From positions 1 through 64,000 of the forward strand of contig JBDRTY010000004.1 in assembly GCA_039801085.1 (NCBI GenBank): a DNA stretch of 64,000 nt. The letters run 5' to 3'. The position numbers and the translations under genes were made by a program. Positions within the stretch are counted from its first letter, which is position 1. Every line of letters starts with the position of its first letter. This DNA is from a candidate division WOR-3 bacterium. Lineage in GTDB: Bacteria > Hydrothermota > Tepidihabitantia > Tepidihabitantales > Tepidihabitantaceae. The notes below the pieces were generated by a model, which was not told the DNA's origin, did no database searches, and saw only the letters and a list, made by a program, of their open reading frames with translations. Positions 1 to 64,000 of this stretch are shown here, piece after piece.

Positions 1-2792
1 GTGTCCACATCATCATATGCCCAGTAGCTGACCGCGGTGCCGCCGGTGTCCGGAATCGGATCGCAGGAGCGGATCTCGCCGACCATGATGGTGAAGGGAA
101 TCACCCGCGAATAACCGCCGAGCGCCGAGACATACAGGGTGCAGGAAACCCTGGTCTCCGGCGGAATCACCAGCGTCTGCACCCGGAACGGGTCCGCCAG
201 GTTGCGCTGGCTGCTGTCGGGCAGGATCAGCCCGAAGCTGGCAAGTGAGTCCTCAACCAGCAGTCTCGGATCCCCGGACCGCAGCAGGGCGTTGACATTA
301 CTGGCTCTGCCCAGTCCGGCGTTACGCAGGGTGAGGATCAGCTCCACCCGCTCCTGCGGGTCCAGCCGGCCGTTGCGGTTGCCGCCGGCAGCGGTGTCGA
401 TCACGCTCAAGCCCGCATACTCCAGGCGCGGTGCGCCCACCCGCAGGTTGATGAATGAGCTCCAGACCGAATCATTCGCATCCTGGCAGACCAGCGTGAA
501 CCGGATGACATGGCCGTTGGTGCAGGCCGGGGCAACTGCAAAGTGAAAGCCGTCCGGACCGGTGAATGCCGAGTCGTGCGCCGGAACAGTGCCGAAATCC
601 CTCACCGAGTCCAGGATCGTGATCAGGGGGTCGGCAATCCGGATTCTGCCCGAGACCGAGCTTGCCCCCACCTCGCCGTAGTTCTTTACCCAGGTCGGCA
701 GGTTGATAATCTCACCCGGGTTGATGATGCCATCACCATTGCCGCCGGCAGAATCATCAACAAACGACCGCAGATACATCACATACGGACTGTTTGGTGC
801 CCGGGCAAGGACTGTTCCTTCGTAAGGAACAAACCCCTGCCCCGTTACCACCAGCGAAAACTCGCCCGGTGTAGCAGCATTAATTGACAGGGTAACATTA
901 CCACCCGGGTCGGTATAGCCATAGACATAAAACTCGCCCGGTTTCCAGGCACAGACCAGTGCATCTTTGACCGGAGTGCCGTTTTTCATCACTGTGACCG
1001 GTAACTCATACTGCCCCAATGGCACTGCCGGCGGATAGACTACGTCCGCATTCACCAAAGGACCGGTCCAAACCGTTAATGCCGGGTCCCCCAGCCAGAG
1101 ATACATCCGGGCATTGTCCGTGCCTCCCTGTGATGCATAAAACTTCTGAATATAGGCGTTGGCATTGCAGAGCATCCACCCTAAATCATAAACCGGGGTC
1201 GGATAGTTTCGGACACCGGGGATGACAATGGTGAAAGTATCGCCAAGGCAGCGGAAAAGTGTTGAATCCCAGCCATGATTGGGAATCGTATAGGATGCTT
1301 CAGTTGCACCCAGCGATGCGACCGCGCCACCTGGATATTTCCTCATCCACGCTTCTCCCAGACAGGTCCCGACCGAAAGCACATGATTCAGACAGCAACA
1401 GTTGATGACAACCGGAGTTCGATCACCATTATTCAGCGCATTAATATGACTGATTGTCCAGGATTGGGACGATGCATCCCATGAGGACCAGTCGGTTTCC
1501 GAGCCGTGTCCGCGATAATTGATCACCACCCGACCCTCATTGATATCAGCAGTGACCATCGCATTGGTTCCTCCCGCTCCCCCCATAATCGTATCAAAGT
1601 TATACCGGTAAAGTGGATAGGGAAAGTTGTAAATACCACGGGTGCAGGCGGAATACTTTTCCGGATACTGCTCACTGTGTGCTGCCAGTCCGGCTTTAGC
1701 GGTCCAGTCACCCGCAGGCGGACTTTTCTCAAACATCAGTGTCTTCCTAATCTGGTTATCAAGATCACCTATACTTGAAGGACTGAAGCGTCCGACACCA
1801 AGCTCAAAGTAGTCATCACCGCCGGACGGCGGCTGGAGGTCGGCGTACCACATATCGGAAAAGCCGACACCTGGATAGGCATAGCCGGGCACTTCGTTAT
1901 ATTCACCGACCAGCAGAACCCAGCGGAGGACAGGCGGTGTATTACGGTTGTATTCTGCCCGGATCGAATCCTTGATTTCGGTAGTGGTCCACGAGGATTT
2001 GGCAATCACCCGGGTTTCAATCCCCCGTTTCTGATGCCAGTTCACAAGCGAATCCAGCCAGCTGCCGGTGTAATTTGAATGCGCAATCACCAGATAACGC
2101 ACACCCGGGCTGTCAATCCAGTCAACATCAAGGTTATACCGTCCCGGATTATCAATCAGGGTGCGCAGGATTGGCAATGTCCAGGGCTCAACCTGATGGC
2201 GCTGGAAGGTCCCGGAATGGTTAACTCTGATAACCAGTTTCCGGGCGACATAAAGTTCCCGGCGTGCCGGATTGTAACGGACCGGATTGATTTCCACCGT
2301 GGCAAACGGCAGTCCGCGCCAGCTGGTCTGCAGTTTCAACCGGGCAACCGTCTCGGGATAAACCAGATCCTGCTGGTAAAAATTGTAATCCACAGTCCAA
2401 TCCGGTGTATCCAGATCGGTCAGCGGTTTCTGTGCCGGATACACCAGAACATTGTTCACCGTCTCAAACTCAGTGACAATTACCTGCAGGTCCGCGGTCG
2501 CCTGATCTGGAAGAGCGAGATTGCGGATGATAACCGGCAGCTGAGGCCTGCCCACCTCTCCTGTCTGTGCCGGCTCACCGGGAATCTGCACCACTGTCCA
2601 GCTCTGACCTGATATCAGCTCCCTGCTCATATCCAGTCCCGGAAGCCCGATTTCGATTATCGTCGCCTGATCACCACTGGCGCTTATTGCCACTTCAGCC
2701 GGTGCCGGCTTCTGACTTGTAATCGGCAGCCAGCTGCCGAACCCGGCACTCACTGATAAAAGCAGCGCTATCAAAATAATGTTGTTTATCAC
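1..2792 (-). CDS. Gingipain-type C25 family cysteine peptidase, secreted (C-terminus outside window)
   Basis: The reading frame is open from a GTG at 2792 to the window edge, so at least 930 residues are present and the stop is outside. A hydrophobic N-terminal segment (INNIILIALLLSVSAGFG) looks like a signal peptide. It is followed by a propeptide-like region and then a C25 catalytic domain. The catalytic His is in RGHGSETDW (His429) and the catalytic Cys in VINCCCLNH (Cys467 by alignment with the gingipain CVN motif), followed by a GEAWMR segment as in the family. After the peptidase come at least two beta-rich domains with NGDGIINPGE- and NRNGRLDPQE-like repeats, typical of secreted FCB-group proteins. 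AAGGAGG precedes the GTG and overlaps the end of the Memo-AMMECR1 gene 13 bp upstream, so it is the last visible gene of that operon. Substrate is unknown. A sorting domain, if any, would lie outside the window. Confidence 0.85.
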   Translation of the reverse strand, partial: MINNIILIALLLSVSAGFGSWLPITSQKPAPAEVAISASGDQATIIEIGLPGLDMSRELISGQSWTVVQIPGEPAQTGEVGRPQLPVIIRNLALPDQATADLQVIVTEFETVNNVLVYPAQKPLTDLDTPDWTVDYNFYQQDLVYPETVARLKLQTSWRGLPFATVEINPVRYNPARRELYVARKLVIRVNHSGTFQRHQVEPWTLPILRTLIDNPGRYNLDVDWIDSPGVRYLVIAHSNYTGSWLDSLVNWHQKRGIETRVIAKSSWTTTEIKDSIRAEYNRNTPPVLRWVLLVGEYNEVPGYAYPGVGFSDMWYADLQPPSGGDDYFELGVGRFSPSSIGDLDNQIRKTLMFEKSPPAGDWTAKAGLAAHSEQYPEKYSACTRGIYNFPYPLYRYNFDTIMGGAGGTNAMVTADINEGRVVINYRGHGSETDWSSWDASSQSWTISHINALNNGDRTPVVINCCCLNHVLSVGTCLGEAWMRKYPGGAVASLGATEASYTIPNHGWDSTLFRCLGDTFTIVIPGVRNYPTPVYDLGWMLCNANAYIQKFYASQGGTDNARMYLWLGDPALTVWTGPLVNADVVYPPAVPLGQYELPVTVMKNGTPVKDALVCAWKPGEFYVYGYTDPGGNVTLSINAATPGEFSLVVTGQGFVPYEGTVLARAPNSPYVMYLRSFVDDSAGGNGDGIINPGEIINLPTWVKNYGEVGASSVSGRIRIADPLITILDSVRDFGTVPAHDSAFTGPDGFHFAVAPACTNGHVIRFTLVCQDANDSVWSSFINLRVGAPRLEYAGLSVIDTAAGGNRNGRLDPQERVELILTLRNAGLGRASNVNALLRSGDPRLLVEDSLASFGLILPDSSQRNLADPFRVQTLVIPPETRVSCTLYVSALGGYSRVIPFTIMVGEIRSCDPIPDTGGTAVSYWAYDDVD

Positions 2793-2804
2793 TCCGCCTC
2801 CTTT

Positions 2805-4295
2805 TTATTTCTGATACTGCTTCTCGCCGAAAACCTCTCCGGTAAACACATACAGCTCGGCATTTTTATCCTGATAGGCATCAGGAGGCAATCCTGCCTT
2901 GCGACAGGTCCATTCCAGAAACTGTTTTCTATCCCATCCCTGTTCCACCGGCACCTGCGGCAGCAGCAGTCCGGAATGAAAACCCTTTCTGATTACCAGC
3001 CCGTGCCTGCCTACGATCACCGCCGCGGGGTCGTAAATCCGTTGTAACGGCGAGAGCACTGTAATTTCAATATCAATATCCTTCAGCTCCTCTGGCTCGA
3101 CTGGCGGAAACCGGGGATCCTCAGTCGCCGCACTGATCGCCATATCCCGGGTTGCCAGATAGAGCGGTTTGACCGGTTCCACATAACCGATACAGCCGCG
3201 AAGCTCACCCTGCTTGTGCAGAGTAACAAATACACCCCGCATCTCCTTTAATCGCTCGCTTACCGGTGTAAACGCCGGAATTCTGCCATACCGGACATAC
3301 TCCTCAATTGTCCGGCGGGCAATCTCAAGCAGATTTTTTTTCTCTTCCCGGCTCAACGCTGTCTCTGCACCTGATTCCGCTGCTGAACCTCCCGCATCCT
3401 GAACAAAAGCAACCGCACTGTAACCGACACAATAACCACCACGCTCACCGAGCACATCGCTGGAATTGGTCCGATGGAGAAGAACCGCCCGGCTGGCACC
3501 AAGCTCCCGGGCGGCGATCATCAGTGTCACAATCGGAAATCCTCCGCAGGCTAACGGCTTCTGATCCTGATAGGATTGCACCAGCGCCGCATAGAAACTG
3601 CGGGGATCAAGCTTCAGCATCAGCTCCACAGTCAGCGAATCGGTTGCCTTTGCCTCAGTATAGGAATATCCGTGATAGAGGTCAGAAGAGGCAAGCAGCA
3701 ACACATTTTTGCCCCTGACTGCCCGGGCAATACCCTTACCCGCCGCCTCGCACTGTTCATAGGTTGGAAAGAGCAGCATGATCGGCACAATCCTGAAATT
3801 TTTCAGCACTCGCTGGAGAAACGGCAGCTGGACTTCAAGCGAATGCTCCTGAGCATGAACCGCCGGCAGTTCAGCAAAATATTTATCCTCCCTGATAATT
3901 GATTTTGCCAGCCCCTCATCAACCTCAACAATACCCAGAGGCGTCTCCCATTTTCCACTTGCGTAGACAGCGGCACGGTCAAAATCGGCGCGATGGCTCG
4001 TGCCCAGCATCACCACCGTCACCGAATCCATGCCGGCAAGCAGCTTGTAGGCATGGGCAGCAGTCAGCCCAGAATAGTCTATCCCGGCATGGGGCACCTG
4101 AATCCCGATTACCTGGCCCCCAGGGGCTGGCGGATTTGCCTGCCCCAGCAGACGGTCAATCTTTCCTGCCAGCTGCTGAGGATCGGCCGGATAAAACTGT
4201 CCGGCAACTGCTGATTTACGCACCATCCTGTCCTCCTTCGGTGCTGCACATAGAACAGCAAGCAGCACCAGCCATATGGTTATCAAACGGTTCAT
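2805..4295 (-). CDS. AmmeMemoRadiSam system proteins B and A fused (Memo-AMMECR1), with export signal
   Basis: The protein has 496 residues. Residues about 25-300 match the Memo family (AmmeMemoRadiSam protein B), with VPHAGIDYSG, GTSHRADFD and SSDLYHGYSY carrying the metal/catalytic-type His and Asp residues. Residues about 320-490 match AMMECR1 (protein A), with the signature LRGCIG at Cys368. The two halves are often separate genes. The chosen ATG at 4295 lies one base after the TAG of the BadF-type gene and gives MNRLITIWLVLLAVLC, a signal-peptide-like start. The alternative is the internal ATG at MVRKSAVAG, which would give a cytoplasmic protein. The biochemical function of this family is unresolved and the radical SAM partner is not in the window. 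Operon position links it to the activase-like genes upstream. Confidence 0.9.
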   Translation of the reverse strand: MNRLITIWLVLLAVLCAAPKEDRMVRKSAVAGQFYPADPQQLAGKIDRLLGQANPPAPGGQVIGIQVPHAGIDYSGLTAAHAYKLLAGMDSVTVVMLGTSHRADFDRAAVYASGKWETPLGIVEVDEGLAKSIIREDKYFAELPAVHAQEHSLEVQLPFLQRVLKNFRIVPIMLLFPTYEQCEAAGKGIARAVRGKNVLLLASSDLYHGYSYTEAKATDSLTVELMLKLDPRSFYAALVQSYQDQKPLACGGFPIVTLMIAARELGASRAVLLHRTNSSDVLGERGGYCVGYSAVAFVQDAGGSAAESGAETALSREEKKNLLEIARRTIEEYVRYGRIPAFTPVSERLKEMRGVFVTLHKQGELRGCIGYVEPVKPLYLATRDMAISAATEDPRFPPVEPEELKDIDIEITVLSPLQRIYDPAAVIVGRHGLVIRKGFHSGLLLPQVPVEQGWDRKQFLEWTCRKAGLPPDAYQDKNAELYVFTGEVFGEKQYQK

Positions 4296-4296
4296 T

Positions 4297-5250
4297 CTAA
4301 TTTCCTGACCATTTACCGCACCGGTCACCGTAACGGTCTATCACTTCAGCAGCACGGAAGGTCTCTACCACCTCACACCGGTTCGGACAGCCATCACACT
4401 CAAACACGCGGGTTGCAAACTCAGTCTGGGCGACCTCGAATCCGGCAAAACGGCTCGCCTGGCCGCTGGTTGCCTCAGCTGCAAGGATTGCAGCACCAAT
4501 TGCTCCCATCACCAGAAAATATTCCGGAACGGTAATTTCCTGCCCCAGCGCCCGCTCAAACGCCGCCCTGACCCCGACATTAGCTGCCACACCTCCCTGA
4601 AAGAGTATTCTGGGTCTGATCTCCTTCCCTTTGGCAACCGTATTAAGATAATTGCGTACAATCGCATCACACAGACCGGCAATGATATCATCGGTCGGCA
4701 CACCCAGCTGTGCCTTGTGAATCATATCCGACTCGGCGAACACAGTGCACCGGCCCGCGATGCTCACCCGGTTTTGCGCCCGCAAAGCCCGGGTGCCGAA
4801 CTCTTCAATTGGAATCTGAAGCCGGGCTGCCTGATGGTCGAGGAAACTGCCGGTGCCGGCAGCACAGACCGTATTCATCGCAAAATCTACCGGAATTCCG
4901 TCCCGGAGAATGATAATCTTGGAATCCTGTCCGCCAATCTCCAGCACCGTCTGGACATCCGGGTAATAAGTCCCGGCTGCCACCGCATGAGCGATGATCT
5001 CATTCTTGACGATATCCGCCTGAATCATCACCCCGGCGAGCCTTCGTGCCGAACCGGTAGTCCCCGCACCCAGAATCCGCAACCGGGAATCAACTTCACT
5101 GCCCAGCTCCTTCAGGAGCTGGCGGATGGAATTGATCGGGTTGCCCTGAGTACGGAGATACCGATAGGCAACCACCCGGTAGTCCCGGTCAATTACCACC
5201 CCTTTCGTGGAGATGGAGCCGACATCAATTCCCAGAAACCCTTCGTGCAT
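4297..5250 (-). CDS. BadF/BadG/HgdC-type acyl-CoA dehydratase activase ATPase
   Basis: The protein has 317 residues and belongs to the ASKHA-fold activators that use ATP to drive an electron to a very low potential acceptor (2-hydroxyacyl-CoA dehydratases, benzoyl-CoA reductase, double-cubane proteins). It shows the phosphate-binding motif GIDVGSISTKG at residues 7-17 and EIGGQDSK near 104-111. The two Cys that bridge a [4Fe-4S] cluster between subunits are in NTVCAAGTGS (Cys129) and AGRCTVFAESD (Cys168), with the spacing of HgdC. A C-terminal CDGCPNRC adds three more Cys. The ATG at 5250 was chosen because GGAG lies 8 nt upstream and the motif begins at once; it overlaps the preceding gene by 26 nt. 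No dehydratase subunit of standard HgdA/HgdB type is visible here, so the partner is probably the COG3580/COG3581-type pair just upstream. Confidence 0.92.
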   Translation of the reverse strand: MHEGFLGIDVGSISTKGVVIDRDYRVVAYRYLRTQGNPINSIRQLLKELGSEVDSRLRILGAGTTGSARRLAGVMIQADIVKNEIIAHAVAAGTYYPDVQTVLEIGGQDSKIIILRDGIPVDFAMNTVCAAGTGSFLDHQAARLQIPIEEFGTRALRAQNRVSIAGRCTVFAESDMIHKAQLGVPTDDIIAGLCDAIVRNYLNTVAKGKEIRPRILFQGGVAANVGVRAAFERALGQEITVPEYFLVMGAIGAAILAAEATSGQASRFAGFEVAQTEFATRVFECDGCPNRCEVVETFRAAEVIDRYGDRCGKWSGN

Positions 5251-6289
5251 ACTTCCGTCTCCGCAGCAGTTCCACAAATGCCTCCAGCCTTGTTACCAGG
5301 CCGGTGGTTGATGTGTGCTCATCAAACGAAAGAAAAAGCAGCGGTACCCCGCTCTGCTCCGATATCCGCTGCAAAGCCTCAAGGGCGATATTCTCCGGCA
5401 TGCAGGTAAACGGGAATACCTGCACAATTCCGTCCACCCCGCGCATCACAAACTGACGTGCCTCCCCCACGGTCCGGATCGCCTCACCGCCCGGACACTC
5501 GGCAAGATACGGCTTTGCCAGTCTTCTCGACCGGCGGTACCCGGCGTCAATATGCAGAAGATAAAGCAGATGGTTATAAAGACAGCGCTCAAAAACAACC
5601 TCGGCTCCAAGTCGTGCCAGTTCCTTCTCAATCTCCTGATTTGCCCGCTGATCAACGGTGTAAAATATCTCGCCTACCAGCCCGATCCGGATATCTGCCC
5701 TTTTACCATTAATGCCGAAAAGACGCACCATTTTCTGCCTTGCCCGCTTCATCTCAGAAATTGTCCGTGCCTGCTCAATCAGAGTCAGAGCCGGACCCTT
5801 TACCTGCTCCGCCCCTTCAAAATCAACCGCCCGCCTGCGATTGAGCAGACGCCGGAAATCCCGGGTTAGAGCACTCTTTACCAACAGGCGGCAGACCGCC
5901 CGCATCACCCGCAACGGTGAAACACCAAACAGCTCCGGTATCAGTTTGAATATGAACCCGGATGCCGAATACTGACTTACCGGCACCAGCCGGAAATCCT
6001 GCTTTATCTGCCGCAACGCCTGCTCCTGAAGAAAATGATAATAGCCGAACCGGCACTTGCGTGCACCAGCCGCCATCAGAAGGATATCAGCACCCCGCTC
6101 CAGCGCCTCGGCGAAGTTACCCAGAGTAATCTTGAACGGCATACACACCAGCTCCGGCGCCAGCTTCACACCGATTTCAACCGTTCTTTTGGAAGTCGGT
6201 GGCGGCAGCACCACCTCGGCACCGAGTTCCTCAATGAACCCCTTCAGCGCCAGGGTATCAAAGCCGAAGTGAGGAATCCCGACCTTCAT
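5225..6289 (-). CDS. Acyl-CoA dehydratase activase-related protein, COG3581 type
   Basis: The protein has 354 residues and resembles the CoA-activase-related family that travels with HgdC-like ATPases. Conserved Cys-containing segments are ELVCMPFKITLGN (about residue 49), AGARKCRFGYYHFLQEQ (about 79), LAECPGGEA and FPFTCMPENIA near the C-terminus; these fit family positions thought to bind an iron-sulfur cluster. Residues near the C-terminus (FLSFDEHTSTTGLVTRLEAF) recur in the next gene upstream, showing that the two are distant paralogues. In many anaerobes these modules are parts of one protein of more than 1000 residues; here they are separate genes. The start ATG has GAAGG 4 nt upstream and lies 7 nt after the preceding stop. 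The reaction is unknown; low-potential electron transfer is an inference from the family. Confidence 0.85.
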   Translation of the reverse strand: MKVGIPHFGFDTLALKGFIEELGAEVVLPPPTSKRTVEIGVKLAPELVCMPFKITLGNFAEALERGADILLMAAGARKCRFGYYHFLQEQALRQIKQDFRLVPVSQYSASGFIFKLIPELFGVSPLRVMRAVCRLLVKSALTRDFRRLLNRRRAVDFEGAEQVKGPALTLIEQARTISEMKRARQKMVRLFGINGKRADIRIGLVGEIFYTVDQRANQEIEKELARLGAEVVFERCLYNHLLYLLHIDAGYRRSRRLAKPYLAECPGGEAIRTVGEARQFVMRGVDGIVQVFPFTCMPENIALEALQRISEQSGVPLLFLSFDEHTSTTGLVTRLEAFVELLRRRKYARRVSGN

Positions 6290-6296
6290 CAGACCT

Positions 6297-7211
6297 TCAG
6301 CATCCTGCCGCCGACCCGAATCTGCTCCAACGCCCCCGGTGCAGCAGCTCGACGAACGCCTCTACCCGGGTCACCAGACCGGCAATCCCGGTATGCTCAT
6401 CAATGACCAACAGGAGAAACGGCACCCCGTTACTTTGTGCCCGGCTGCGCATGAACTCAGCAACCAGGGAATCGGGACCGCAACCCATCGATACTACCAT
6501 GCAGAACCCGTCAACCCGGCCCAGCAGGTATTCAAACGCATTATACAGCTCCCGCTCATAAACCCAGCGGATATTGTGGGCAAAACCGGACCGGTTCAGC
6601 AACACCCTTTCCGGCAGTGACTCTTTCGTTATGATTTCATAACCATTCTGCCGGAAGGTCCTGATAATTGCCCCGGCGATAAACTCATCATTCAGATTGT
6701 AAAAATGGCCGATCAGTCCTACGGTCCGCCTGCCGGCTGCCGGCAGGTTATCCTCATTTCGCTCCCGCTTCCCTCTTTCCGACCGGAGCGCCCGACGCCA
6801 CCCCTGCCATACCCGAACCGGATTGGCACAGATTGCCAGCCCGGCAGTCAGATGCGCCCGGGTAAAGTTTCCCTTGATACTGGGAGCGATCAGACGCACC
6901 TTTTCACCCAGAATCATCCGGGCAACATCAACGATACCGATCATCTTCGGACAGGCATAAAGTCCGTCATAAAGCCAGTCCAGACGGGGAAAGAAAATTG
7001 CATCCGCATGCTCCTTCAGATAAAGGAGATGTCCGGCAACTATCTTGATCGGCAGACAAACCTCACCTGAAACACACTTCAGCCCCTGCTCCAGAATCAC
7101 TTCATCGGTCTGGGGACTGAGCACCACCTCCACCCCCAGGTTACGCAGATAATTTTCCCACAGCGAGCCATAACGGTAATAAAGCAGTGCCCGCGGTATG
7201 CCGACTTTCAT
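6297..7211 (-). CDS. Acyl-CoA dehydratase activase-related protein, COG3580/DUF2229 type
   Basis: The protein has 304 residues and is the first gene of the five-gene operon. It starts MKVGIPRALLYYRYG and carries the family Cys sites: KCVSGEVCLPIKIVAGH (residues about 46-62), YACPKMIG (about 91) and VVSMGCGPDSLVAEF (about 244). The C-terminal VIDEHTGIAGLVTRVEAFVELL is shared with the following COG3581-type gene. The ATG at 7211 was preferred over an adjacent TTG at 7214 because a TTGACT-16-TAAAAT promoter ends exactly 6 nt upstream, which predicts a leaderless transcript starting at this ATG; there is no Shine-Dalgarno. A charged, poorly conserved stretch around residues 140-157 contains a 19-nt DNA palindrome. 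Function is probably as an iron-sulfur partner of the downstream ATPase. Confidence 0.85.
   Translation of the reverse strand: MKVGIPRALLYYRYGSLWENYLRNLGVEVVLSPQTDEVILEQGLKCVSGEVCLPIKIVAGHLLYLKEHADAIFFPRLDWLYDGLYACPKMIGIVDVARMILGEKVRLIAPSIKGNFTRAHLTAGLAICANPVRVWQGWRRALRSERGKRERNEDNLPAAGRRTVGLIGHFYNLNDEFIAGAIIRTFRQNGYEIITKESLPERVLLNRSGFAHNIRWVYERELYNAFEYLLGRVDGFCMVVSMGCGPDSLVAEFMRSRAQSNGVPFLLLVIDEHTGIAGLVTRVEAFVELLHRGRWSRFGSAAGC
6729..6747. repeat. 19-nt perfect palindrome inside the COG3580-type gene
   Basis: CCTGCCGGC, a single T, then GCCGGCAGG form a perfect inverted repeat with 9-nt arms. It lies within a charged, probably disordered insert of the protein (around NLPAAGRR). With only one central base the DNA can pair across the axis but an RNA hairpin would need to open inner pairs. 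It may be chance in a GC-rich linker or a small inserted palindrome. Confidence 0.6.
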
Positions 7212-7217
7212 CAATTC

Positions 7218-7245
7218 ATTTTAATCCGGTTGACCATCAAGTCAA
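7218..7245 (-). promoter_or_regulatory. Promoter of the activase/Memo/C25 operon, leaderless type
   Basis: TTGACT (7245-7240) and TAAAAT (7223-7218) are separated by 16 nt. The -10 box ends 6 nt before the ATG at 7211, so transcription should begin at or next to the start codon. No Shine-Dalgarno is present. Confidence 0.7.
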
Positions 7246-7640
7246 TAACCAGACCTGTCCACCCCGATACCGCCGCTCCTGCCCGCCACCCGCCCACAGA
7301 GACAGACCTGTACCCATTCACCGTCAAACCGGTTACCAATTTAGACCACCCGTACCCCGACCGGCATAAACCCAGTGTCGACCCCGGATGCCCCACCTGA
7401 ACCCCACCGGCCACATACCTGACCGGCACCCATCATCAGAGCCCCTCATCTGTACCAGAGGCTGCCCGGGGCTAGCCCCCCCTAATGAAGACCAGCGGAA
7501 TAACTACAGGAAAATCAATGAGTTATTAAAAAGCATCCGGAACAGAATCTGTGCAGAACTTTACACACATGACCCGCACTTTTCTCTGTTCACTGTCTTT
7601 ACAGTAATAAGTTCGGTCTTAAACGATTTTTACCGGACAA
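7246..7640. other. Noncoding divergent intergenic region, C-rich on the plus strand
   Basis: About 400 bp lie between two divergent promoters. I see no credible coding frame and no tRNA or riboswitch fold. The part from about 7250 to 7490 is strongly C-rich on the plus strand and contains a 12-nt palindrome GGGGCTAGCCCC at 7468-7479. The rest is AT-richer and leads into the promoter at 7641. Confidence 0.6.
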
Positions 7641-7668
7641 TTGACATCACGATTGGTAATTTTAAAAT
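7641..7668 (+). promoter_or_regulatory. Promoter of the TPR membrane-protein gene
   Basis: Consensus TTGACA (7641-7646) is followed by a 16-nt spacer and TAAAAT (7663-7668), 9 nt before the GTG at 7678. A second reading, AATAAT at 7666-7671, lies exactly 6 nt before the GTG but needs a 19-nt spacer. Either way the leader to GTG would be nearly absent. Confidence 0.65.
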
Positions 7669-7677
7669 AATAACATC

Positions 7678-8469
7678 GTGAAACACCGTCAGAACAGAGA
7701 AAAGGGCTTTATGGTCCGCAATCCGTGGCTGTGGACCGGAATCGGCATTGTAGTAATAATAGTCCTGCTGTTTCTTGCCCGGACCCTTTCCCAGCCGCCA
7801 CCGAACAAGACCGATACCGGCAGGATTGCGCTGAAAAAGCAGAACCTTGATGCCTATACCCTGATGGCGGGCACGATTCAGTTTGATACCGCCCTGCTTG
7901 CCCCACTGGCACCGGATTTTCGCCAGCAGTTGCAGCAGCTGCTGAGAATGATCTCTAATCGGGAACTGGCTGATGTCATTGCCCGGCTGAACCGGATGCG
8001 CCGTAATTCTGCCTATGAATCCGGATTAATCCGGTTATTACTCGGTGTGTGCTATTACGAACTGGGACAGCCTGAACCTGCGCTCAGCGCCTTCCGTTCC
8101 GGGGTGAAGCTACTGGATACACTGACAGCACCGGATGAATATCTCCAGCGGCTTATCGCCGGGCTGGGATTCAACTGCGGCTATCTGTTTCAATTTTATT
8201 CCTATCCGGAAAGCGCCCGGCACTACTACACCCTGAGCCACCGTGCGCTCAGTTCACTGGCAGAAGCGGACCGTCAGTTTGCTGGCAGTCTGCTGAACAA
8301 TCTGGGTCTCGCCCTGGAAACCCTTGGTGACACTGTTAACGCACAACGGTCTTATCTTCAAGCACTGAATTACCTGGACACAACCGGCACGACGCCGGAA
8401 GCGCTGCGCCTGCAGAAAAATCTCCGCCGCAACTTCAGAGCATCTCCTGCGGGTCAACATCAATCCTGA
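7678..8469 (+). CDS. Membrane-anchored tetratricopeptide-repeat protein
   Basis: The protein has 263 residues. A short basic N-terminus is followed by one transmembrane helix (WTGIGIVVIIVLLFLA, residues about 18-33), so the rest is probably periplasmic. Residues about 90-250 form TPR-like helix pairs, for example LGVCYYELGQPEPALSAFR and NNLGLALETLGDTVNAQRSYLQAL. No enzymatic motif is seen; a scaffold role is likely. GTG at 7678 follows the promoter almost directly (leaderless). The alternative is ATG at 7711, with AAAGGG 4 nt upstream and a leader of about 36 nt. The 3' end overlaps the convergent priA by 35 bp. Confidence 0.75.
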   Translation: MKHRQNREKGFMVRNPWLWTGIGIVVIIVLLFLARTLSQPPPNKTDTGRIALKKQNLDAYTLMAGTIQFDTALLAPLAPDFRQQLQQLLRMISNRELADVIARLNRMRRNSAYESGLIRLLLGVCYYELGQPEPALSAFRSGVKLLDTLTAPDEYLQRLIAGLGFNCGYLFQFYSYPESARHYYTLSHRALSSLAEADRQFAGSLLNNLGLALETLGDTVNAQRSYLQALNYLDTTGTTPEALRLQKNLRRNFRASPAGQHQS

Positions 8470-10318
8470 CCCGGATCCGGGGATGCTTCAGTTTTTCCCG
8501 GTCAATTACCTTTGCCGGCATCAGGTTGGTGGGCAGTTTTACAATCAACCGGAACTGCGGCTTACCCTGCCGCGGCTGCAACCGCTTTACCGGACCAAGC
8601 AGTTCGACCCCCGGCACGACACCCAACTCTGAAACTGTCTCATTCACCCAGTTTAAAACCGTCCTTTCCTCACCTGAAAATTCAACCGCCACCAGCCGTT
8701 TATATGGAGGAAAACCTGCTTCTGCCCGCAGTTTCAATTCCTGGTCTAAAAACCTGCTGACTTTTCCCTGCAGGGCAAATTCCAGCAGCGAATCTTCAGG
8801 CCGGGTTGTCTGGATAATCAACCGGGAAGGCTTCCGGGATAATAACGATACGAGCAAACTGAAAGCCCGTTCCCGGGAACGGAAGTCGGGAATTGTGAAT
8901 TCGGTGTCAAAATTGAGAAAAACAACCAGTCCTGGCACCCGTAACCGGTCCGAACGCAGCACTGTGCGGGTGCCCACCAGTACCGGAGCAAATCCGGTCG
9001 CTCCGGCGTCTGCCGCGGCAAGCTGAAGATTTTGAACGCCGCCGGTTACGCTCTGACACTCTATACCCAGCCGTTTCAATTCTCGAACGACCATATCGAC
9101 ACCGGGCGCCCGGTAATTGAAATTCATTCCCTGACACACAGCACACCGCTCCGGCGCCTCATTCTCCTCACCGCACACCCGGCATCTGACTCTGCCCGCA
9201 CCCGAGAGAACATAGGGACTCTGACATCGAGAACACTTCAGCACCGTGCCGCAATCGGCACACTCAACATAACGGCTTAACCCCCGGCGGTTAATATAAC
9301 AGAGGGCAATCTGCTGCTGTTTTAGTGCGTTCCGGAGATCGCGGAGCGCACGGGGAGAAACGAGCTCCCGACGGTGCTGACGCATGTCAACCACAAATAC
9401 ATTTGTCCGGTCAATGCGGAAATTAACCCGGTCGAGCAGATGATATTTACCCCGGCGCAAATTCCACCAGGTTTCAACTGAAGGCGGAGATGCAAAAACC
9501 AGGACCGGACAGGAAGCAAAACGGGCACGGGCAACTGCCACATCCCGGGCATGATAACAGGGCACCCGTTCCTCCTTGAATGAGTTAGCGTTCTCATTGA
9601 TCAGTATCACCCCTGACAGTCTCCGGACCGGCACCCAGACCGCAGAACGCATACCAACCACCACATTGTTATTGCTGACAATTGCCTGCCAGGCCGCCCT
9701 CTGCTGTTTTTTCCCCATCTGATGGTGGTATTCAATTACCCGCTCCCCCCAGACACGCTGAAGCTGGGAAAGAAACTCCACCCGGTCCGCTTCCGGCATC
9801 AGTATAATGACTGAACCGTTACTGAACGCGCGCCGGATAAAGTCAAAAAGCAGTTTCTCAAATTCTGACCGCTGAGCAGTGACCCAGACTCCGAAATTGC
9901 CGGCCGTGAACGCCTGCTCCAGTTCTGGTGGCAGAGTGTTAGAACCGTTTTCTGCTGCGCCGATCTCAGAATTGACCGTTTCCACCTTCCCGGAAACAAT
10001 CTGGGGCAGAATCAGTTCCAGCACCTCACCCAGATGGCACACATAGTAATCTGCAGTCCAGCGCAGCAGTTGCAGAAGATCCGGTGTGATAAACTGACGT
10101 ACGACAATATCGATTACGGGCTGAATTTCCTTCGCTGAAATCGCTGCGTCTGCGCGGACACGGAGAACCGCGCCGGTTACTGTTTTCCTGCGAAGCGGAA
10201 CCTGAACGATGTCCCCGGGATGAAGTTCACCCAGCTCCTCCGGAGCAAAACGATAGGTAAGCTCGTCAAGTGGTGTCCGGGGAACAACCACATCGGCAAA
10301 CATCCACCTTTCAGCCAT
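8435..10318 (-). CDS. priA: PriA-like primosomal protein N', ATPase-degenerate
   Basis: The protein has 627 residues and is colinear with PriA: an N-terminal 3'-binding domain, a helicase-like core, a zinc region with four Cys pairs (CADC, CSRC, CRVC, CAVC) and the C-terminal domain. Family segments SPPSVET and INRRGLSRYVECADCG are kept. The ATPase motifs are not: the Walker A region near residues 142-155 reads FGVWVTAQRSEFEKLL instead of GxTGSGKT, the DEEH box near 239-243 reads LINEN, and the GRAGR motif VI is replaced by LSRKPSR. This parallels actinobacterial PriA, which also lacks the helicase motifs. It probably acts in replication restart as a DNA-binding loader rather than a translocase. 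It follows tamB by 16 bp. Confidence 0.9.
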   Translation of the reverse strand: MAERWMFADVVVPRTPLDELTYRFAPEELGELHPGDIVQVPLRRKTVTGAVLRVRADAAISAKEIQPVIDIVVRQFITPDLLQLLRWTADYYVCHLGEVLELILPQIVSGKVETVNSEIGAAENGSNTLPPELEQAFTAGNFGVWVTAQRSEFEKLLFDFIRRAFSNGSVIILMPEADRVEFLSQLQRVWGERVIEYHHQMGKKQQRAAWQAIVSNNNVVVGMRSAVWVPVRRLSGVILINENANSFKEERVPCYHARDVAVARARFASCPVLVFASPPSVETWWNLRRGKYHLLDRVNFRIDRTNVFVVDMRQHRRELVSPRALRDLRNALKQQQIALCYINRRGLSRYVECADCGTVLKCSRCQSPYVLSGAGRVRCRVCGEENEAPERCAVCQGMNFNYRAPGVDMVVRELKRLGIECQSVTGGVQNLQLAAADAGATGFAPVLVGTRTVLRSDRLRVPGLVVFLNFDTEFTIPDFRSRERAFSLLVSLLSRKPSRLIIQTTRPEDSLLEFALQGKVSRFLDQELKLRAEAGFPPYKRLVAVEFSGEERTVLNWVNETVSELGVVPGVELLGPVKRLQPRQGKPQFRLIVKLPTNLMPAKVIDREKLKHPRIRVRIDVDPQEML

Positions 10319-10334
10319 GGACCGGAAGGGAACC

Positions 10335-13300
10335 TCAAAAGCGCAGTTTAAACCGGTACCGGAGTGAATAACGACCGTCCATTGAACGTTCCGCTACCAG
10401 TTCATTCCGCCGGTTAAGATAATACTCAATCCGGAATGCCGGTTGAAAGTCATCGACAAAACTCTGGGTATATGACACATAAAGATTGCGAGTTACATAC
10501 TTGCCCACAGTCACCCGTGCCGCTTCACTGCCCCCGATTCCGGTTTCCAGTTCCAGATAGTCGAGGCTGATATAATCCCGGACCCGTTTTGAAACCTGAG
10601 TCTGAAAATAACCCAGCACCCGCTCAGCCAGCAGGCGGGAAAGCAGTTCCTTCTGCTCCATTGCCGAGAGCTCATCCATGGTCACATTAAGACTGAGATA
10701 GGTGATAATCTGCGTCTCATCCCACACCGGCGGTTCAGCAGAAAAGGCAAAAACCGGTTCCTGAAGACTGCCGGTAACCTTGAGCTTCAACCTTTCCGGT
10801 CCGTTGGTGTGCCGGACCGACACCGGCAATTCAGCGGTAAGGTCAAGCTGCGGATTAAAGCTGCTGACATTATCAAAAAGGAGTCTGCCTTCACTAAGCC
10901 GGAGTGTATGATCAAGGTAATAAATTCTCCCCTGCCGGCTGACCATCTCGCCTGAATAAAGCACATCCTCTCCGACCTTGCGCACAGTCAGGTCCACGCC
11001 CAGCTCTATGTCCGCCTGAGGATTGCGGAGCCAGAGCCCCCGTTCCCCGCGTACCCGGATGTCATAATTGATATCACCCCCACCATTTCCGCCCGCTCCC
11101 GGCTGCCCCCCAAAGCCGATTGTCGCCAGCGCATCATCAATCCTTGCTTCACCACTGACCAAAGCCAGCTCTCCCTCCCGCCAAAAGACGGTAATATCGC
11201 CGCTGCCAATCGCATAGACTGCGGGAATCGGAACCGCCGACACACCGGTGAAATGAGTCTGATACCGCAGTGACTCAACCTGAAGGGCGGGATTCAGCTG
11301 AACAAAACCTTCGGCGGTCACCACCCCGCGCGTGGTTACACCGCTCAGCTTTTCGAGCACGATCCGGTCCTTCTGAAAACTCAGCTCGGCCTGAATCCGC
11401 TCCGCCTTGGCAGCAACTGAGGGAACAATCAAAATCCCGTCATTTACCCGGGCTCTTCCTGATAGATTCAGGATTCCCGGTTCCCAGTCTGCCTTAACCT
11501 GCGCATAGATTGCCCCTTCGGGAATTTCCACATAGGGTCTGGTCACTTTCAGAATCCAGATTCCCGGATCTGCAAGGCTGGCAGTCAGACTTGCATGCCG
11601 GATACTTAGCGCAGGATGACGTTCATATTGGACCACTCCCTTAACCTCACTTGTATCAGTATTATGCACAAACTTAATATAATCAATATCAACATTGTTT
11701 CTGGAAATGGTAAGCCGGCTTTTTAGAATGTTGAACTCAATTTCTGCAGCCGGTAACTTCAGCCCATTCACATCAAGCTCAACAGTAAGTGAATCGCTGC
11801 CGGCAACACGGATATCCGCGCTGCCGCTCACATCCAGCTTCAAGCCCGCAAGTGTCGCCAGGTTCTGAAGATTCAGCTGATGTCCGGTCAGATGAAGGGT
11901 CGAAATTGAACCGGCGGTCAGTTTCAGTTCGAATTCAGTCTTACCACCGGCAATTGATAACTTTACATCATTAACCGCCAGTGTATCTCGGTGGAGAGCA
12001 ACCTTGCAGGAATCAATCATTGAAACGGTATCCCCTCTGATAATCAGATTCATGTCTCTGATAACTGCAGACAATCCACTGCTCTCCAGACTGACATCCC
12101 CCAGCATCCTCAGCTGGACCGAATCCTCTTCAAACTGGAGATCGAATTCCGGGCCGGTCCAGACGAACTGCGCCCAGTTCCACTCCCGTCCTGCCAGTTT
12201 TACCCCTTCGCCACCGACTGCTAATCGACCGGCAACCTGTTCACCGAGCCTGAACCCGACTCCCCCACGGCCGCTCAGATCTGCCTGAATCAGACCGGTG
12301 GTCACCTCAAATCCGTCGGCACCAAAGCCGGCAACCCGCACCAGACCGGAAAAATTCCAGCTGTCGCCGGCAATTGCCATTTTCAATCTGCCGTCTGCCC
12401 TGCCGCTCAAGCCGACTTTCAGAAGTTTGCCCGCGATCTTGAGATCAAAACCGGACATCTCACATTGAGCAAGCAGCATCCCCTTTTTGGCTCTGCCGAT
12501 AAAATTGAACCTGCCTGCCGGTCCGTCAATGAACAGCTCCCTTAACTCTACCGCCTGATGCTCATAATTGATCACCGCCGCCAGCGTTTCGATCCCGAGT
12601 TCAGAAGCACTCCCTTTCAATCTGATTACCAGCGAATCACCTCCCTGCGCTGCCTCCGGTATCTTCAGCATTTGACCGAGTGAATTCAATCTGCCATAAG
12701 CATCAAGCCGGGCGCTCAACCCAAACTCTGGTAGATTTTGCATGAAACGGCTTACGGGCACACTCTCCATCGTAATTGCCGCCCGGAATAAAAAGTTGCT
12801 CAGGTTAAACCTGCCGTTGACCACCACTGCCCCCAGTTCCGGACTGCCTCCACTGATTTCCAATTCCAGCAGTGAATCAACCAGCGTGCAGGCACCGGTA
12901 AGCCGGGGCAGCTTCAGCTCATCTTTTTCCAGATCCGCAACCCAGCCATTTACCTCCACCCGCCTCCCCACCCCGGTTTTATGAACCCTTCCGCTTAATT
13001 GAGCCCGTCCGGGAATTTTCAAGATTTCCTGAAGACTGACCCCCAGTTCTACCCGGTCTATCGTAATCGCACCGGTAGTCAGATTCACATATCCGTCCGC
13101 GCTGAACCGAGAATGGGCTGTCAGAATCTCCAGATTCCTGACTGTCAGTGAATCGTTGTCCAGCGTGATCAGGGCTCCAGTCCGGGCAACTGAAATTTTT
13201 TCCTTTTCCAGCTGGAAATGAATCGAATCCAACTTCATTTCCAGCCGTGTGCCGTTAGCGTCCAGTCCCAGAACGAGACCGGCTGAGTCGATACGCAGCT

Positions 13301-13736
13301 GCCTGTTATACCATACCCGGCAATTGTGAATCTGCAGACGATGCACAGCAATATCCGGGAAGTGTATTGGCTTGAATTGTGATGGCCCGCCACCAGTGCT
13401 GACTGCTGTAATCCGGACATCCGGATTGATTATGTTCACCTCCTTAAGAACAATACGGCGCTGGAGCAGTGAGCGTAGATCATACCTTACTTTCACCAGC
13501 TCAAAGGAGTAGGTATCAGCTCCAACCATTACTTTCAAATCTCTGATCCCGGGAGAAGAAAATATATCCCCCTCAATACTTCTGTAAACCACCAAGCCAC
13601 TGATTGACCTGCTCAACCCGGCTACCGTTCGGCGTATGACCAGTCGTGCCAGCTGCTGACGCAGAATAAAACCTGTAATCAGCACTGCTACTACTGCGCC
13701 AAGAAAATAAATGACCATCCTCCCGAGAATCCTCAT
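10335..13736 (-). CDS. tamB: TamB-like translocation/assembly protein
   Basis: The protein has 1133 residues and an N-terminal membrane helix (MVIYFLGAVVAVLITGF), followed by about 900 residues of repetitive beta structure rich in SLxLDN- and GxAxL-like units. This fits the long lipid-conducting groove of the AsmA/TamB family. The C-terminal 250 residues match the conserved TamB (DUF490) domain, ending with an aromatic-rich RYSLRYRFKLRF. TamB spans the periplasm and works with a BamA-family barrel in outer-membrane protein assembly or lipid transport. The barrel gene lies 6 bp upstream in the same operon, which supports the assignment. Confidence 0.9.
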   Translation of the reverse strand: MRILGRMVIYFLGAVVAVLITGFILRQQLARLVIRRTVAGLSRSISGLVVYRSIEGDIFSSPGIRDLKVMVGADTYSFELVKVRYDLRSLLQRRIVLKEVNIINPDVRITAVSTGGGPSQFKPIHFPDIAVHRLQIHNCRVWYNRQLRIDSAGLVLGLDANGTRLEMKLDSIHFQLEKEKISVARTGALITLDNDSLTVRNLEILTAHSRFSADGYVNLTTGAITIDRVELGVSLQEILKIPGRAQLSGRVHKTGVGRRVEVNGWVADLEKDELKLPRLTGACTLVDSLLELEISGGSPELGAVVVNGRFNLSNFLFRAAITMESVPVSRFMQNLPEFGLSARLDAYGRLNSLGQMLKIPEAAQGGDSLVIRLKGSASELGIETLAAVINYEHQAVELRELFIDGPAGRFNFIGRAKKGMLLAQCEMSGFDLKIAGKLLKVGLSGRADGRLKMAIAGDSWNFSGLVRVAGFGADGFEVTTGLIQADLSGRGGVGFRLGEQVAGRLAVGGEGVKLAGREWNWAQFVWTGPEFDLQFEEDSVQLRMLGDVSLESSGLSAVIRDMNLIIRGDTVSMIDSCKVALHRDTLAVNDVKLSIAGGKTEFELKLTAGSISTLHLTGHQLNLQNLATLAGLKLDVSGSADIRVAGSDSLTVELDVNGLKLPAAEIEFNILKSRLTISRNNVDIDYIKFVHNTDTSEVKGVVQYERHPALSIRHASLTASLADPGIWILKVTRPYVEIPEGAIYAQVKADWEPGILNLSGRARVNDGILIVPSVAAKAERIQAELSFQKDRIVLEKLSGVTTRGVVTAEGFVQLNPALQVESLRYQTHFTGVSAVPIPAVYAIGSGDITVFWREGELALVSGEARIDDALATIGFGGQPGAGGNGGGDINYDIRVRGERGLWLRNPQADIELGVDLTVRKVGEDVLYSGEMVSRQGRIYYLDHTLRLSEGRLLFDNVSSFNPQLDLTAELPVSVRHTNGPERLKLKVTGSLQEPVFAFSAEPPVWDETQIITYLSLNVTMDELSAMEQKELLSRLLAERVLGYFQTQVSKRVRDYISLDYLELETGIGGSEAARVTVGKYVTRNLYVSYTQSFVDDFQPAFRIEYYLNRRNELVAERSMDGRYSLRYRFKLRF

Positions 13737-13742
13737 AGCCGG

Positions 13743-15473
13743 TTAGAATGTATGCAGAATCCCGATGTAGAACCTGCCCCGATCTCCTGCCGGTGTCCGA
13801 ATCAGCCGTTTGCCCCAGTCAAACCGGACAGGCCCGATTGGCGTTTTAATTCTGATACCGCCCCCGGCACCAACCTCCAGTCCTCTTAACCGCAGGTCAT
13901 TTTGGTCAGCAACCTGCCCGCAGTCCAGAAAGCCGACAACACCAACCCAGCGAAGGATGTAAGGTGTGCGCAGCTCAAAATTGCCATTGATGACTACCGG
14001 GCCATAACGCCCCCCCGCAGCGGTATCCGGTCCCAGCGCCCGTTCCGGGTACCCACGCAGACTACTGCTGCCACCAAGTGAAAACTCCTCATAATAGGGC
14101 ACGCGGAAAAGCCGGCCATAGGGCATAACTCTGCCCCCGGCAAATCGCAGGGCAATTACAAACTGATTCACGCTCTGATACCACCGGCTGTCCAGCCGTA
14201 TCCGGATGAAATCATTATCTCCCCGGAACGGACCGCCTGCAACCTCAAACAGCGGCTGGAGATAAATACCTCGATGCGGTTCCAGAAAATCGTTCCGCGT
14301 ATCGTAAATCAGATTCAGTGCCAGCGAATTGGTAACACCCCGGACGGTATCAGCTACAAACCTCAACCGGTTAAACATTCCCAGATGCAGTGGGGGCAGT
14401 AAATCCCTTCCCATCCCGGTTTCAATTCCATAATCCCGGAGTCTTGAGGAATCCAGTTGTTCATAATAGAAAAAGGGATGAGTCTGAAAATCAACCCGCT
14501 GAAAAAACAGGTAGGGTATGCGATAGTTCCCGTCCGCATTGATCCGATGACTTCCGGCAAAATCAGGGCTGTAACTGATTCCGGCTGATAGACGCTGGCC
14601 ACGGTTTAAAAAGTTGTTGTGTTCCCAGTCAAAGGAAAAGAGCAGCCGGTTGGGCGGGGTCTCAAAACCGAACCCCAGACCAACCCCCTGCTGTTCCTGT
14701 TCCACCACATCAAAACGGATGTTAACACTTTCTTCAGGTGGCTGGTGGAAATCGATCATACCCGTCGAAGTATCCGGCCGGTAAATATAGTACAATGCGC
14801 GGGTGAAAAGCCGGGTGGCGTAGAGCCGGCGCTTTGCCAACTCCAGCCGCGACCGGGAAAACTTTTCGCCCGGTTTGATCTCCAGCGCCTGCAGAATCGT
14901 CTGTGTCCTGACCCGCTGATTTCCGCGAACAAACACTGACCGGACATAGCACAATGGTCCCTCAACTATTTCATATCGCACCGTGATCAGAGTATCATGA
15001 TGGTCCAGACTCTCATCAACCTGAACGAACGGATAGCCCTGATTAAGATAAAACTCACGCAGCGACTGGATGCCACCGGCAATTTTATCGGCGGTAAAGA
15101 ATTCGTACTCGCTGAATGGAATTACCTTTCTCAACCTTTCAGCGGAAAAGCTTAGATTCCCATTAATCACAATTGCACTAATCCGGCTCCTGGGACCTTC
15201 ATTAATCCTGAATGTTATCACCCTTTGAGCGTTAGTGCCGGAAATCATTTTCTCAACACGTACATTCATAAACCCCTGTGACCGGTAAAACCACTCCAGG
15301 CTCCGACTGTCCTGATCAAGCAGTGCTTCCGATACCGGCATACCTTTCCGGACCTGAACAATTGTCAGCAGGACCCGTGCGCCAAAAGCCCGGTTCCCCT
15401 CAAAGCGGATCGATCCCGCCTCCATTCCGGTAACCACCCCAAGAATAACCGGCAATGCAATAGCCGAAATCAT
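13743..15473 (-). CDS. BamA/TamA-family outer-membrane barrel protein
   Basis: The protein has 576 residues with a signal peptide (ALPVILGVVTG), three POTRA-like repeats at about residues 20-245 (IRFEGNRAF, IVINGNLSF and VFVRGNQRV mark their starts) and a 16-strand-type barrel to the C-terminus. The barrel has the family segment RIKTPIGPVRFDWGKRL and ends in Phe (YIGILHTF). Three POTRA repeats and the adjacent tamB favour a TamA role; BamA usually has five. The gene lies 7 bp downstream of the P-type ATPase, so it is probably co-transcribed with it. Confidence 0.9.
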   Translation of the reverse strand: MISAIALPVILGVVTGMEAGSIRFEGNRAFGARVLLTIVQVRKGMPVSEALLDQDSRSLEWFYRSQGFMNVRVEKMISGTNAQRVITFRINEGPRSRISAIVINGNLSFSAERLRKVIPFSEYEFFTADKIAGGIQSLREFYLNQGYPFVQVDESLDHHDTLITVRYEIVEGPLCYVRSVFVRGNQRVRTQTILQALEIKPGEKFSRSRLELAKRRLYATRLFTRALYYIYRPDTSTGMIDFHQPPEESVNIRFDVVEQEQQGVGLGFGFETPPNRLLFSFDWEHNNFLNRGQRLSAGISYSPDFAGSHRINADGNYRIPYLFFQRVDFQTHPFFYYEQLDSSRLRDYGIETGMGRDLLPPLHLGMFNRLRFVADTVRGVTNSLALNLIYDTRNDFLEPHRGIYLQPLFEVAGGPFRGDNDFIRIRLDSRWYQSVNQFVIALRFAGGRVMPYGRLFRVPYYEEFSLGGSSSLRGYPERALGPDTAAGGRYGPVVINGNFELRTPYILRWVGVVGFLDCGQVADQNDLRLRGLEVGAGGGIRIKTPIGPVRFDWGKRLIRTPAGDRGRFYIGILHTF

Positions 15474-15480
15474 ATTGAAT

Positions 15481-18234
15481 TTACTGCCGTTTTTTCATCC
15501 GTTGAGAAAAACGGCGAATCAGTTTTTCCAGCTCCACCGCCCAGAACACCGTGGTACTGACTGCAAGTGCCAGAATCAGCTCTCCCGCGGACAGTGCCCT
15601 GGTTGTGAACACCCGCTGGGCAAACGGAATGTAGAGTAATGCCAGTTGCAGCAACAGGGTAAGGATAAATGTTCCCAGCAATGTGCGGTTGCTCATCAGG
15701 CCGAGACTGAAGAGTGAATCCCGCTGGGACCGCAGTGCAAAAGACTGAAAGAGCTGACTCATCGTCAGAACCGTAAATATCACTGTCCGCCAGCTTTCAC
15801 TGTCATTTCGCCACATAACCCAGCCGGCAAAAAGCGAAATCAGCCCGAGCAGCACACCGGACCAGAGAATATTAAATGCCAGCCCGTGGGCAAAGATACT
15901 TTCCTGCAGCGGGCGCGGTGGCCGGTGCATGACATCGCGTTCCGGACCCTCAATTCCCAGTGCCAGTCCGGGAAGACCGTCAGTGACAAGATTAACCCAG
16001 AGAATATGCAATGGCGTCAGCGGCAGTGGCATACCCAGGAGCGGTGCCAGAAGCATCACGATAATTTCACCGGTATTGGAGGCAAAAGTATAACGGATGA
16101 ATTTGCGGATGTTATCATAAATTGTCCTGCCTTCCTGGACTGCGGCGACAATAGTAGCAAAGTTGTCATCAAGAAGCACCATATCGGCCGCCTCTTTTGC
16201 CACATCAGTACCTGTAATGCCCATCGCCACTCCGATATCCGCTTTTTTTAACGCCGGGGCATCGTTAACACCATCCCCAGTCATCGCCACGACCTGATTG
16301 AGACTTTGCAGTGCCAGCACGATATTCAGTTTGTGCTCTGGTGCAACCCGGGCAAAAATACTGGTCCGGGCAACGAGCGGTCTGAGTTCCTCAGGTGATT
16401 TCTCTGCCAGATCGTTTCCCGTCAGGCAGTCAGAATCTGCATCCGCGCCTCCAATGCCGATATCATTGGCGATATACCTGGCGGTCAACGGATGATCACC
16501 AGTTATCATTACCGGACGGATACCGGCCTGCCGGCATAACCTGACTGCGTCCCTCACTTCTGGCCGCGCAGGATCAATCATTCCGATCATGCCGATAAAA
16601 CACAAACCCTGTTCAATCCCCTCCCTACATCCCGCCTCCTCACCTGGTTTCAACGGACGGAAGGCAACACCAAGTACCCTCATTCCCTTTTCACTCAGCC
16701 GGTTCTGGGCATCAGTGATCCGCTGTCGCCACTGCTGGTCTAGGGGCCTGAACTTCAAATCCGATAAAACCGAACTGGAAACATCAAGCAGCAGATCAAC
16801 CGCACCTTTAGTAAAAATCAACCCTGCCTGTTCCGGAACCAGCTGCCGGATGGTCTCCAGGAGTAACCGCTCATTGCCGTCAACCTGAAACTCAGGTGTC
16901 ATCAGCCGGTGGAGAGTGCTCATTCTCTTCCTTTCCGACGAAAAGGGGACTTCACCAATTCTGGGCAGAACTTGCTGAAGAGAACGCTGATGAATGCCCA
17001 GTCTGATCCCGGCCAGGAGTAACGCCGTCTCGGTTGGGTCCCCTAGCAGTCGGACATTATCCCCCTGTATTTCCAGCACCGCATCATTACACAACACCGC
17101 ACCGGCACTGAGCAGCAGTAATGCCTTTCCTGCAGAATCATGCTTTATGGCTACTCTGCCTTCCTGTTCAATTGGCAGATTAAGCTGATCACCGGCAACA
17201 TCCAGAATTGTTACTGTCATTTTATTCTGAGTCAGCGTTCCAGTTTTATCCGAACAGATAACTGTTACCGAGCCCAGCGTCTCAACCGCATTCAGTCGTC
17301 GAATCAGAGCATTGCGATTGAGCATTCTTCTCGCCCCCAGTGTCAATGCAATCGTTACTACTGCCGGTAACCCTTCCGGCACCGCAGCCACTGCCATGCT
17401 GACCGCTATGAGAAACATCGTCCGCCACTCACCGCCGCGCAGCACACCAAGCACGAAAATTATCCCAACAATAATCAGCACCGCCACTGCCAGTTCCCTG
17501 CTTAGGCGTTCGAGGCGTTTTTGGAGGGGTGTCGGTTCCCTTTTAACCGTCTGCAGAACAGCCGCAATTTTCCCCAGTTCTGTATTCATGCCCGTTTCGG
17601 TCACGACCATCAGACCTTTGCCGGCGACGACTGCGGTACCCATGTAGACCATATTCCGGCGTTCCGCGATAGGTGTTTCACCGGCCATCTCAAATGTACA
17701 GCTGGGGTTCTTATCAACCGGCTCTGATTCACCGGTCAGTGCCGCTTCGGAAACCCTCAGATTAACCGCTTCAATCAGTCGCCCGTCAGCCGGAATATGC
17801 CCCCCTGCCTCCAGCAATACAATGTCACCGGGAACCAGCTCCCGGGAATAAATTTCCTCCACATGACCGCCCCGCCGTACCCGCACTTTTGGCACTGCCA
17901 GTTGCTTTAATGCCTGCAGTGTCCTCTCTGCCCGGTACTCCTGGATAAAGCCAAGCACAGCATTAAGCAGGACAATTGCCGCAATCGCACCTGCATCGAT
18001 AAATTCCTTGAGAAAAACTGAAACTACACACGCCCCCAGCAGCATCAGTATCAGCACCGAAGTGAACTGCGACAGAAATATGGCAGCCGGACTTCTCCCA
18101 CCTTGTTCCCGAATCTCGTTCCTGCCAAACCGGGTGAGCCGCTGGTGCACCTCAGCCGGATCCAGTCCCCGATCACGATCTACCTTTAACTCTCTCAGCA
18201 CCTGATTGATCGAAGTCCGGTGCCAGCTTTTCAT
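15481..18234 (-). CDS. Ca2+-type P-type (P2A) ATPase
   Basis: The protein has 917 residues with the full P2 layout: N-terminal cation-ATPase domain, TGES actuator loop ([15 protein letters not shown]), phosphorylation site [10 protein letters not shown] at Asp329, hinge [17 protein letters not shown] and ten membrane helices. Cation-site residues match SERCA: PEGLPA in M4, SNTGE in M5 and NLVTDGLP in M6. Ca2+ export is thus more likely than Na+/K+ exchange, but Mn2+ or other ions cannot be excluded. The ATG at 18234 lies 6 nt after a weak -10 (GATTTT) with TTGATA 16 nt further up, which fits the leaderless pattern. It heads the operon with the barrel, tamB and priA genes. Confidence 0.93.
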
Positions 18235-18240
18235 GCCGAT

Positions 18241-18268
18241 AAAATCAGGATTAATTTCTGAATATCAA
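18241..18268 (-). promoter_or_regulatory. Possible leaderless promoter of the P-type ATPase operon
   Basis: TTGATA (18268-18263), a 16-nt spacer and GATTTT (18246-18241) end 6 nt before the ATG at 18234. The -10 box is weak, but the spacing equals that of the better promoters in the window. Confidence 0.45.
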
Positions 18269-18282
18269 CTTATGGGGCTGAT

Positions 18283-19197
18283 TTATTTACCACCCGACTC
18301 TTCGGTCTTCTCCTTCAGAATTTCAGCAATCATCGCCAGAGCACTCAGCACGCCGCTTGCCTCATATGGGACAAACATCTTTGTTGCCTTGCCTTCTGCC
18401 ATTTTTGCCAGCGCCTCAAGGTATTTTATAGTGATCAGCTCCCGGGTGGGATTCCCGCGGTGGATTGCACTGTACACGCGTTCAATTGCCTGAGCTTCAC
18501 CTTCTGCCACCGTCGTCAGTTTGTAACGCTCGGCATTTGCCACCCGTTCGATCGCCGCTGCCTGCCCCTCGGCTTCGAGTATCTTCGCCTGTTTCTCCCC
18601 CTCCGCCTTAAGGATCGCTGCCTGCCGCACACCCTCAGCCTCCAGGACCAGTGCCCGACGGTCCCGCTCCGCCTTCATCTGGCGGTGCATTGCCTCAGTG
18701 ACATCTGCCGGCGGTTCAATCCGCTGAAGTTCAACCCGCGTTACCTTCGCACCCCATTTGTCGGTTGCCTCATCCAGCACATCCCGGAGTTTGGCGTTAA
18801 TCCGCTCCCGCGAAGTAAGTGACTCATCAAGTGTGAGATCACCAATAACATTCCGCAGATTGGTCTGCGCCAGTTTGATTGTCGCCAGTCGGAAATTGGC
18901 AACATTGTAAAGCACTTTCACCGGATCGGTGACCTCGTAATAAACGATCGCATCTACGGTAACAGTTGCATTATCCTTGGTAATCACTTCCTGCGGAGGC
19001 ACATCAACCACCTGCTCCCGCATATCCACCTTGATCAGGCGCTCCAGGAATGGAATTATGAAGTTTAAGCCCGGCTGAACCAGCCGCTGATACTTGCCCA
19101 GCCGCTCCACTGCACCCCGCTGATAGGGCCGGACAATCTTCAACCCAAGTAATGCCCAGATGAACAGAAATATGGCTGCCACAATGACAAAACCCAT
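18283..19197 (-). CDS. Slipin/stomatin-type SPFH-domain membrane protein
   Basis: The protein has 304 residues: one N-terminal membrane helix ([18 protein letters not shown]), then an SPFH/Band 7 domain ([14 protein letters not shown] to about residue 200) and an Ala/Glu-rich coiled coil ([26 protein letters not shown]). It probably oligomerises on the inner membrane. The NfeD-like gene ends 3 bp upstream; this pairing is the usual one for slipins and supports a membrane-microdomain role. It is not an HflK/HflC pair, because only one SPFH gene is present. Confidence 0.9.
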
Positions 19198-19200
19198 CTT

Positions 19201-19635
19201 TTACTCCTTGGTTATTGGTTCAACAATCAGCCGGGTCCCCTCCACCTTTCGAACCCGGACTCGGCTGCCGGCAGCAATCTTCACTTCCGATTCTGCCAGC
19301 CACTCTTCACCGCTGAGCTTAACCCTGCCGTACTCCGGCGGCACAATTTCCTGAACTACCAGCCCCTCCGCTGCCTGATACCTGAGCGCACCTACCGGCT
19401 CCGGTTCCGGACGGGTAATCTTTCTGCCAATCCACTGAGCAAGAAAAACACCCAGCCCGGAAAAAAACAAAAAGGCGGCATAATGAACATAAGGATTGTG
19501 AATGAAAAGCGCAATTATGCCCGTAAGCAGAGCACCGACTCCGAACCAGATTATCACCAGACCGGGAACAAACATTTCCAGCACCGCCAGCACCAGCGCG
19601 AGAATAATCCACACTCCCGGTTTTATCACCGGCAT
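19201..19635 (-). CDS. NfeD-like short membrane protein
   Basis: The protein has 144 residues with two or three membrane helices at about 10-70 (WIILALVLAVLEMFVPGLVIIWFG region) and a C-terminal OB-fold domain (GRVKLSGEEWLAES, VRKVEGTRLIVEP). It is the short NfeD1b-like form without the ClpP-type protease domain. It is the partner of the slipin gene immediately downstream. The start has AAGGAGG 6 nt upstream, so this transcript is leadered, in contrast to several others in the window. Confidence 0.9.
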   Translation of the reverse strand: MPVIKPGVWIILALVLAVLEMFVPGLVIIWFGVGALLTGIIALFIHNPYVHYAAFLFFSGLGVFLAQWIGRKITRPEPEPVGALRYQAAEGLVVQEIVPPEYGRVKLSGEEWLAESEVKIAAGSRVRVRKVEGTRLIVEPITKE

Positions 19636-19665
19636 AATATCCTCCTTGAACTGTTTACTCTGGGT

Positions 19666-19694
19666 AATATTGCGGCTGGAATTAGAAAAGTCAA
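19666..19694 (-). promoter_or_regulatory. Promoter of the nfeD-slipin pair, leadered
   Basis: TTGACT (19694-19689), a 17-nt spacer and AATATT (19671-19666) are followed by a leader of roughly 25 nt with AAGGAGG before the ATG at 19635. Confidence 0.5.
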
Positions 19695-19794
19695 GCCGGA
19701 AGTCAAAACCAAACGCCGGCTAATGCATCTGAGATTTGTTATTTATGGTTATGGAATACCGTTATTTCCCCGCTCCTGCCGAATCAGATTAAGA

Positions 19795-20379
19795 TTACTC
19801 CTTACCGGAAAAACCATCGTCAACCGACAGCCGCAACCGGATCAGCGGAGTATAAACCGGGCCAGCAGCACGAAGTTCGCTCTGATAAACAATCACCTCT
19901 GAAACCAGCCATTCTGAACTGATGAAGGATTTACCGCTAATAAACTGAGCATTAACTGGCTCCCGTAACCGCCCCAAAGTAAGATGGGGACTAAATGGTC
20001 TTTTTTCAGGTACAAACCCGATTTGCTGCAGTGCCTGAACTACTCTTTTCTGGAGTACAGTCACTCGGTCCGCGCCCGCTCCTACTCCTGCCCAGATCAC
20101 CCGCGCCCGGTTCATACTCGGGAAAACCCCCAGACCGGCCAGTCGACAGATAAACTCAGGAAAATCGGATATTGATTGTCTCAGAGCGGATTCTGCGTTT
20201 CCAATGAACTCGGGGGTTACATCACCAAGAAAAGCTAATGTGATATGCATCTGCTCCGGCTTCACCCATTTCACAGGGAATTCTGTTTCTACTTTCAGAT
20301 TTTTCAAGAGCTGAGCGAGCTCACCTTTCACCGTTGCTGAAGTATCAACCGCAACAAAACTCCGAATTTTTTCAGTCAT
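19795..20379 (-). CDS. thpR: RNA 2',3'-cyclic phosphodiesterase (LigT/ThpR family)
   Basis: The protein has 194 residues and the two catalytic HxTx motifs of the 2H phosphoesterase superfamily, HITL (near residue 44) and HLTL (near 127), in the usual spacing, plus the family start IRSFVAVD. It is expected to hydrolyse 2',3'-cyclic phosphate ends of RNA. The ATG at 20379 was chosen over an upstream TTG because MTEKIRSF is the typical family start and because a TTGACT-16-CATTTT element ends 6 nt upstream. No Shine-Dalgarno is visible. A 160-bp gap with the nfeD promoter follows it. Confidence 0.9.
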   Translation of the reverse strand: MTEKIRSFVAVDTSATVKGELAQLLKNLKVETEFPVKWVKPEQMHITLAFLGDVTPEFIGNAESALRQSISDFPEFICRLAGLGVFPSMNRARVIWAGVGAGADRVTVLQKRVVQALQQIGFVPEKRPFSPHLTLGRLREPVNAQFISGKSFISSEWLVSEVIVYQSELRAAGPVYTPLIRLRLSVDDGFSGKE

Positions 20380-20385
20380 GGAGAT

Positions 20386-20413
20386 AAAATGCCCGGATAG
20401 CAATAGAAGTCAA
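20386..20413 (-). promoter_or_regulatory. Possible leaderless promoter of thpR
   Basis: TTGACT (20413-20408), 16 nt, CATTTT (20391-20386), 6 nt, ATG. The -10 box keeps only the A at position 2 and the T at position 6 of the main consensus bases, so this call is weaker than others in the set. Confidence 0.45.
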
Positions 20414-20446
20414 TCGCGATATTTATCACAGCTTGAAAGAGCACCA

Positions 20447-21418
20447 CTACGGCGAATGCCGATTCTTTTTATCCGGAGATTTATACCGGATCAATCTGAA
20501 AAACTTCCAGGCCGGACTGGGTAAGAGTGTGTGAATTACCCAAAGCAGAATCTGTTTGCGGGTGCAGGGAAAGTTTTTGCCGGCTCGGATCTGATTTCGG
20601 GATGAATTGACACCTGCCCGGAAGCCGGTCATGACTGAATTTAACCGCAACGGATTCTTAAATATATGGCGCACAACCCAGAACTTCGAAAGAAGCCAGT
20701 TATAGGGGGATGGGAAATATTTATTAAAAACGAGAACGCCGTTCCGGACATAATAGGTTGTAATCCGGGGTGGAGAAAACTGACGTCGGCGCCGGCGGTG
20801 CAGAGTGATAAAATCGGGTTTGTAGACGATTGTGGAACCGGAGAGCAAAAACTGAAGTGTAAGGTCCGCCTCCTCAAATCCCCAGAAAAAATCCTCCGGA
20901 TAACCGCTGATTTGCCTGAGGGCTGAACCCCTGAAGACGGTCCCACTACCATGAATAAAATGCCCCCGGAATCCATGATTCGCATCTCCGGCCCATGCAA
21001 ATACTTCCCAGTCTTGGGTCTCACAGGACTGATCATAGAAATTGACCACCCGCGTGCACAGGACATCGATTTTATTTCCTGAAGTTTCAAGAAATTCAAC
21101 AATATTTTTAATCGTCGTTGAATCTGCCGGCTGAGAATCGTCATCATATTGAAAAACATATTTCCCCCGCGCATTCTTGAGAAACAGGTTACGGGCACCG
21201 ATCCCGATGTTATCTTCGGTACGGTACACGATTACTTCACTACAGCCTCTAAACTCCTTCTCCAGCATTTCTTGCGTATCATCAGAAGAATGATTGTCGA
21301 CCACAATTATTTCCTTGTTCGGATAACAGTCCGTCAGCAGACATTTGAGCGTGGTCCTTAGTTCCCGGGACCGGTTATAAGTCAATATACCGATGGAAAT
21401 TAATGGCAATTCTGACAC
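20447..21418 (-). CDS. Family 2 glycosyltransferase
   Basis: The protein has 323 residues with a GT-A fold: ISIGILTYNRSRELRTTL at the N-terminus, VVDNHSSDDTQEM, and the DDD motif in QYDDDSQPAD that binds the metal-nucleotide sugar, then FWGFEEADLTLQ as acceptor-site segment (GxxEDxxL-like). The rhamnosyltransferase-like arrangement suggests surface polysaccharide synthesis, but donor and acceptor cannot be read from the sequence. The start is GTG without a clear Shine-Dalgarno. It lies 96 bp downstream of cinA and apart from the main polysaccharide cluster. Confidence 0.85.
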   Translation of the reverse strand: MSELPLISIGILTYNRSRELRTTLKCLLTDCYPNKEIIVVDNHSSDDTQEMLEKEFRGCSEVIVYRTEDNIGIGARNLFLKNARGKYVFQYDDDSQPADSTTIKNIVEFLETSGNKIDVLCTRVVNFYDQSCETQDWEVFAWAGDANHGFRGHFIHGSGTVFRGSALRQISGYPEDFFWGFEEADLTLQFLLSGSTIVYKPDFITLHRRRRRQFSPPRITTYYVRNGVLVFNKYFPSPYNWLLSKFWVVRHIFKNPLRLNSVMTGFRAGVNSSRNQIRAGKNFPCTRKQILLWVIHTLLPSPAWKFFRLIRYKSPDKKNRHSP

Positions 21419-21514
21419 AGTGTCCTCAGCTAAGGACTTTCCTATGCATTAAATCTGCGCATCTTCTGAAGAAATGACCTCACAAATAATAAACTAACGC
21501 CAGAGCCTGAAGCC

Positions 21515-22747
21515 TCAGCCGCACCGTGATCTGTTCAAAATGCGCCTTAACTGATCAATGGCAGTCCAGGCGGCACGCTGCTTAATTAAACTCCGTGTAC
21601 CGGAGAAGATACATCGCAGAACCCGTTTCTTTTTGCCTGCGAGCACACCGATATATACCAAACCCACCGGTTTCGACTTTGTTCCGCCTCCCGGCCCGGC
21701 AATGCCCGAAACCGCAACTGCACAATCGGCACCGGTTATCCGGATCACCCCCTTAAGCATTTCATTAACTGTCTCCTGACTAACCGCCCCGTACCTTTCC
21801 AGAGTTAATTTACTCACACCCAGCAGATTCACCTTGATATCATTAGCATAGGCAATTATCCCGCCCCGAAAATAATCGGATGAACCCGGGACGCTGGTAA
21901 TCAAATCCCCCACTAACCCGCCAGTACAGGATTCAGCAGTTGCAACGGTAAGCCGATTTTTACGGAGCAGTTCACCAACAATTTGGACTAAGCTCTTATC
22001 ACTTAGGGCATAGACATTGTCCCCTAATAATTTAGCTGCAAAACTGGCACAGTTCTTGACACTGAATTCGTCCGGTCCGCTAAAAACCAGATCCAGACCG
22101 GAGACTGAAGGGTAATAACCAATTTGAACGCGGAAAAACTTTTTCAGGTTCTTTTCAAGCTTCGGCGCTAACTGTGATTCAATCAGACCAAAGGTTCTAA
22201 CCAGGGCGGTATATATTCTTTCGCGGTTGACAATTTTATTTTTTAAATAATCTACAATTCCGTCATTAAACAGTGCTTCCACTTCCTGCGGAACCCCGGG
22301 GAGGAGAATAATAATACTGCCCTGGTGTTCAATTGCCATTCCGGGAACCATGCCAATCGGATTGGGGAAAACCGTCACTCCTTGGGGAACATAAGCCTGC
22401 TTCTCCGCAAGCTTGGGCATTTTCACCTTCCTCTTTTCGAATATCAGCTGAATTCTTTTTCTGAGGGCAGAGTCCATCCGCAATGGACGATTGATCAGCC
22501 CGCATACGGCCATAAGTGTCCGGTCATCATCGGTCGGTCCGAGACCGCCAGTAATAATTATCAATCTAACCCGAGTCAGCGATTCTGCCAGCGCCAGCTG
22601 AATGTCTTTCTCATCATCGCCAACTCGAATTATCCGTTTAACGCTGATACCTAGCTCTGCCAGACGCCGGGCAATAAAAGCAGAATTTGTATCTATTACG
22701 CTGCCCCTCAGCAGTTCATCACCAATTACAATCAACTCACAAACCAT
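21515..22747 (-). CDS. cinA: CinA family protein (molybdopterin-like domain plus nicotinamide-nucleotide amidase)
   Basis: The protein has 410 residues. Residues 1-170 form the MoCF-type domain (IGDELLRGSVIDTNSAFIA, ITGGLGPTDDDRT), which in characterised CinA proteins has ADP-ribose pyrophosphatase activity. The C-terminal 160 residues are the PncC domain (ATAESCTGGLVGDLIT, VSGIAGPGGG), which deamidates nicotinamide mononucleotide for NAD recycling. Length is normal for the two-domain form. It begins 2 bp after the pgpA stop in the same operon. The name competence-damage protein is historical; NAD salvage is the better-supported role. Confidence 0.93.
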   Translation of the reverse strand: MVCELIVIGDELLRGSVIDTNSAFIARRLAELGISVKRIIRVGDDEKDIQLALAESLTRVRLIIITGGLGPTDDDRTLMAVCGLINRPLRMDSALRKRIQLIFEKRKVKMPKLAEKQAYVPQGVTVFPNPIGMVPGMAIEHQGSIIILLPGVPQEVEALFNDGIVDYLKNKIVNRERIYTALVRTFGLIESQLAPKLEKNLKKFFRVQIGYYPSVSGLDLVFSGPDEFSVKNCASFAAKLLGDNVYALSDKSLVQIVGELLRKNRLTVATAESCTGGLVGDLITSVPGSSDYFRGGIIAYANDIKVNLLGVSKLTLERYGAVSQETVNEMLKGVIRITGADCAVAVSGIAGPGGGTKSKPVGLVYIGVLAGKKKRVLRCIFSGTRSLIKQRAAWTAIDQLRRILNRSRCG

Positions 22748-22748
22748 T

Positions 22749-23216
22749 TTACCCCCTTAAAGGCGGCAAAATGAACAGCAGTAATCTCAAAACCAGATTG
22801 GCGCAGATGCCCGCCAAAACGTCATCCATCATTACTCCCCAACCACCTTTTAATCGCTGAACACGATCTATAAAGGGGAGTTTTAAAATATCAAAACCGC
22901 GCCAGAGAATAAAACCGACAGCCAGCCCAAGTATTGAAACAGGATTGTAAAAAAAGGTAATGAAAGTTCCTTCAATTTCATCAATAGTCACCCGGGACGG
23001 ATCTTTCCCCCAGACCTGCTCCAGATCACCGGCAACCCATACCCCGAGAAAGAAAATAACTATGATCAACAGAAGCGACAGGAGCGGCAGTCGTGCCAGG
23101 AAATAAGCAGGCAGAAGCGTAAAAAGGCTTGTTATTGTGGCTGGGGCAAAAGGAAAATAACCAGTATATATCCCCGAACCGATTAGGGACTGAATTTGAA
23201 ATTTAAAACCCTTCAA
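22749..23216 (-). CDS. pgpA: Phosphatidylglycerophosphatase A
   Basis: The protein has 155 residues with four hydrophobic helices and the family signatures KDPSRVTIDEIEG, FILWRGFDILKLPFIDR and GGWGVMMDDVLAG. It dephosphorylates phosphatidylglycerol phosphate at the inner membrane, the last step of phosphatidylglycerol synthesis. The start appears to be TTG at 23216, 21 nt after the secF stop; no in-frame ATG or GTG lies before the first conserved helix. The CDP-alcohol phosphatidyltransferase at 40680 could provide its substrate. Confidence 0.9.
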   Translation of the reverse strand: MKGFKFQIQSLIGSGIYTGYFPFAPATITSLFTLLPAYFLARLPLLSLLLIIVIFFLGVWVAGDLEQVWGKDPSRVTIDEIEGTFITFFYNPVSILGLAVGFILWRGFDILKLPFIDRVQRLKGGWGVMMDDVLAGICANLVLRLLLFILPPLRG

Positions 23217-23237
23217 TTCGGATTGAGTATATAAATA

Positions 23238-24143
23238 CTAACGCCGACGGCGCGTCGGAAACCGCTCTTCTGTCTCTACTACCAGATTGGCAACAATGAA
23301 GATTGAGGAGTAGGTTCCGAAAATAATGCCGACGGTCATTACAAAGGCAAAATCCCGAATCTCCGCTGTAGCGAGAACAAGCAGAGCAATCGTTACAAAC
23401 AGTGTGGTCAGACCGGTAATAACCGTGCGACTGAGAGTCTGATTGATAGCAAGATTGGCCACTTCGGCAAAACTTTCCTTGCGAATTTTCCTCGTATCCT
23501 CTCGAATCCGATCGGAAATCACGATTGAGTCGTTGACCGAATAACCAATGACTGTGAGTATCGCTGCGATCAGCGTTGTCGTAATTTCCTTGTTAAAAAG
23601 CGAACAGAAACCAAGAACAATCAAAGTATCATGAATCAGGGCAAGAACTGCTCCAGTTCCAAATCTGAAGTCAAACCGGAAACTTACATAAATAAGGATT
23701 CCAATAATACCAAGCAGAATTGCCAACAGCACCTTACTCTGCAGTTCCTTGGAAATACGGGGTCCGACCGCCTCATCCCGAACAATCTCAAATGTAATAT
23801 TGGGAAAGGAAGCAGCAAACTGCTGGCGCAAACGGGTAGAAAATCCCGATTCATCTCCGGCCTTATCCCTCGGTTTTACCCGGATGAGAAAATCCCCGGT
23901 TTCTGTCTGTTGAATTGAAGCTCCGCTCTCTCCCATCGCTGAGAGTACTGAACGCACCGCATCAATCTTCACCGGCTGGGAGAAATGCACCTGCACCAGA
24001 CCGCCACCGGTGAAATCAACTCCGTAACGGAACCCTTTGAACACAATTAAAAGAACACTAACCAGCACAAGCAGCAAAGAAATTATAAAGAAGATTTTGC
24101 GGTTTTTAATGAACTGTATGTTAGTATTGCCGATAAGTTTCAT
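23238..24143 (-). CDS. secF: Protein translocase subunit SecF
   Basis: The protein has 301 residues with six membrane helices and a periplasmic domain between the first two. Signatures are GVDFTGGGLVQVHF near residue 40, LALIHDTLIVLGFCSLF and VIGYSVNDSIVISDRIRE. With SecD it uses the proton gradient to help export through SecYEG. It begins 1 bp after the secD stop. Confidence 0.97.
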   Translation of the reverse strand: MKLIGNTNIQFIKNRKIFFIISLLLVLVSVLLIVFKGFRYGVDFTGGGLVQVHFSQPVKIDAVRSVLSAMGESGASIQQTETGDFLIRVKPRDKAGDESGFSTRLRQQFAASFPNITFEIVRDEAVGPRISKELQSKVLLAILLGIIGILIYVSFRFDFRFGTGAVLALIHDTLIVLGFCSLFNKEITTTLIAAILTVIGYSVNDSIVISDRIREDTRKIRKESFAEVANLAINQTLSRTVITGLTTLFVTIALLVLATAEIRDFAFVMTVGIIFGTYSSIFIVANLVVETEERFPTRRRR

Positions 24144-24144
24144 A

Positions 24145-25812
24145 TTAAATCCTCAGGGTTTTGACTTCAAAACGGGAAAGAAACAGGTCGAAGATAAATC
24201 TGGTCAGGAAAACTGCGGTCATAACATTGATAACCAGACCGACTGCAAGGGTAATGGCAAACCCCCTGACCGGACCTGATCCGATAAAATACAATGCAAT
24301 TGCTGTTATTATCGTCGTGGCATTAGCGTCGATGATCGTAACCAGTGCCCGTTGGTACCCGGTGTCAACTGCTGCCATTGGTGTCTTCCCCGATTTCGAC
24401 TCTTCGCGAATGCGTTCAAACACGAGCACATTCGCATCCACTGCCATTCCAATCGTCAGGGCAATACCGGCAAGACCGGGAAGGGTCAAGGTCGCTCGAA
24501 GTGCAGCCAGAATCGACAGCAGCAGAAAAATATTGAGAAACAATGCTAAATCAGCAAGGATTCCACCCGCCCCATAGTAAACCAGCATAAACAGAAGCAC
24601 CGCAATCGCACCGACCGCACTGGCAATCAGACCCCGCCGGATGGCATCGGCTCCAAGGGAAGCGCCAATCGAACGTTCTTCCACAACTACTACCGGTGCC
24701 GGCAGTGCACCAGAGTTCAGAACAATTGACAGATCCTTGGCCTTGTCGCCACGACGGTCGTTCATGGTTATCTGCCCCCGGCCGTTCGGAATGCGCTCCT
24801 GAATACGGGGAGCAGAACGTACAACGCCATCCAGTACTATTGCCAGTCTGCGACCAACATTCCGGCCCGTTACCTGAGCAAATCTGGCAGCACCCTCGCG
24901 GTCAAGCTCAAAATTGACCACCCAAGTATTTGCCCGTTCAAGATCTGCACCCTGATAGATTGCCGGTTCAGCCCGACGCAACCGGGTACCCACCAGTTCC
25001 GGCTCACTTTTCAACAGATACACCCGCACAACCTTCCCATACTCTTCTGCCTCCACCGGACCAAAACGGAATTCATACCCCTGGGGCCAGAATTCTCTGC
25101 CCTGCAGTAAGAGCCGGGAAAAGGCTGCAGTATCATCGGCAGCAATCATTAAATCCAGCTCATCTCCTTCATCCTTTATGTAACTCAATAGCGAACCGGG
25201 TATCCCTCTTTCGGATGTAGTGTCCGACTCAACGCGGCTCACGGTATCAACAACTGGAGTAATCAAACCTGCCGTCTGAAGTTTCTCATCGATTACTTTT
25301 AAGGCATCGTAGACTTTAGCCTTCTCTTCAACCAGCTGAAATGTCAGGTGCGCCGGCTGTTTGATGATATTTAATGCCCGCTCGCGGTCGACTCCGGGTA
25401 GTTGAACCAGAATTCTGCCTTTATCTGTTTTCTGGATCGTGGGTTCAAAAACACCAAACTGATCAATTCGATTTCTGATTACTTCCAGTGCCAAATCCGG
25501 CGCTCTTCTTGCCTCCTCTTCGCTCAGCTGACTACGGTCAATATCCAGAACCACATGCATTCCTCCAACCAGATCCAGCCCCAGATGAATAATTCTTTTT
25601 TCATAAAGAGCAGCCTTGTGCCGGTTAAATTCAACCATCTCGGTGAGAACTGCCTGACTGTCTGCTCTGGTTACTGCCTGTGCCAGTTTCTCCTTAAGGA
25701 AACGTTCCTGGCGTGGAAGAAGGATATATAACTGGAAACTGGGCCAGAGCAGAAAGCCGGCAATGATTATAATCACCAGCCAGACTGCAAGCCTTATTCT
25801 CGCACCTCTCAA
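24145..25812 (-). CDS. secD: Protein translocase subunit SecD
   Basis: The protein has 555 residues: one N-terminal helix, a large periplasmic P1 region (HLGLDLVGGMHVVLDIDR, GRILVQLPGVDRERAL, FELDREGAARFAQ) and five C-terminal helices with ALTIGMAVDANVLVFERIREE. The start is TTG at 25812: AGGAGG lies 7 nt upstream inside the end of pdxJ and the TTGA overlap couples the two genes by 4 nt. No ATG occurs nearby in this frame. Confidence 0.97.
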   Translation of the reverse strand: MRGARIRLAVWLVIIIIAGFLLWPSFQLYILLPRQERFLKEKLAQAVTRADSQAVLTEMVEFNRHKAALYEKRIIHLGLDLVGGMHVVLDIDRSQLSEEEARRAPDLALEVIRNRIDQFGVFEPTIQKTDKGRILVQLPGVDRERALNIIKQPAHLTFQLVEEKAKVYDALKVIDEKLQTAGLITPVVDTVSRVESDTTSERGIPGSLLSYIKDEGDELDLMIAADDTAAFSRLLLQGREFWPQGYEFRFGPVEAEEYGKVVRVYLLKSEPELVGTRLRRAEPAIYQGADLERANTWVVNFELDREGAARFAQVTGRNVGRRLAIVLDGVVRSAPRIQERIPNGRGQITMNDRRGDKAKDLSIVLNSGALPAPVVVVEERSIGASLGADAIRRGLIASAVGAIAVLLFMLVYYGAGGILADLALFLNIFLLLSILAALRATLTLPGLAGIALTIGMAVDANVLVFERIREESKSGKTPMAAVDTGYQRALVTIIDANATTIITAIALYFIGSGPVRGFAITLAVGLVINVMTAVFLTRFIFDLFLSRFEVKTLRI

Positions 25813-26528
25813 GTCCGCACCTCCTGAATAATCCTTTTCATTTCAAACACTGCTTCCTTTAAACCAACAAAAACCGCCCGGGCGATGATCGCAAAACCGA
25901 TGGAAAAACCCTGGGCAATATTCTCCTCGAGTATCGGAACAACATTGGAATAATCCAACCCATGGCCGACATGAACAGTCAGTCCCGAAGTCCGCGCTGC
26001 CTCCGCGGCAATTTTCAGACGCCTGAGCTGCAAATCGCGCCGCACCCGATCCTTGCTGTAACGGTCAGTGTTCAATTCTACAACTTGAGCCCCGATCTCT
26101 GCTGCGCTCTTAATTTGATCCGGATCGGGTTCAACGAATATACACACCCTGACCCCTGACTTTTTCAAAGATGCAACTATTCTCTGCAGTGCCCTTTTCT
26201 GTTTTATGACATCAAGCCCCTGTGTGGTAGTGACTTCAGTCACCACCTCCGGCACAAGCGTGACCTGAGCAGGTTTTATTCTGCGAAGAAAGTTAACCGT
26301 TGATGTTACTGGCGCAGCTTCAACCGTCAATTCAGTTTTGATCGTTTGGCGCAAAAGTTTGACATCGCGGAAATTAATATGTCGCTGATCCTGTCGCAAA
26401 TGAACAGTAATGCCATCCGCTCCCCCCAGCTCTACGAGCGTTGCCGCCTGAACCGGATCGGGGAAATTTTCGCGCCGCGCCTGGCGTAATGTGGCAATAT
26501 GATCGATATTCACCGACAGCAAACGCAT
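25809..26528 (-). CDS. pdxJ: Pyridoxine 5'-phosphate synthase
   Basis: The protein has 239 residues and a TIM-barrel fold with the family start LLSVNIDHIATLRQARRE, then GADGITVHLRQDQRHI, LVPEVVTEVTTTQGLD and VHVGHGLDYSN. It condenses 1-deoxyxylulose 5-phosphate and 3-amino-2-oxopropyl phosphate to pyridoxine 5'-phosphate, in the DXP-dependent route of vitamin B6 synthesis. It is the first gene of the pdxJ-secD-secF-pgpA-cinA operon. A near-consensus promoter ends 6 nt before the ATG, so its mRNA is probably leaderless. Confidence 0.96.
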   Translation of the reverse strand: MRLLSVNIDHIATLRQARRENFPDPVQAATLVELGGADGITVHLRQDQRHINFRDVKLLRQTIKTELTVEAAPVTSTVNFLRRIKPAQVTLVPEVVTEVTTTQGLDVIKQKRALQRIVASLKKSGVRVCIFVEPDPDQIKSAAEIGAQVVELNTDRYSKDRVRRDLQLRRLKIAAEAARTSGLTVHVGHGLDYSNVVPILEENIAQGFSIGFAIIARAVFVGLKEAVFEMKRIIQEVRT

Positions 26529-26534
26529 TATGCG

Positions 26535-26563
26535 ATTTTAGACAAGAAATTTAATACTGTCAA
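26535..26563 (-). promoter_or_regulatory. Leaderless-type promoter of the pdxJ-sec operon
   Basis: Consensus TTGACA (26563-26558), a 17-nt spacer and TAAAAT (26540-26535), then 6 nt and the ATG at 26528. This is one of the clearest examples of the pattern. Confidence 0.75.
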
Positions 26564-26579
26564 ATTAAATCAGCGGGCA

Positions 26580-27743
26580 TTAATCTGCCCTTCTTTCGGT
26601 TCTTAACCAGTTATATTTAACCCGTTTCCCGAAAAAGTACTGCCAGTAACCGACAATTAGTGCCCAGTTAACCCAGATATAATACTGCGGCAGCAGAAAC
26701 TTTCTCAGTTTTCCCTTTGCATATGGAACCAGCGGTGTAGTTAAATATGTAAGAAGCTGCAGAATCAGTAAAATCCGGAAAAAGGGTATCGTTACTTTAA
26801 TCGCGGACGCAATTAAAATTGATAGCAGAATGAAGGGAACGAACCACCGGAGATATTTATGCGAAAATAATACCCAGGCAACAGCTCCATATTTGGGTAA
26901 TAAAATTCTGCTGTACCGGAAGATCTGCTGAACATTACCGCGATTCATTCGCGCCTTGCGACTGAATTCGATTTCTGGGGGTTCAACTTTGGTCCAAGCA
27001 ACTGATTTTGGCTCATACACTGACTTGTATCCCTGCTGGAAAACAAATATCCCCAGCACATAATCATCGTTGATAATATCATGCGGTAATGGTCTGACAA
27101 GGGAACGACGAACGAACATTGCGTAACCGGAAATACCGACCGTACATCCAATCATCCCTTCTAATTCCTTTAATTTGTTTTCATACCGGTCCCAGATGCT
27201 TTCTGCAATATTGCCCTCTTTATTCCGGCGGACATAGGCGGTTGCCACCATCCCCACTTTCGGATCACGAAACCGCTCAACACCCGCCTTTAACGCCTCG
27301 GGTTCAAGCAGGACATCGGCATCCGTAAAAAGAATAATTTCCCCTGATGCTTTTTCTGCGAGCATGTTAATAACCGCACTTTTCCCCAATCGTTCATTCA
27401 CAGTAATCAGTCTGATTCGACTGTCACTTTCAGCAAAGCTTTGGACAATTTCATTTGTTCGATCCGTAACGGCATCAGTGCCGACAAGTATCTCCAGTTT
27501 ATCCGCCGGATAATCAAGTTCCTGACAATTACGCAACTTGGTACCGATCGTCAGCTCTTCATTCCAAGCGGCGATCGCAATCGTCACACTGGGAAACTCC
27601 TGATATTGGGGCAAATTGACTCTATCTTTATCCTTACGACGAATCTTCACTATCAAAAAAAGAACCAGCGGAAAGATAAACCAGTGATACACAAATAGAA
27701 TCAAAGGTGTCCAGAAAAGTAAAACGGCGGTCAGGTCGAACAT
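26580..27743 (-). CDS. Membrane-bound family 2 glycosyltransferase
   Basis: The protein has 387 residues. An N-terminal helix is followed by a GT2 catalytic domain (SVTIAIAAWNEELTIGTKL, EILVGTDAVTDRTNEIV, LFTDADVLLEPEAL) and about four C-terminal membrane helices, the layout of processive or lipid-linked sugar transferases. The usual QxxRW motif appears changed (RGNVQQIFRY), so a cellulose-synthase-like chemistry is uncertain. Of the clustered GTG-ATG-ATG codons I chose the last, at 27743, because AAGGAG ends 5 nt before it. It follows the GT4 gene directly and is separated from pdxJ by about 50 bp that hold the pdxJ promoter. Confidence 0.85.
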   Translation of the reverse strand: MFDLTAVLLFWTPLILFVYHWFIFPLVLFLIVKIRRKDKDRVNLPQYQEFPSVTIAIAAWNEELTIGTKLRNCQELDYPADKLEILVGTDAVTDRTNEIVQSFAESDSRIRLITVNERLGKSAVINMLAEKASGEIILFTDADVLLEPEALKAGVERFRDPKVGMVATAYVRRNKEGNIAESIWDRYENKLKELEGMIGCTVGISGYAMFVRRSLVRPLPHDIINDDYVLGIFVFQQGYKSVYEPKSVAWTKVEPPEIEFSRKARMNRGNVQQIFRYSRILLPKYGAVAWVLFSHKYLRWFVPFILLSILIASAIKVTIPFFRILLILQLLTYLTTPLVPYAKGKLRKFLLPQYYIWVNWALIVGYWQYFFGKRVKYNWLRTERRAD

Positions 27744-27745
27744 CA

Positions 27746-28909
27746 TCACTCCTTAAAAGAGAAATAGGCCAAGACCTTCTGATATAGCGCGAGATGTTTT
27801 TCCGCCGTTTCCTTCCAGGTAAACTGATTAACCCACTTGCGCCCCCTGATTATTATTTCACTCCGCAGCTGCTCGGATGTCAGAAGCTGTCGTAATTTAA
27901 TCTCAAGAAGATTGGAGTCGCTGGGAGGAAACAGCAGAGCTGCATTGCCAGCCGCCTCGGGTATTGAAGAGGCATCAGACGCAACCACTGGACAGCCGCA
28001 GGCCATCGCTTCCAAAATCGGCATGCCAAAGCCTTCATACCAAGATGGATATACCAAACACTGAGCTAAATTGTACAAGCCCACGAGTAAATCATCGGCA
28101 ACGTAACCAAGATAATGAACTCGGTCACCGATGCCAAGATTTATAGCGTACTGGCGTATTTTTTCTGCTCCTAATCCCTCCTTTCCTGCCAGAACAACCC
28201 CATCAGTCAAACCTTCTGCCATCAGCTTTTTGGCAGCACGAAAAAGTGCCTCGAGGTTTTTCCGATGTTCAATTACACCGACACTGAGCAAAAAACGCTG
28301 AGGCAGATTGAATCGGGTACGAATACCGGTAAGAAACCCGGAATCATGGCACGGCTGGAACTTGGAGTCAACCCCGTGGTGGATGACAGTAATTTTGTCT
28401 TCCGGCACCTGCATTAAGGATATAAGATCATTTTTAGTTGCATCAGACACCGCGATAACCACGGCTGAACGCCTCACTGCATTCTGCACCTGATAAATCA
28501 TATAACGGCGGTAAATCCGGGTATACGCCTGCGGCGTTTTTAGAAATGCCAGATCATGGACAGTGGTTACACAGGGACAGTTTGCATTTAACGGAACAAC
28601 AAAGTTCGGTCCGTGAAACAGTGCGACTTTTCGCTGGCTCAAATAACGGGAAGCAAGCAAATTGAGCCATAGCGGCGAATACAGTTGCGCCACTTTACCA
28701 TCTTCGCGATAGAATCTGCCTAGGGCGACATACTCGCAGTCAGGTGGAATTTCTCCTGGCCGATCCGGCCTATCTCCCAGCAGCAGATATGTGAACTCCG
28801 ATTTCAGAGCAATAAGATGATAAATCAGTTCCGATATGTAATTGCCGATCCCGGTTTTCGGACGCAAAAGTTTACGTACATCTAGTGCAACTGTTTTCCT
28901 GGGCTTCAT
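27746..28909 (-). CDS. Family 4 (GT-B) glycosyltransferase
   Basis: The protein has 387 residues and a GT-B fold with an N-terminal acceptor domain (VALDVRKLLRPKTGIGNYI) and a C-terminal donor domain with SVGVIEHRKNLEALF, YPSWYEGFGMPILEAMACGCPVV and DASSIPEAAG. These are typical of mannosyl- or related transferases of the GT4 family. The ATG at 28909 was chosen: the upstream GTG at 28921 overlaps the -10 box of the promoter at 28920-28947, so it cannot be in the mRNA. It is divergent from another GT4 gene 90 bp away. Confidence 0.9.
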   Translation of the reverse strand: MKPRKTVALDVRKLLRPKTGIGNYISELIYHLIALKSEFTYLLLGDRPDRPGEIPPDCEYVALGRFYREDGKVAQLYSPLWLNLLASRYLSQRKVALFHGPNFVVPLNANCPCVTTVHDLAFLKTPQAYTRIYRRYMIYQVQNAVRRSAVVIAVSDATKNDLISLMQVPEDKITVIHHGVDSKFQPCHDSGFLTGIRTRFNLPQRFLLSVGVIEHRKNLEALFRAAKKLMAEGLTDGVVLAGKEGLGAEKIRQYAINLGIGDRVHYLGYVADDLLVGLYNLAQCLVYPSWYEGFGMPILEAMACGCPVVASDASSIPEAAGNAALLFPPSDSNLLEIKLRQLLTSEQLRSEIIIRGRKWVNQFTWKETAEKHLALYQKVLAYFSFKE

Positions 28910-28919
28910 TTTTCTTTTC

Positions 28920-28947
28920 ACTATAGAAGCATTTCACTACAAGTCAA
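28920..28947 (-). promoter_or_regulatory. Promoter of the minus-strand GT4/GT2 pair
   Basis: TTGACT (28947-28942), 16 nt, TATAGT (28925-28920), then 10 nt to the ATG at 28909, giving a leader of only about 3-4 nt. Confidence 0.65.
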
Positions 28948-28965
28948 GGATACGAAAAGGCGAAC

Positions 28966-28993
28966 TTGAATTGGTAAATTCCAATGCTATTTT
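28966..28993 (+). promoter_or_regulatory. Leaderless-type promoter of the plus-strand GT4 gene
   Basis: TTGAAT (28966-28971), 16 nt, TATTTT (28988-28993), 6 nt, ATG at 29000. AAGG occurs within the 6-nt gap but is too close to the ATG for a normal ribosome site. Confidence 0.6.
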
Positions 28994-28999
28994 AAGGCT

Positions 29000-30079
29000 A
29001 TGAACCTGCTCGTTGATGCCTCATTTCATACCGGCATCAGAGTGGGAATTGCGCGCTATATCGAATGTCTGGTACGGGAATTAAGTTCTCTGTGCAATGT
29101 CACGCTGCTTACCTCTGTCCCGGAAGTGTTTTCGAGTGTAAAATGCAACACAATTTCAATCCCCGCATGGACTAAAAGTCACCGTGGCAGGCTGTTGTGG
29201 CAATTTACCAAACTGAGAAACTATTGCATAACAGATTATGATCTGCTTTTCTGTCCAACTCCGGTGGCGCCACCATTCTGTTCAATCCCGGTCATATCTG
29301 TCGTCCATGATCTGACACCTCTCATTGCCCACCAGCTCCATGGTTCTAAGTATAAAGCAAGCTTTCTGGTCGCACTCAAAAGTCTTGCATGGGCAGATTA
29401 TATAGTTGCTGATTCTCATTATACGAAACAACAGATTATCAAAAGAGGTTTGTTTCCAGCTGAAAAAATAAAAGTAATTCATCTTGGACCCGGGATCGTT
29501 GAATCTTTCGGAAATTGTGACTTGGGGCTCGAATTTCAACCTTATATCTTGTATGTCGGGGGCCATATCCCAAATAAAAATGTTCCCCGACTGATTACAG
29601 CCTTTTCCCAAATTAACCATCCTGCTCACACTAAATTGGTGCTCGTTGGCTGGGGGACACCGGAACAGATTGGCTTAACCCTCGCCACCATTGACAGAAC
29701 AGGCATACGTGACCGCGTCATCCTTATGCCCGAAATATCTGACCAGGAATTATCAAGTCTGTATCACCACTGTTCTCTGTTTGTTTTCCCCTCACTCTGT
29801 GAAGGCTTCGGTCTGCCGGTTCTGGAGGCAATGTACCATGGTGCCCCGATCGCCTGTAGTTATTCCTCCAGTTTACCGGAAATTGCTGCTAATGGCGCTC
29901 TCTATTTTGATCCGACACGAACAAGAAGCATCCGTAACACGGTTGAATTACTCCTCAACAATCAAACCTTGTGCCATCAATTAAGCAGCACAGCCCGGAA
30001 ACGTGCTCAATTGTTCTCCTGGAAGAACGCTGCTCAGGAATTATTACAGTTAGCCGGGAAAGTCGTTCGCACCCGCTGA
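29000..30079 (+). CDS. Family 4 (GT-B) glycosyltransferase, AT-richer than neighbours
   Basis: The protein has 359 residues with a GT-B fold: NLLVDASFHTGIRVGIARYI at the N-terminus, VVHDLTPLIAHQL, YVGGHIPNKNVPRLITAF, FVFPSLCEGFGLPVLEAM and YSSSLPEIAANGALYFDP in the donor domain. It is the only plus-strand gene in the polysaccharide cluster and its DNA looks AT-richer than its neighbours, which may mean recent acquisition. Its 3' end overlaps the convergent O-antigen ligase gene by 30 bp. Sugar specificity cannot be read. Confidence 0.88.
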   Translation: MNLLVDASFHTGIRVGIARYIECLVRELSSLCNVTLLTSVPEVFSSVKCNTISIPAWTKSHRGRLLWQFTKLRNYCITDYDLLFCPTPVAPPFCSIPVISVVHDLTPLIAHQLHGSKYKASFLVALKSLAWADYIVADSHYTKQQIIKRGLFPAEKIKVIHLGPGIVESFGNCDLGLEFQPYILYVGGHIPNKNVPRLITAFSQINHPAHTKLVLVGWGTPEQIGLTLATIDRTGIRDRVILMPEISDQELSSLYHHCSLFVFPSLCEGFGLPVLEAMYHGAPIACSYSSSLPEIAANGALYFDPTRTRSIRNTVELLLNNQTLCHQLSSTARKRAQLFSWKNAAQELLQLAGKVVRTR

Positions 30080-31468
30080 CGAGTTAGAAGCCACTCGCCG
30101 CAGCGCCATCGCCAGCCCGAACCACATCCCGATTACCATGAAGGTGCTACTGAGTGAGTCAAAAAAGCTGTGAGCAGCAAAGGCAATCAGTGCCGCGGTC
30201 ACACCGAGCGCGGTATATTGAAACTGGTTCTTCACCTTTCCCGCCAAACGGTCAGTTCGTACAATAGTGCTGAACAATAAAATAACAAACAACAAAAATC
30301 CAACTAATCCCAAATCAGCCATCATTTCCAGGTATAGGTTATGGGTGCTGAAGTAAACCTTGGGATCGGCAAACCTGGGGTAACCATAAATATACTTGAT
30401 AAAACGAAAGTTCTCCCAACCAACACCAAACAGCCAGTTCTTCCGGGCAACCAGCAAACCGAAATTCCATAATATCAAACGAGCAATAAAAGCCGGGTCA
30501 TTCAAACTTGTGCCTTCCAGCCTGCTGATGAACAGACTCCGGAAAAAGCTGAACACAATCACAAATACTCCTCCCGCTCCAGTTATTGCTCCCAGAATAG
30601 GTGAGCGTGTCTTGAATAAAAGATAAAGAAGCGCAATTCCCATACCAAACCAAGCACCGCGTGAACGGGTAAACACCAGACCGATCAACAGAATAACGAC
30701 AACAAAACCGAGGTACAGACGGTGTAAAAACCGACGTTCACCCAACACGATACCCAGCAATGCTGACGCCAGCGTGGCAATCAGCATCCCCAGTGCATTC
30801 AAATCAAGGATCCCGAACGGCACGGAGAGCTTTTTTCCCCCGAAGGTATCAACGAATCCGGCTGAGTATCTCACTAAAAGCGGAAGCAGAATTACACATA
30901 CTACCACACCAGTGGCGATCGCATTTATCAGCTCTTTCACCTTCTGGAGATCCTGCGGCACAATCGCAAAAAAGTACCCCAGAATAAATACCCCCCAGAT
31001 CAGTACATTGCAGATAATGAAGAAGTGTTCGGTCGGACCCCGGATAACCGCAACAATAAAGGAAATTATAATCCAGACCAGAAGCCCGGGGCCAACAAAA
31101 CGCTCCGGTGGTAATAAACACCCCCAACTTCTCTCCGGGGAATTGAACTTTCCCCAAGAAGTAAATCGTAAGAGAATCAGCAAACCGATTATCGATGGGA
31201 AAAATATAAATTGGTGATAATCGTTAGGAATCAGCTGACAGACAGCCAAAGGTGCAACTAACGACGCCGCGAGCAGCAGAAGCTGCACCTTATGGAACAG
31301 CAACATCAAAAATACAATCTGAAAAGGTGCAATATAAACGAGCCAGGCAAACTCTTTGTTTCCGGTGGAAACGAAATACAGAAACCCCGCCAAACAGACA
31401 GACTGCACTGTTACCAGAGGCAGTAATCCCTTGAAATCAATCTGCTTACTGGACACAGAGAAGATCAT
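30050..31468 (-). CDS. O-antigen ligase / polymerase family membrane protein
   Basis: The protein has 472 residues and about twelve membrane helices. A large loop ends in FSTHNLYLEMMADLGLVG, the His-containing signature of the Wzy_C/O-antigen ligase family, and FTRSRGAWFGMGIALL is another typical segment. It either joins O-antigen to lipid A core (WaaL-like) or polymerises repeat units (Wzy-like); sequence alone does not separate these. It is the last gene of the polA-wecB-wzz-wzx operon and overlaps the flippase gene by 4 nt. Confidence 0.87.
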   Translation of the reverse strand: MIFSVSSKQIDFKGLLPLVTVQSVCLAGFLYFVSTGNKEFAWLVYIAPFQIVFLMLLFHKVQLLLLAASLVAPLAVCQLIPNDYHQFIFFPSIIGLLILLRFTSWGKFNSPERSWGCLLPPERFVGPGLLVWIIISFIVAVIRGPTEHFFIICNVLIWGVFILGYFFAIVPQDLQKVKELINAIATGVVVCVILLPLLVRYSAGFVDTFGGKKLSVPFGILDLNALGMLIATLASALLGIVLGERRFLHRLYLGFVVVILLIGLVFTRSRGAWFGMGIALLYLLFKTRSPILGAITGAGGVFVIVFSFFRSLFISRLEGTSLNDPAFIARLILWNFGLLVARKNWLFGVGWENFRFIKYIYGYPRFADPKVYFSTHNLYLEMMADLGLVGFLLFVILLFSTIVRTDRLAGKVKNQFQYTALGVTAALIAFAAHSFFDSLSSTFMVIGMWFGLAMALRRVASNSSAGANDFPG

Positions 31469-32913
31469 CTCAATCGGTTGAAAAATGATTTGAAGATTTC
31501 CAGATCCGCACCCTTGATTTCACGGAATACAAACAGCAGTATAATATATATCCAAAGTCCCGTAGATAGGCCCAGCAGAATATGTACTCGTGCAACAACT
31601 GCTGCTGCCACACCAGCGGGCAACAATGAAATAACTACTCGCAACAGGCTCTTTCCCACAAAACTCAGTCCTGCCCGGTAGCGATTGATTATTTGCCAGA
31701 TAGCGAAGTAAAAAACTCCGCTGGCGAATTCAGCAGCAACAATAGCAATCGCTGCACCCAATGGACCCAACCGGCGAATAAGAATCAGATTGAGGAGCAC
31801 ATTGATCACCAGCGCGGATGCGGTTTGTACCGTCATCCAGCGTGCGCGCTGCGTCGCCATAAAATAATTGCTGAACACCGAGGTGAAACCAGTGGCAAAA
31901 GCCCACCATACCAGAATCCGCAGAACCATACCTGCTGATTGATAGTTGTTGCCGTAAATAAAAATAATTAACTGCTCAGCCAGAATCATCCCTAAAATAG
32001 CAACGGGCAATAGCATCACGATTATCCATCTTAGAGCGCGTGTCAATAACTGTTTCAATCTGGCAGTATCAGTTAAAAATGTACTGGAAAAAACCGGATA
32101 AAGAGCACTGGAAAAAGAAATCCCAAGGAAGTTCAATCCCGCTACCAGTCGGAATCCCGCATTATAAACCCCGACTGCTTTATCACCCGCAAGCTTGGCA
32201 AGCAAAGTCGACCCGTTCCAGTAATAAAAGAGCACAAATATGACACTGACGCCAATCGGTAATCCTTCGCGCAACAGTTCGCGCCATTTTTTAAAATTGA
32301 AACTCAGACTTATAGGGATAAATTTGCGCGTAAGGATAACTAATCCCGTAACAGTAGCAACCAGCCCTGCGCCGGCATATAACCAAGCGTAATGTGCCGA
32401 AACCGGTGGGAACCTCTTGAGGATCAGCACGCCGGTCAACAGTATCAGCCCCTGAATTACACGAATCAACGCCGTAAATTCCATCCGCTGAAACCCCTGA
32501 AAAATATTACAAAAATAGGCTACAAACGCAGTCTCAAGCACAAAGAGACTGCAGATATATACAATTGTCCGATTTTCCGGCGGATATCCTAAAATATTGA
32601 CTGACACCCCGATCAATATCATTACCAGAAATGCTATTACCAACTTGATCGCCATTGCATTGCTTACCAATTCATCAACCGAGCGCTGCTTCCGGGCAAT
32701 TTCGCGTGCCGCTACCGCACCCAATCCCAGATCGGTAAGTGCAGAAAACATTGTTGCGTACGCGAAGCCGAAGGAAAGTATCCCGTATCGTTCCACCCCA
32801 AGATGCCGAGCGGCAAGCACATAGAAAAAGAACATTAAAACTTTATTAGCGATATCTGCAATCGACAAAAAAAGGGTATTTAATGCTATTCGGCTATAAC
32901 CTGACTCCGTCAC
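31465..32913 (-). CDS. Wzx-type polysaccharide flippase
   Basis: The protein has 482 residues and about fourteen membrane helices of the MOP exporter superfamily (Polysacc_synt family). Recognisable segments are LAARHLGVERYGILSFGFAY near residue 33, LTDLGLGAVAAREIAR and VGVYNAGFRLVAGLNFLG. It flips undecaprenyl-linked sugar units to the outer face of the inner membrane. The start is GTG, 3 nt after the wzz stop. Confidence 0.9.
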   Translation of the reverse strand: MTESGYSRIALNTLFLSIADIANKVLMFFFYVLAARHLGVERYGILSFGFAYATMFSALTDLGLGAVAAREIARKQRSVDELVSNAMAIKLVIAFLVMILIGVSVNILGYPPENRTIVYICSLFVLETAFVAYFCNIFQGFQRMEFTALIRVIQGLILLTGVLILKRFPPVSAHYAWLYAGAGLVATVTGLVILTRKFIPISLSFNFKKWRELLREGLPIGVSVIFVLFYYWNGSTLLAKLAGDKAVGVYNAGFRLVAGLNFLGISFSSALYPVFSSTFLTDTARLKQLLTRALRWIIVMLLPVAILGMILAEQLIIFIYGNNYQSAGMVLRILVWWAFATGFTSVFSNYFMATQRARWMTVQTASALVINVLLNLILIRRLGPLGAAIAIVAAEFASGVFYFAIWQIINRYRAGLSFVGKSLLRVVISLLPAGVAAAVVARVHILLGLSTGLWIYIILLFVFREIKGADLEIFKSFFNRLR

Positions 32914-32916
32914 TTC

Positions 32917-34146
32917 TTAGCTGTGCCGGCGGAGGGACTTTATGCGCAAAAACCCGGCGAGTGCAGACTTAAACTCTTGTCTCAGATTATACCATTTTTC
33001 GTATTCAGCAGGTTTGGCGTTCTGCAGAAATTGAAAATATTCATTAGCAAAGGCATAGAGCACACTTAAGCCAAAACTGAACAGAAATGCCGCAATCACC
33101 AGCCCCCCTCGACGTGGAAAACTATGACGCTGGGGAGGAACTGCATAATCAAGAACCGTTAACGTTGGTGCATCCCGCGCCTCCAGTACCTTGGCATACT
33201 CATATTGCTGGTAAAGCATGGCATAGGTTTCTTCCTGAATCCGATAATCACGGTAGCGACGGGCAAACTCCGCCCCGATTGAGGGCAGGTGACTGAAGTC
33301 AACGGCAAATCCGACCCCAAATCCCTGGCGTCCTCCCCCCTGCTCAAGTCTCCGTAACTGATCTAAAAATGCATTAACTTCACGCTGCAGATTGAGAAAA
33401 TAGGGATTATCAGGACTGGCAATATCCCGCACGGCATCAAGCTCCGCCTGTTTCAGATATGCCTGTGATTTCAGGCGGGCATAAGCATCAATTGCCGCCC
33501 GGGTCTCTTCGTCAACCGCTACAACTTTATGTGTGACCTGGAACGCTGTCAATGATTCCTGAGCCGCTGCGAGTGTCTTCTGAACATCCTGCAGCCTTTT
33601 TTCGAGAAACAGGCGCATGTTTCGACCTCTGCTAATATTGGAAGTTCTAAGAAATTGATCCAGTTCACTGATATAGCAATTCGCTACTTTGGCTGCCAGC
33701 TGCGGGTTTTTCGCCTCAACCGCAATCCGCACAATACCCTCATCAGTCACACTCACTCTGGTCATTCGCGCCAACTGCTTGCGGGTCTTCTCGGTATTCA
33801 CGGGGTTAATCCTGTAGTAATAAGCAACACTGCAAATTTCTGCAACCCGGTCCATCACCGTGCGACTGGTCAGTATTCCGGCCATGATTTCTGAGGCACC
33901 GGTAGCGCTTCCGAACGCCCCGAGTCGCAGTCTGGAAAGTCCTCCTCCTACTCCTCCACCCAATATACTGGTCAGCCCGAACAGATCTCCCTCCTCATTC
34001 GGGGGCAAAAGTTGTGCTACCGCCGTATAGCGTCGCGGTAGAATGTAACTGACTGCGAGTACGAGAAGGGTTACTACTAACGTATTTATTATAATTAAAC
34101 GCCGCCACTGCAGGATGACACTGAGATAAGTTGCTATTCTGCTCAC
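32917..34146 (-). CDS. Wzz/GumC-type polysaccharide chain-length protein
   Basis: The protein has 409 residues with a membrane helix at each end (LIIINTLVVTLLVLAVSYIL; GGLVIAAFLFSFGLSVLYAF) around a long periplasmic coiled-coil region (about residues 150-270), the polysaccharide co-polymerase layout. There is no C-terminal kinase domain, so it is the short type. A P-rich segment before the second helix (VPPQRHSFPRRG) is the usual family motif. The start is GTG, overlapping the wecB stop as GTGA. Confidence 0.9.
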   Translation of the reverse strand: MSRIATYLSVILQWRRLIIINTLVVTLLVLAVSYILPRRYTAVAQLLPPNEEGDLFGLTSILGGGVGGGLSRLRLGAFGSATGASEIMAGILTSRTVMDRVAEICSVAYYYRINPVNTEKTRKQLARMTRVSVTDEGIVRIAVEAKNPQLAAKVANCYISELDQFLRTSNISRGRNMRLFLEKRLQDVQKTLAAAQESLTAFQVTHKVVAVDEETRAAIDAYARLKSQAYLKQAELDAVRDIASPDNPYFLNLQREVNAFLDQLRRLEQGGGRQGFGVGFAVDFSHLPSIGAEFARRYRDYRIQEETYAMLYQQYEYAKVLEARDAPTLTVLDYAVPPQRHSFPRRGGLVIAAFLFSFGLSVLYAFANEYFQFLQNAKPAEYEKWYNLRQEFKSALAGFLRIKSLRRHS

Positions 34147-35285
34147 TTCCAGAGTTTAGAAGAATTGTACCCAGTGTCAATCGATGCCAACCATTTGAGG
34201 AGGATCTTCCTTATCCGTATTGCTGCCTTGCCGTCCCCAAATACCGCACAGCGTCGAACCATTTGACGGTAGGTGTTAATATTGTTTAGCAGACATTCGG
34301 TTACCTTCACAATCTGCTCGGGTTCTACGCCTGCCAATACCGCTGTACCGTATTCAAGTGCTTCAACACGTTCGGTCTTTTCTCTTAGAATTACTACCGG
34401 TTTTCCAAGCATCGGTGCCTCTTCCTGAATGCCGCCCGAATCAGTTAGGATTAAATATGCCTGCTTCATCAAGGCAAGAAAATCCGGATATTCAACGGGC
34501 TCAATCAGCCGGATCTGCTTTTCTTTGCCTAACATATCGTTGATTGTCTTACTGACTTGGGGATTGGGATGAACTGGGATGACCATTCGGACGTCCGGGT
34601 ATCTGCGGACTATTGTCGCCATTGCTTGGCAAATTCCCTTAAGTGGTGCTCCGAAACTTTCCCGGCGATGCAGTGTTACCAGCAGCAACCGGATATTTTT
34701 TGTACGACAAGACGAAATCTGATCCCTGCTCAAAATCTGTTTAACAGCATCAATAACTGTATTCCCGGTTACATAAATTCTGCTGTGATCGATACCCTCC
34801 GCAATCAAATTTTCCCGTGCCCGCGGGGTCGGAGCGAAGTGAATGTCGGCAATTGCCGAAATGCAACGGCGGTTAATCTCCTCCGGAAATGGGGCATACT
34901 TGTCGTAGGTCCGCAAACCGGCTTCAATATGTCCCAACGGAATCTGCTGATAATAGCCGGCAAGTGCAGAAGCAAAGGCACTGGATGCATCACCCTGGAC
35001 CAGCAGCATATCCGGCCTTTCCTGCTTCAATAACGGCTCCAGCCCTCTTAAAGTTTTAATCACCACATCCGACAATGATTGCCGTTTTGTCATAATATTC
35101 AAATCATAATCCGGCACAATCTTGAAAATATTCAGCACCTGATCGAGCATCTGGCGGTGTTGAGCTGTAACCACTACAATCGTATGAAACTTATCACGAT
35201 GCCGCTGCAGTTCCTTTATTACCGGCGCAACCTTGATTGCTTCCGGTCTCGTCCCGAATGAAATCATAACCCTGAACCGCGGCAT
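34143..35285 (-). CDS. wecB: UDP-N-acetylglucosamine 2-epimerase (non-hydrolysing)
   Basis: The protein has 380 residues with a GT-B-like fold and all catalytic family segments: SFGTRPEAIKVAPVI, VQGDASSAFASAL, GHIEAGLRTYDKYAPFPEE and VTLHRRESFG, then LTDSGGIQEEAPMLGKPV. It interconverts UDP-GlcNAc and UDP-ManNAc for surface polysaccharides. The ATG at 35285 overlaps the polA stop by one base (TGATG) and has GGGGAGG 7 nt upstream. Confidence 0.95.
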   Translation of the reverse strand: MPRFRVMISFGTRPEAIKVAPVIKELQRHRDKFHTIVVVTAQHRQMLDQVLNIFKIVPDYDLNIMTKRQSLSDVVIKTLRGLEPLLKQERPDMLLVQGDASSAFASALAGYYQQIPLGHIEAGLRTYDKYAPFPEEINRRCISAIADIHFAPTPRARENLIAEGIDHSRIYVTGNTVIDAVKQILSRDQISSCRTKNIRLLLVTLHRRESFGAPLKGICQAMATIVRRYPDVRMVIPVHPNPQVSKTINDMLGKEKQIRLIEPVEYPDFLALMKQAYLILTDSGGIQEEAPMLGKPVVILREKTERVEALEYGTAVLAGVEPEQIVKVTECLLNNINTYRQMVRRCAVFGDGKAAIRIRKILLKWLASIDTGYNSSKLWK

Positions 35286-37786
35286 CAATGCGCCTCCCCC
35301 CAGCTTCTGCCTACCCCGATATCGACCTTCAATGGAACTTTAAGCTGCCAGGCATTCTCCATCTCCGATCGGACCATATCCCTTACTGCCGAACACTTTT
35401 CCTCCTCCACCTCCAGCAACAACTCATCGTGGATCTGAAGTATCATTCCACCACGCACACCCATCTCCTGCAACCGCTGGTCTATTCTGATCATCGCCGA
35501 TTTCATAATATCCGCAGCTGAACCCTGCATCGGGGCATTCAGTGCCATCCGGAGTGCCATCTCTACCTGCTGCCGAATTTCACTGCTGATTCCGGGAATG
35601 GGCCTCATTCTGCCTGAAATCGTGCGCACATACCCATCACGTTTCGCCACCTCGATTAGCTGTTCGCGCCACCGGGCGACTCCGGGAAATTTCAAAAAAT
35701 ACTCCTCCATAAAAACCCTTGCCTGTTCCCGGGGAATATCCATTCGGACAGCAAGACCCCAGTCACCCATACCGTAAATAAGACCGTAATTTACCATCTT
35801 GGCGATTCTGCGATGCTCAGGAGTAATTTGTTCAGGCGGTATATTCAGAATGGCTGAAGCGGTAGCGACATGAATGTCTTCGCCATTCTGGAAAGCCGCA
35901 ATCAGATGTTCGTCCTCGCTGAAATGAGCCAAGACCCTGAGTTCAATCTGAGAGTAATCAGCTGAAATCAATACCATACCATGATCCGCGATAAAGCCCT
36001 TTCTTATTTTTTCCCCCAGTTCACCACGTATAGGAATATTCTGAAGATTTGGTTCGGAACTCGACAGCCTCCCGGTACTGGTTCCCCACTGATTAAAACG
36101 GGTATGAAGGCGATGAGAAACCGGGTCGGCCATTGTAGGCAAGGGCGCCAAGTAGGTAGTACATAATTTCTCCAGTTCGCGGTAACGCAATATTTCAGCA
36201 ACAATCGGATGCTCACTTACCAGATTGGCTAATACCTCAGAACTGGTTGAAAAGCCGGTCTTGGTCTTTTTTCCTGTTGGCAATTTTAGATGGTCGAACA
36301 AAATCTCTCTCAACTGTTTTGGGGAACTGATATTGAACTGTCTCCCAGCAAGCTGCCAGATCTTACTTTCAATCGCATGGAGCTCTCCGCGTAAATCCCT
36401 CTCCAAGCTCCGGAAAAACTCCACATCGATTTTAACTCCGCGCTCTTCCATCTGCGCCAGAACCGGAACCAACGGCATTTCTAAACTATCGTATACCGAA
36501 GTCAAACCCCGTGCCAGCAGTTCGGGTATTAACGAATGGTAAACTCTAACTGCCCAGCCTGCTTGCTCAGATGGTGTTCGGACTTCAACACTCCGGTGTA
36601 ATATCTGCCCGATAATATCAGCCGGGTTAAATCGTTTTCGATTCGGATCGATCAACCATGCCCCGATACAATTATCAAAGAAAGGGGGGACGATTTTTAA
36701 CCGATACGGGCGCAGAATTTTAATCTGCTCTTTGAAATCAAATCCTGCCTTGATGAGAGAAGCTGATTGCAGAATCTGCTCGATAATCTCCCGGCACTCA
36801 ACAGGAATCAGCACAACCTTTTCCCCGGAAACTGACACCCACAAACCACGCTCCGGCTCCCAAGCGATACCTGCTATTCCTGTTTTGTGCAACTCTTCTA
36901 CAAACTGTTCGGTAGTGCGGTTCAATACGGTATTCACAACTTCAATTTTGGGGGTTTCTGCCTCATCGGTCTCCCTGAGCAGTGAACTGAACTCCAGCTC
37001 CTGGTAAAGTTGAACGAGTCGATTCTTATCCGGCTTTCCGGGGATTAAACTCTCAAGCTCCACTTCAATCCCGGCTGCAGTATCGATTTTCGCCAGCCGG
37101 CGGGATAGTAAAGCGAGATCCAAATAAGGCTGCAACTTTTCTTCTTTTTGTAAAGCCACCTCCAAGCTTCCATGTTTAAGCAGAATAGACTGAGCCCGCT
37201 TCGGACCAATCCCGGGCACACCAGGGATGTTATCGACTGCATCGCCTGCCAAGGCAAGGTAATCCGGTACCTGCTCCGGTAAGATACCCAACTTATCCTT
37301 GACATCATCCACCCGATAATATTTCTCCCGATAAGGATCATAGACTGAAACCATCCGGCTCACCAGTTGCAAAAGGTCTTTGTCCGAGCTGACGATTACC
37401 ACTTCCAGCCCTTTTTCCGCGCCCAGCCGGGCAAATGTGCCAATGACATCATCAGCCTCATATCCGGGAATTTCAAAAATTTTCACACCCCATGCCTGCA
37501 CCAGTGCTTTGGCATAGGGAACGGAATGAACCAATTCTGCCGGTACTTTCGGTCGCTGTGCCTTGTATTCACTGTAAAGCTCATCCCGGAACGTCTTTCC
37601 GGGAGCATCAAATACTACCGCGCAGTAATCCGGTTTCAGTTCCCTCAGTACCTTCCGTAATGTATTGGCAAAACCAAAAATTCCGGAAGTATTCATCCCC
37701 CGGGAATTGCGCAGTGGACTTCTGATAAAGGCAAAAAAACTGCGATAAAGTACCGAATGCGCATCCACCAGCACCAGTCTGCTCAT
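35285..37786 (-). CDS. polA: DNA polymerase I, proofreading-deficient, Tyr in O helix
   Basis: The protein has 833 residues, almost the length of Taq polymerase. Residues 1-290 are the 5' nuclease (LVLVDAHSVLYRSFFAF, GYEADDVIG, DKDLLQLV). Residues about 300-430 are a vestigial 3'-5' exonuclease: the DTE-type motif reads GIAWEPERG and the second motif reads KAGFDFKEQ, so proofreading residues are lost. The polymerase has YSQIELRVLAH, RRIAKMVNYGLIYGM and IHDELLLEV. Tyr667 replaces the usual Phe of the O helix (Phe667 in Taq, Phe762 in E. coli). The ATG at 37786 lies 6 nt after a TAAAAT box, so the mRNA is probably leaderless. It heads the wecB-wzz-wzx-ligase operon. Confidence 0.96.
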   Translation of the reverse strand: MSRLVLVDAHSVLYRSFFAFIRSPLRNSRGMNTSGIFGFANTLRKVLRELKPDYCAVVFDAPGKTFRDELYSEYKAQRPKVPAELVHSVPYAKALVQAWGVKIFEIPGYEADDVIGTFARLGAEKGLEVVIVSSDKDLLQLVSRMVSVYDPYREKYYRVDDVKDKLGILPEQVPDYLALAGDAVDNIPGVPGIGPKRAQSILLKHGSLEVALQKEEKLQPYLDLALLSRRLAKIDTAAGIEVELESLIPGKPDKNRLVQLYQELEFSSLLRETDEAETPKIEVVNTVLNRTTEQFVEELHKTGIAGIAWEPERGLWVSVSGEKVVLIPVECREIIEQILQSASLIKAGFDFKEQIKILRPYRLKIVPPFFDNCIGAWLIDPNRKRFNPADIIGQILHRSVEVRTPSEQAGWAVRVYHSLIPELLARGLTSVYDSLEMPLVPVLAQMEERGVKIDVEFFRSLERDLRGELHAIESKIWQLAGRQFNISSPKQLREILFDHLKLPTGKKTKTGFSTSSEVLANLVSEHPIVAEILRYRELEKLCTTYLAPLPTMADPVSHRLHTRFNQWGTSTGRLSSSEPNLQNIPIRGELGEKIRKGFIADHGMVLISADYSQIELRVLAHFSEDEHLIAAFQNGEDIHVATASAILNIPPEQITPEHRRIAKMVNYGLIYGMGDWGLAVRMDIPREQARVFMEEYFLKFPGVARWREQLIEVAKRDGYVRTISGRMRPIPGISSEIRQQVEMALRMALNAPMQGSAADIMKSAMIRIDQRLQEMGVRGGMILQIHDELLLEVEEEKCSAVRDMVRSEMENAWQLKVPLKVDIGVGRSWGEAH

Positions 37787-37792
37787 CGGCAA

Positions 37793-37820
37793 ATTTTATC
37801 ACATGCATCCTGCTTTGCAA
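37793..37820 (-). promoter_or_regulatory. Leaderless-type promoter of polA and the polysaccharide operon
   Basis: TTGCAA (37820-37815), 16 nt, TAAAAT (37798-37793), 6 nt, ATG at 37786. The -35 box matches consensus at four of six bases. No Shine-Dalgarno is present. Confidence 0.6.
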
Positions 37821-37851
37821 GAATTAAAATTAAACCTGCCGGACGCAACCC

Positions 37852-37880
37852 TTGACTGCCAGCATGATTTCAATGATAAT
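37852..37880 (+). promoter_or_regulatory. Promoter of the prfA-prmC-nadK operon
   Basis: TTGACT (37852-37857), 17 nt, GATAAT (37875-37880). A leader of about 38 nt follows, with AAGGG 9 nt before the ATG at 37925. Confidence 0.65.
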
Positions 37881-37924
37881 AGTTAATACAACCGGTTGTA
37901 AATCTTATGCAAGGGTAAACAAAT

Positions 37925-38995
37925 ATGACTTCTGCCATATCAAAACTTGAGAACCGCTGTGAATCTTTGCGCCAGCGATGTGCTGAACTCGAAAAAATGC
38001 TCGCCGATCCTAATTTGCTCAATGACCCTACCCAATTACAGAAATTAACCCGAGAACACCGGCAACTGTGTGCAATACTAAAGCGCTATGAAAATTATCA
38101 TCGGCTGACGAAAGAACTGCAAGAAGCCGAAGAACTGTTAAAAAGTGCAACCGAACACGAAATCCGGGACCTTGCGGAAGCTGAAATTCAGACCCTTCAA
38201 GCCCGGCTGCGGGAGATCGTACTCGAACTGGAATGGCTTACTCAACCCCGTCCCCCCGAATGGGATAAAGGCTGTGTGGTGGAAATTCGTGCCGCCGCCG
38301 GTGGCGAAGAGGCTGCTCTCTTTGCAGCTGATCTTTTCCGCATGTATACCCGTTTCGCTGAACGCCACCACCTGCAGATTGAAGTACTAACCTCCCGCCC
38401 CAGCGATCTCAACGGCTTTCGGGAAGTGATCTTCGCTGTTGAAGGAGAAACGCCGTTCCGGTATTTCCGTTTTGAGAGTGGTGTTCACCGCGTCCAGCGG
38501 ATTCCGAAAACCGAAGCATCAGGCCGTATTCACACCTCAACCGTCACGGTGGCTGTTCTGCCGGAACAGGAAGAATCGGAACTGAAAATTAATCCTGATG
38601 ATATCAAAATGGAAACCTTCCGGGCTGGCGGACACGGCGGCCAGAATGTGAATAAAGTAAGTTCGGCAGTCCGACTAACTCATCTCCCAACTGGTATTAC
38701 TGTTGTCTGCCAGGACGAACGTTCCCAAGCCCGCAATCGCGCAAAAGCAATGAAAGTGCTTTTAGCCCGCTTGGGCGAAATTAAACGCCAGGAAGAAGCA
38801 AAAAAAACAACCGAAACCCGGCGTAAACAAATTGGCACGGGCGAACGAAGTGAAAAAATCCGGACCTATAACTTCCCCCAGAACCGGGTTACTGACCACC
38901 GGATTAACTTCTCGCTCTACAATCTTGAGGCTGTACTTGATGGTGAATTGGATCCTCTGCTGGCTGCATTGGAGAAAGCGGAGGCTGAACTGTGA
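37925..38995 (+). CDS. prfA: Peptide chain release factor 1
   Basis: The protein has 356 residues with an N-terminal coiled coil, the codon-recognition domain and the catalytic GGQ at residues 238-240 ([11 protein letters not shown]). The recognition segment [14 protein letters not shown] has the PxT-type tripeptide of RF1 (UAA/UAG) rather than SPF of RF2. The His before GGQ and the Asn after it differ from the common GAGGQHVN. It is followed by prmC, whose product methylates the Gln of GGQ; the two overlap by 4 nt (GTGA). Confidence 0.95.
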
Positions 38996-39840
38996 AAACT
39001 GCACTCCGTACCTCGCACCTCCATTCACTCGCTCAACTCGTCCGCAATGCCTGCCACCTCATCCCCCGCGATGATGCCGAATATCTAGCCATGAGTTTTT
39101 TCTCTCTGAAAAGGAGTGAAATTTATCTGTCTCCAAAACCCGTCTCGCCGGAAATCACTCGCAACTTCTGGGCACTCGTAAAAAGAGCTGCCCGAGGTGA
39201 GCCACTGCAGTACCTCACCAATTCCGCACCATTTTTAAATCTCGATCTTTATGTTGACCCGCGAGTATTCATCCCCCGCCCCGAAACTGAGGAACTTGCA
39301 CTCCGGGCACAACAGATGATTCATAATCCTGAAGTCATTGTGGATTACGGTACCGGCTCAGGCTGCCTTGCGATCGCCCTTGCCCAGATGTTCCCCGCAG
39401 CCCGAATCTTTGGAATCGATATTTCCGCTCCTGCCCTTACCGTCGCCCGCCTCAACGTCCGACGTTACCGCCTAGAAAAGAGAATCCGCCTGATTCAAGC
39501 ACCGGCTTTGGATGTGCCACAATTGGAATTTCTGAAGAATAGCATTGACCTGCTGATTTCTAACCCGCCTTATGTACCGGAAAATCGCATCCCTGTTCTT
39601 GAACCCCGGGTTCGCAACCATGAACCCCTAATTGCCATCAACGGCGGCCCCAACGGCACAACGGTAATTAGAATGCTCCTCCAATCCGCCTCTGTCTATC
39701 TTCGCAAGAACGGACTTTTGGCACTGGAAATTGACGAAACTCAAGACAGTTTTGTCACCAAAATGCTCCCGGCAGCCCGTATCAAAACTGATCTTGCCGG
39801 TAAAATTCGTTACGCCTTCTGGCATAAAGGAGGGTTATGA
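38992..39840 (+). CDS. prmC: Release factor glutamine methyltransferase
   Basis: The protein has 282 residues: a helical N-terminal domain and a Rossmann methyltransferase domain with [15 protein letters not shown] and the catalytic NPPY at residues 191-194. IPRPETEEL is the usual family segment before the SAM site. It N5-methylates the GGQ glutamine of release factors; the neighbour prfA is a direct substrate. The start is GTG overlapping the prfA stop. Confidence 0.95.
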
Positions 39841-40679
39841 AAATCGGTCTTGTTGTTAACTGGAACAAGCCGCTGGCGGAGAATTTCATTCCCGGACTCG
39901 TGGCCGATCTCAGTCGTAAGAAAATGAGCGTTACATTTATTGATTCTCCGCCACCGAAATTAAAAATTGCCGGCGTTGACCACAGCCGTAAAATTGATGA
40001 TGTGGACCTGATCTTGGCCCTAGGCGGGGACGGCACTCTGCTCAGAGCAGTAAGACTTGCGGGTCGAAAGGGGAAACCGATCATGGGGGTCAATTTGGGC
40101 AGCCTTGGATTCCTCACTGAATTTTCACTCCCCGAGGCGCAAAGCGGAATCTCCGCTTTCCTTAATGGCAATTGTCTTATCGAGCAGCGGATACTCATTC
40201 AGGTAAAGTATGATCGCCGGTCTTCATTTGCGTTCAACGATTGCGCAATAAACATGGGAAAATCCGGACGGGTAATTGAAATCGCGGTAGAATACGGCAA
40301 CACATTTGTAAACAAATTTGCCGGCGACGGACTCATTATTGCAACACCAACCGGATCAACCGCCTATTCACTGGCTGCGGGGGGGCCGGTTGTCTATCCT
40401 ACTCTTTCGGCACTGGTGCTGACCCCGATCTGCCCGCATGCCCTTGCAGCCCGACCGATCGTTCTGCCGGTAGAACAGCCGGTCCGGCTCCGGCTTACGG
40501 GTAAATCACTGGATGCGATTCTGAATCTGGACGGTCAGGTGCGATGGCGGATAACACCGGAAAAGCCGGTCATAATCTCCCGGGCAGATTTCACAGTTCC
40601 ATTGGTAGTGCACAGGAAAAAAAGTTACTTTGAAATTCTGCGCACCAAGCTGAACTGGACCGGTTCCCGGCAGATTTGA
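39837..40679 (+). CDS. nadK: NAD kinase
   Basis: The protein has 280 residues with the GGDGT motif (LALGGDGTLLRAV, Asp65) and the NADP-binding segments GVNLGSLGFLTEF, FNDCAINMGKSGRV and FAGDGLIIATPTGSTAYSLAAGGP. It phosphorylates NAD to NADP. It overlaps prmC by 4 nt (ATGA). Confidence 0.97.
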   Translation: MKIGLVVNWNKPLAENFIPGLVADLSRKKMSVTFIDSPPPKLKIAGVDHSRKIDDVDLILALGGDGTLLRAVRLAGRKGKPIMGVNLGSLGFLTEFSLPEAQSGISAFLNGNCLIEQRILIQVKYDRRSSFAFNDCAINMGKSGRVIEIAVEYGNTFVNKFAGDGLIIATPTGSTAYSLAAGGPVVYPTLSALVLTPICPHALAARPIVLPVEQPVRLRLTGKSLDAILNLDGQVRWRITPEKPVIISRADFTVPLVVHRKKSYFEILRTKLNWTGSRQI

Positions 40680-41297
40680 ATGAACACCTCCTACAACCAT
40701 CACTCCCCCAATAATCATGTCAAAATCATCACCATTCCCAATATTTTAAGTATTTCCCGATTACTGTTTCTGCCGCTGATACTTTTCTTTCTACTGCAGC
40801 ACGAGTCAATTCTGGCAATTATCACTATGCTTGTATCATGGTCCACCGACGCACTAGACGGTTTTCTGGCACGACGCCTGAATCAGGTCTCTGACACTGG
40901 AAAGGTCCTTGACCACCTTGTTGACAAAATCTGGATTGCTGCGGTACTGGTTACACTGGTTTATTTGAGTGATCTCCCGCTCTACATTGCGGTCTCGGTG
41001 ATCATCCGCGATCTGCTCATCTTGGCGGGCAGTTTCATGCTGATGAAATTCCGCGGAAAACTGGTGTCCTCCGACGCCGTCGGAAAACTGACCGGCCTCG
41101 CCTTCGCTCTGCTGATTCTATATTATACCCTGAGCATAAATAACCGGTTGACCGGCGTTTACAGTTTTATATCCGATCTAGAAAGGTATAAATATTTTGT
41201 CAATCTCACCGTGCTCGTTCTCATCATCATCTCTTTTCTCAATTACCTCGTATTATTCCTCCGGATCATGCTCAAACTGCGTTTCCCTGGAGATTAA
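40680..41297 (+). CDS. CDP-alcohol phosphatidyltransferase (PgsA-like)
   Basis: The protein has 205 residues and about five or six membrane helices. It contains the complete CDP-OH-P motif, D-x2-D-G-x2-A-R-x8-G-x3-D-x3-D, in STDALDGFLARRLNQVSD followed by TGKVLDHLVD. Length and the start TIPNILSISRLLFLPLILF suit phosphatidylglycerophosphate synthase, the enzyme before PgpA (23216-22749), but other acceptors are possible. The ATG directly follows the nadK stop. Confidence 0.88.
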   Translation: MNTSYNHHSPNNHVKIITIPNILSISRLLFLPLILFFLLQHESILAIITMLVSWSTDALDGFLARRLNQVSDTGKVLDHLVDKIWIAAVLVTLVYLSDLPLYIAVSVIIRDLLILAGSFMLMKFRGKLVSSDAVGKLTGLAFALLILYYTLSINNRLTGVYSFISDLERYKYFVNLTVLVLIIISFLNYLVLFLRIMLKLRFPGD

Positions 41298-41313
41298 TCG
41301 TAAAAAACATTAA

Positions 41314-42414
41314 TTAAACGGTTTTGCGAGAAAACCGGCGACAGGCTTCGTCAAAGTATCGCAGAACCCTTGCCATTTCCGCTTTCGTAACCGGTGCCAT
41401 ATGGCCGATCCGCACAATCTTACCCCGCAACTCCGCCTGCCCATTCGAAAGAAGCACCTTCCGGACCTGTTTACAGTAATTAATAATTTTTGTTCCATCC
41501 ACCCCTTCAGGCATCCGGATAACAGTCAAGGCATTGGAAGGACGCTGAGGAAACAGCGTATAACCTTTTTTCTCAAGCTCCCTGCGGACAAAAGAGGCCA
41601 ATTCCGCCTTCTCCTGCCAGATTTTCTTAATTCCCCGCCGTGTCATCCGTGTCAGAGCGATATCCAGGGCATAAAAGAGTGAAATTGCCGGCGTCCATGG
41701 TGTCTGTCCCTTCTCGGCGAATTTCTTGTACTGCCTTAAATCGAAGTAATAACGGCTGTTTTTACATTTTTCCACCTGTGTCCACGCCTTCTCGCTCAGG
41801 GCGATAAAGGCAAGCCCTGGTGGACAGGCGAAACCCTTCTGTGACCCGCCGATTACCACATCCACATGCCAAGCGTCCATCTGCAGTTCATCCACCCCCA
41901 GTCCGGCGATGGCATCGACAATTAAAATTCGATTCAAGCGGTAGCAGATTTCCCCGAATGCCCTAATGTCGTTAGTGACCCCGGTGGAAGTTTCGGTCAG
42001 GGTTGCAAATACACACTTGGTAGCGTCATTGCTTTTCAACTTGCGTTCGAGCTCCTCGGGTGGAATCGCTTCCCCATAAGGCCGCGCCAGCTCATCGACA
42101 TAGGCACCGAAACGGAAATTAATCTCCCGCCAGCGCTCGCCGAATTTACCGGCGTGAGTGACAATCACACGATCTCCCGGACTGACCAGATTGACGACTG
42201 CTGCCTCCATTGCTCCGGTCCCGGACGATGTCAGAACGTAAACCGGCTGATTGGTCAAAAAGATTTGTTGTAACCTCTTGACCACCGCCGTCAGCAGCTT
42301 TCCGAAGAGCTCCTCGCGGTGATACACCAGTTCCCGGTCCAGTGCCTTCAGATAGGCTTTGGGAACCGCAACCGGTCCCGGAGTCCAGAGTCTATATTGG
42401 GGTTTAATCACCAT
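41314..42414 (-). CDS. Class V aminotransferase (serine-pyruvate/alanine-glyoxylate type)
   Basis: The protein has 366 residues and fold type I PLP-enzyme features: TPGPVAVP at the N-terminus, LTSSGTGAMEAAVVNLVSPG, IVDAIAGLGVDELQMD and the PLP-lysine site GGSQKGFACPPGLAF. Substrates may be serine, alanine or glyoxylate; a role as serine/aspartate aminotransferase is possible. The ATG at 42414 was chosen because AAGGAG lies 7 nt upstream and the TPGP motif follows at once; the longer frame would run deep into thiC. It overlaps thiC by 11 nt. Confidence 0.9.
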   Translation of the reverse strand: MVIKPQYRLWTPGPVAVPKAYLKALDRELVYHREELFGKLLTAVVKRLQQIFLTNQPVYVLTSSGTGAMEAAVVNLVSPGDRVIVTHAGKFGERWREINFRFGAYVDELARPYGEAIPPEELERKLKSNDATKCVFATLTETSTGVTNDIRAFGEICYRLNRILIVDAIAGLGVDELQMDAWHVDVVIGGSQKGFACPPGLAFIALSEKAWTQVEKCKNSRYYFDLRQYKKFAEKGQTPWTPAISLFYALDIALTRMTRRGIKKIWQEKAELASFVRRELEKKGYTLFPQRPSNALTVIRMPEGVDGTKIINYCKQVRKVLLSNGQAELRGKIVRIGHMAPVTKAEMARVLRYFDEACRRFSRKTV

Positions 42415-43657
42415 ATAAAGTCTCCTTTGTTTTTTTAACCGCACAGAATTCTCCACACATCGTGCACACCCCTTTGGTGCGCGAAGGTTGAATTGAATAA
42501 ATTCCTCGCGCCCGATCGGGGTCAATACAGGAGTTAATCATCGCATCCCAGTTAAGTTCCTTCCGGAAACGGGAAATCCGGTGATCCCATTCAATGGCAC
42601 CGGGATGCTTCCGCGCAATATCAGCTGCATGCGCTGCAATCCGAGCAGCAATTACTCCTTCCCGCACGTCTTCAACATCTGGCAATCCAAGATGCTCTGA
42701 TGGTGTGACATAGCAAAGAAAATCCGCACCGTACCAGGCAGCCAGTGCACCACCAATTGCCCCGTTAATGTGATCATAACCGCAGGCAACATCGGTCACA
42801 AGTGGTCCCAGCACATAAAATGGTGCCCGGTCACAAATCACCTTCTCCAGCCGGATATTTGCTTCAATCTGATCGAGAGGAATATGTCCTGGCCCCTCAA
42901 CCATGACTGATACACCGGCAGCCCGCGCCCGCTGGACTAGCTCACCAATGGTTACCAGTTCGCGGATTTGAGCCTCATCGGTAGCGTCCGCCAACGCCCC
43001 CGGGCGCAGTCCATCTCCCAAAGATAGGGTAGCGGAGTAATCTTTAGCCAGATCCAGCAGTTCATCATAATATTCATACAACGGATTTTCCCGTCCCTGA
43101 TAGCGCATCCACTCAACCATCATCACCCCACCCCGACTGACAATTCCGCATAACCTGGGGCGATCCCGGAGCGTTTCGATATTTTTACTCGTCACCCCGC
43201 AGTGCACGGTAATGAAATCGACTCCATCCTCCAGATGTTTTTCAATCACCCGGAAGATATCCCTGACCCGGGCTTCCCGGAAGCTCCGCCGGCGCTTTCT
43301 CATCTCCAATGCAACCTGATAAATCGGCACTGTTCCCACTGGTACCGTGGCATTCCTGAGCACCTCTCGGCGAATAACATCTACCTCTCCGCCGACCGAC
43401 AGATCCATAACCGTGTCCGCACCGGCAGCAATTGCCACTCGCAGTTTTTCCAGCTCCAGTTCCACATCCACCCGGTCAGGTGATGTGCCGATATTAGCAT
43501 TCACCTTGACCCTGGTTTTCTCTCCCACTGCCAACGGTCTGATGCGCCGCCGGCGGTTTTTCAGCAGAATAACCCATCCGGTCCGGATCAGATTCTTCAG
43601 CTCCCGCGGTGTTAAACCCTCGCTCTTTGCAACCTCTTTAATGATCTCATCCTTCAA
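42404..43657 (-). CDS. thiC: Phosphomethylpyrimidine synthase ThiC, TTG start
   Basis: The protein has 417 residues. It is the radical SAM enzyme that converts aminoimidazole ribotide to the thiamine pyrimidine. Seen are KVNANIGTSPDRVDVELEL, GADTVMDLSVGG, NATVPVGTVPIYQVA, EGPGHIPLDQIEANI and the C-terminal cluster motif CTMCGEFCAVK (CX2CX4C). The start is TTG at 43657, supported by GGAGGAG 7 nt upstream inside the end of the RicT-like gene; the ORF overlaps that gene by 11 nt. No TPP riboswitch is possible directly upstream because the region is coding. Confidence 0.95.
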   Translation of the reverse strand: MKDEIIKEVAKSEGLTPRELKNLIRTGWVILLKNRRRRIRPLAVGEKTRVKVNANIGTSPDRVDVELELEKLRVAIAAGADTVMDLSVGGEVDVIRREVLRNATVPVGTVPIYQVALEMRKRRRSFREARVRDIFRVIEKHLEDGVDFITVHCGVTSKNIETLRDRPRLCGIVSRGGVMMVEWMRYQGRENPLYEYYDELLDLAKDYSATLSLGDGLRPGALADATDEAQIRELVTIGELVQRARAAGVSVMVEGPGHIPLDQIEANIRLEKVICDRAPFYVLGPLVTDVACGYDHINGAIGGALAAWYGADFLCYVTPSEHLGLPDVEDVREGVIAARIAAHAADIARKHPGAIEWDHRISRFRKELNWDAMINSCIDPDRARGIYSIQPSRTKGVCTMCGEFCAVKKTKETLYGD

Positions 43658-44471
43658 TTTGCAACTCCTCCAATGCCATGGTTTTTTCATTACCGTTATC
43701 ATAACGAACTCTTAAACGCCGGGTCAGGGCATTAACTTCCACAACCACCCCCTCTCCCTCTGGCGTCTGGATACGATCACCAATATGGGGACAGCTGGCG
43801 ATCAGATCTTGATAAACACCCTCCTCATAACTTAAACAGCAGAGCAGCTTTCCGCACAAACCGGATATTTTGTTTGGTTCCACAAACAGATGCTGCTGCC
43901 GCGCCATACGCAGAGTAATCGGCTTCAGCTCCCGCAAAAACTGCTGACAGCAGACTACCCGTCCACAGATGCCCAGCCCGCCGATAAGTCTGGTGTGGTC
44001 CCGGATCCCGATTTGCTTGATCGCTACGCGGGTATTGAGGACGGAGGCGACCGCTTTATGCAGCATGCGGAAATTCAGCTTCTCGTCGGCAACGAAATAA
44101 AAACAGATCTTCTTCCGATCCAGACGCCAGTGCGCACCGACAACCTGCATCTTCAGGTTATATTCATCGCGCAACCGTAAAAACAGCTCAAGCGCCTGAC
44201 GGGTCTTTGCCTCCAGCTCGGTTTTCAATCTCATGTCCTCCTCCGTTGCCCGTCTCACCACAGTTCCCTCTGCCGTATACATACCAGCAGCTCGCTGCGC
44301 TACAATCCGACCAAGATCTTCTCCCTCTTCATCAGCAACAATCACCCATTCACCCGGGTGGAAATTGCCATCAGATGTAACTGCACACCAGTTTCTCTTA
44401 AAAAGGTTAAACTGCACCAAAACCATTTTCGGACTCTGCTTATCCCCCTGGCACCGATTCTCTGTTGCCAT
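43647..44471 (-). CDS. PSP1-domain protein, RicT/YaaT-like
   Basis: The protein has 274 residues. The PSP1 C-terminal domain spans about residues 60-170, followed by the Cys-rich segments GICGRVVCCQQFL and GLCGKLLCCLSYEEG, which in RicT help bind [4Fe-4S] clusters. The last 50 residues form a beta domain (GDRIQTPEGEGVVVEV). In Bacillus the Ric complex acts with RNase Y in mRNA maturation; the role here is inferred. Of several possible starts the ATG at 44471 has GGAG 7 nt upstream. Confidence 0.88.
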   Translation of the reverse strand: MATENRCQGDKQSPKMVLVQFNLFKRNWCAVTSDGNFHPGEWVIVADEEGEDLGRIVAQRAAGMYTAEGTVVRRATEEDMRLKTELEAKTRQALELFLRLRDEYNLKMQVVGAHWRLDRKKICFYFVADEKLNFRMLHKAVASVLNTRVAIKQIGIRDHTRLIGGLGICGRVVCCQQFLRELKPITLRMARQQHLFVEPNKISGLCGKLLCCLSYEEGVYQDLIASCPHIGDRIQTPEGEGVVVEVNALTRRLRVRYDNGNEKTMALEELQIEG

Positions 44472-44527
44472 TACTGATCTCCAGTTATCCGGTATTGCCA
44501 CCTGTGCCGCTTATCCCCATCCTGACA

Positions 44528-45799
44528 CTAATGATACAGATCCTGCTCCTCGGTTGTTAGCAGATGTTCCAGTCCGGTCTTGGGCTCCTCCGGGCTGTTC
44601 GTCCATGCCAGACGATAATTGCCATCACCGTGGATATCAATAAAAATGAAAGTAAGCCCAAGCTGATAGTAAAACCAGTACTCCCGTGGTTTAACCTCCA
44701 TCTCCATCGTTTTGCGTTCAATTGCATCAGGCTCCCCATACTTCACATATATTCTTCCCCGATCGGTTTTGATTCCCGGTGTCCGGGCAGTGGCAAACCT
44801 GCCCTCTACGGTCTCCATCCGCCGGACAAACTCGCTCAGATTATGCCGGGACCAGAACCAAGCGAGGTATGCCTCACGCCCTTCGGGGGAAAGACGGTTA
44901 TAGTACTCCAACTCCCGAGGAGTGGCGATATACTGCAGCTCCTGATAATACCTCTGTTCGCGCGGTGTCAGCTGGAGATGATACCTCTCTGCTCTCGGCT
45001 GACTAGTAACCGCTTCTACCAGATTGAAAATCACCCGGTTTTGAACCGAAAACGGATGATCTACCACCTCTACCACCAGTTCATACGAACCCGGGTTAAG
45101 ACTGTCAATGTTGATTTCCAGTGCCGTCGCACTGCGGCTGCCCGACTTGGGACGTTCGATCGGTGCTGAACGGACTATAGTATCATCCCCACCCCCGCTG
45201 ACCATATAATAGCGCAACTCGTAACTTCTGGTCTGGGGATTAAGACCGTAGGTTTCAAAATAGGCGTAAAGCTTCTGATTGCGACCGGCAACAAACCGGC
45301 GCCCCGGATTTGGTATCACTGCCAATGCCTGAGTCTGTGAATCTGCCAAGAGTGCATTCCCCAGCTGAATCGAACTGAGCATCAGCCGATCGCCAAATTG
45401 TGGAACAGTAATGGTATCGGTAACGGTTCCAGCATGCATGGAATCGGCAACTGATGTTCGGACCTCATAACTACCGGCAGGTGCAATGACACTGAACTGA
45501 TCAACAAATACCCGATGACTGACAATCGCCTCCTGGAAACTTCGTAGCCGTGCCCTTTTGATCAAAGTCCCCGATTCCGAAAACTGACGGTTGATGCCGT
45601 TAATGGAAAACTCAATCCGGAACGGTGCCACCAGCAGACTATCTACGGACTGAAAATTCAGCTCCCGGAAACCGATGCCGTAGTAAAACTCTATACGGAC
45701 CGAATCGGCAGTGTGACGAAAGACTGCCCAGTCAAAGTCAAAATGCAGTGTATCACCGAAAGCCGCCCAAAACAGCACCAGGTTTACCATTACTATCAT
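44528..45799 (-). CDS. GWxTD-domain exported protein, second of a tandem pair
   Basis: The protein has 423 residues with a signal peptide (MIVMVNLVLFWAAFGDTL), a beta-rich N-terminal half and a C-terminal GWxTD domain: YLAWFWSRHN, IKTDRGRIYVKYGEPDAIE and REYWFYYQLGLTFIFID. The domain is frequent in FCB-group bacteria and its function is not known. The first residues of the name-giving motif read GIKTD. The ATG at 45799 has GGAGG 5 nt upstream. It is a paralogue of the gene 2 nt upstream. Confidence 0.88.
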   Translation of the reverse strand: MIVMVNLVLFWAAFGDTLHFDFDWAVFRHTADSVRIEFYYGIGFRELNFQSVDSLLVAPFRIEFSINGINRQFSESGTLIKRARLRSFQEAIVSHRVFVDQFSVIAPAGSYEVRTSVADSMHAGTVTDTITVPQFGDRLMLSSIQLGNALLADSQTQALAVIPNPGRRFVAGRNQKLYAYFETYGLNPQTRSYELRYYMVSGGGDDTIVRSAPIERPKSGSRSATALEINIDSLNPGSYELVVEVVDHPFSVQNRVIFNLVEAVTSQPRAERYHLQLTPREQRYYQELQYIATPRELEYYNRLSPEGREAYLAWFWSRHNLSEFVRRMETVEGRFATARTPGIKTDRGRIYVKYGEPDAIERKTMEMEVKPREYWFYYQLGLTFIFIDIHGDGNYRLAWTNSPEEPKTGLEHLLTTEEQDLYH

Positions 45800-45801
45800 C
45801 A

Positions 45802-46965
45802 CTACCTCCACAAGACAAATTCACCGGAACCGAAACGGTCAACAAAAATAAAAGTGAGATTGCGTTGATAATAGTACCATACTTCCTCAGCCGGCCGGTC
45901 TATTTCAAACGGCCGGGACTCAACCTGGTCTGGAGGCCCGTAGAGCACATAAATTTTTCCCCGGTCACTCCGGTAACCCAAATCCCCCCGGCTGAAGTTC
46001 TGCTCGCAGTATTCAATCCGGTTAAAATACTCCTGCTCCCGCTCATTGACCGCGGTTGAGGGATTCGGGTCTTTATCCTGCCAGAATTCCTTCCACGCGG
46101 ACTGACGATCTGCCCGCACCGTCCGCTTTAACCTGCGAATCTCATCCTGAGAGGCAATATAGATCAGCTGTTCAACTCTGGCATTCCACGAACTGTCATC
46201 GTAGTAAAACGGCAGTTTAACCTCAAACTCTACTTCTCCATCCCCGTTACCGCTCAAAAGTCGGAATTCAGCGGTATATGTCCCGCTGCCCCAAAAACCG
46301 GAATCGGTTACCGGTAACCGTAACTCGGCAGTCAACCGGCCCGCATTAGGGCTTACGGCTGTCCGCACCCCATTCAACACCCGACTCCCCCTTTTAACCA
46401 GCCAGAGCACACTGTCCCCACAAGAAATTGCAGAACTGCCGGCAGGCACAAATTCTGCCTCAATTTCAATTGTATCATTCAGACCGTAAATCCGACTGGG
46501 GTTCGCCCGGCCGGATTTAAACAACCGTAAATGTCCCCCCCGTCCGTCCCCTTCAGGAATGAACCGGCTCACCGCCTGCCGCTCACTTAAACGGTCATAC
46601 ACACTCACCCGGACTGCGGCCGTCCCGCTGGGCAGAGAAAATCGAACTGCACCGCTGATGATCGAATCGGGATTCACCGTTGCGGAATAATCTGCCACCT
46701 GCACCTCATGTTCCCAGACATCTGCTGCCATCACCCGGCTGGACCGGTCCAGCGCTTCCATTGTCATCCGGTAACGGGCAGCAAAACCACTCCCGTTTCT
46801 TACAAACGTAAGTCCGGAATATGGAATTTCATAAAAAAAATCCATTACCCGTAAGCCACCGGTGTCCTCATAAACAGTATAATCGGCATTGATTTTAATA
46901 TTTCCTTGGAATACGGGCAGCACAATGCCTGATATCAGTATCCACGGCAGCAGTAAAACAATCAT
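45802..46965 (-). CDS. GWxTD-domain exported protein, first of a tandem pair
   Basis: The protein has 387 residues with an N-terminal hydrophobic segment (MIVLLLPWILISGIVLPVF), a beta-rich middle and a C-terminal GWxTD domain: WKEFWQDKDPNP, LGYRSDRGKIYVLYGPPDQVE and EEVWYYYQRNLTFIFVD. The domain signature is altered to GYRSD. It heads the operon GWxTD-GWxTD-ricT-like-thiC-aminotransferase, so an envelope protein pair is co-transcribed with housekeeping genes. A TTGACT-17-TAAAAT promoter gives a leader of about 7 nt. Confidence 0.88.
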   Translation of the reverse strand: MIVLLLPWILISGIVLPVFQGNIKINADYTVYEDTGGLRVMDFFYEIPYSGLTFVRNGSGFAARYRMTMEALDRSSRVMAADVWEHEVQVADYSATVNPDSIISGAVRFSLPSGTAAVRVSVYDRLSERQAVSRFIPEGDGRGGHLRLFKSGRANPSRIYGLNDTIEIEAEFVPAGSSAISCGDSVLWLVKRGSRVLNGVRTAVSPNAGRLTAELRLPVTDSGFWGSGTYTAEFRLLSGNGDGEVEFEVKLPFYYDDSSWNARVEQLIYIASQDEIRRLKRTVRADRQSAWKEFWQDKDPNPSTAVNEREQEYFNRIEYCEQNFSRGDLGYRSDRGKIYVLYGPPDQVESRPFEIDRPAEEVWYYYQRNLTFIFVDRFGSGEFVLWR

Positions 46966-46978
46966 TGTCCAGTCTTAA

Positions 46979-47007
46979 ATTTTACCCCTAAGATCTTTAA
47001 AAGTCAA
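46979..47007 (-). promoter_or_regulatory. Promoter of the GWxTD operon, very short leader
   Basis: TTGACT (47007-47002), 17 nt, TAAAAT (46984-46979), then 13 nt to the ATG at 46965. It is divergent from the glyS promoter. Confidence 0.6.
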
Positions 47008-47072
47008 GGAGTTTATCCTGCTGTCCAGCCTCTGTTAGCCGCAACCGGTTTAATCCCGTCATTCCCCTCTAA

Positions 47073-47102
47073 TTGACATCCAACTTAATCACAATATATT
47101 AT
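47073..47102 (+). promoter_or_regulatory. Leaderless-type promoter of glyS
   Basis: TTGACA (47073-47078) is followed by 18 nt and TATTAT (47097-47102), which ends 6 nt before the GTG at 47109. An overlapping TATATT at 47095-47100 gives a 16-nt spacer. No Shine-Dalgarno is seen. Confidence 0.7.
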
Positions 47103-47108
47103 AACACT

Positions 47109-49190
47109 GTGGCGATTCTACTCCTCGAAATTGGAACCGAAGAACTTCCGCCCGGTGTGGTGGAAAACGCCGCATTTGAACTCCGGCACCGGTTGCTGAA
47201 CCTCTTAAGTGAAAATAACCTCCCGGTGGGAAGCGATCAGCTCTTCTGGACTCCAAGACGTTTAGCGGTAAGAATAAACGACCTGGCACTGACAAAACCG
47301 GCTGTTGAAGTTGAAATCCAGGGACCGCCGAAAAAAGCCGCCTTTGACGCTGACGGTAACCCCACAAAAACCGCCACCGGATTTGCCCGCAGCCACGGCA
47401 GATCAGTTGAAGACCTCTATGTGAAAACGACTGAGCGCGGGGAGTATGTATTTCTGAAAAAAACTCTGCCCCCGGTTCCCACCGAAGCAATACTCGGACA
47501 GGAACTTCCTTCTCTCATCAGCACCCTACCCTTCCCTAAAACCATGCGCTGGGATGACACTGGGATCCGCTTTTCCCGTCCGATCCGCTGGATATTATGC
47601 CTGCTGGATTCTTCTCCCATCCGGTTTACCCTCGGCAGCATTATGGCGGACCGCTATACCTTAGGCCATCGCAACTTCACATCCGAACCTCTGCCGGTAT
47701 CAGCACCCCAGGACTATGAACAGCTGCTCCTTGAGCACAAGGTGATCGCCGACCCGAAACAGCGGGCAGCGTTCATTCAAGACCGTCTCCAGCTCCTTGC
47801 CTGCTCGGTAAACGGTCAGATAGTCGGCGACAAGGATCTGCTCGAGGAAACGCTCAACATCACCGAATACCCCGAACCGCTGCTCGGCACTTTCGATCCT
47901 GAATTTCTCAAACTTCCCCGCCCGGTACTCACTACCGCTCTGCGCATGCATCAACGCTGTTTCTCGATAGAGGACACCCAAGGTAACCTGCTTTCCTGTT
48001 TCATCGCGGTACTCAATACCCCGGACTGCGACACCGGACTCGTCCGCCGCTGGTACGAACAGGCAATTGAATCCCGTCTCCGAGACGCCCGTTTCTTTGT
48101 TGAAGCCGATCTGAAAACCGGGTTGGAACCGCTTGTAGAGCAAGAAAAAAATGTCACCTGGATTGAAGGCCTGGGCAGCTACTACGACAAGACCATGCGG
48201 CTGCTACAGATCTGTCACCATCTTGCGGAAACCGCGAGCATTCCTGCACCGGAAAAACTGGATCGTGCTGCCTATCTCTGTAAAGCCGACCTGTTAACCA
48301 ATCTGGTCCGGGAAAAGGAGTTTACTGCACTTCAGGGAATTGTCGGTTCCATCTATGCCCGGCTTTTAGGTGAAGACCCGGTTGTTGCCCAGGCGATCGG
48401 CGAGCATTACCTTCCCAAAACCGCTGATGACCCTCTGCCCCGCTCTATTCCCGGTGCACTTCTCAGCATTGCCGACAAAATCGACAACATCTGCGCTACC
48501 TATCTTACCGGGAACATCCCGACCGGTTCTGAGGACCCCTTCGGTGTCCGGCGTCAGGCAACTGGCATACTGCGGATCATTCTCCATCATGGCCTGCCGG
48601 TAGCGATTGACCGGCTGATTGAAACCACGCTGAACTTCTTCGCAGCAAACAAAACTACGGAAATTGTGCGGCTGATTCTTTCCCTTTTCCAGGAAAGACT
48701 GAATGCCCTGTTGATCGAAAATGGCATCCCCTACGATGTGGCCAATGCGGTTCTCAGCACTGTCTGGCACACTCCCGCAGAAGCGCTGGCGCGGGCGCAC
48801 AGCCTTGTGGAATTCAGCCACTCCCCGGACTTTGAAAAACTGATTACAGGGCAGAAAAGAGTTGTCAACATCCTGCGCGGTCAGACAGTTGCCGGACTCC
48901 CGGACCCGAACCTGTTGACAGAACCGGCTGAGAAGGAACTGTTCAATCAGGCAAAGACTATCGAACCCGAGCTCAACCGGTTAATCGAACAGCAGCACTA
49001 CCACGCCGCCCTGCAGTTACTGCTGAACCTACGTCCGGCAATTGACCGGTTGTTTGACGATGTGCTCATTATGTGCCCGGACGAAAAAATCCGGACCAAC
49101 CGCCTGAAACTCCTCCACTACCTCCGGTCGCTCTTTACCCGAATTGCCGACCTTTCAGAAATTGTGCTTGAGGGCATAAAACCGGCCTGA
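47109..49190 (+). CDS. glyS: Glycyl-tRNA synthetase beta subunit
   Basis: The protein has 693 residues, normal for the beta chain of the tetrameric enzyme. It starts AILLLEIGTEELPPGVVENA, has the tRNA-synthetase segments ALRMHQRCFSIED and KADLLTNLVREKEFTALQG, and the HD-like GEHYLPKTADDPLP region, and ends with the anticodon-binding segment. The alpha subunit gene glyQ, usually directly upstream, is not adjacent and not in the window. The GTG at 47109 is the family-consistent start; the longer frame begins with a TTG that is part of the -35 box. Confidence 0.95.
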   Translation: MAILLLEIGTEELPPGVVENAAFELRHRLLNLLSENNLPVGSDQLFWTPRRLAVRINDLALTKPAVEVEIQGPPKKAAFDADGNPTKTATGFARSHGRSVEDLYVKTTERGEYVFLKKTLPPVPTEAILGQELPSLISTLPFPKTMRWDDTGIRFSRPIRWILCLLDSSPIRFTLGSIMADRYTLGHRNFTSEPLPVSAPQDYEQLLLEHKVIADPKQRAAFIQDRLQLLACSVNGQIVGDKDLLEETLNITEYPEPLLGTFDPEFLKLPRPVLTTALRMHQRCFSIEDTQGNLLSCFIAVLNTPDCDTGLVRRWYEQAIESRLRDARFFVEADLKTGLEPLVEQEKNVTWIEGLGSYYDKTMRLLQICHHLAETASIPAPEKLDRAAYLCKADLLTNLVREKEFTALQGIVGSIYARLLGEDPVVAQAIGEHYLPKTADDPLPRSIPGALLSIADKIDNICATYLTGNIPTGSEDPFGVRRQATGILRIILHHGLPVAIDRLIETTLNFFAANKTTEIVRLILSLFQERLNALLIENGIPYDVANAVLSTVWHTPAEALARAHSLVEFSHSPDFEKLITGQKRVVNILRGQTVAGLPDPNLLTEPAEKELFNQAKTIEPELNRLIEQQHYHAALQLLLNLRPAIDRLFDDVLIMCPDEKIRTNRLKLLHYLRSLFTRIADLSEIVLEGIKPA

Positions 49191-49193
49191 AAC

Positions 49194-49706
49194 TTGGCAA
49201 ATACCCTTAAAACTTCGTACGTGATAGTCACATTAACATTTTTTCTCCTTTCCCCGTTCTGCCACTGCGGGACAAAAAAACCGCAGGGGGCGCCCGAGGA
49301 AAAAAAGGAAGCGGTTCCCAGCCGTCCGACGGTGAAAATTTCCATTCGTAACCAGCAACTCACCGCAGAAATCGCCCGGACACTGGAAGAAAAGACACTG
49401 GGCCTGATGTTCCGCCATTACCTTGCACCAGATTCAGGAATGCTCTTTATATTTCAACATGACGAGACCCTCCGGTTCTGGATGAAAAACTGCTACATTC
49501 CCCTGTCAATTGCCTTCATCGACTCTGCCGGAATCATCACCGATATAATGGAAATGACCCCCTTGGATACAGTTACCCGCTACACATCCTCAAGACCGGC
49601 CCGTTATGCTCTTGAGACTGTTGCCGGCTGGTTTGCCTCCCACGGCATCCGACCAGGCGACACTGTCCGAATTACAGGCAACCTGCAGATTCAAAACCAA
49701 CGGTAA
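49194..49706 (+). CDS. DUF192 family protein with lipoprotein-like signal
   Basis: The protein has 170 residues. A hydrophobic N-terminus (VIVTLTFFLLSPFCHCG) with Cys at its end suggests a lipoprotein or a secreted protein. Residues about 50-165 are the DUF192 domain, with KTLGLMFRHYLAPDSGMLFIF, FWMKNCYIPLSIAFID and ARYALETVAGWFASHGIRPGD. Its function is unknown. The TTG at 49194, 3 nt after the glyS stop, was kept because it gives a basic residue before the hydrophobic core; a GTG at 49221 is an alternative. Confidence 0.82.
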   Translation: MANTLKTSYVIVTLTFFLLSPFCHCGTKKPQGAPEEKKEAVPSRPTVKISIRNQQLTAEIARTLEEKTLGLMFRHYLAPDSGMLFIFQHDETLRFWMKNCYIPLSIAFIDSAGIITDIMEMTPLDTVTRYTSSRPARYALETVAGWFASHGIRPGDTVRITGNLQIQNQR

Positions 49707-49813
49707 CCAATAAGTGCAAAACCGTGCACATATATCGAAGCATGCCTGATTTTTCTCATTAACATATTGTAACAATTACACTTAAACACACAGACCACAA
49801 TCTTTCTCAATAT

Positions 49814-49827
49814 CGGGGCATACCCCG
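49814..49827. repeat. Short perfect hairpin in the intergenic region before the TPR lipoprotein
   Basis: CGGGG, loop CATA, CCCCG. It lies in the 196-bp gap after the DUF192 gene. A terminator role is possible but no T-run follows. A partial repeat of ACCCCGG occurs 12 bp further on. Confidence 0.4.
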
Positions 49828-49867
49828 GAGCTCACCCCGGTGTTATCTACTGGTGGATAATCGCTCC

Positions 49868-49895
49868 TTGACTCCCTCCTGTCTTATGCTAATCT
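49868..49895 (+). promoter_or_regulatory. Leaderless-type promoter of the TPR lipoprotein and pyr genes
   Basis: TTGACT (49868-49873), 16 nt, TAATCT (49890-49895), 7 nt, ATG at 49903. No Shine-Dalgarno is seen. Confidence 0.55.
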
Positions 49896-49902
49896 TTACC
49901 TG

Positions 49903-51231
49903 ATGCCAAGCGGCCGGAATTTGTGCCTGCCCCTGTTTCTATTTCTCGGAATCCTGTTAGCCGGTTGTGCCTACTTTAATACCTTCTATAATGCCCAGCA
50001 GTATTTCCGGGAGGGTATGAGGCTGAAATCGGAGGGAAACGCAGGTCAGGCACAGTCCAAATTTGACCGTTCAATTGAAAAATCAGCACTGGTGATCAAC
50101 CATTATCCCCGGTCCCGCTGGGTTGATGATGCGCTCTATCTGATCGGCAGGGCTTATTTTGAAAAAGGTGAGTATGCCCGGGCTGTAAAATCATTTGAGC
50201 AGCTGGAACTTGTGTTCCCAAGATCAAGATATGTACCCGAGGCAAAACTCTATCACGCGGTCGCACTGATTCGCAACAATCAGCCAGGTGCCGGCAGAAT
50301 GCTTCTTGAAATAGTAAAACAGCGCTATCCGATGCTGAAGGCAGCTGCAAGTTACCATGCGGCAGTTTATGAAATTGAGCAGGGGGATATTAAAGAGGGC
50401 ATCGACTCACTGCTGAAGTTCATTAGAAAATTTCCTAAATCTCAGCATTATCTCCCGGCACTCCGTCTGCTGGCAGACGCCTGCCAGCAGACGGGCCGTT
50501 ATGCTGAGGCGGTCGAATGGTATCAGCGGTATCAATTGCAGGAATCCAATCCCCGGAAACGAACTGAAGCTGGTGCCCGGCTTGCCCAATGCCTGCTTCT
50601 GGACAAAAAATATGCCGATGCGCTCAAAGCAGCCCGGGAGTTCCGGGGCCGATATCCGGATCTGGATGAAGAGTTGAATCTGATAATAGCCAAGGCTCTC
50701 TCTGCTCTGGGGCGGGATGAGGAGGCGGTCGCGGTTCTGGTCAACATTTCAAGCAGCAACACCCGGGGGGCAGAGGCAGCATTTCTCTTGGGCAAGTATT
50801 ACGAACAGCGCCGGGAATTTGTCCGTGCCCGTGCATATTATGATACTGCCCGGCTGCGTCGGGCTGATTCTGAATGGGGTGTTATGGCTACCAAACGTGC
50901 CGCTCTTCTGCAGGCAATCACCTCGGAAACTACCAGCGTCAGCCCCTCGGCAACCGCCCTGTTTCTTTTGGCAGAAATTCACAACCTGAACCTGGCAGAA
51001 TATGATTCGGCAATGACGATCTACCAGCGGGTCGCCGATTCATTTCCCCAGACCGAACTTGCACCCAAAGCCCTGCTGGCGAAAGCCTGGATCCTCCTCC
51101 GGGTAAAACAAGACTCTGCAAATGCGGTACCGGTGCTGAATCGTATCATCGCCAGTTATCCGAAAACCGAATATGCCCGGGCAGCCCAAGAATGGCTGGC
51201 GAAGATCACTTTAAAAGCTAAGCAGCAGTGA
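49903..51231 (+). CDS. TPR-repeat outer-membrane lipoprotein (BamD-like in architecture)
   Basis: The protein has 442 residues. A signal peptide ends with the lipobox LLAGC (Cys22). After YFNTFYNAQQYFREG, about ten TPR-like repeats follow, for example LIGRAYFEKGEYARAVKSF and LADACQQTGRYAEAVEWY. The first repeats resemble BamD/CpoB, where such proteins scaffold envelope complexes, but the protein is longer than BamD. A perfect 12-bp inverted repeat lies within the coding sequence at 50465-50492. The stop overlaps the pyrK GTG by 4 nt, so it is likely co-transcribed with the pyrimidine genes. Confidence 0.85.
   Translation: MPSGRNLCLPLFLFLGILLAGCAYFNTFYNAQQYFREGMRLKSEGNAGQAQSKFDRSIEKSALVINHYPRSRWVDDALYLIGRAYFEKGEYARAVKSFEQLELVFPRSRYVPEAKLYHAVALIRNNQPGAGRMLLEIVKQRYPMLKAAASYHAAVYEIEQGDIKEGIDSLLKFIRKFPKSQHYLPALRLLADACQQTGRYAEAVEWYQRYQLQESNPRKRTEAGARLAQCLLLDKKYADALKAAREFRGRYPDLDEELNLIIAKALSALGRDEEAVAVLVNISSSNTRGAEAAFLLGKYYEQRREFVRARAYYDTARLRRADSEWGVMATKRAALLQAITSETTSVSPSATALFLLAEIHNLNLAEYDSAMTIYQRVADSFPQTELAPKALLAKAWILLRVKQDSANAVPVLNRIIASYPKTEYARAAQEWLAKITLKAKQQ
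50465..50492. repeat. Perfect 12-bp inverted repeat with 4-nt loop inside the TPR lipoprotein gene
   Basis: GTCTGCTGGCAG, loop ACGC, then CTGCCAGCAGAC. All 12 pairs match. It lies within codons for LLADACQQTG of a TPR unit and is not followed by a T-run. Confidence 0.85.
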
Positions 51232-52028
51232 CGACCGTTAAAGCAGGGAAATATTTTTTCAAGATGAATCCCGCTACCTCTATACCCGCCAGCATTATCA
51301 GAAAGACCAAACTCACCTCAGAAATCTTCTCTTTGTGGGTCAAACCGGAAAACTCCGGACCTGCTCCAGCCCCCGGCCAATTTTACGGAATAAAACCGCC
51401 TGACAATGCGGACCTGCTTCTGCGCCGGCCGATTTCTGTCGCCGACACAAAAAATGGCAAACTCCGATTCATAATCCGGATTGCTGGCAAGGGAACCGCA
51501 GCCCTTGTCCGACTCCCGGCCGGTGCCAAAATTGATATCCTCGGACCACTGGGCAGACCGGCACCACTCGTTTACAATAAAAATGTGTTACTGTGCGGTG
51601 GTGGGGTAGGCATCGCACCACTTTTTTACCTTGCTCGAATCCTCGCCCCCAGTAACCGGATTACAACGATCATCGGAGCCCGCCGGGCAGAGGACCTGAT
51701 ACTGGTAAAGGACTTCCGTGCGCTTGGTGCCCGGGTGCTGATCTCCACTGAAGACGGAAAAAGGGGCATAAAGGGGGTGCTGACCGACTTGGTTCCCCGT
51801 ATTCTGGACAAAATACCCGAACCGGTAATCTACACCTGCGGTCCCCGGGAAATGCTCAAAAAGATTGATGAAATTGCCGGCAATCTGCCAGTCTGGGGGT
51901 TTCTGGAGGAACGGATGGGCTGTGGAACCGGTATCTGTTACTGCTGTGGTATCAGAAAGAAAACCGGCGGTTATCTGCGAATCTGCCGGGAGGGTCCGGT
52001 AGTGAACCTGAAAGAGGTTGATCTGTGA
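51228..52028 (+). CDS. pyrK: Dihydroorotate dehydrogenase B electron-transfer subunit
   Basis: The protein has 266 residues with a ferredoxin-reductase-like layout: FAD-binding barrel (PGQFYGIKPP, LLLRRPISVAD), nucleotide-binding domain (VLLCGGGVGIAPLFYLA) and a C-terminal [2Fe-2S] site formed by Cys in MGCGTGICYCCGIR and ICREGP. It passes electrons from PyrD to NAD. The GTG overlaps the upstream TPR gene as GTGA. pyrD follows with a second 4-nt overlap. Confidence 0.93.
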   Translation: MTTVKAGKYFFKMNPATSIPASIIRKTKLTSEIFSLWVKPENSGPAPAPGQFYGIKPPDNADLLLRRPISVADTKNGKLRFIIRIAGKGTAALVRLPAGAKIDILGPLGRPAPLVYNKNVLLCGGGVGIAPLFYLARILAPSNRITTIIGARRAEDLILVKDFRALGARVLISTEDGKRGIKGVLTDLVPRILDKIPEPVIYTCGPREMLKKIDEIAGNLPVWGFLEERMGCGTGICYCCGIRKKTGGYLRICREGPVVNLKEVDL

Positions 52029-52963
52029 ATCTGGAGGTAATACTCGCCGGAGTAAAATTCCGCAACCCGGTCATCGCTGCTTCGGGAACATTCGGCTTTG
52101 GTCTGGAATACCGGCAAATTGCCCAAAAACTTGGCGGCATTGTCACCAAGGCGATAACACTTCAACCCCGGACCGGTAACCCCATGCCCCGAATTGCCGA
52201 AGTCTGTGGAGGCATCGTCAATTCGGTCGGGCTGGAAAACCCGGGTGTTCAGCATTTTAAGACCGAAATTCTTCCCCACCTCCGGAATTTACAATCCCGG
52301 CTGATTGTCAATATTGCAGGCTCCAAAATCGATGAGTTCGTTCAGATTGCAGAAATGCTGGAAGAAGATCAGATTACCGCTTTGGAACTTAACCTTTCCT
52401 GTCCGAATGTCAGGGAGGGCGGTGCCCTTCTGGGGCAGAACCCAAAGATGGTTACAAACCTTATATCCGCGGTGCGCAAATGTACCCGTAAACTGCTGAT
52501 AGTAAAACTTACAGCCAATTTCGTCGATCCGGCTGTGACCGCTCGCGCCGCCGAGGACAGCGGTGCTGATGCTGTTACTGTCATTAATACCCTGTTCGGT
52601 CTGGTTCTGGATGAAAATGGCCTACCGCTGCTGGGGGGCAGAACCGGCGGCATTTCTGGTCCGGCAATCAAACCATTCGCCCTGTTCTGCGTTGATCGGG
52701 TTGCAGCAGCAGTTAAAATTCCAGTAATTGGTTGCGGCGGAATTATGAACGGCCAAGATGCATACGAGTTTCTCTGTGCCGGGGCAAAAATGGTGCAGGT
52801 TGGCACCGCAAATTTGATCACCCCCAATCGCAGCTGGAAAATTGTCCGCGAGCTTGCAGCTATCTTTCGCTTGAAAAAAATCGGCTCAACTCAAAAAACC
52901 GCTGGGAAAGCGAGGTGTAAAAATGACCCGACTGATTCTGGCACTAAATGTTGCCGGAACTGA
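52025..52963 (+). CDS. pyrD: Dihydroorotate dehydrogenase, class 1B catalytic subunit
   Basis: The protein has 312 residues and a TIM barrel with FMN. Seen are ASGTFGFGLEY, NSVGLENPGV, LNLSCPNVREGG with the catalytic Cys126, VINTLFG and IGCGGIMNGQDAYEFLCAGA. Cys at the catalytic base and the adjacent pyrK define class 1B (NAD-linked). The C-terminal 14 residues are unusual (ending KCCRN) because the frame runs 41 nt into pyrF. Confidence 0.95.
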   Translation: MNLEVILAGVKFRNPVIAASGTFGFGLEYRQIAQKLGGIVTKAITLQPRTGNPMPRIAEVCGGIVNSVGLENPGVQHFKTEILPHLRNLQSRLIVNIAGSKIDEFVQIAEMLEEDQITALELNLSCPNVREGGALLGQNPKMVTNLISAVRKCTRKLLIVKLTANFVDPAVTARAAEDSGADAVTVINTLFGLVLDENGLPLLGGRTGGISGPAIKPFALFCVDRVAAAVKIPVIGCGGIMNGQDAYEFLCAGAKMVQVGTANLITPNRSWKIVRELAAIFRLKKIGSTQKTAGKARCKNDPTDSGTKCCRN

Positions 52964-53630
52964 CGAAGCGCGAAGATTACTTGAACTATTCGGCACCCGT
53001 ATTGACCTCTATAAAATCGGTATCGATCTCTGGGTAAAATGCGGACCGGAACTCGTCCGCGAATTCATCGCCGCCGGCGCCGGGGTATTTCTTGACCTGA
53101 AATTCTCCGACATCCCTTCAGTAGTAGAAAAGGCGGTCAGCGCGGCAACCGAACTTGGTGTTCAGATGATGACCGTGCACGCCATGGGCGGGGCGGAAAT
53201 GATGCTTGCCGCTACCCGCGCTGCCCGAGAAACTTCCGAACAGATCGGCAGACAGAAACCGCTGGTGATTGCGGTCACGGTTCTGACCAGCCTTGACCGC
53301 ACCGCACTCACCCAGATTACCGGATTTTCCCAAGAGGTGGAAAACCGGGTGCTGGCGCTGGCAGAACTTGCCCAGAGTGTAGGCTGTGACGGAGTCGTAG
53401 CTTCTCCAAGAGAAATCCGCCCGCTGAAAAAAAGGTGCGGACCGAAATTCATTGTCGTAACTCCGGGAATTCGGCTAAAAAAGGAACCCGATGATGATCA
53501 GCAACGCTTCCTTACTCCTCAGGAAGCAGCACAGGCTGGCGCCGACTACATTGTGGTTGGCAGACCGGTTTACCAGGCGGCCGACCCTTTGACGGCACTT
53601 GAGCAAATCAGAGCCCAAATCGGGAGGTAA
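52923..53630 (+). CDS. pyrF: Orotidine 5'-phosphate decarboxylase
   Basis: The protein has 235 residues with the catalytic DxKxxD array in VFLDLKFSDIPSV, the ALNVAGTDEARRLL start, TVHAMGG and the phosphate-binding VTPGIR and DYIVVGRPVY. It makes UMP from OMP. GAGGTG lies 5 nt before the ATG, inside the end of pyrD. Confidence 0.96.
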   Translation: MTRLILALNVAGTDEARRLLELFGTRIDLYKIGIDLWVKCGPELVREFIAAGAGVFLDLKFSDIPSVVEKAVSAATELGVQMMTVHAMGGAEMMLAATRAARETSEQIGRQKPLVIAVTVLTSLDRTALTQITGFSQEVENRVLALAELAQSVGCDGVVASPREIRPLKKRCGPKFIVVTPGIRLKKEPDDDQQRFLTPQEAAQAGADYIVVGRPVYQAADPLTALEQIRAQIGR

Positions 53631-53632
53631 AA

Positions 53633-54202
53633 ATGGAGAACGACCTAGGTACAATTTTGCGAAAATATGGTGTCCTTCGAACCGGCCACTTTCTTTTGAC
53701 ATCCGGACTGCATTCAGACCGGTATTTTGAAAAATTCCGCATCCTTGAACAACCTAGGCTGTGTGAACTGTTTGCGCGGTTGATTGCAGATCACTATCGC
53801 CCAGCCGGAGCCACGATCGTCTGCGGCCCGACTACCGGCGGGGCGATCATCGCCTACGAAGTTGCCCGCCAACTTGATACCCGCTGCATCATTGCTGAAA
53901 AATCGGAGACCGGCAGAAAAATCGGCCGCGGCTTTGTAGTCACTCCTGCTGATCGGATTCTCATTGTCGACGATGTTCTGACTACCGGAGGCTCAATTAG
54001 AGATACGATCGCCGCGTTACAGGCGACTGGTGCCGGCATTGTCGGTATCGGAGTATTCATCAACCGCAGTCGTGGGGGTTCGCTGCCCTATCCACTCTTC
54101 AGCGCCTACTCCGAACCACTCAATACCTATGAACCTCAACACTGTCCCCTCTGTCATAGAGGACTGCCGCTGGAAATCCCGGGCAGATCGGATAAAAACT
54201 GA
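53633..54202 (+). CDS. pyrE: Orotate phosphoribosyltransferase
   Basis: The protein has 189 residues with the PRPP motif ILIVDDVLTTGGSI near residues 108-121, the start GHFLLTSGLHSDRYFEKF and the catalytic-loop EKSETGRKIGRG. The C-terminus ends with CPLCHRG, a zinc-type pair found in the subfamily that has this tail. It converts orotate and PRPP to OMP, the step before PyrF. pyrB, pyrC and carAB are not in the window. Confidence 0.95.
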   Translation: MENDLGTILRKYGVLRTGHFLLTSGLHSDRYFEKFRILEQPRLCELFARLIADHYRPAGATIVCGPTTGGAIIAYEVARQLDTRCIIAEKSETGRKIGRGFVVTPADRILIVDDVLTTGGSIRDTIAALQATGAGIVGIGVFINRSRGGSLPYPLFSAYSEPLNTYEPQHCPLCHRGLPLEIPGRSDKN

Positions 54203-54213
54203 ACAGATTTAAC

Positions 54214-54242
54214 TTGACAGAGAAATGGATATATTGTAAATT
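54214..54242 (+). promoter_or_regulatory. Promoter of the pal-tol cluster, leadered
   Basis: Consensus TTGACA (54214-54219), 17 nt, TAAATT (54237-54242). A leader of about 60 nt ends with AGGAGG before the ATG at 54311. Confidence 0.65.
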
Positions 54243-54310
54243 TATTTTAAATCAGTCGTTGTAATGCAATTATAAGTGTGCAGTTTTAAACAAGAGCAAA
54301 GGAGGAACAG

Positions 54311-54811
54311 ATGAAAACAGCACTGAAACTCACTACCCTGCTGTTAGGTATCTTCCTCATTCTGGCTGTCGGCGGCTGCCCTAAAAAATGTGTTAAGCCG
54401 GTCGCCGAGGAACCGGTTGTTGTTGAACAGCCGAAGGAAGAATCAGTTGAAACAGCCCCCAAAGTCACTCTGAATCTGCAGACGATTTATTTTGACTTTG
54501 ACAAATCGGAAATCCGGCCTGGCGATGCTCAGATTCTCCAGCGCAATGCTGACCAGATTAAACAGGCAGTCAATCAGGGACAGAAATTTACCGTTACGAT
54601 TGAGGGGCACTGCTGTCCGATCGGGACTTCAGAATATAACATGGCGCTGGGTCAGCGCCGGGCAGAAGCGGCCAAGGCATATCTGGTGAAACTGGGTGTC
54701 GACGGCTCAATCCTCAACACCATTAGTTACGGTGAAGAACGGTTGGTTACAACAGATGAGGCTCAATATCATCTGAACCGGCGGTGTGAATTCAAGGTAT
54801 CTGAAAAGTAA
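54311..54811 (+). CDS. pal: Peptidoglycan-associated lipoprotein Pal
   Basis: The protein has 166 residues. A signal peptide ends in the lipobox AVGGC (Cys24), then a Pro/Glu/Val linker and an OmpA-type domain (TIYFDFDKSEIRPGDAQIL, VTIEGHCCPIGTSEYNMALGQRRA). TDERGT of the usual Pal motif is replaced by CCPIGT. It binds peptidoglycan from the outer membrane. The start has AGGAGG 6 nt upstream. It is the first gene of the Tol-Pal cluster, the reverse of the order in E. coli. Confidence 0.93.
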   Translation: MKTALKLTTLLLGIFLILAVGGCPKKCVKPVAEEPVVVEQPKEESVETAPKVTLNLQTIYFDFDKSEIRPGDAQILQRNADQIKQAVNQGQKFTVTIEGHCCPIGTSEYNMALGQRRAEAAKAYLVKLGVDGSILNTISYGEERLVTTDEAQYHLNRRCEFKVSEK

Positions 54812-54828
54812 CACTGATAAGATGCTTG

Positions 54829-55587
54829 ATGACAGCCAGTAGGTCTTTGTATCCTGCCGTTATATCACTGGCGGCATCGGGCCTGCTGGCTGTCTTTCTT
54901 TTTCCGGGTTGCGCCGTGCAGCGCGAGTATGTCCGCCGTGGTCTGCTGCTGGATTCAATTAATGTCCAGCTCCGACGCATTGAGCAACAGCAGCAACTGC
55001 AGTACAAGGAACTTGTGCAATCCCGGGCTGAGGTGCTGACGCTGATTGAACAGCTGGGGAATAGAATCGGAGAAGTGGATGCGGAACTGGGAGATATGGA
55101 GGACCGGATTGAAAGGATTGGCCGGCGGTTAGGTGCCTGGCAGGGTACTCTGCTGGCAGATAGCCTAAACTCTCAACCCGCCATCACGAAGGTGGACAGC
55201 TCGGTAGCCCGCATCGACCCGGACGTGATTTACAACACCGCATATCTTGATTTCACCCGGACTAACTATCAGGTAGCAATTACCGGCTTCCGTCGGTTCA
55301 TCCAGCTTTTTCCCTCAAGTGATCTTGCCGACAATGCCCAGTACTGGATCGGCGAATGCTTCTACTCATTAAATCAGTTAGACAGTGCCTTAACAGAATT
55401 TAACCGGGTCCGGGAAAAATATCCCAATGGTAACAAGGTGCCGGCTGCCCTTTATAAGATGGGACTGATCTACCAGCTGCTTGGTAAAGGTGCGCTGGCA
55501 AAGACTAAATTTGAAGAAATTGTTTCTGGATTTCCCGACAGTCCGGAGGCAAAACTGGCGCAGGAGCGCCTGAAAAACTGGCGCTGA
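54829..55587 (+). CDS. cpoB: CpoB/YbgF-like TPR lipoprotein of the Tol cluster
   Basis: The protein has 252 residues. The signal peptide ends in a lipobox-like LFPGC (near residue 26), then a coiled coil (about 40-100, with QLRRIEQQQQLQYKEL) and three C-terminal TPR units (AYLDFTRTNYQVAITGF, AQYWIGECFYSLNQLDSAL, ALYKMGLIYQLLGKGALA). CpoB in enterics is periplasmic and soluble; here a lipid anchor seems likely. The ATG at 54829 was preferred to the adjacent TTG. It links pal and tolQ. Confidence 0.88.
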   Translation: MTASRSLYPAVISLAASGLLAVFLFPGCAVQREYVRRGLLLDSINVQLRRIEQQQQLQYKELVQSRAEVLTLIEQLGNRIGEVDAELGDMEDRIERIGRRLGAWQGTLLADSLNSQPAITKVDSSVARIDPDVIYNTAYLDFTRTNYQVAITGFRRFIQLFPSSDLADNAQYWIGECFYSLNQLDSALTEFNRVREKYPNGNKVPAALYKMGLIYQLLGKGALAKTKFEEIVSGFPDSPEAKLAQERLKNWR

Positions 55588-55597
55588 TTACTACCTG

Positions 55598-56314
55598 ATG
55601 ACAAACCAGAGTTTCTTTGCCCCGTTTCTCAATGCCGGTCTTTTTGCCGTGATCATCCTCAGCATTCTCTTGCTGATGTCGATCATTTCGTGGGCGATCT
55701 TCTTTCGCAAAATCCGCCAATTCCGCCGGGCACGTTCCCAAACCCGTGCCTTGCTGGAGAATTTCAATATCCGTCGTGAGTTAACCAGCCTTTCCGAGCT
55801 CTCAAAACTCTTTCCGGCATCGCCGCTCGTTCCGCTCCTGACCGCAGCCATTGAAGAATGGCAGGTTCTCAGGAACGAATTTTCCAACCACAACCGTGAA
55901 GACAATCTGAATCTGCTCGTACCAAACATCACTGAAGCTATGGAACGGGCAGCTTCCCGAACCCTTGAACAGCTTGAAAGTTCATTGCCATTTCTGGCAA
56001 TCACCACCATGGTAGCACCTTTTCTCGGCCTGTTGGGTACGGTCCAGGGGGTACTGAGAACATTCCTTTCGCTGCGAGGCGCTCAGCTTCCGACTCTACA
56101 ATTGATCGCACCGGGCATATCGGACGCACTGGTGACAACAGTAATGGGACTTTTGGTAGCAATACCTGCTGCTCTATTTTACAACTATTTTGTCGGACAG
56201 GCTAGAAATCTTGAGGGCGAAATGGACCGGTTTATATCTGAACTAACGGGGATTTTCCGCCTTGAGGCCTGCCGTGTATCTTCTCTCGAAAATCAGAATA
56301 CCGATGCAAAATAA
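55598..56314 (+). CDS. tolQ: TolQ/ExbB/MotA-family proton channel protein
   Basis: The protein has 238 residues and three membrane helices: one at residues 10-32, and two in the C-terminal half in the conserved ITTMVAPFLGLLGTVQGVLRTF and DALVTTVMGLLVAIPAALFYNYF segments. With TolR it forms the proton-driven motor of the Tol-Pal system. Cluster context favours TolQ over ExbB. Confidence 0.93.
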   Translation: MTNQSFFAPFLNAGLFAVIILSILLLMSIISWAIFFRKIRQFRRARSQTRALLENFNIRRELTSLSELSKLFPASPLVPLLTAAIEEWQVLRNEFSNHNREDNLNLLVPNITEAMERAASRTLEQLESSLPFLAITTMVAPFLGLLGTVQGVLRTFLSLRGAQLPTLQLIAPGISDALVTTVMGLLVAIPAALFYNYFVGQARNLEGEMDRFISELTGIFRLEACRVSSLENQNTDAK

Positions 56315-56723
56315 ACGCACCCGTCAGCCTCGTCTTAAATTTCTTGCCGAAATGAACATTACTTCACTGGCTGATGTCAGTTTTACTCTGATGATCATCT
56401 TTCTGATCGCCGGTGTATCAACTGCTCTCAGCCGACAGCAGGGCATCGATCTCGAACTTCCCCGAACTTCCCGCCCTCAGCCCCAGCCGCAAGCAGGGCT
56501 GGTAATTTCTGTAAAAGCTGATGGTCAAATCTTCATCAACACCAAATCAGTCTCCCTTACCGGGTTCGGCAAGGCACTGGCAGCCACACTTGCCCAGAAT
56601 GAATATCACCAGGTTTATCTTCACGCCGACCGCCGCGTCGACTACGGGACGATAATGGAGATTCTCGGTATCATCCGGGAACAGGGAATTACGAACATCG
56701 GCCTTACTGCGCTGCCAAAATAA
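56304..56723 (+). CDS. tolR: TolR/ExbD-family protein
   Basis: The protein has 139 residues: one N-terminal membrane helix with the key Asp in MNITSLADVSFTLMIIFLI, then a periplasmic domain ending RVDYGTIMEILGIIREQGI, as in ExbD/TolR. The ATG at 56304 (MQNKRTRQPRLKF) was chosen because it leaves the usual short basic cytoplasmic tail; it overlaps tolQ by 11 nt. A longer frame start at 56262 would add non-homologous residues. Confidence 0.93.
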   Translation: MQNKRTRQPRLKFLAEMNITSLADVSFTLMIIFLIAGVSTALSRQQGIDLELPRTSRPQPQPQAGLVISVKADGQIFINTKSVSLTGFGKALAATLAQNEYHQVYLHADRRVDYGTIMEILGIIREQGITNIGLTALPK

Positions 56724-56736
56724 ACCATTCAGTCTG

Positions 56737-57315
56737 ATGAAACGTGAGTTATTAATATCCTTTGCCGGTCATATCGGAATCCTAATTTTCTTCGGCATAG
56801 TCAGTGGCTTCCGGCAGCAACGCCGTGATTCACTGCGACCTTCAATAATTACAGTTCAGATCCTGCGTAGTCACGAACCGGCAACCGGAAAATCAGAGCC
56901 GGCAACGCAACTTCTGCAAACACCTCCCAAACCGGTGACATCAAAAAAGACGCCGGAAAAAGCGAAAAATACCCCTCCCCCGAAAACCGAAGTAATCCGG
57001 GGCGCGGGACTCGGTGCCAAAATTGAGGGAGTATCCGCCCTCGGATACAATTTTTATCTTCAGCAGATGCTGGAACGAATTGCCAGCAACTGGCAGGACC
57101 CTTATTCAGGCAGTGCAAGAAATATCAAAACAACCGTGGTTTTTGTTATTGAGCGCAGCGGACTTATTTCTGAGATTAAAATTGAAAACGGCTCGGGTGA
57201 TCCCCTGTTTGACGAATCCTGTCTCCGGGCGGTGATCATCACAAAGAAATTGCCACCGCTTCCGGACGAATTCACTGCCCCACGGCTCAAAATCCATCTG
57301 GAATTTGAACGGTAA
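56737..57315 (+). CDS. TonB/TolA-type energy transducer
   Basis: The protein has 192 residues with one N-terminal helix (LLISFAGHIGILIFFGIVSGF), a Pro/Lys-rich spacer (TPPKPVTSKKTPEKAKN) and a C-terminal TonB-type domain (TTVVFVIERSGLISEIKIENGSGDPLFDESCLRAV around residues 130-175). Following tolQ and tolR it would act as TolA; the C-terminal domain resembles TonB. The spacer is short compared with E. coli TolA. tolB does not follow. Confidence 0.88.
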   Translation: MKRELLISFAGHIGILIFFGIVSGFRQQRRDSLRPSIITVQILRSHEPATGKSEPATQLLQTPPKPVTSKKTPEKAKNTPPPKTEVIRGAGLGAKIEGVSALGYNFYLQQMLERIASNWQDPYSGSARNIKTTVVFVIERSGLISEIKIENGSGDPLFDESCLRAVIITKKLPPLPDEFTAPRLKIHLEFER

Positions 57316-57342
57316 AAATGTATAAAAGAAGGGAGTAAGAAT

Positions 57343-57891
57343 ATGATCACAATAATAATTGCAATCATCGCAGGATTGCTGATTCTATTAGCAATCGGCA
57401 GCTACAATCTGCTGGTAAGCAGTCGGAACCGGGTTAAAAACGGCTGGCATCAGATTGATGTCCAGCTGAAACGCCGGATTGATCTCATCCCCAACCTTGT
57501 AGAAACAGTCAAAGCTTACGCTGCCCACGAGCGCGAGGTTTTTGAAAAAATTGCCGAAGCCAGAACCCAGGCAATTAACGCCCGCGGTCCCGGAGAGGCC
57601 GCCCGCGCCGACAGCCAGCTGACCTCTACACTGAAAACTCTCTTTGCGCTGGTCGAAAATTATCCGGACCTCAAGGCAAATCAGAACTTTATGCGGCTCC
57701 AGGAAGAACTCACTCATACTGAAAACAAAATTGCCTTTGCACGTCAGTTCTACAATGATGTCGTCCTGGACTACAACAACCGCGTTCAAATGTTCCCTAC
57801 TAACATCATTGCCGCACTCTTCCGTTTCCAGCCTGCGGAATTTTATGAAATTCCTGAAACCGAAAGGGAAGTTCCCAAAGTTAATTTCTGA
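57343..57891 (+). CDS. lemA: LemA family protein
   Basis: The protein has 182 residues: an N-terminal membrane helix ([20 protein letters not shown]) and the helical LemA domain with [36 protein letters not shown] and [14 protein letters not shown]. The N-terminus is probably outside or periplasmic, as in other LemA proteins. It is followed after 6 nt by htpX, the common genomic partner. Function is unresolved in the family. Confidence 0.92.
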
Positions 57892-57897
57892 GACATC

Positions 57898-58818
57898 ATG
57901 ACCGGTCACGCCCATCTCTATCAGCTGATTAGCCGAAATAAACTTAAATCAGCGGTATTTATTATTGCCTTCAGTATTCTACTTGGATTTGCTGGTTATA
58001 CACTTGGATACCTGCTGAACTGGGGTGTTGAAGCTTATATCCTAGTAGGCATCTTTATTGTATTATATAATCTGCTCCTGTATTACACATCGGACAGACT
58101 TGCGCTGGCGGTAAATCGTGCCCGGCCGGCCTCAACGGACGAATATTATGAGTTACACAATGTTGTTGAAGAGGTCGCACTGGCGGCCGGTATTCCCAAA
58201 CCCCGCGTCTACGTCGTCGACGATGAAACACCTAATGCATTTGCCACCGGCCGTAACCCGGAAAATGCCTCAGTTGCAGTCACCACCGGACTGCTGCAAC
58301 AAATGAACCGTGAAGAACTTCAGGGGGTAATAGCTCATGAAGTCGCTCACATACGCAACTATGACATTCTGCTGATGACCATCGTTGCCATACTGGGGGG
58401 ACTGCTGATTCTGTTCCGCGACATCATATTTCGCTGGGGGATATTTGCTGGAACCGGCCGGCGCCGTGATTCACGACGGGGTAGCGGTCAACTGGGGTTA
58501 ATCCTTCTGCTTGTCGGCCTTGTGCTGGCACTGCTCTCCCCGATACTGATTATCCTGCTGCGGGCAGCTGTTTCCCGAGAACGGGAATATCTCGCTGATG
58601 CCACCGGTGCCTATATCGTGCGCAATCCCTACGGCTTGGCTAATGCACTGCGCAAAATCGGCAGTTGGACAGGCAGGCTGAAAACTGCATCAGACGCTAC
58701 AGCCCACATGTTTACTGCGAACCCCTTCGGCAAAGACCGCAATACGAAAAACAATCTCTTTGCCACCCACCCGCCCCTGGAAGAAAGAATTAAAAGACTG
58801 GAACAACTAACTTTTTGA
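57898..58818 (+). CDS. htpX: HtpX-like membrane zinc metalloprotease (M48)
   Basis: The protein has 306 residues with four membrane helices. The zinc site is HEVAHI at His147-Glu148-His151, with a third ligand in SREREYLADATGAYI. NAFATGRNPENASVAVTTGLL is a typical family segment. It degrades damaged membrane proteins. Pairing with lemA is seen in many bacteria. Confidence 0.95.
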   Translation: MTGHAHLYQLISRNKLKSAVFIIAFSILLGFAGYTLGYLLNWGVEAYILVGIFIVLYNLLLYYTSDRLALAVNRARPASTDEYYELHNVVEEVALAAGIPKPRVYVVDDETPNAFATGRNPENASVAVTTGLLQQMNREELQGVIAHEVAHIRNYDILLMTIVAILGGLLILFRDIIFRWGIFAGTGRRRDSRRGSGQLGLILLLVGLVLALLSPILIILLRAAVSREREYLADATGAYIVRNPYGLANALRKIGSWTGRLKTASDATAHMFTANPFGKDRNTKNNLFATHPPLEERIKRLEQLTF

Positions 58819-58850
58819 CCGCCATCAATAAAGATCCGAGCCAGCGAAAA

Positions 58851-61800
58851 TCAGGCTGAACGATTCGTTGAAAAAACAGCCGACTGCTGACTAAACTGGA
58901 GAGTTCCCGTCAACTTCAGACGATCCTGCCCCAGAAGCCTTACCAGTTCCTTTATAAGCTTATCTTCAATTCGCACTGAATATTCCTTCAGACGTAACTT
59001 ACGCTTGGTTCCGTCAGTATTAGTGATGATAAGATAAACGGGAATTCTACCTGGATACTGTTTCAGAGCCACTTTGACTTCTGCGGTTTTTGACTGAGTC
59101 AATTCCTCAATCGGCAACTCAATAAACAGCCCCGAGATCAAATCGCGGGCTTGTGAGAATTCAATAAATCCGGTCGCCCAGAGCTGAACCATTCCTGTCT
59201 TATCACCAGATTTTCCCTCACCTGATGGAGAACCGGCGCGCGGTTTTATCCGCCCCTGGACAATCACCAGCTTATCCTTTACTAACAATTCCCGGTATCT
59301 CTCCAACAGATCGGAAAAAACCATTACCTCCACCGATGAGTTAAAATCCTCAATTATTAATACCAAATAATCGCGATTGCGCTTGTCTTTCCGGCTTCTT
59401 CTGTCAGTAATGATACCGCCGATCGCTACGAGCTCGTTTTCTCCTCGAACCCCGACCTCCTCAATCGGTAGCAAATTCAGCGCCTGATACTCCAGCTGAT
59501 ACTTTCGCAACGGATGGGAAGAAAAATAAAAGCCGAATGCCTCCTTCTCCCATGAGAGAACGTTCACGTCGTCATCTTCCTCAAATGTCAATTCTTCCCC
59601 TGTGCAACCCGCAGTGTCGGCCGCCGTTTCAAATAGATTGTACTGCTTGTCCAAATATAACAGCTTTTCCGAAGCTGCTTTGCTAATTTCCTTATCAATC
59701 CTATTCAAAAGTTTGGCTCGACTGGCTTCAAAACAGCTGAAAGCCCCGGCCTTGATTAGTGCTTCAATCGCCTTCCGGTTCACTTTGCCTCGCAGTCGAA
59801 CGAGAAAATCGAGCAGATCTTTGAAAGACCCGCGTTCATTGCGTTCCTGAACAATTGCCACTGCAGCACCGACCCCGACATTTTTTAAACCGGCCAGCCC
59901 GTAACGAACATTATTGGCTTCCACGGTAAAATTGACATCGCTCGCATTAATATCCGGTGGTAAAATTTTTATACCCATTCGCCTAGCTTCGGCAACAAAA
60001 CTGGCAAGTTTATCAAAATTACCCAATTCACTAGTCAGGGTAGCAGCAATGAACTCTACCGGATAATTGGCTTTAAGATAAGCAGTAAGGTAAGAAAGAT
60101 AGGCATAACCGGCTGCATGTGACTTATTAAAACCATACCCGGCAAATTTCTCAAGGAGTTCAAAAATTTTCGCTGCCTTTTCCCGGGGAATCCCGGCATG
60201 TCTCCAGCACCCGTTGATAAATGTCTCCCGTTGCGCTGCCATTTCCTCCGGCTTCTTTTTCCCCATCGCCCGACGGAGCACATCTGCCTGTGCCAGCGTA
60301 TAGCCGGCAAGAACCTGAGCCGCTTGCATCACCTGTTCCTGATAGATCATTATCCCGAAGGTTTCCTTGCACACTGGTTCCAGAAGCGGATGGTCGTACT
60401 CAATCGGAACAAAACCATTTTTCCGAGAAACATATTTTGGAATCAGATCCATCGGTCCCGGACGATAAAGGGCGATAAGTGCAATAATATGCTCCAGACG
60501 CTCCGGTCGCGTCTTCTTACAAAGATCCCTCATCCCGGCACTTTCCAGCTGGAAAACGCCGACTGTCGCCCCCTGTTGCAACAGTTCATAAGTCGCCCGG
60601 TCCTCATAACTTACGTTCCGGATCGAAAAATCATTCACCCGGTATCTTATTAATTTCTCGGCTTCATCTATAACAGTTAATGTCCGTAACCCCAGAACAT
60701 CCATCTTCAATAAACCGATGTCATCTAGTGTATACATATCATACTGGGTACACACATCGGCACCGGGAGCTTTGTATAACGGAACGAGCTCCAACAGTGG
60801 ACGGGGTGCAATAACAACCGCTGAGGCATGTACCGAGGCATGGCGGTTTAACCCTTCAATTTTCTTGGCGATATTCCAAAGTTCCTGATACACCGGTTGG
60901 GAACGGATAATCATTGCCAATTCCGTCACCTCTCGCTCCGCAGTTTCCAAGTCCATTCCCGGCGGAATTAATTTGGCAATTTGATCCGCCTCAGCAATTG
61001 AGATATCCAACACCCGGGCAACATCCCGGACTGCCTGTCGAGCCTGCATAGTTCCAAAAGTAATGATTTGTGCCACTGAATCGTTGCCATACCGGTTACG
61101 AATATATTCGATCACTTCCCCCCGTCGCGCATCTGCAAAATCAACATCAACATCTGGAAGGGTGATTCTTTCCGGAGATAGGAACCGTTCAAACAGAAGC
61201 CCGTAGCGTATCGGGTCAATCTCAGTGACCCCCAGACAATACAGCACCAGTGACCCACCAGCTGAACCACGCCCCGGACCGACTGGAATACCATTATTGC
61301 GGGCATATTCAATAATATCCCGCACAATAAGAAAGTACCCGGCAAATCCCATCCTCTGAATAACCGACAGTTCGTATTCAAGCCGGTCCGTATGTTCCTG
61401 CGTTACTCGGGGATATCTTTTTTTCAAACCTTCGCGAGCAAGATATGTAAGGTATTCAAACTCATTGCGGTAAGGCGCGGGCGGTTTGAAAGCAGGCAGA
61501 TGAAATCTACGACTTTCAATATCCAGAACCAGTTCACAACGCTCAGCTACCATCCTGGTATTTCTGACTGCTGAAGGTAATTCCTGAAAGAGTTTTTCCA
61601 TTTCCGTTCCTGACCGGAGATAGTAGCCACTGGCATTTAAACGGAGCCGATCCTTGTCCTTTAGGCGCTTACCGGTCTGAATGCACAACAAAACATCCTG
61701 AGCCCGGGCATCATCAGGTTTCAGATAATGACAGTCATTGGTTGCAACCAGAGGAATATCCAGTGCCTTTGCCAGCTCAGCAATATGAGGCAGAATTTTT

Positions 61801-62375
61801 TCCTGTTCTGGTAAACCGGTCCGCATTACCTCAAGATAGAAATTTTCTGATCCAAATATCTCCTGATAGGTCGCAGCTGATGCCATTGCTGTCTGCAGAT
61901 CATCGTGCAGAATATACCAGTTCACCTCACCTTTCAAGCATCCCGATAGTGCGATCAAACCTTCATGATATCTGCTTAAAAGCTCTTTATCAACCCGTGG
62001 TTTGTAATAAAATCCTTCCAGATAGCCCAGAGAAACGAGTTTTATTAAATTGTGATATCCTGTTTCATTTTTGCACAGAAGAGTAAGGTGAAAGCTGGCT
62101 TCGGGAATATCACTTCTTATTTCCCGCTCGCGCCGATTCCGGGGAGCAACATATACTTCAGCGCCGATTATCGGCTTTAAACCTGCATTCCGTGCCGCCT
62201 TGTAGAATTTAACCGCCCCAAACATATTGCCATGATCAGTTAAAGCCAGTGCCGTCATCCCCATCTCCTTTGCTTGCAATACCAGCTCTTCAATTTTAGC
62301 TGCTCCATCCAGAAGACTGTATTCAGAATGGACGTGGAGATGGATAAAATCGACGCCTCTTGTGTTGGGGGGCAT
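58851..62375 (-). CDS. dnaE: DNA polymerase III alpha subunit
   Basis: The protein has 1174 residues: PHP domain at the start (FIHLHVHSEYSLLDG, LALTDHGNMFG), the Pol beta-like NTase palm with VGPGRGSAGGSLVLYCLG and LPDVDVDFADARRGEV, then the tandem helix-hairpin-helix and OB regions (GGIITDRRSRKDKRNRDYL). It is of the DnaE1 length. A longer frame starts at 62486, but the ATG at 62375 was chosen because a TTGACA-17-TATAAA promoter ends 7 nt before it and the PHP motif follows within ten residues. The mRNA is thus probably leaderless. It converges with htpX over a gap of 32 bp. Confidence 0.96.
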   Translation of the reverse strand: MPPNTRGVDFIHLHVHSEYSLLDGAAKIEELVLQAKEMGMTALALTDHGNMFGAVKFYKAARNAGLKPIIGAEVYVAPRNRREREIRSDIPEASFHLTLLCKNETGYHNLIKLVSLGYLEGFYYKPRVDKELLSRYHEGLIALSGCLKGEVNWYILHDDLQTAMASAATYQEIFGSENFYLEVMRTGLPEQEKILPHIAELAKALDIPLVATNDCHYLKPDDARAQDVLLCIQTGKRLKDKDRLRLNASGYYLRSGTEMEKLFQELPSAVRNTRMVAERCELVLDIESRRFHLPAFKPPAPYRNEFEYLTYLAREGLKKRYPRVTQEHTDRLEYELSVIQRMGFAGYFLIVRDIIEYARNNGIPVGPGRGSAGGSLVLYCLGVTEIDPIRYGLLFERFLSPERITLPDVDVDFADARRGEVIEYIRNRYGNDSVAQIITFGTMQARQAVRDVARVLDISIAEADQIAKLIPPGMDLETAEREVTELAMIIRSQPVYQELWNIAKKIEGLNRHASVHASAVVIAPRPLLELVPLYKAPGADVCTQYDMYTLDDIGLLKMDVLGLRTLTVIDEAEKLIRYRVNDFSIRNVSYEDRATYELLQQGATVGVFQLESAGMRDLCKKTRPERLEHIIALIALYRPGPMDLIPKYVSRKNGFVPIEYDHPLLEPVCKETFGIMIYQEQVMQAAQVLAGYTLAQADVLRRAMGKKKPEEMAAQRETFINGCWRHAGIPREKAAKIFELLEKFAGYGFNKSHAAGYAYLSYLTAYLKANYPVEFIAATLTSELGNFDKLASFVAEARRMGIKILPPDINASDVNFTVEANNVRYGLAGLKNVGVGAAVAIVQERNERGSFKDLLDFLVRLRGKVNRKAIEALIKAGAFSCFEASRAKLLNRIDKEISKAASEKLLYLDKQYNLFETAADTAGCTGEELTFEEDDDVNVLSWEKEAFGFYFSSHPLRKYQLEYQALNLLPIEEVGVRGENELVAIGGIITDRRSRKDKRNRDYLVLIIEDFNSSVEVMVFSDLLERYRELLVKDKLVIVQGRIKPRAGSPSGEGKSGDKTGMVQLWATGFIEFSQARDLISGLFIELPIEELTQSKTAEVKVALKQYPGRIPVYLIITNTDGTKRKLRLKEYSVRIEDKLIKELVRLLGQDRLKLTGTLQFSQQSAVFSTNRSA

Positions 62376-62382
62376 ATTATAT

Positions 62383-62411
62383 TTTATATCCAACTTCTCT
62401 CCAGGTGTCAA
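62383..62411 (-). promoter_or_regulatory. Leaderless-type promoter of dnaE
   Basis: Consensus TTGACA (62411-62406), 17 nt, TATAAA (62388-62383), 7 nt, ATG at 62375. An overlapping TAAAAT at 62386-62381 would leave 5 nt and a 19-nt spacer. Confidence 0.65.
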
Positions 62412-62574
62412 ACATAACACCGACACACCGTCATGAAGACTTGTGTAAAAATTTGAAGCCTCACACATCATTGGCTTAGTGGCCACCGATCAACGCTCTA
62501 ATCAGCTATTAATTGTCCCCCGTAAGATATATTTGATTTGCCAGCCAACAAGCCCACTCGCTATAAAAAATAAC

Positions 62575-62602
62575 TTGACAGAAAGCAAAATTGCGTTATA
62601 GT
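62575..62602 (+). promoter_or_regulatory. Promoter of the small GIY-YIG-like gene, leadered
   Basis: Consensus TTGACA (62575-62580), 16 nt, TATAGT (62597-62602). The leader of about 70 nt ends with AGGAGG 5 nt before the ATG at 62681. The stretch 62412-62574 between the divergent promoters shows no gene. Confidence 0.7.
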
Positions 62603-62680
62603 TATTATAGATTGCTGGGTTACAACGATTATCAAAGAAATTTCTGTAAGGGGAGCAGAAATATATAAACAGGAGGAACT

Positions 62681-62998
62681 ATGCGTGGTCCTTACCTTCT
62701 CCGTCCCCTGCAGGTAGATATCTCTGTACCGGATAAAATTGGCGGGGTCTACTGTCTCTCCAAAAATTCCAAAAAGATTGAAATAGTTGCACGGGCAGAA
62801 CGTAACTTGCGTGATGCAATCAAGGCACACTGGAAAGAATACGAATTTTTCTGGTATGAACCGGCGCTGACGCCCCGAGAGGCTTACTTAAATCAGTGCT
62901 ACACCTATCACCGGTTTTGTGAAAACGGTAACGGCGCTCACGAACACCCGAAACCTCCGGAGAAGGTTGAAATCAAGTGCCCGGTTTGCGGTGTATAA
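62681..62998 (+). CDS. Small GIY-YIG-like protein with C-terminal CPxC motif
   Basis: The protein has 105 residues. GGVYCLSKNSKKIEIVARAE followed by RNLRDAIKAHW resembles the GIY-x(10)-YIG-R..L..H start of the GIY-YIG fold, with YIG changed to IVA. A middle segment (YEFFWYEPALTPREAYLNQC) and the end HEHPKPPEKVEIKCPVCG fit a small environmental family with YHxF and a final zinc-type CPxC. The catalytic residues of nucleases are only partly kept, so activity is doubtful and DNA or protein binding is possible. Start is backed by AGGAGG 5 nt upstream and a consensus promoter, which suggest good expression. The family match is from memory and needs a profile search. Confidence 0.6.
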   Translation: MRGPYLLRPLQVDISVPDKIGGVYCLSKNSKKIEIVARAERNLRDAIKAHWKEYEFFWYEPALTPREAYLNQCYTYHRFCENGNGAHEHPKPPEKVEIKCPVCGV

Positions 62999-63012
62999 TT
63001 GAACATAATATA

Positions 63013-64000
63013 TTAATCAAGATTCTTGTTCTGAAGGAATAGATCATCTATAATTTGACTGGTTATGCCAAAGTAAACTTGTAATTTCCCAAAATTTGTT
63101 CTACCGGTACTTAGTCCTAAATTCAGCCTCAGGGGTAAATAATGGGCTAAAACCAGATCGGCTCCGATCTCCAATCCTGCTCCGATATCCCAATTATCAA
63201 TATGAGAGGAAAATTTGTTGCTGACAACGCCGCCTTCACTAAAAACCGCAGCATTCAGATTGCTCAAAAATAATGGCGCCAGACCTAATCCCCTCTCTAC
63301 CCACAAGATCGGAAACCGGCCTTCAAGACCACAAATAACTGCGCCTGCCCCCGTCATCTGAGGACATCCCCGTAACCTTAATAAACCGGGTTTATTTCCA
63401 ATTTCAAACGCCGAACGCCGTGATGTATCACCGACTGATACCGCACCAGCAAAATGTATCTTCAGACTCCAGTTTTCTGACCTTCTTCCCAGATATTCAT
63501 TCCAGGACAGCACAAATCTTGCAAGATTGCTGGATTGAAGCAATAAAGTTGGATGAAAATCAGCCAGGATTCCCATATTTCTTCCTCTTGCCGGTGCCAC
63601 ATTATAACGGAATATCCGAGCATTGCTGAAATTATAAAATCCGTCAAAAATCAGGCTCATCTTCTGCTCGCGATTAAACCTTAAACCTATGCCGAGATTT
63701 TGCTGGCATTGTTGCCTTACCAGCGGCAAACTGACACCCAATCTTGCTTGTTGCGATCTCAACATTAATTTGCTCCTTAATTCGAAAATCGGACGGTACC
63801 GATGAAGTTCATACACAAAACTCAGCATCGGTGATCTTTGATGAATTTGGTAACCGGCAAAGCAGTAATAGCGGTGAAACTGCAGTACATCCCAGCCGAA
63901 TGTTCCGGCTCCTATCGACCATCCATCACTGTATTGAAGCATCGGTAACCAGAACTTGGGCAACACTGAAGGAAAGGGAGAATAATAAAAAAGCTCATAC
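63013..64000 (-). CDS. C-terminal outer-membrane barrel of a larger protein (N-terminus outside window)
   Basis: The frame is open past the ATG at 63966 to the right edge (FYYSPFPSVLPKFWLPML), so the gene starts outside. About 325 residues of alternating hydrophobic strands and turns are visible (GWSIGAGTFGWDVLQFHRYYCF, LRLRGCPQMTGAGAVICGLEGRF). The YSPFPSVLPKFWLP segment followed by a barrel is the usual link between TolB-like (PD40) beta-propeller repeats and a surface-antigen barrel in FCB-group proteins, so the missing N-terminus may be a propeller. This is inference. The convergent small gene ends 14 bp away. Confidence 0.7.
   Translation of the reverse strand, partial: YELFYYSPFPSVLPKFWLPMLQYSDGWSIGAGTFGWDVLQFHRYYCFAGYQIHQRSPMLSFVYELHRYRPIFELRSKLMLRSQQARLGVSLPLVRQQCQQNLGIGLRFNREQKMSLIFDGFYNFSNARIFRYNVAPARGRNMGILADFHPTLLLQSSNLARFVLSWNEYLGRRSENWSLKIHFAGAVSVGDTSRRSAFEIGNKPGLLRLRGCPQMTGAGAVICGLEGRFPILWVERGLGLAPLFLSNLNAAVFSEGGVVSNKFSSHIDNWDIGAGLEIGADLVLAHYLPLRLNLGLSTGRTNFGKLQVYFGITSQIIDDLFLQNKNLD

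Follow-up and report, generated by a model that had tools for sequence, protein, structure and literature searches.

Leaderless starting is known from several bacterial lineages. Zheng et al. (2011; PMC3160421) describe a Pribnow-like box approximately 10 bp before the start of leaderless genes, give leaderless shares with a mean of 19.2% for Actinobacteria (range 2.3–29.8) and 39.4% for Deinococcus-Thermus, and count 207 of 953 genomes as positive, in a group listing that contains one positive 'unclassified' entry and does not name WOR-3. Zhong et al. (2025; PMC12340547) describe an ORF-adjacent −10-motif in Deinococcus-Thermus, supported by reporters and transcriptome, and report that addition of a −35 element boosts transcription. 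By GeneMarkS-2, 21.6% of bacterial species are predicted to have leaderless transcription (quoted in PMC9581028). For the WOR-3 lineage, leaderless starting appears unreported: we found no earlier report of leaderless initiation in WOR-3 in the literature searched.

Promoters abutting start codons in the window

The window (the whole 64-kb stretch of WOR-3 DNA that was analysed) contains nine sites at which a sequence-only reading had placed a −35 element and a −10 box directly before a start codon, and from which it had proposed leaderless mRNAs. All nine sites are present at the positions given in that reading. Sites were scored with an E. coli-type −35/−10 matrix, a threshold of 8 bits, and a box distance (d) of 5–8 nt from the start codon. 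The sites, together with a tenth that the earlier list lacked and two contrasting starts, are as follows (G001 is a genome of the same genus).

7209–7245, minus strand: COG3580/DUF2229-type gene, leaderless-type promoter and start, TTGACT-N16-TAAAAT-N6-ATG; 12.3 bits; kept in G001
7641–7680, plus strand: GTG gene at 7678 (the tenth site), leaderless-type promoter, TTGACA, then TAAAAT 9 nt (14.1 bits, d = 9) or AATAAT 6 nt (11.6 bits, d = 6) before GTG; layout kept in G001
18232–18268, minus strand: P-type ATPase start, weak box GATTTT 6 nt from ATG; 6.7 bits, shuffle p = 0.044; kept in G001
20377–20413, minus strand: thpR (LigT-type) start, TTGACT and weak box CATTTT 6 nt from ATG; 6.6 bits, p = 0.03; kept in G001
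26526–26563, minus strand: pdxJ, leaderless-type promoter, TTGACA-N17-TAAAAT-N6-ATG; 15.1 bits; layout identical in G001
28966–29002, plus strand: GT4 glycosyltransferase, TTGAAT-N16-TATTTT-N6-ATG; 8.7 bits; layout similar in G001
37784–37820, minus strand: polA, TTGCAA-N16-TAAAAT-N6-ATG; 10.4 bits; layout kept in G001
47073–47111, plus strand: glyS (glycyl-tRNA synthetase beta), TTGACA, TATATT (8 nt) or TATTAT (6 nt), GTG; 14.3 bits
49868–49905, plus strand: TPR/YbgF-like lipoprotein, TTGACT-N16-TAATCT-N7-ATG; 8.7 bits; layout kept in G001
62373–62411, minus strand: dnaE, TTGACA-N17-TATAAA-N7-ATG, with TAAAAT 5 nt before ATG preferred by the matrix; 13.6 bits
54290–54313, plus strand (start 54311): contrast, pal start with AAGGAGG leader; AGGAGG kept in G001, G002, G003 and G009
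62660–62683, plus strand: contrast, small gene at 62681 with AGGAGG leader; kept in G001

Seven of the nine sites are strong, with a box 5–8 nt from the start and shuffle p values from <0.0005 to 0.012; the other two, P-ATPase and thpR, are weak. The claimed lack of a usable Shine-Dalgarno (SD) sequence was confirmed, with an SD match of at least 4 nt in 0 of 9 sites. For some boxes the claimed spacing of exactly 6 nt depends on the choice of register; the spacing favoured by the matrix is 8 nt at glyS and 5 nt at dnaE. In a relative (G002), polA has TTGACC and TATACT, the latter box lying 8 nt upstream of ATG. The pal gene and the gene at 62681 have the SD leaders attributed to them, but the attributed 'similar promoters' were not confirmed, the best promoters within 45 nt scoring 6.4 and 4.0 bits. 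An Rfam scan of the 64-kb window returned nothing at the gathering threshold.

Box-to-start spacing and Shine-Dalgarno sequences across the genome

The comparison of box-to-start distances with background that the sequence-only reading had called for yields the predicted peak near 6 nt. In the whole genome of this WOR-3 bacterium, TTGAC-N15–19-TANNNT-N6-ATG has 52 matches vs. 6 in a backward control, and the count falls to 8 vs. 3 when the gap before ATG is widened to 18 nt. Annotation-free histograms peak at d = 6 both for ATG (n = 25; remaining distances 1–13) and for GTG (n = 14; remaining distances 0–9). For in-frame starts in 793 kb of the genome, the distance from an E. coli-type promoter peaks at 5–8 nt, and the out-of-frame counts at d = 6 are just 1 and 2. 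A promoter of at least 8 bits at d 5–8 is found at 59 of 245 operon heads, as compared to 10–24 in ten other 4-nt windows and 5.2 in shuffles, and at 24 of 309 internal genes, as compared to 1–8 and 1.9, respectively. Chance is excluded as the source of the genome-wide pattern. Judged from the other distance windows, about 14 of the 59 abutting heads could be background; with background subtracted and with the E. coli-type matrix, the leaderless-type share is about one-fifth of heads and roughly one-eighth of all genes counted.

The same counts bear on two other readings of the boxes. AT-rich stretches before start codons have been discussed for other bacteria as ribosome-binding or S1-binding elements (PMC5397173), and boxes of that kind could lie within longer leaders and not be promoters at all; here, however, a TTGAC −35 element at promoter spacing belongs to the signal, TANNNT without a −35 element gives no distance peak among 12,864 sites in an annotation-free count, and the box-to-start distance is fixed, with the start in frame. 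We consider the AT-rich reading highly improbable. Alternatively, the promoters could be real and the starts mis-called, with true starts downstream preceded by normal leaders. The start codons are automatic calls of a simple home-made Markov gene caller, used instead of a codon-only caller that was set aside for start trimming, and many genes offer other in-frame start candidates; against this stands the finding that abutting promoters are far fewer in shuffles and in other distance windows.

The absence of SD sequences has no weight against mis-called starts, since it is largely built in by the box. SD matches of at least 4 nt occur at 1 of 59 heads with an abutting box (1.8 expected when the −10 box is held fixed) and at 2 of 24 internal genes with an abutting box (1.4 expected on the same basis); the SD sequence is missing mostly because the −10 box occupies its position. 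We therefore dropped a depletion below chance at abutting heads that full shuffles had suggested (1 of 59 vs. 7.5). Where the promoter is 14–40 nt away, and none is present at 5–8 nt, an SD match of at least 4 nt is found at 29 of 50 heads (10.5 expected); for internal genes with a promoter 14–40 nt away the count is 8 of 17 (3.3 expected). The anti-SD sequence at the 16S 3' end is intact, and SD-led genes coexist with abutting-promoter genes in the same genome. The difference between distant-promoter heads and abutting heads establishes that two layouts exist, as the sequence-only reading had proposed.

Transcription usually starts 6–7 nt downstream of a −10 box. Because of this spacing, the mRNA 5' end at the abutting sites would be the start codon itself. 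Several of the d = 18 matches listed in relatives bear AGGAGG-like leaders, as predicted if +1 lies approximately 6 nt past the box. The best reading, and one that we regard as very probable on the sequence evidence, is that these are sigma-70-type promoters giving leaderless mRNAs, alongside SD-led genes. According to this reading, ordinary sigma-70-type promoters would be set so that transcription begins at, or 0–2 nt before, the start codon, initiation at these starts would take place on leaderless mRNA through direct recognition of a 5'-terminal ATG, GTG or TTG, and many other genes in the same genome would use SD leaders. Further-upstream promoters could nevertheless give most of the expression, the leaderless transcripts being minor even though the abutting promoters fire; this is suggested by the internal genes that also have an abutting promoter (24 of 309), where upstream read-through is likely, but a longer transcript would find no SD sequence at these starts, and we consider a minor role for the leaderless transcripts unlikely.

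Conservation at dnaE and glyS and spread through the phylum

Searches with dnaE and glyS each matched 62 of 65 genomes of the class, the best 30 loci by score were taken, and spacing was scored on 29 loci per gene, the bacterium's own genome being excluded and more distant and partial matches left out. Among these best loci, dnaE has a promoter of at least 8 bits at d 5–8 in 14 of 15 family loci and in 5 of 14 other loci of the class (one dnaE locus, in G004, lacked a start candidate within range and was entered as a miss), and glyS has one in all 12 of the family loci that have an N-terminus and in 3 of 16 outside the family (the glyS locus of G010, with no N-terminal match, was set aside). 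For both genes the geometry persists in the family despite sequence divergence, which also argues against AT-rich leader stretches, and what is conserved there is the abutting promoter, which argues against expression mostly from further upstream. For both genes, moreover, homology extends to residue 1 or nearly so in many relatives, at the start that adjoins the box; we regard mis-called starts as very improbable. At the sequence level, the leaderless interpretation is upheld by geometry, enrichment, conservation, and the presence of SD sequences with distant promoters.

All 65 genomes of the class searched show the pattern strongly (4933 vs. 290 matches), and in each of them matches at d = 6 outnumber those at d = 18. 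Of 27 other families in the phylum, 21 show the pattern at threefold or more; it is absent from 29 Clostridium-family genomes (526 vs. 545). TTGAC accompanies the box in the bacterium's own class, and three families of the phylum (f20–f22) have TATAAT-N6-ATG, the TTGAC signal there being faint or missing. Two pattern-bearing metagenome-assembled genomes labelled Cloacimonadota (L009 and L010) were dropped as an independent case of spread, since many rows of the G152 phylum match the counts of G001, G028 and others and the two apparently belong to the bacterium's own phylum. A broader scenario is tentative and, in our estimation, rather doubtful: mixed initiation may be phylum-wide, with leaderless starts present from early on and retained for long periods by the same core genes (dnaE and glyS), SD sequences used mainly for the most abundant proteins, and some families having lost the −35 element and relying on a strong TATAAT beside the start.

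Gene content of the two layouts and comparison with known leaderless systems

The proposal that the two initiation modes are sorted by gene is borne out in part: where checked, the layout of a gene is stable across relatives (short spacing for dnaE and glyS within the family, AGGAGG for pal in four relatives), but a functional rule is weakly supported or not supported. An NCBIfam scan of a random 30 of 59 leaderless-type heads and a random 30 of 54 SD heads left 10 of 30 and 8 of 30, respectively, unassigned to any family at 1e-15. Among the leaderless-type heads are ValS, PurE, IspF, TolB, PilT, SmpB and transporters; among the SD heads are EF-G, L7/L12, L27 and trigger factor. The latter list hints that an SD sequence may mark abundant proteins. 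Leaderless-type and SD genes differ little in codon adaptation (heads, p = 0.27; all genes, 83 vs. 119, p = 0.03), and leaderless-type heads exceed heads with neither signal (p = 0.006). None of the ten highly expressed genes used as reference is leaderless-type: five have an SD match of at least 6 nt, four have one of 5 nt, and one has neither signal. The head of the rplR-rpsE-rplO operon looks leaderless.

With these results, a deep, mostly uncultured phylum with a clean promoter signal would join the lineages with large-scale predicted leaderless expression, and gene finders that rely on SD sequences may place starts wrongly in WOR-3 genomes. Because the dnaE and glyS layout is stable within the family, the choice of each gene between two initiation modes is open to comparison. 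Because one WOR-3 member, strain sy37, is now in pure culture (PMC12285271), the leaderless claim is directly testable; this strain is reported to belong to class Hydrothermia (PMC12542636).

Like the leaderless genes described by Zheng et al. (2011), the WOR-3 genes have a fixed short −10 distance, have SD-led genes alongside them, and form a sizeable minority of genes; unlike those genes, which belong to other phyla, the WOR-3 sites have a clear −35 element, having been sought that way. By its description, the leaderless class of GeneMarkS-2 is also similar, with a promoter signal directly at the gene start and a mixture with SD-led genes. The likeness to the Deinococcus-Thermus −10-motif (Zhong et al., 2025) is in a box a few bp before the ORF that serves as promoter for a leaderless mRNA, here a predicted one, throughout a phylum; the difference is that the bacterium's own class has TTGAC, its genome having been counted with a −35 element, whereas families f20–f22 look −35-poor.

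Promoters abutting start codons in the window and its family

The window, C4:1-64000, belongs to a genome of 1.91 Mb in seven contigs that is 96.8% complete. The closest matches of the window's DnaE are WOR-3 bacterium records L003-L006, at 57-65% identity. Identical pattern counts tie the genomes of these four records to G015, G008, G005 and G011, members of the window's family, and on this link we take that family to be a WOR-3 family. The sequence-only reading had claimed that, at nine operon heads (a COG3580-type gene, a P-ATPase, thpR, pdxJ, GT4, polA, glyS, a TPR lipoprotein and dnaE), a sigma-70-like promoter has its -10 box ending 6-7 nt before a start codon that lacks a Shine-Dalgarno (SD) sequence, and had proposed leaderless mRNAs alongside SD-led genes. 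The sites are present at all nine heads, and none of the nine starts has an SD match of at least 4 nt. With an E. coli-type scoring matrix, seven of the nine promoters score 8.7-15.1 bits with 5-8 nt between the -10 box and the start codon (distance d); those of the P-ATPase (6.7 bits) and thpR (6.6 bits) are weak. A further site, absent from that reading's list, precedes the GTG gene at 7678. The pal gene and the gene at 62681 have leaders with AAGGAGG and AGGAGG, respectively, and, scored with the same matrix, neither has a strong promoter within 45 nt. On the minus strand at window position 46965, a TTGACT/TAAAAT promoter with a strong score of 13.3 bits ends 13 nt before an ATG. The short leader carries GACTGGAC ahead of this ATG and contains no SD; G001 (same genus), G002 and G003 keep it, and G009 nearly does.

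Within the family, a promoter of at least 8 bits at d = 5-8 (hereafter, an abutting promoter) precedes dnaE in 14 of 15 loci, the fifteenth being G004, which has no start candidate in range and was scored as a miss, and precedes glyS in 12 of 12 loci, the G010 locus, which has no N-terminus, being left out. Outside the family, the corresponding counts are 5 of 14 for dnaE and 3 of 16 for glyS; for glyS in families f6 and f9, none of ten loci has such a promoter (best, 5.0 bits). In family members, d for dnaE and glyS stays within 5-7 nt, while the start swaps between ATG and GTG and the spacer sequence varies. G001, with proteins 74-96% identical at these sites, retains the layout at all ten window sites inspected by eye, and the AGGAGG of pal is kept in all four relatives inspected.

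Box-to-start distance compared with chance

The whole genome contains 52 matches to TTGAC-N15-19-TANNNT-N6-ATG, against six to the backward pattern; with the gap to the ATG widened to 18 nt, there are eight matches and three in the control. An annotation-free count over 792,936 bases (the window plus 37 stretches of the same genome) shows that distances from TTGAC promoters to ATG peak at d = 6, with 25 cases (1-13 at other distances up to 40), and that distances to GTG likewise peak at d = 6, with 14 (0-9 elsewhere). In this count, no peak at d = 6 appears for TTG or for CTG and ACG, the control triplets, and TANNNT taken without a -35 element shows no distance peak.

Of 603 genes called, those with a called upstream neighbour were sorted into operon heads (245) and internal genes (309), and the other 49 were excluded. 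Promoters of at least 8 bits lie at d = 5, 6, 7 and 8 from in-frame head starts in 17, 25, 9 and 18 cases, at d = 9 in 11, and at each larger distance to 40 in 0-8. At d = 6, the counts in the two remaining frames are 1 and 2, although these frames are lower at every distance. Abutting promoters precede 59 of the 245 heads (40 ATG, 13 GTG and 6 TTG starts) and 24 of the 309 internal genes, compared with 10-24 heads and 1-8 internal genes in ten other 4-nt distance windows. With the mean of those windows deducted, about 20 internal genes remain, and about 45 heads, which are 18% of all heads (about 20% when the threshold is 6 bits). Shuffled upstream regions give 5.2 heads and 1.9 internal genes; the comparison proposed in the sequence-only reading, of box-to-start distances at heads with shuffled sequence, yields 59 against 5.2, with the peak at d = 5-8. 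We conclude that the promoter geometry is real and conserved.

Two layouts and the genes that use them

The 3' end of the 16S rRNA is GGATCACCTCCTTTC, and the anti-SD is therefore intact. Among the 59 heads with abutting promoters (leaderless-type heads), one has an SD of at least 4 nt, where full shuffles predict 7.5 and shuffles with the -10 box held fixed predict 1.8; most of the deficit thus arises because the box fills the SD position. For the 24 internal genes with an abutting box, the SD count is 2, with 1.4 expected with the box fixed. Starts with an abutting box are almost all without an SD, at the level that the box forces and with no selection against SDs evident. The other 186 heads have an SD of at least 4 nt at one chosen start in 80 cases (37.3 expected). 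For heads with a promoter of at least 8 bits at 14-40 nt and none at 5-8, SDs are present at 29 of 50 (10.5 expected), indicating that the same kind of promoter pairs with an SD when further out. The claim that leaderless-type genes lie beside SD-led ones thus holds, with SDs at 1 of 59 abutting and 29 of 50 distant-promoter heads.

Functions were scanned for random samples of 30 of the 59 leaderless-type heads and 30 of the 54 SD heads (SD of at least 6 nt), with no family found for 10 and 8, respectively. Leaderless-type heads include RsmD, RtcB-like, GlmU-like, PilT, TolB, IspF, ValS, PurE, NadE, SmpB, HtrA-like proteins and transporters; SD heads include EF-G, L7/L12, L27, trigger factor, Pal-like and beta-propeller repeat proteins, and central enzymes. 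Measured against ten genes for ribosomal proteins and elongation factors, leaderless-type genes have slightly weaker codon adaptation than SD genes (p = 0.27 for heads and p = 0.03 for all genes). The choice of layout may follow expression level.

One run of rplR-, rpsE-, rpmD-, rplO- and secY-like genes, named by eye from N-termini (L103:12243-15059, an own-genome stretch), is preceded by non-ribosomal-looking genes, and its head looks leaderless. Several divergent gene pairs are also present, the two start codons of each being separated by about 64-116 nt.

Divergent gene pairs of the own genome with leaderless-type promoters on both sides
G000 (own genome) C1:156684-156771, divergent pair
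L110:4180/4244, divergent pair
L103:3502/3618, divergent pair
L112:9956/10054, divergent pair
L101:14219/14304, divergent pair

Spread, predicted initiation and known leaderless systems

Across the 65 genomes of the class searched, including this one, the TTGAC pattern gives 4933 matches against 290 backward, and 1588 against 299 with an 18-nt gap; all 65 have more matches at gap 6 than at gap 18. In the phylum's 82 further genomes the counts are 2320 against 401, unevenly spread: the excess over the backward control is 3-fold or more in 21 of 27 families and 1.6-2.3-fold in f14, f17, f20, f21 and f23, and f22 shows no enrichment of this pattern (15 against 19). TATAAT-N6-ATG, a pattern without the -35, is enriched in f20 (100 against 17), f21 (345 against 90) and f22 (180 against 83); leaderless promoters poor in the -35 may therefore be in use in these families, which have little or no TTGAC signal. 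Families f36 and f37 have little or no signal for this -35-free pattern (15 against 33 and 264 against 213), though both are positive for the TTGAC pattern (79 against 8 and 128 against 41). In 29 control genomes from the family of a Clostridium record there is no signal (526 against 545).

Of 20 named genomes searched, the six in the window's phylum (L003-L006, L009 and L010) are all positive, and three of the 14 outside it are clearly positive: MAGs labelled Acidobacteria (L059, 38 against 3), Zymogenus (L039, 24 against 4) and Rokuibacteriota (L043, 11 against 0). Counts in the other 11 run from 0 against 0 to 24 against 17, none strongly over control, the largest ratios being 7 against 2 (an Akkermansia-labelled record), 5 against 2 and 11 against 5. 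L009 and L010 are labelled Cloacimonadota and appear to lie in the window's phylum by genome grouping; label and grouping may differ.

Transcription by RNA polymerase usually begins about 6-7 nt past the -10 box. Where 5-8 nt separate the box from the start codon, the transcript 5' end would fall on that codon or no more than about 2 nt from it, and, because no SD is available, initiation would have to use the 5'-terminal start codon, as on leaderless mRNAs elsewhere. Both this transcript start and translation on leaderless mRNA are inferred.

Searches of mostly open papers, with most subscription papers and preprints outside their scope, found no literature joining "leaderless" or Shine-Dalgarno with WOR-3. 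Among the matches listed, "leaderless" with other phylum names or Cloacimonadota gave only a passing use in a CRISPR-systems paper, and broader searches gave nothing on the window's phylum. Leaderless architecture as a kind is already known: a 2011 study reports leaderless genes in 207 of the 953 bacterial genomes it covered (PMC3160421), leaderless transcription is predicted for 21.6% of bacterial species (PMC9581028), and the leaderless kind is backed by experiments in Deinococcus-Thermus (PMC12340547).
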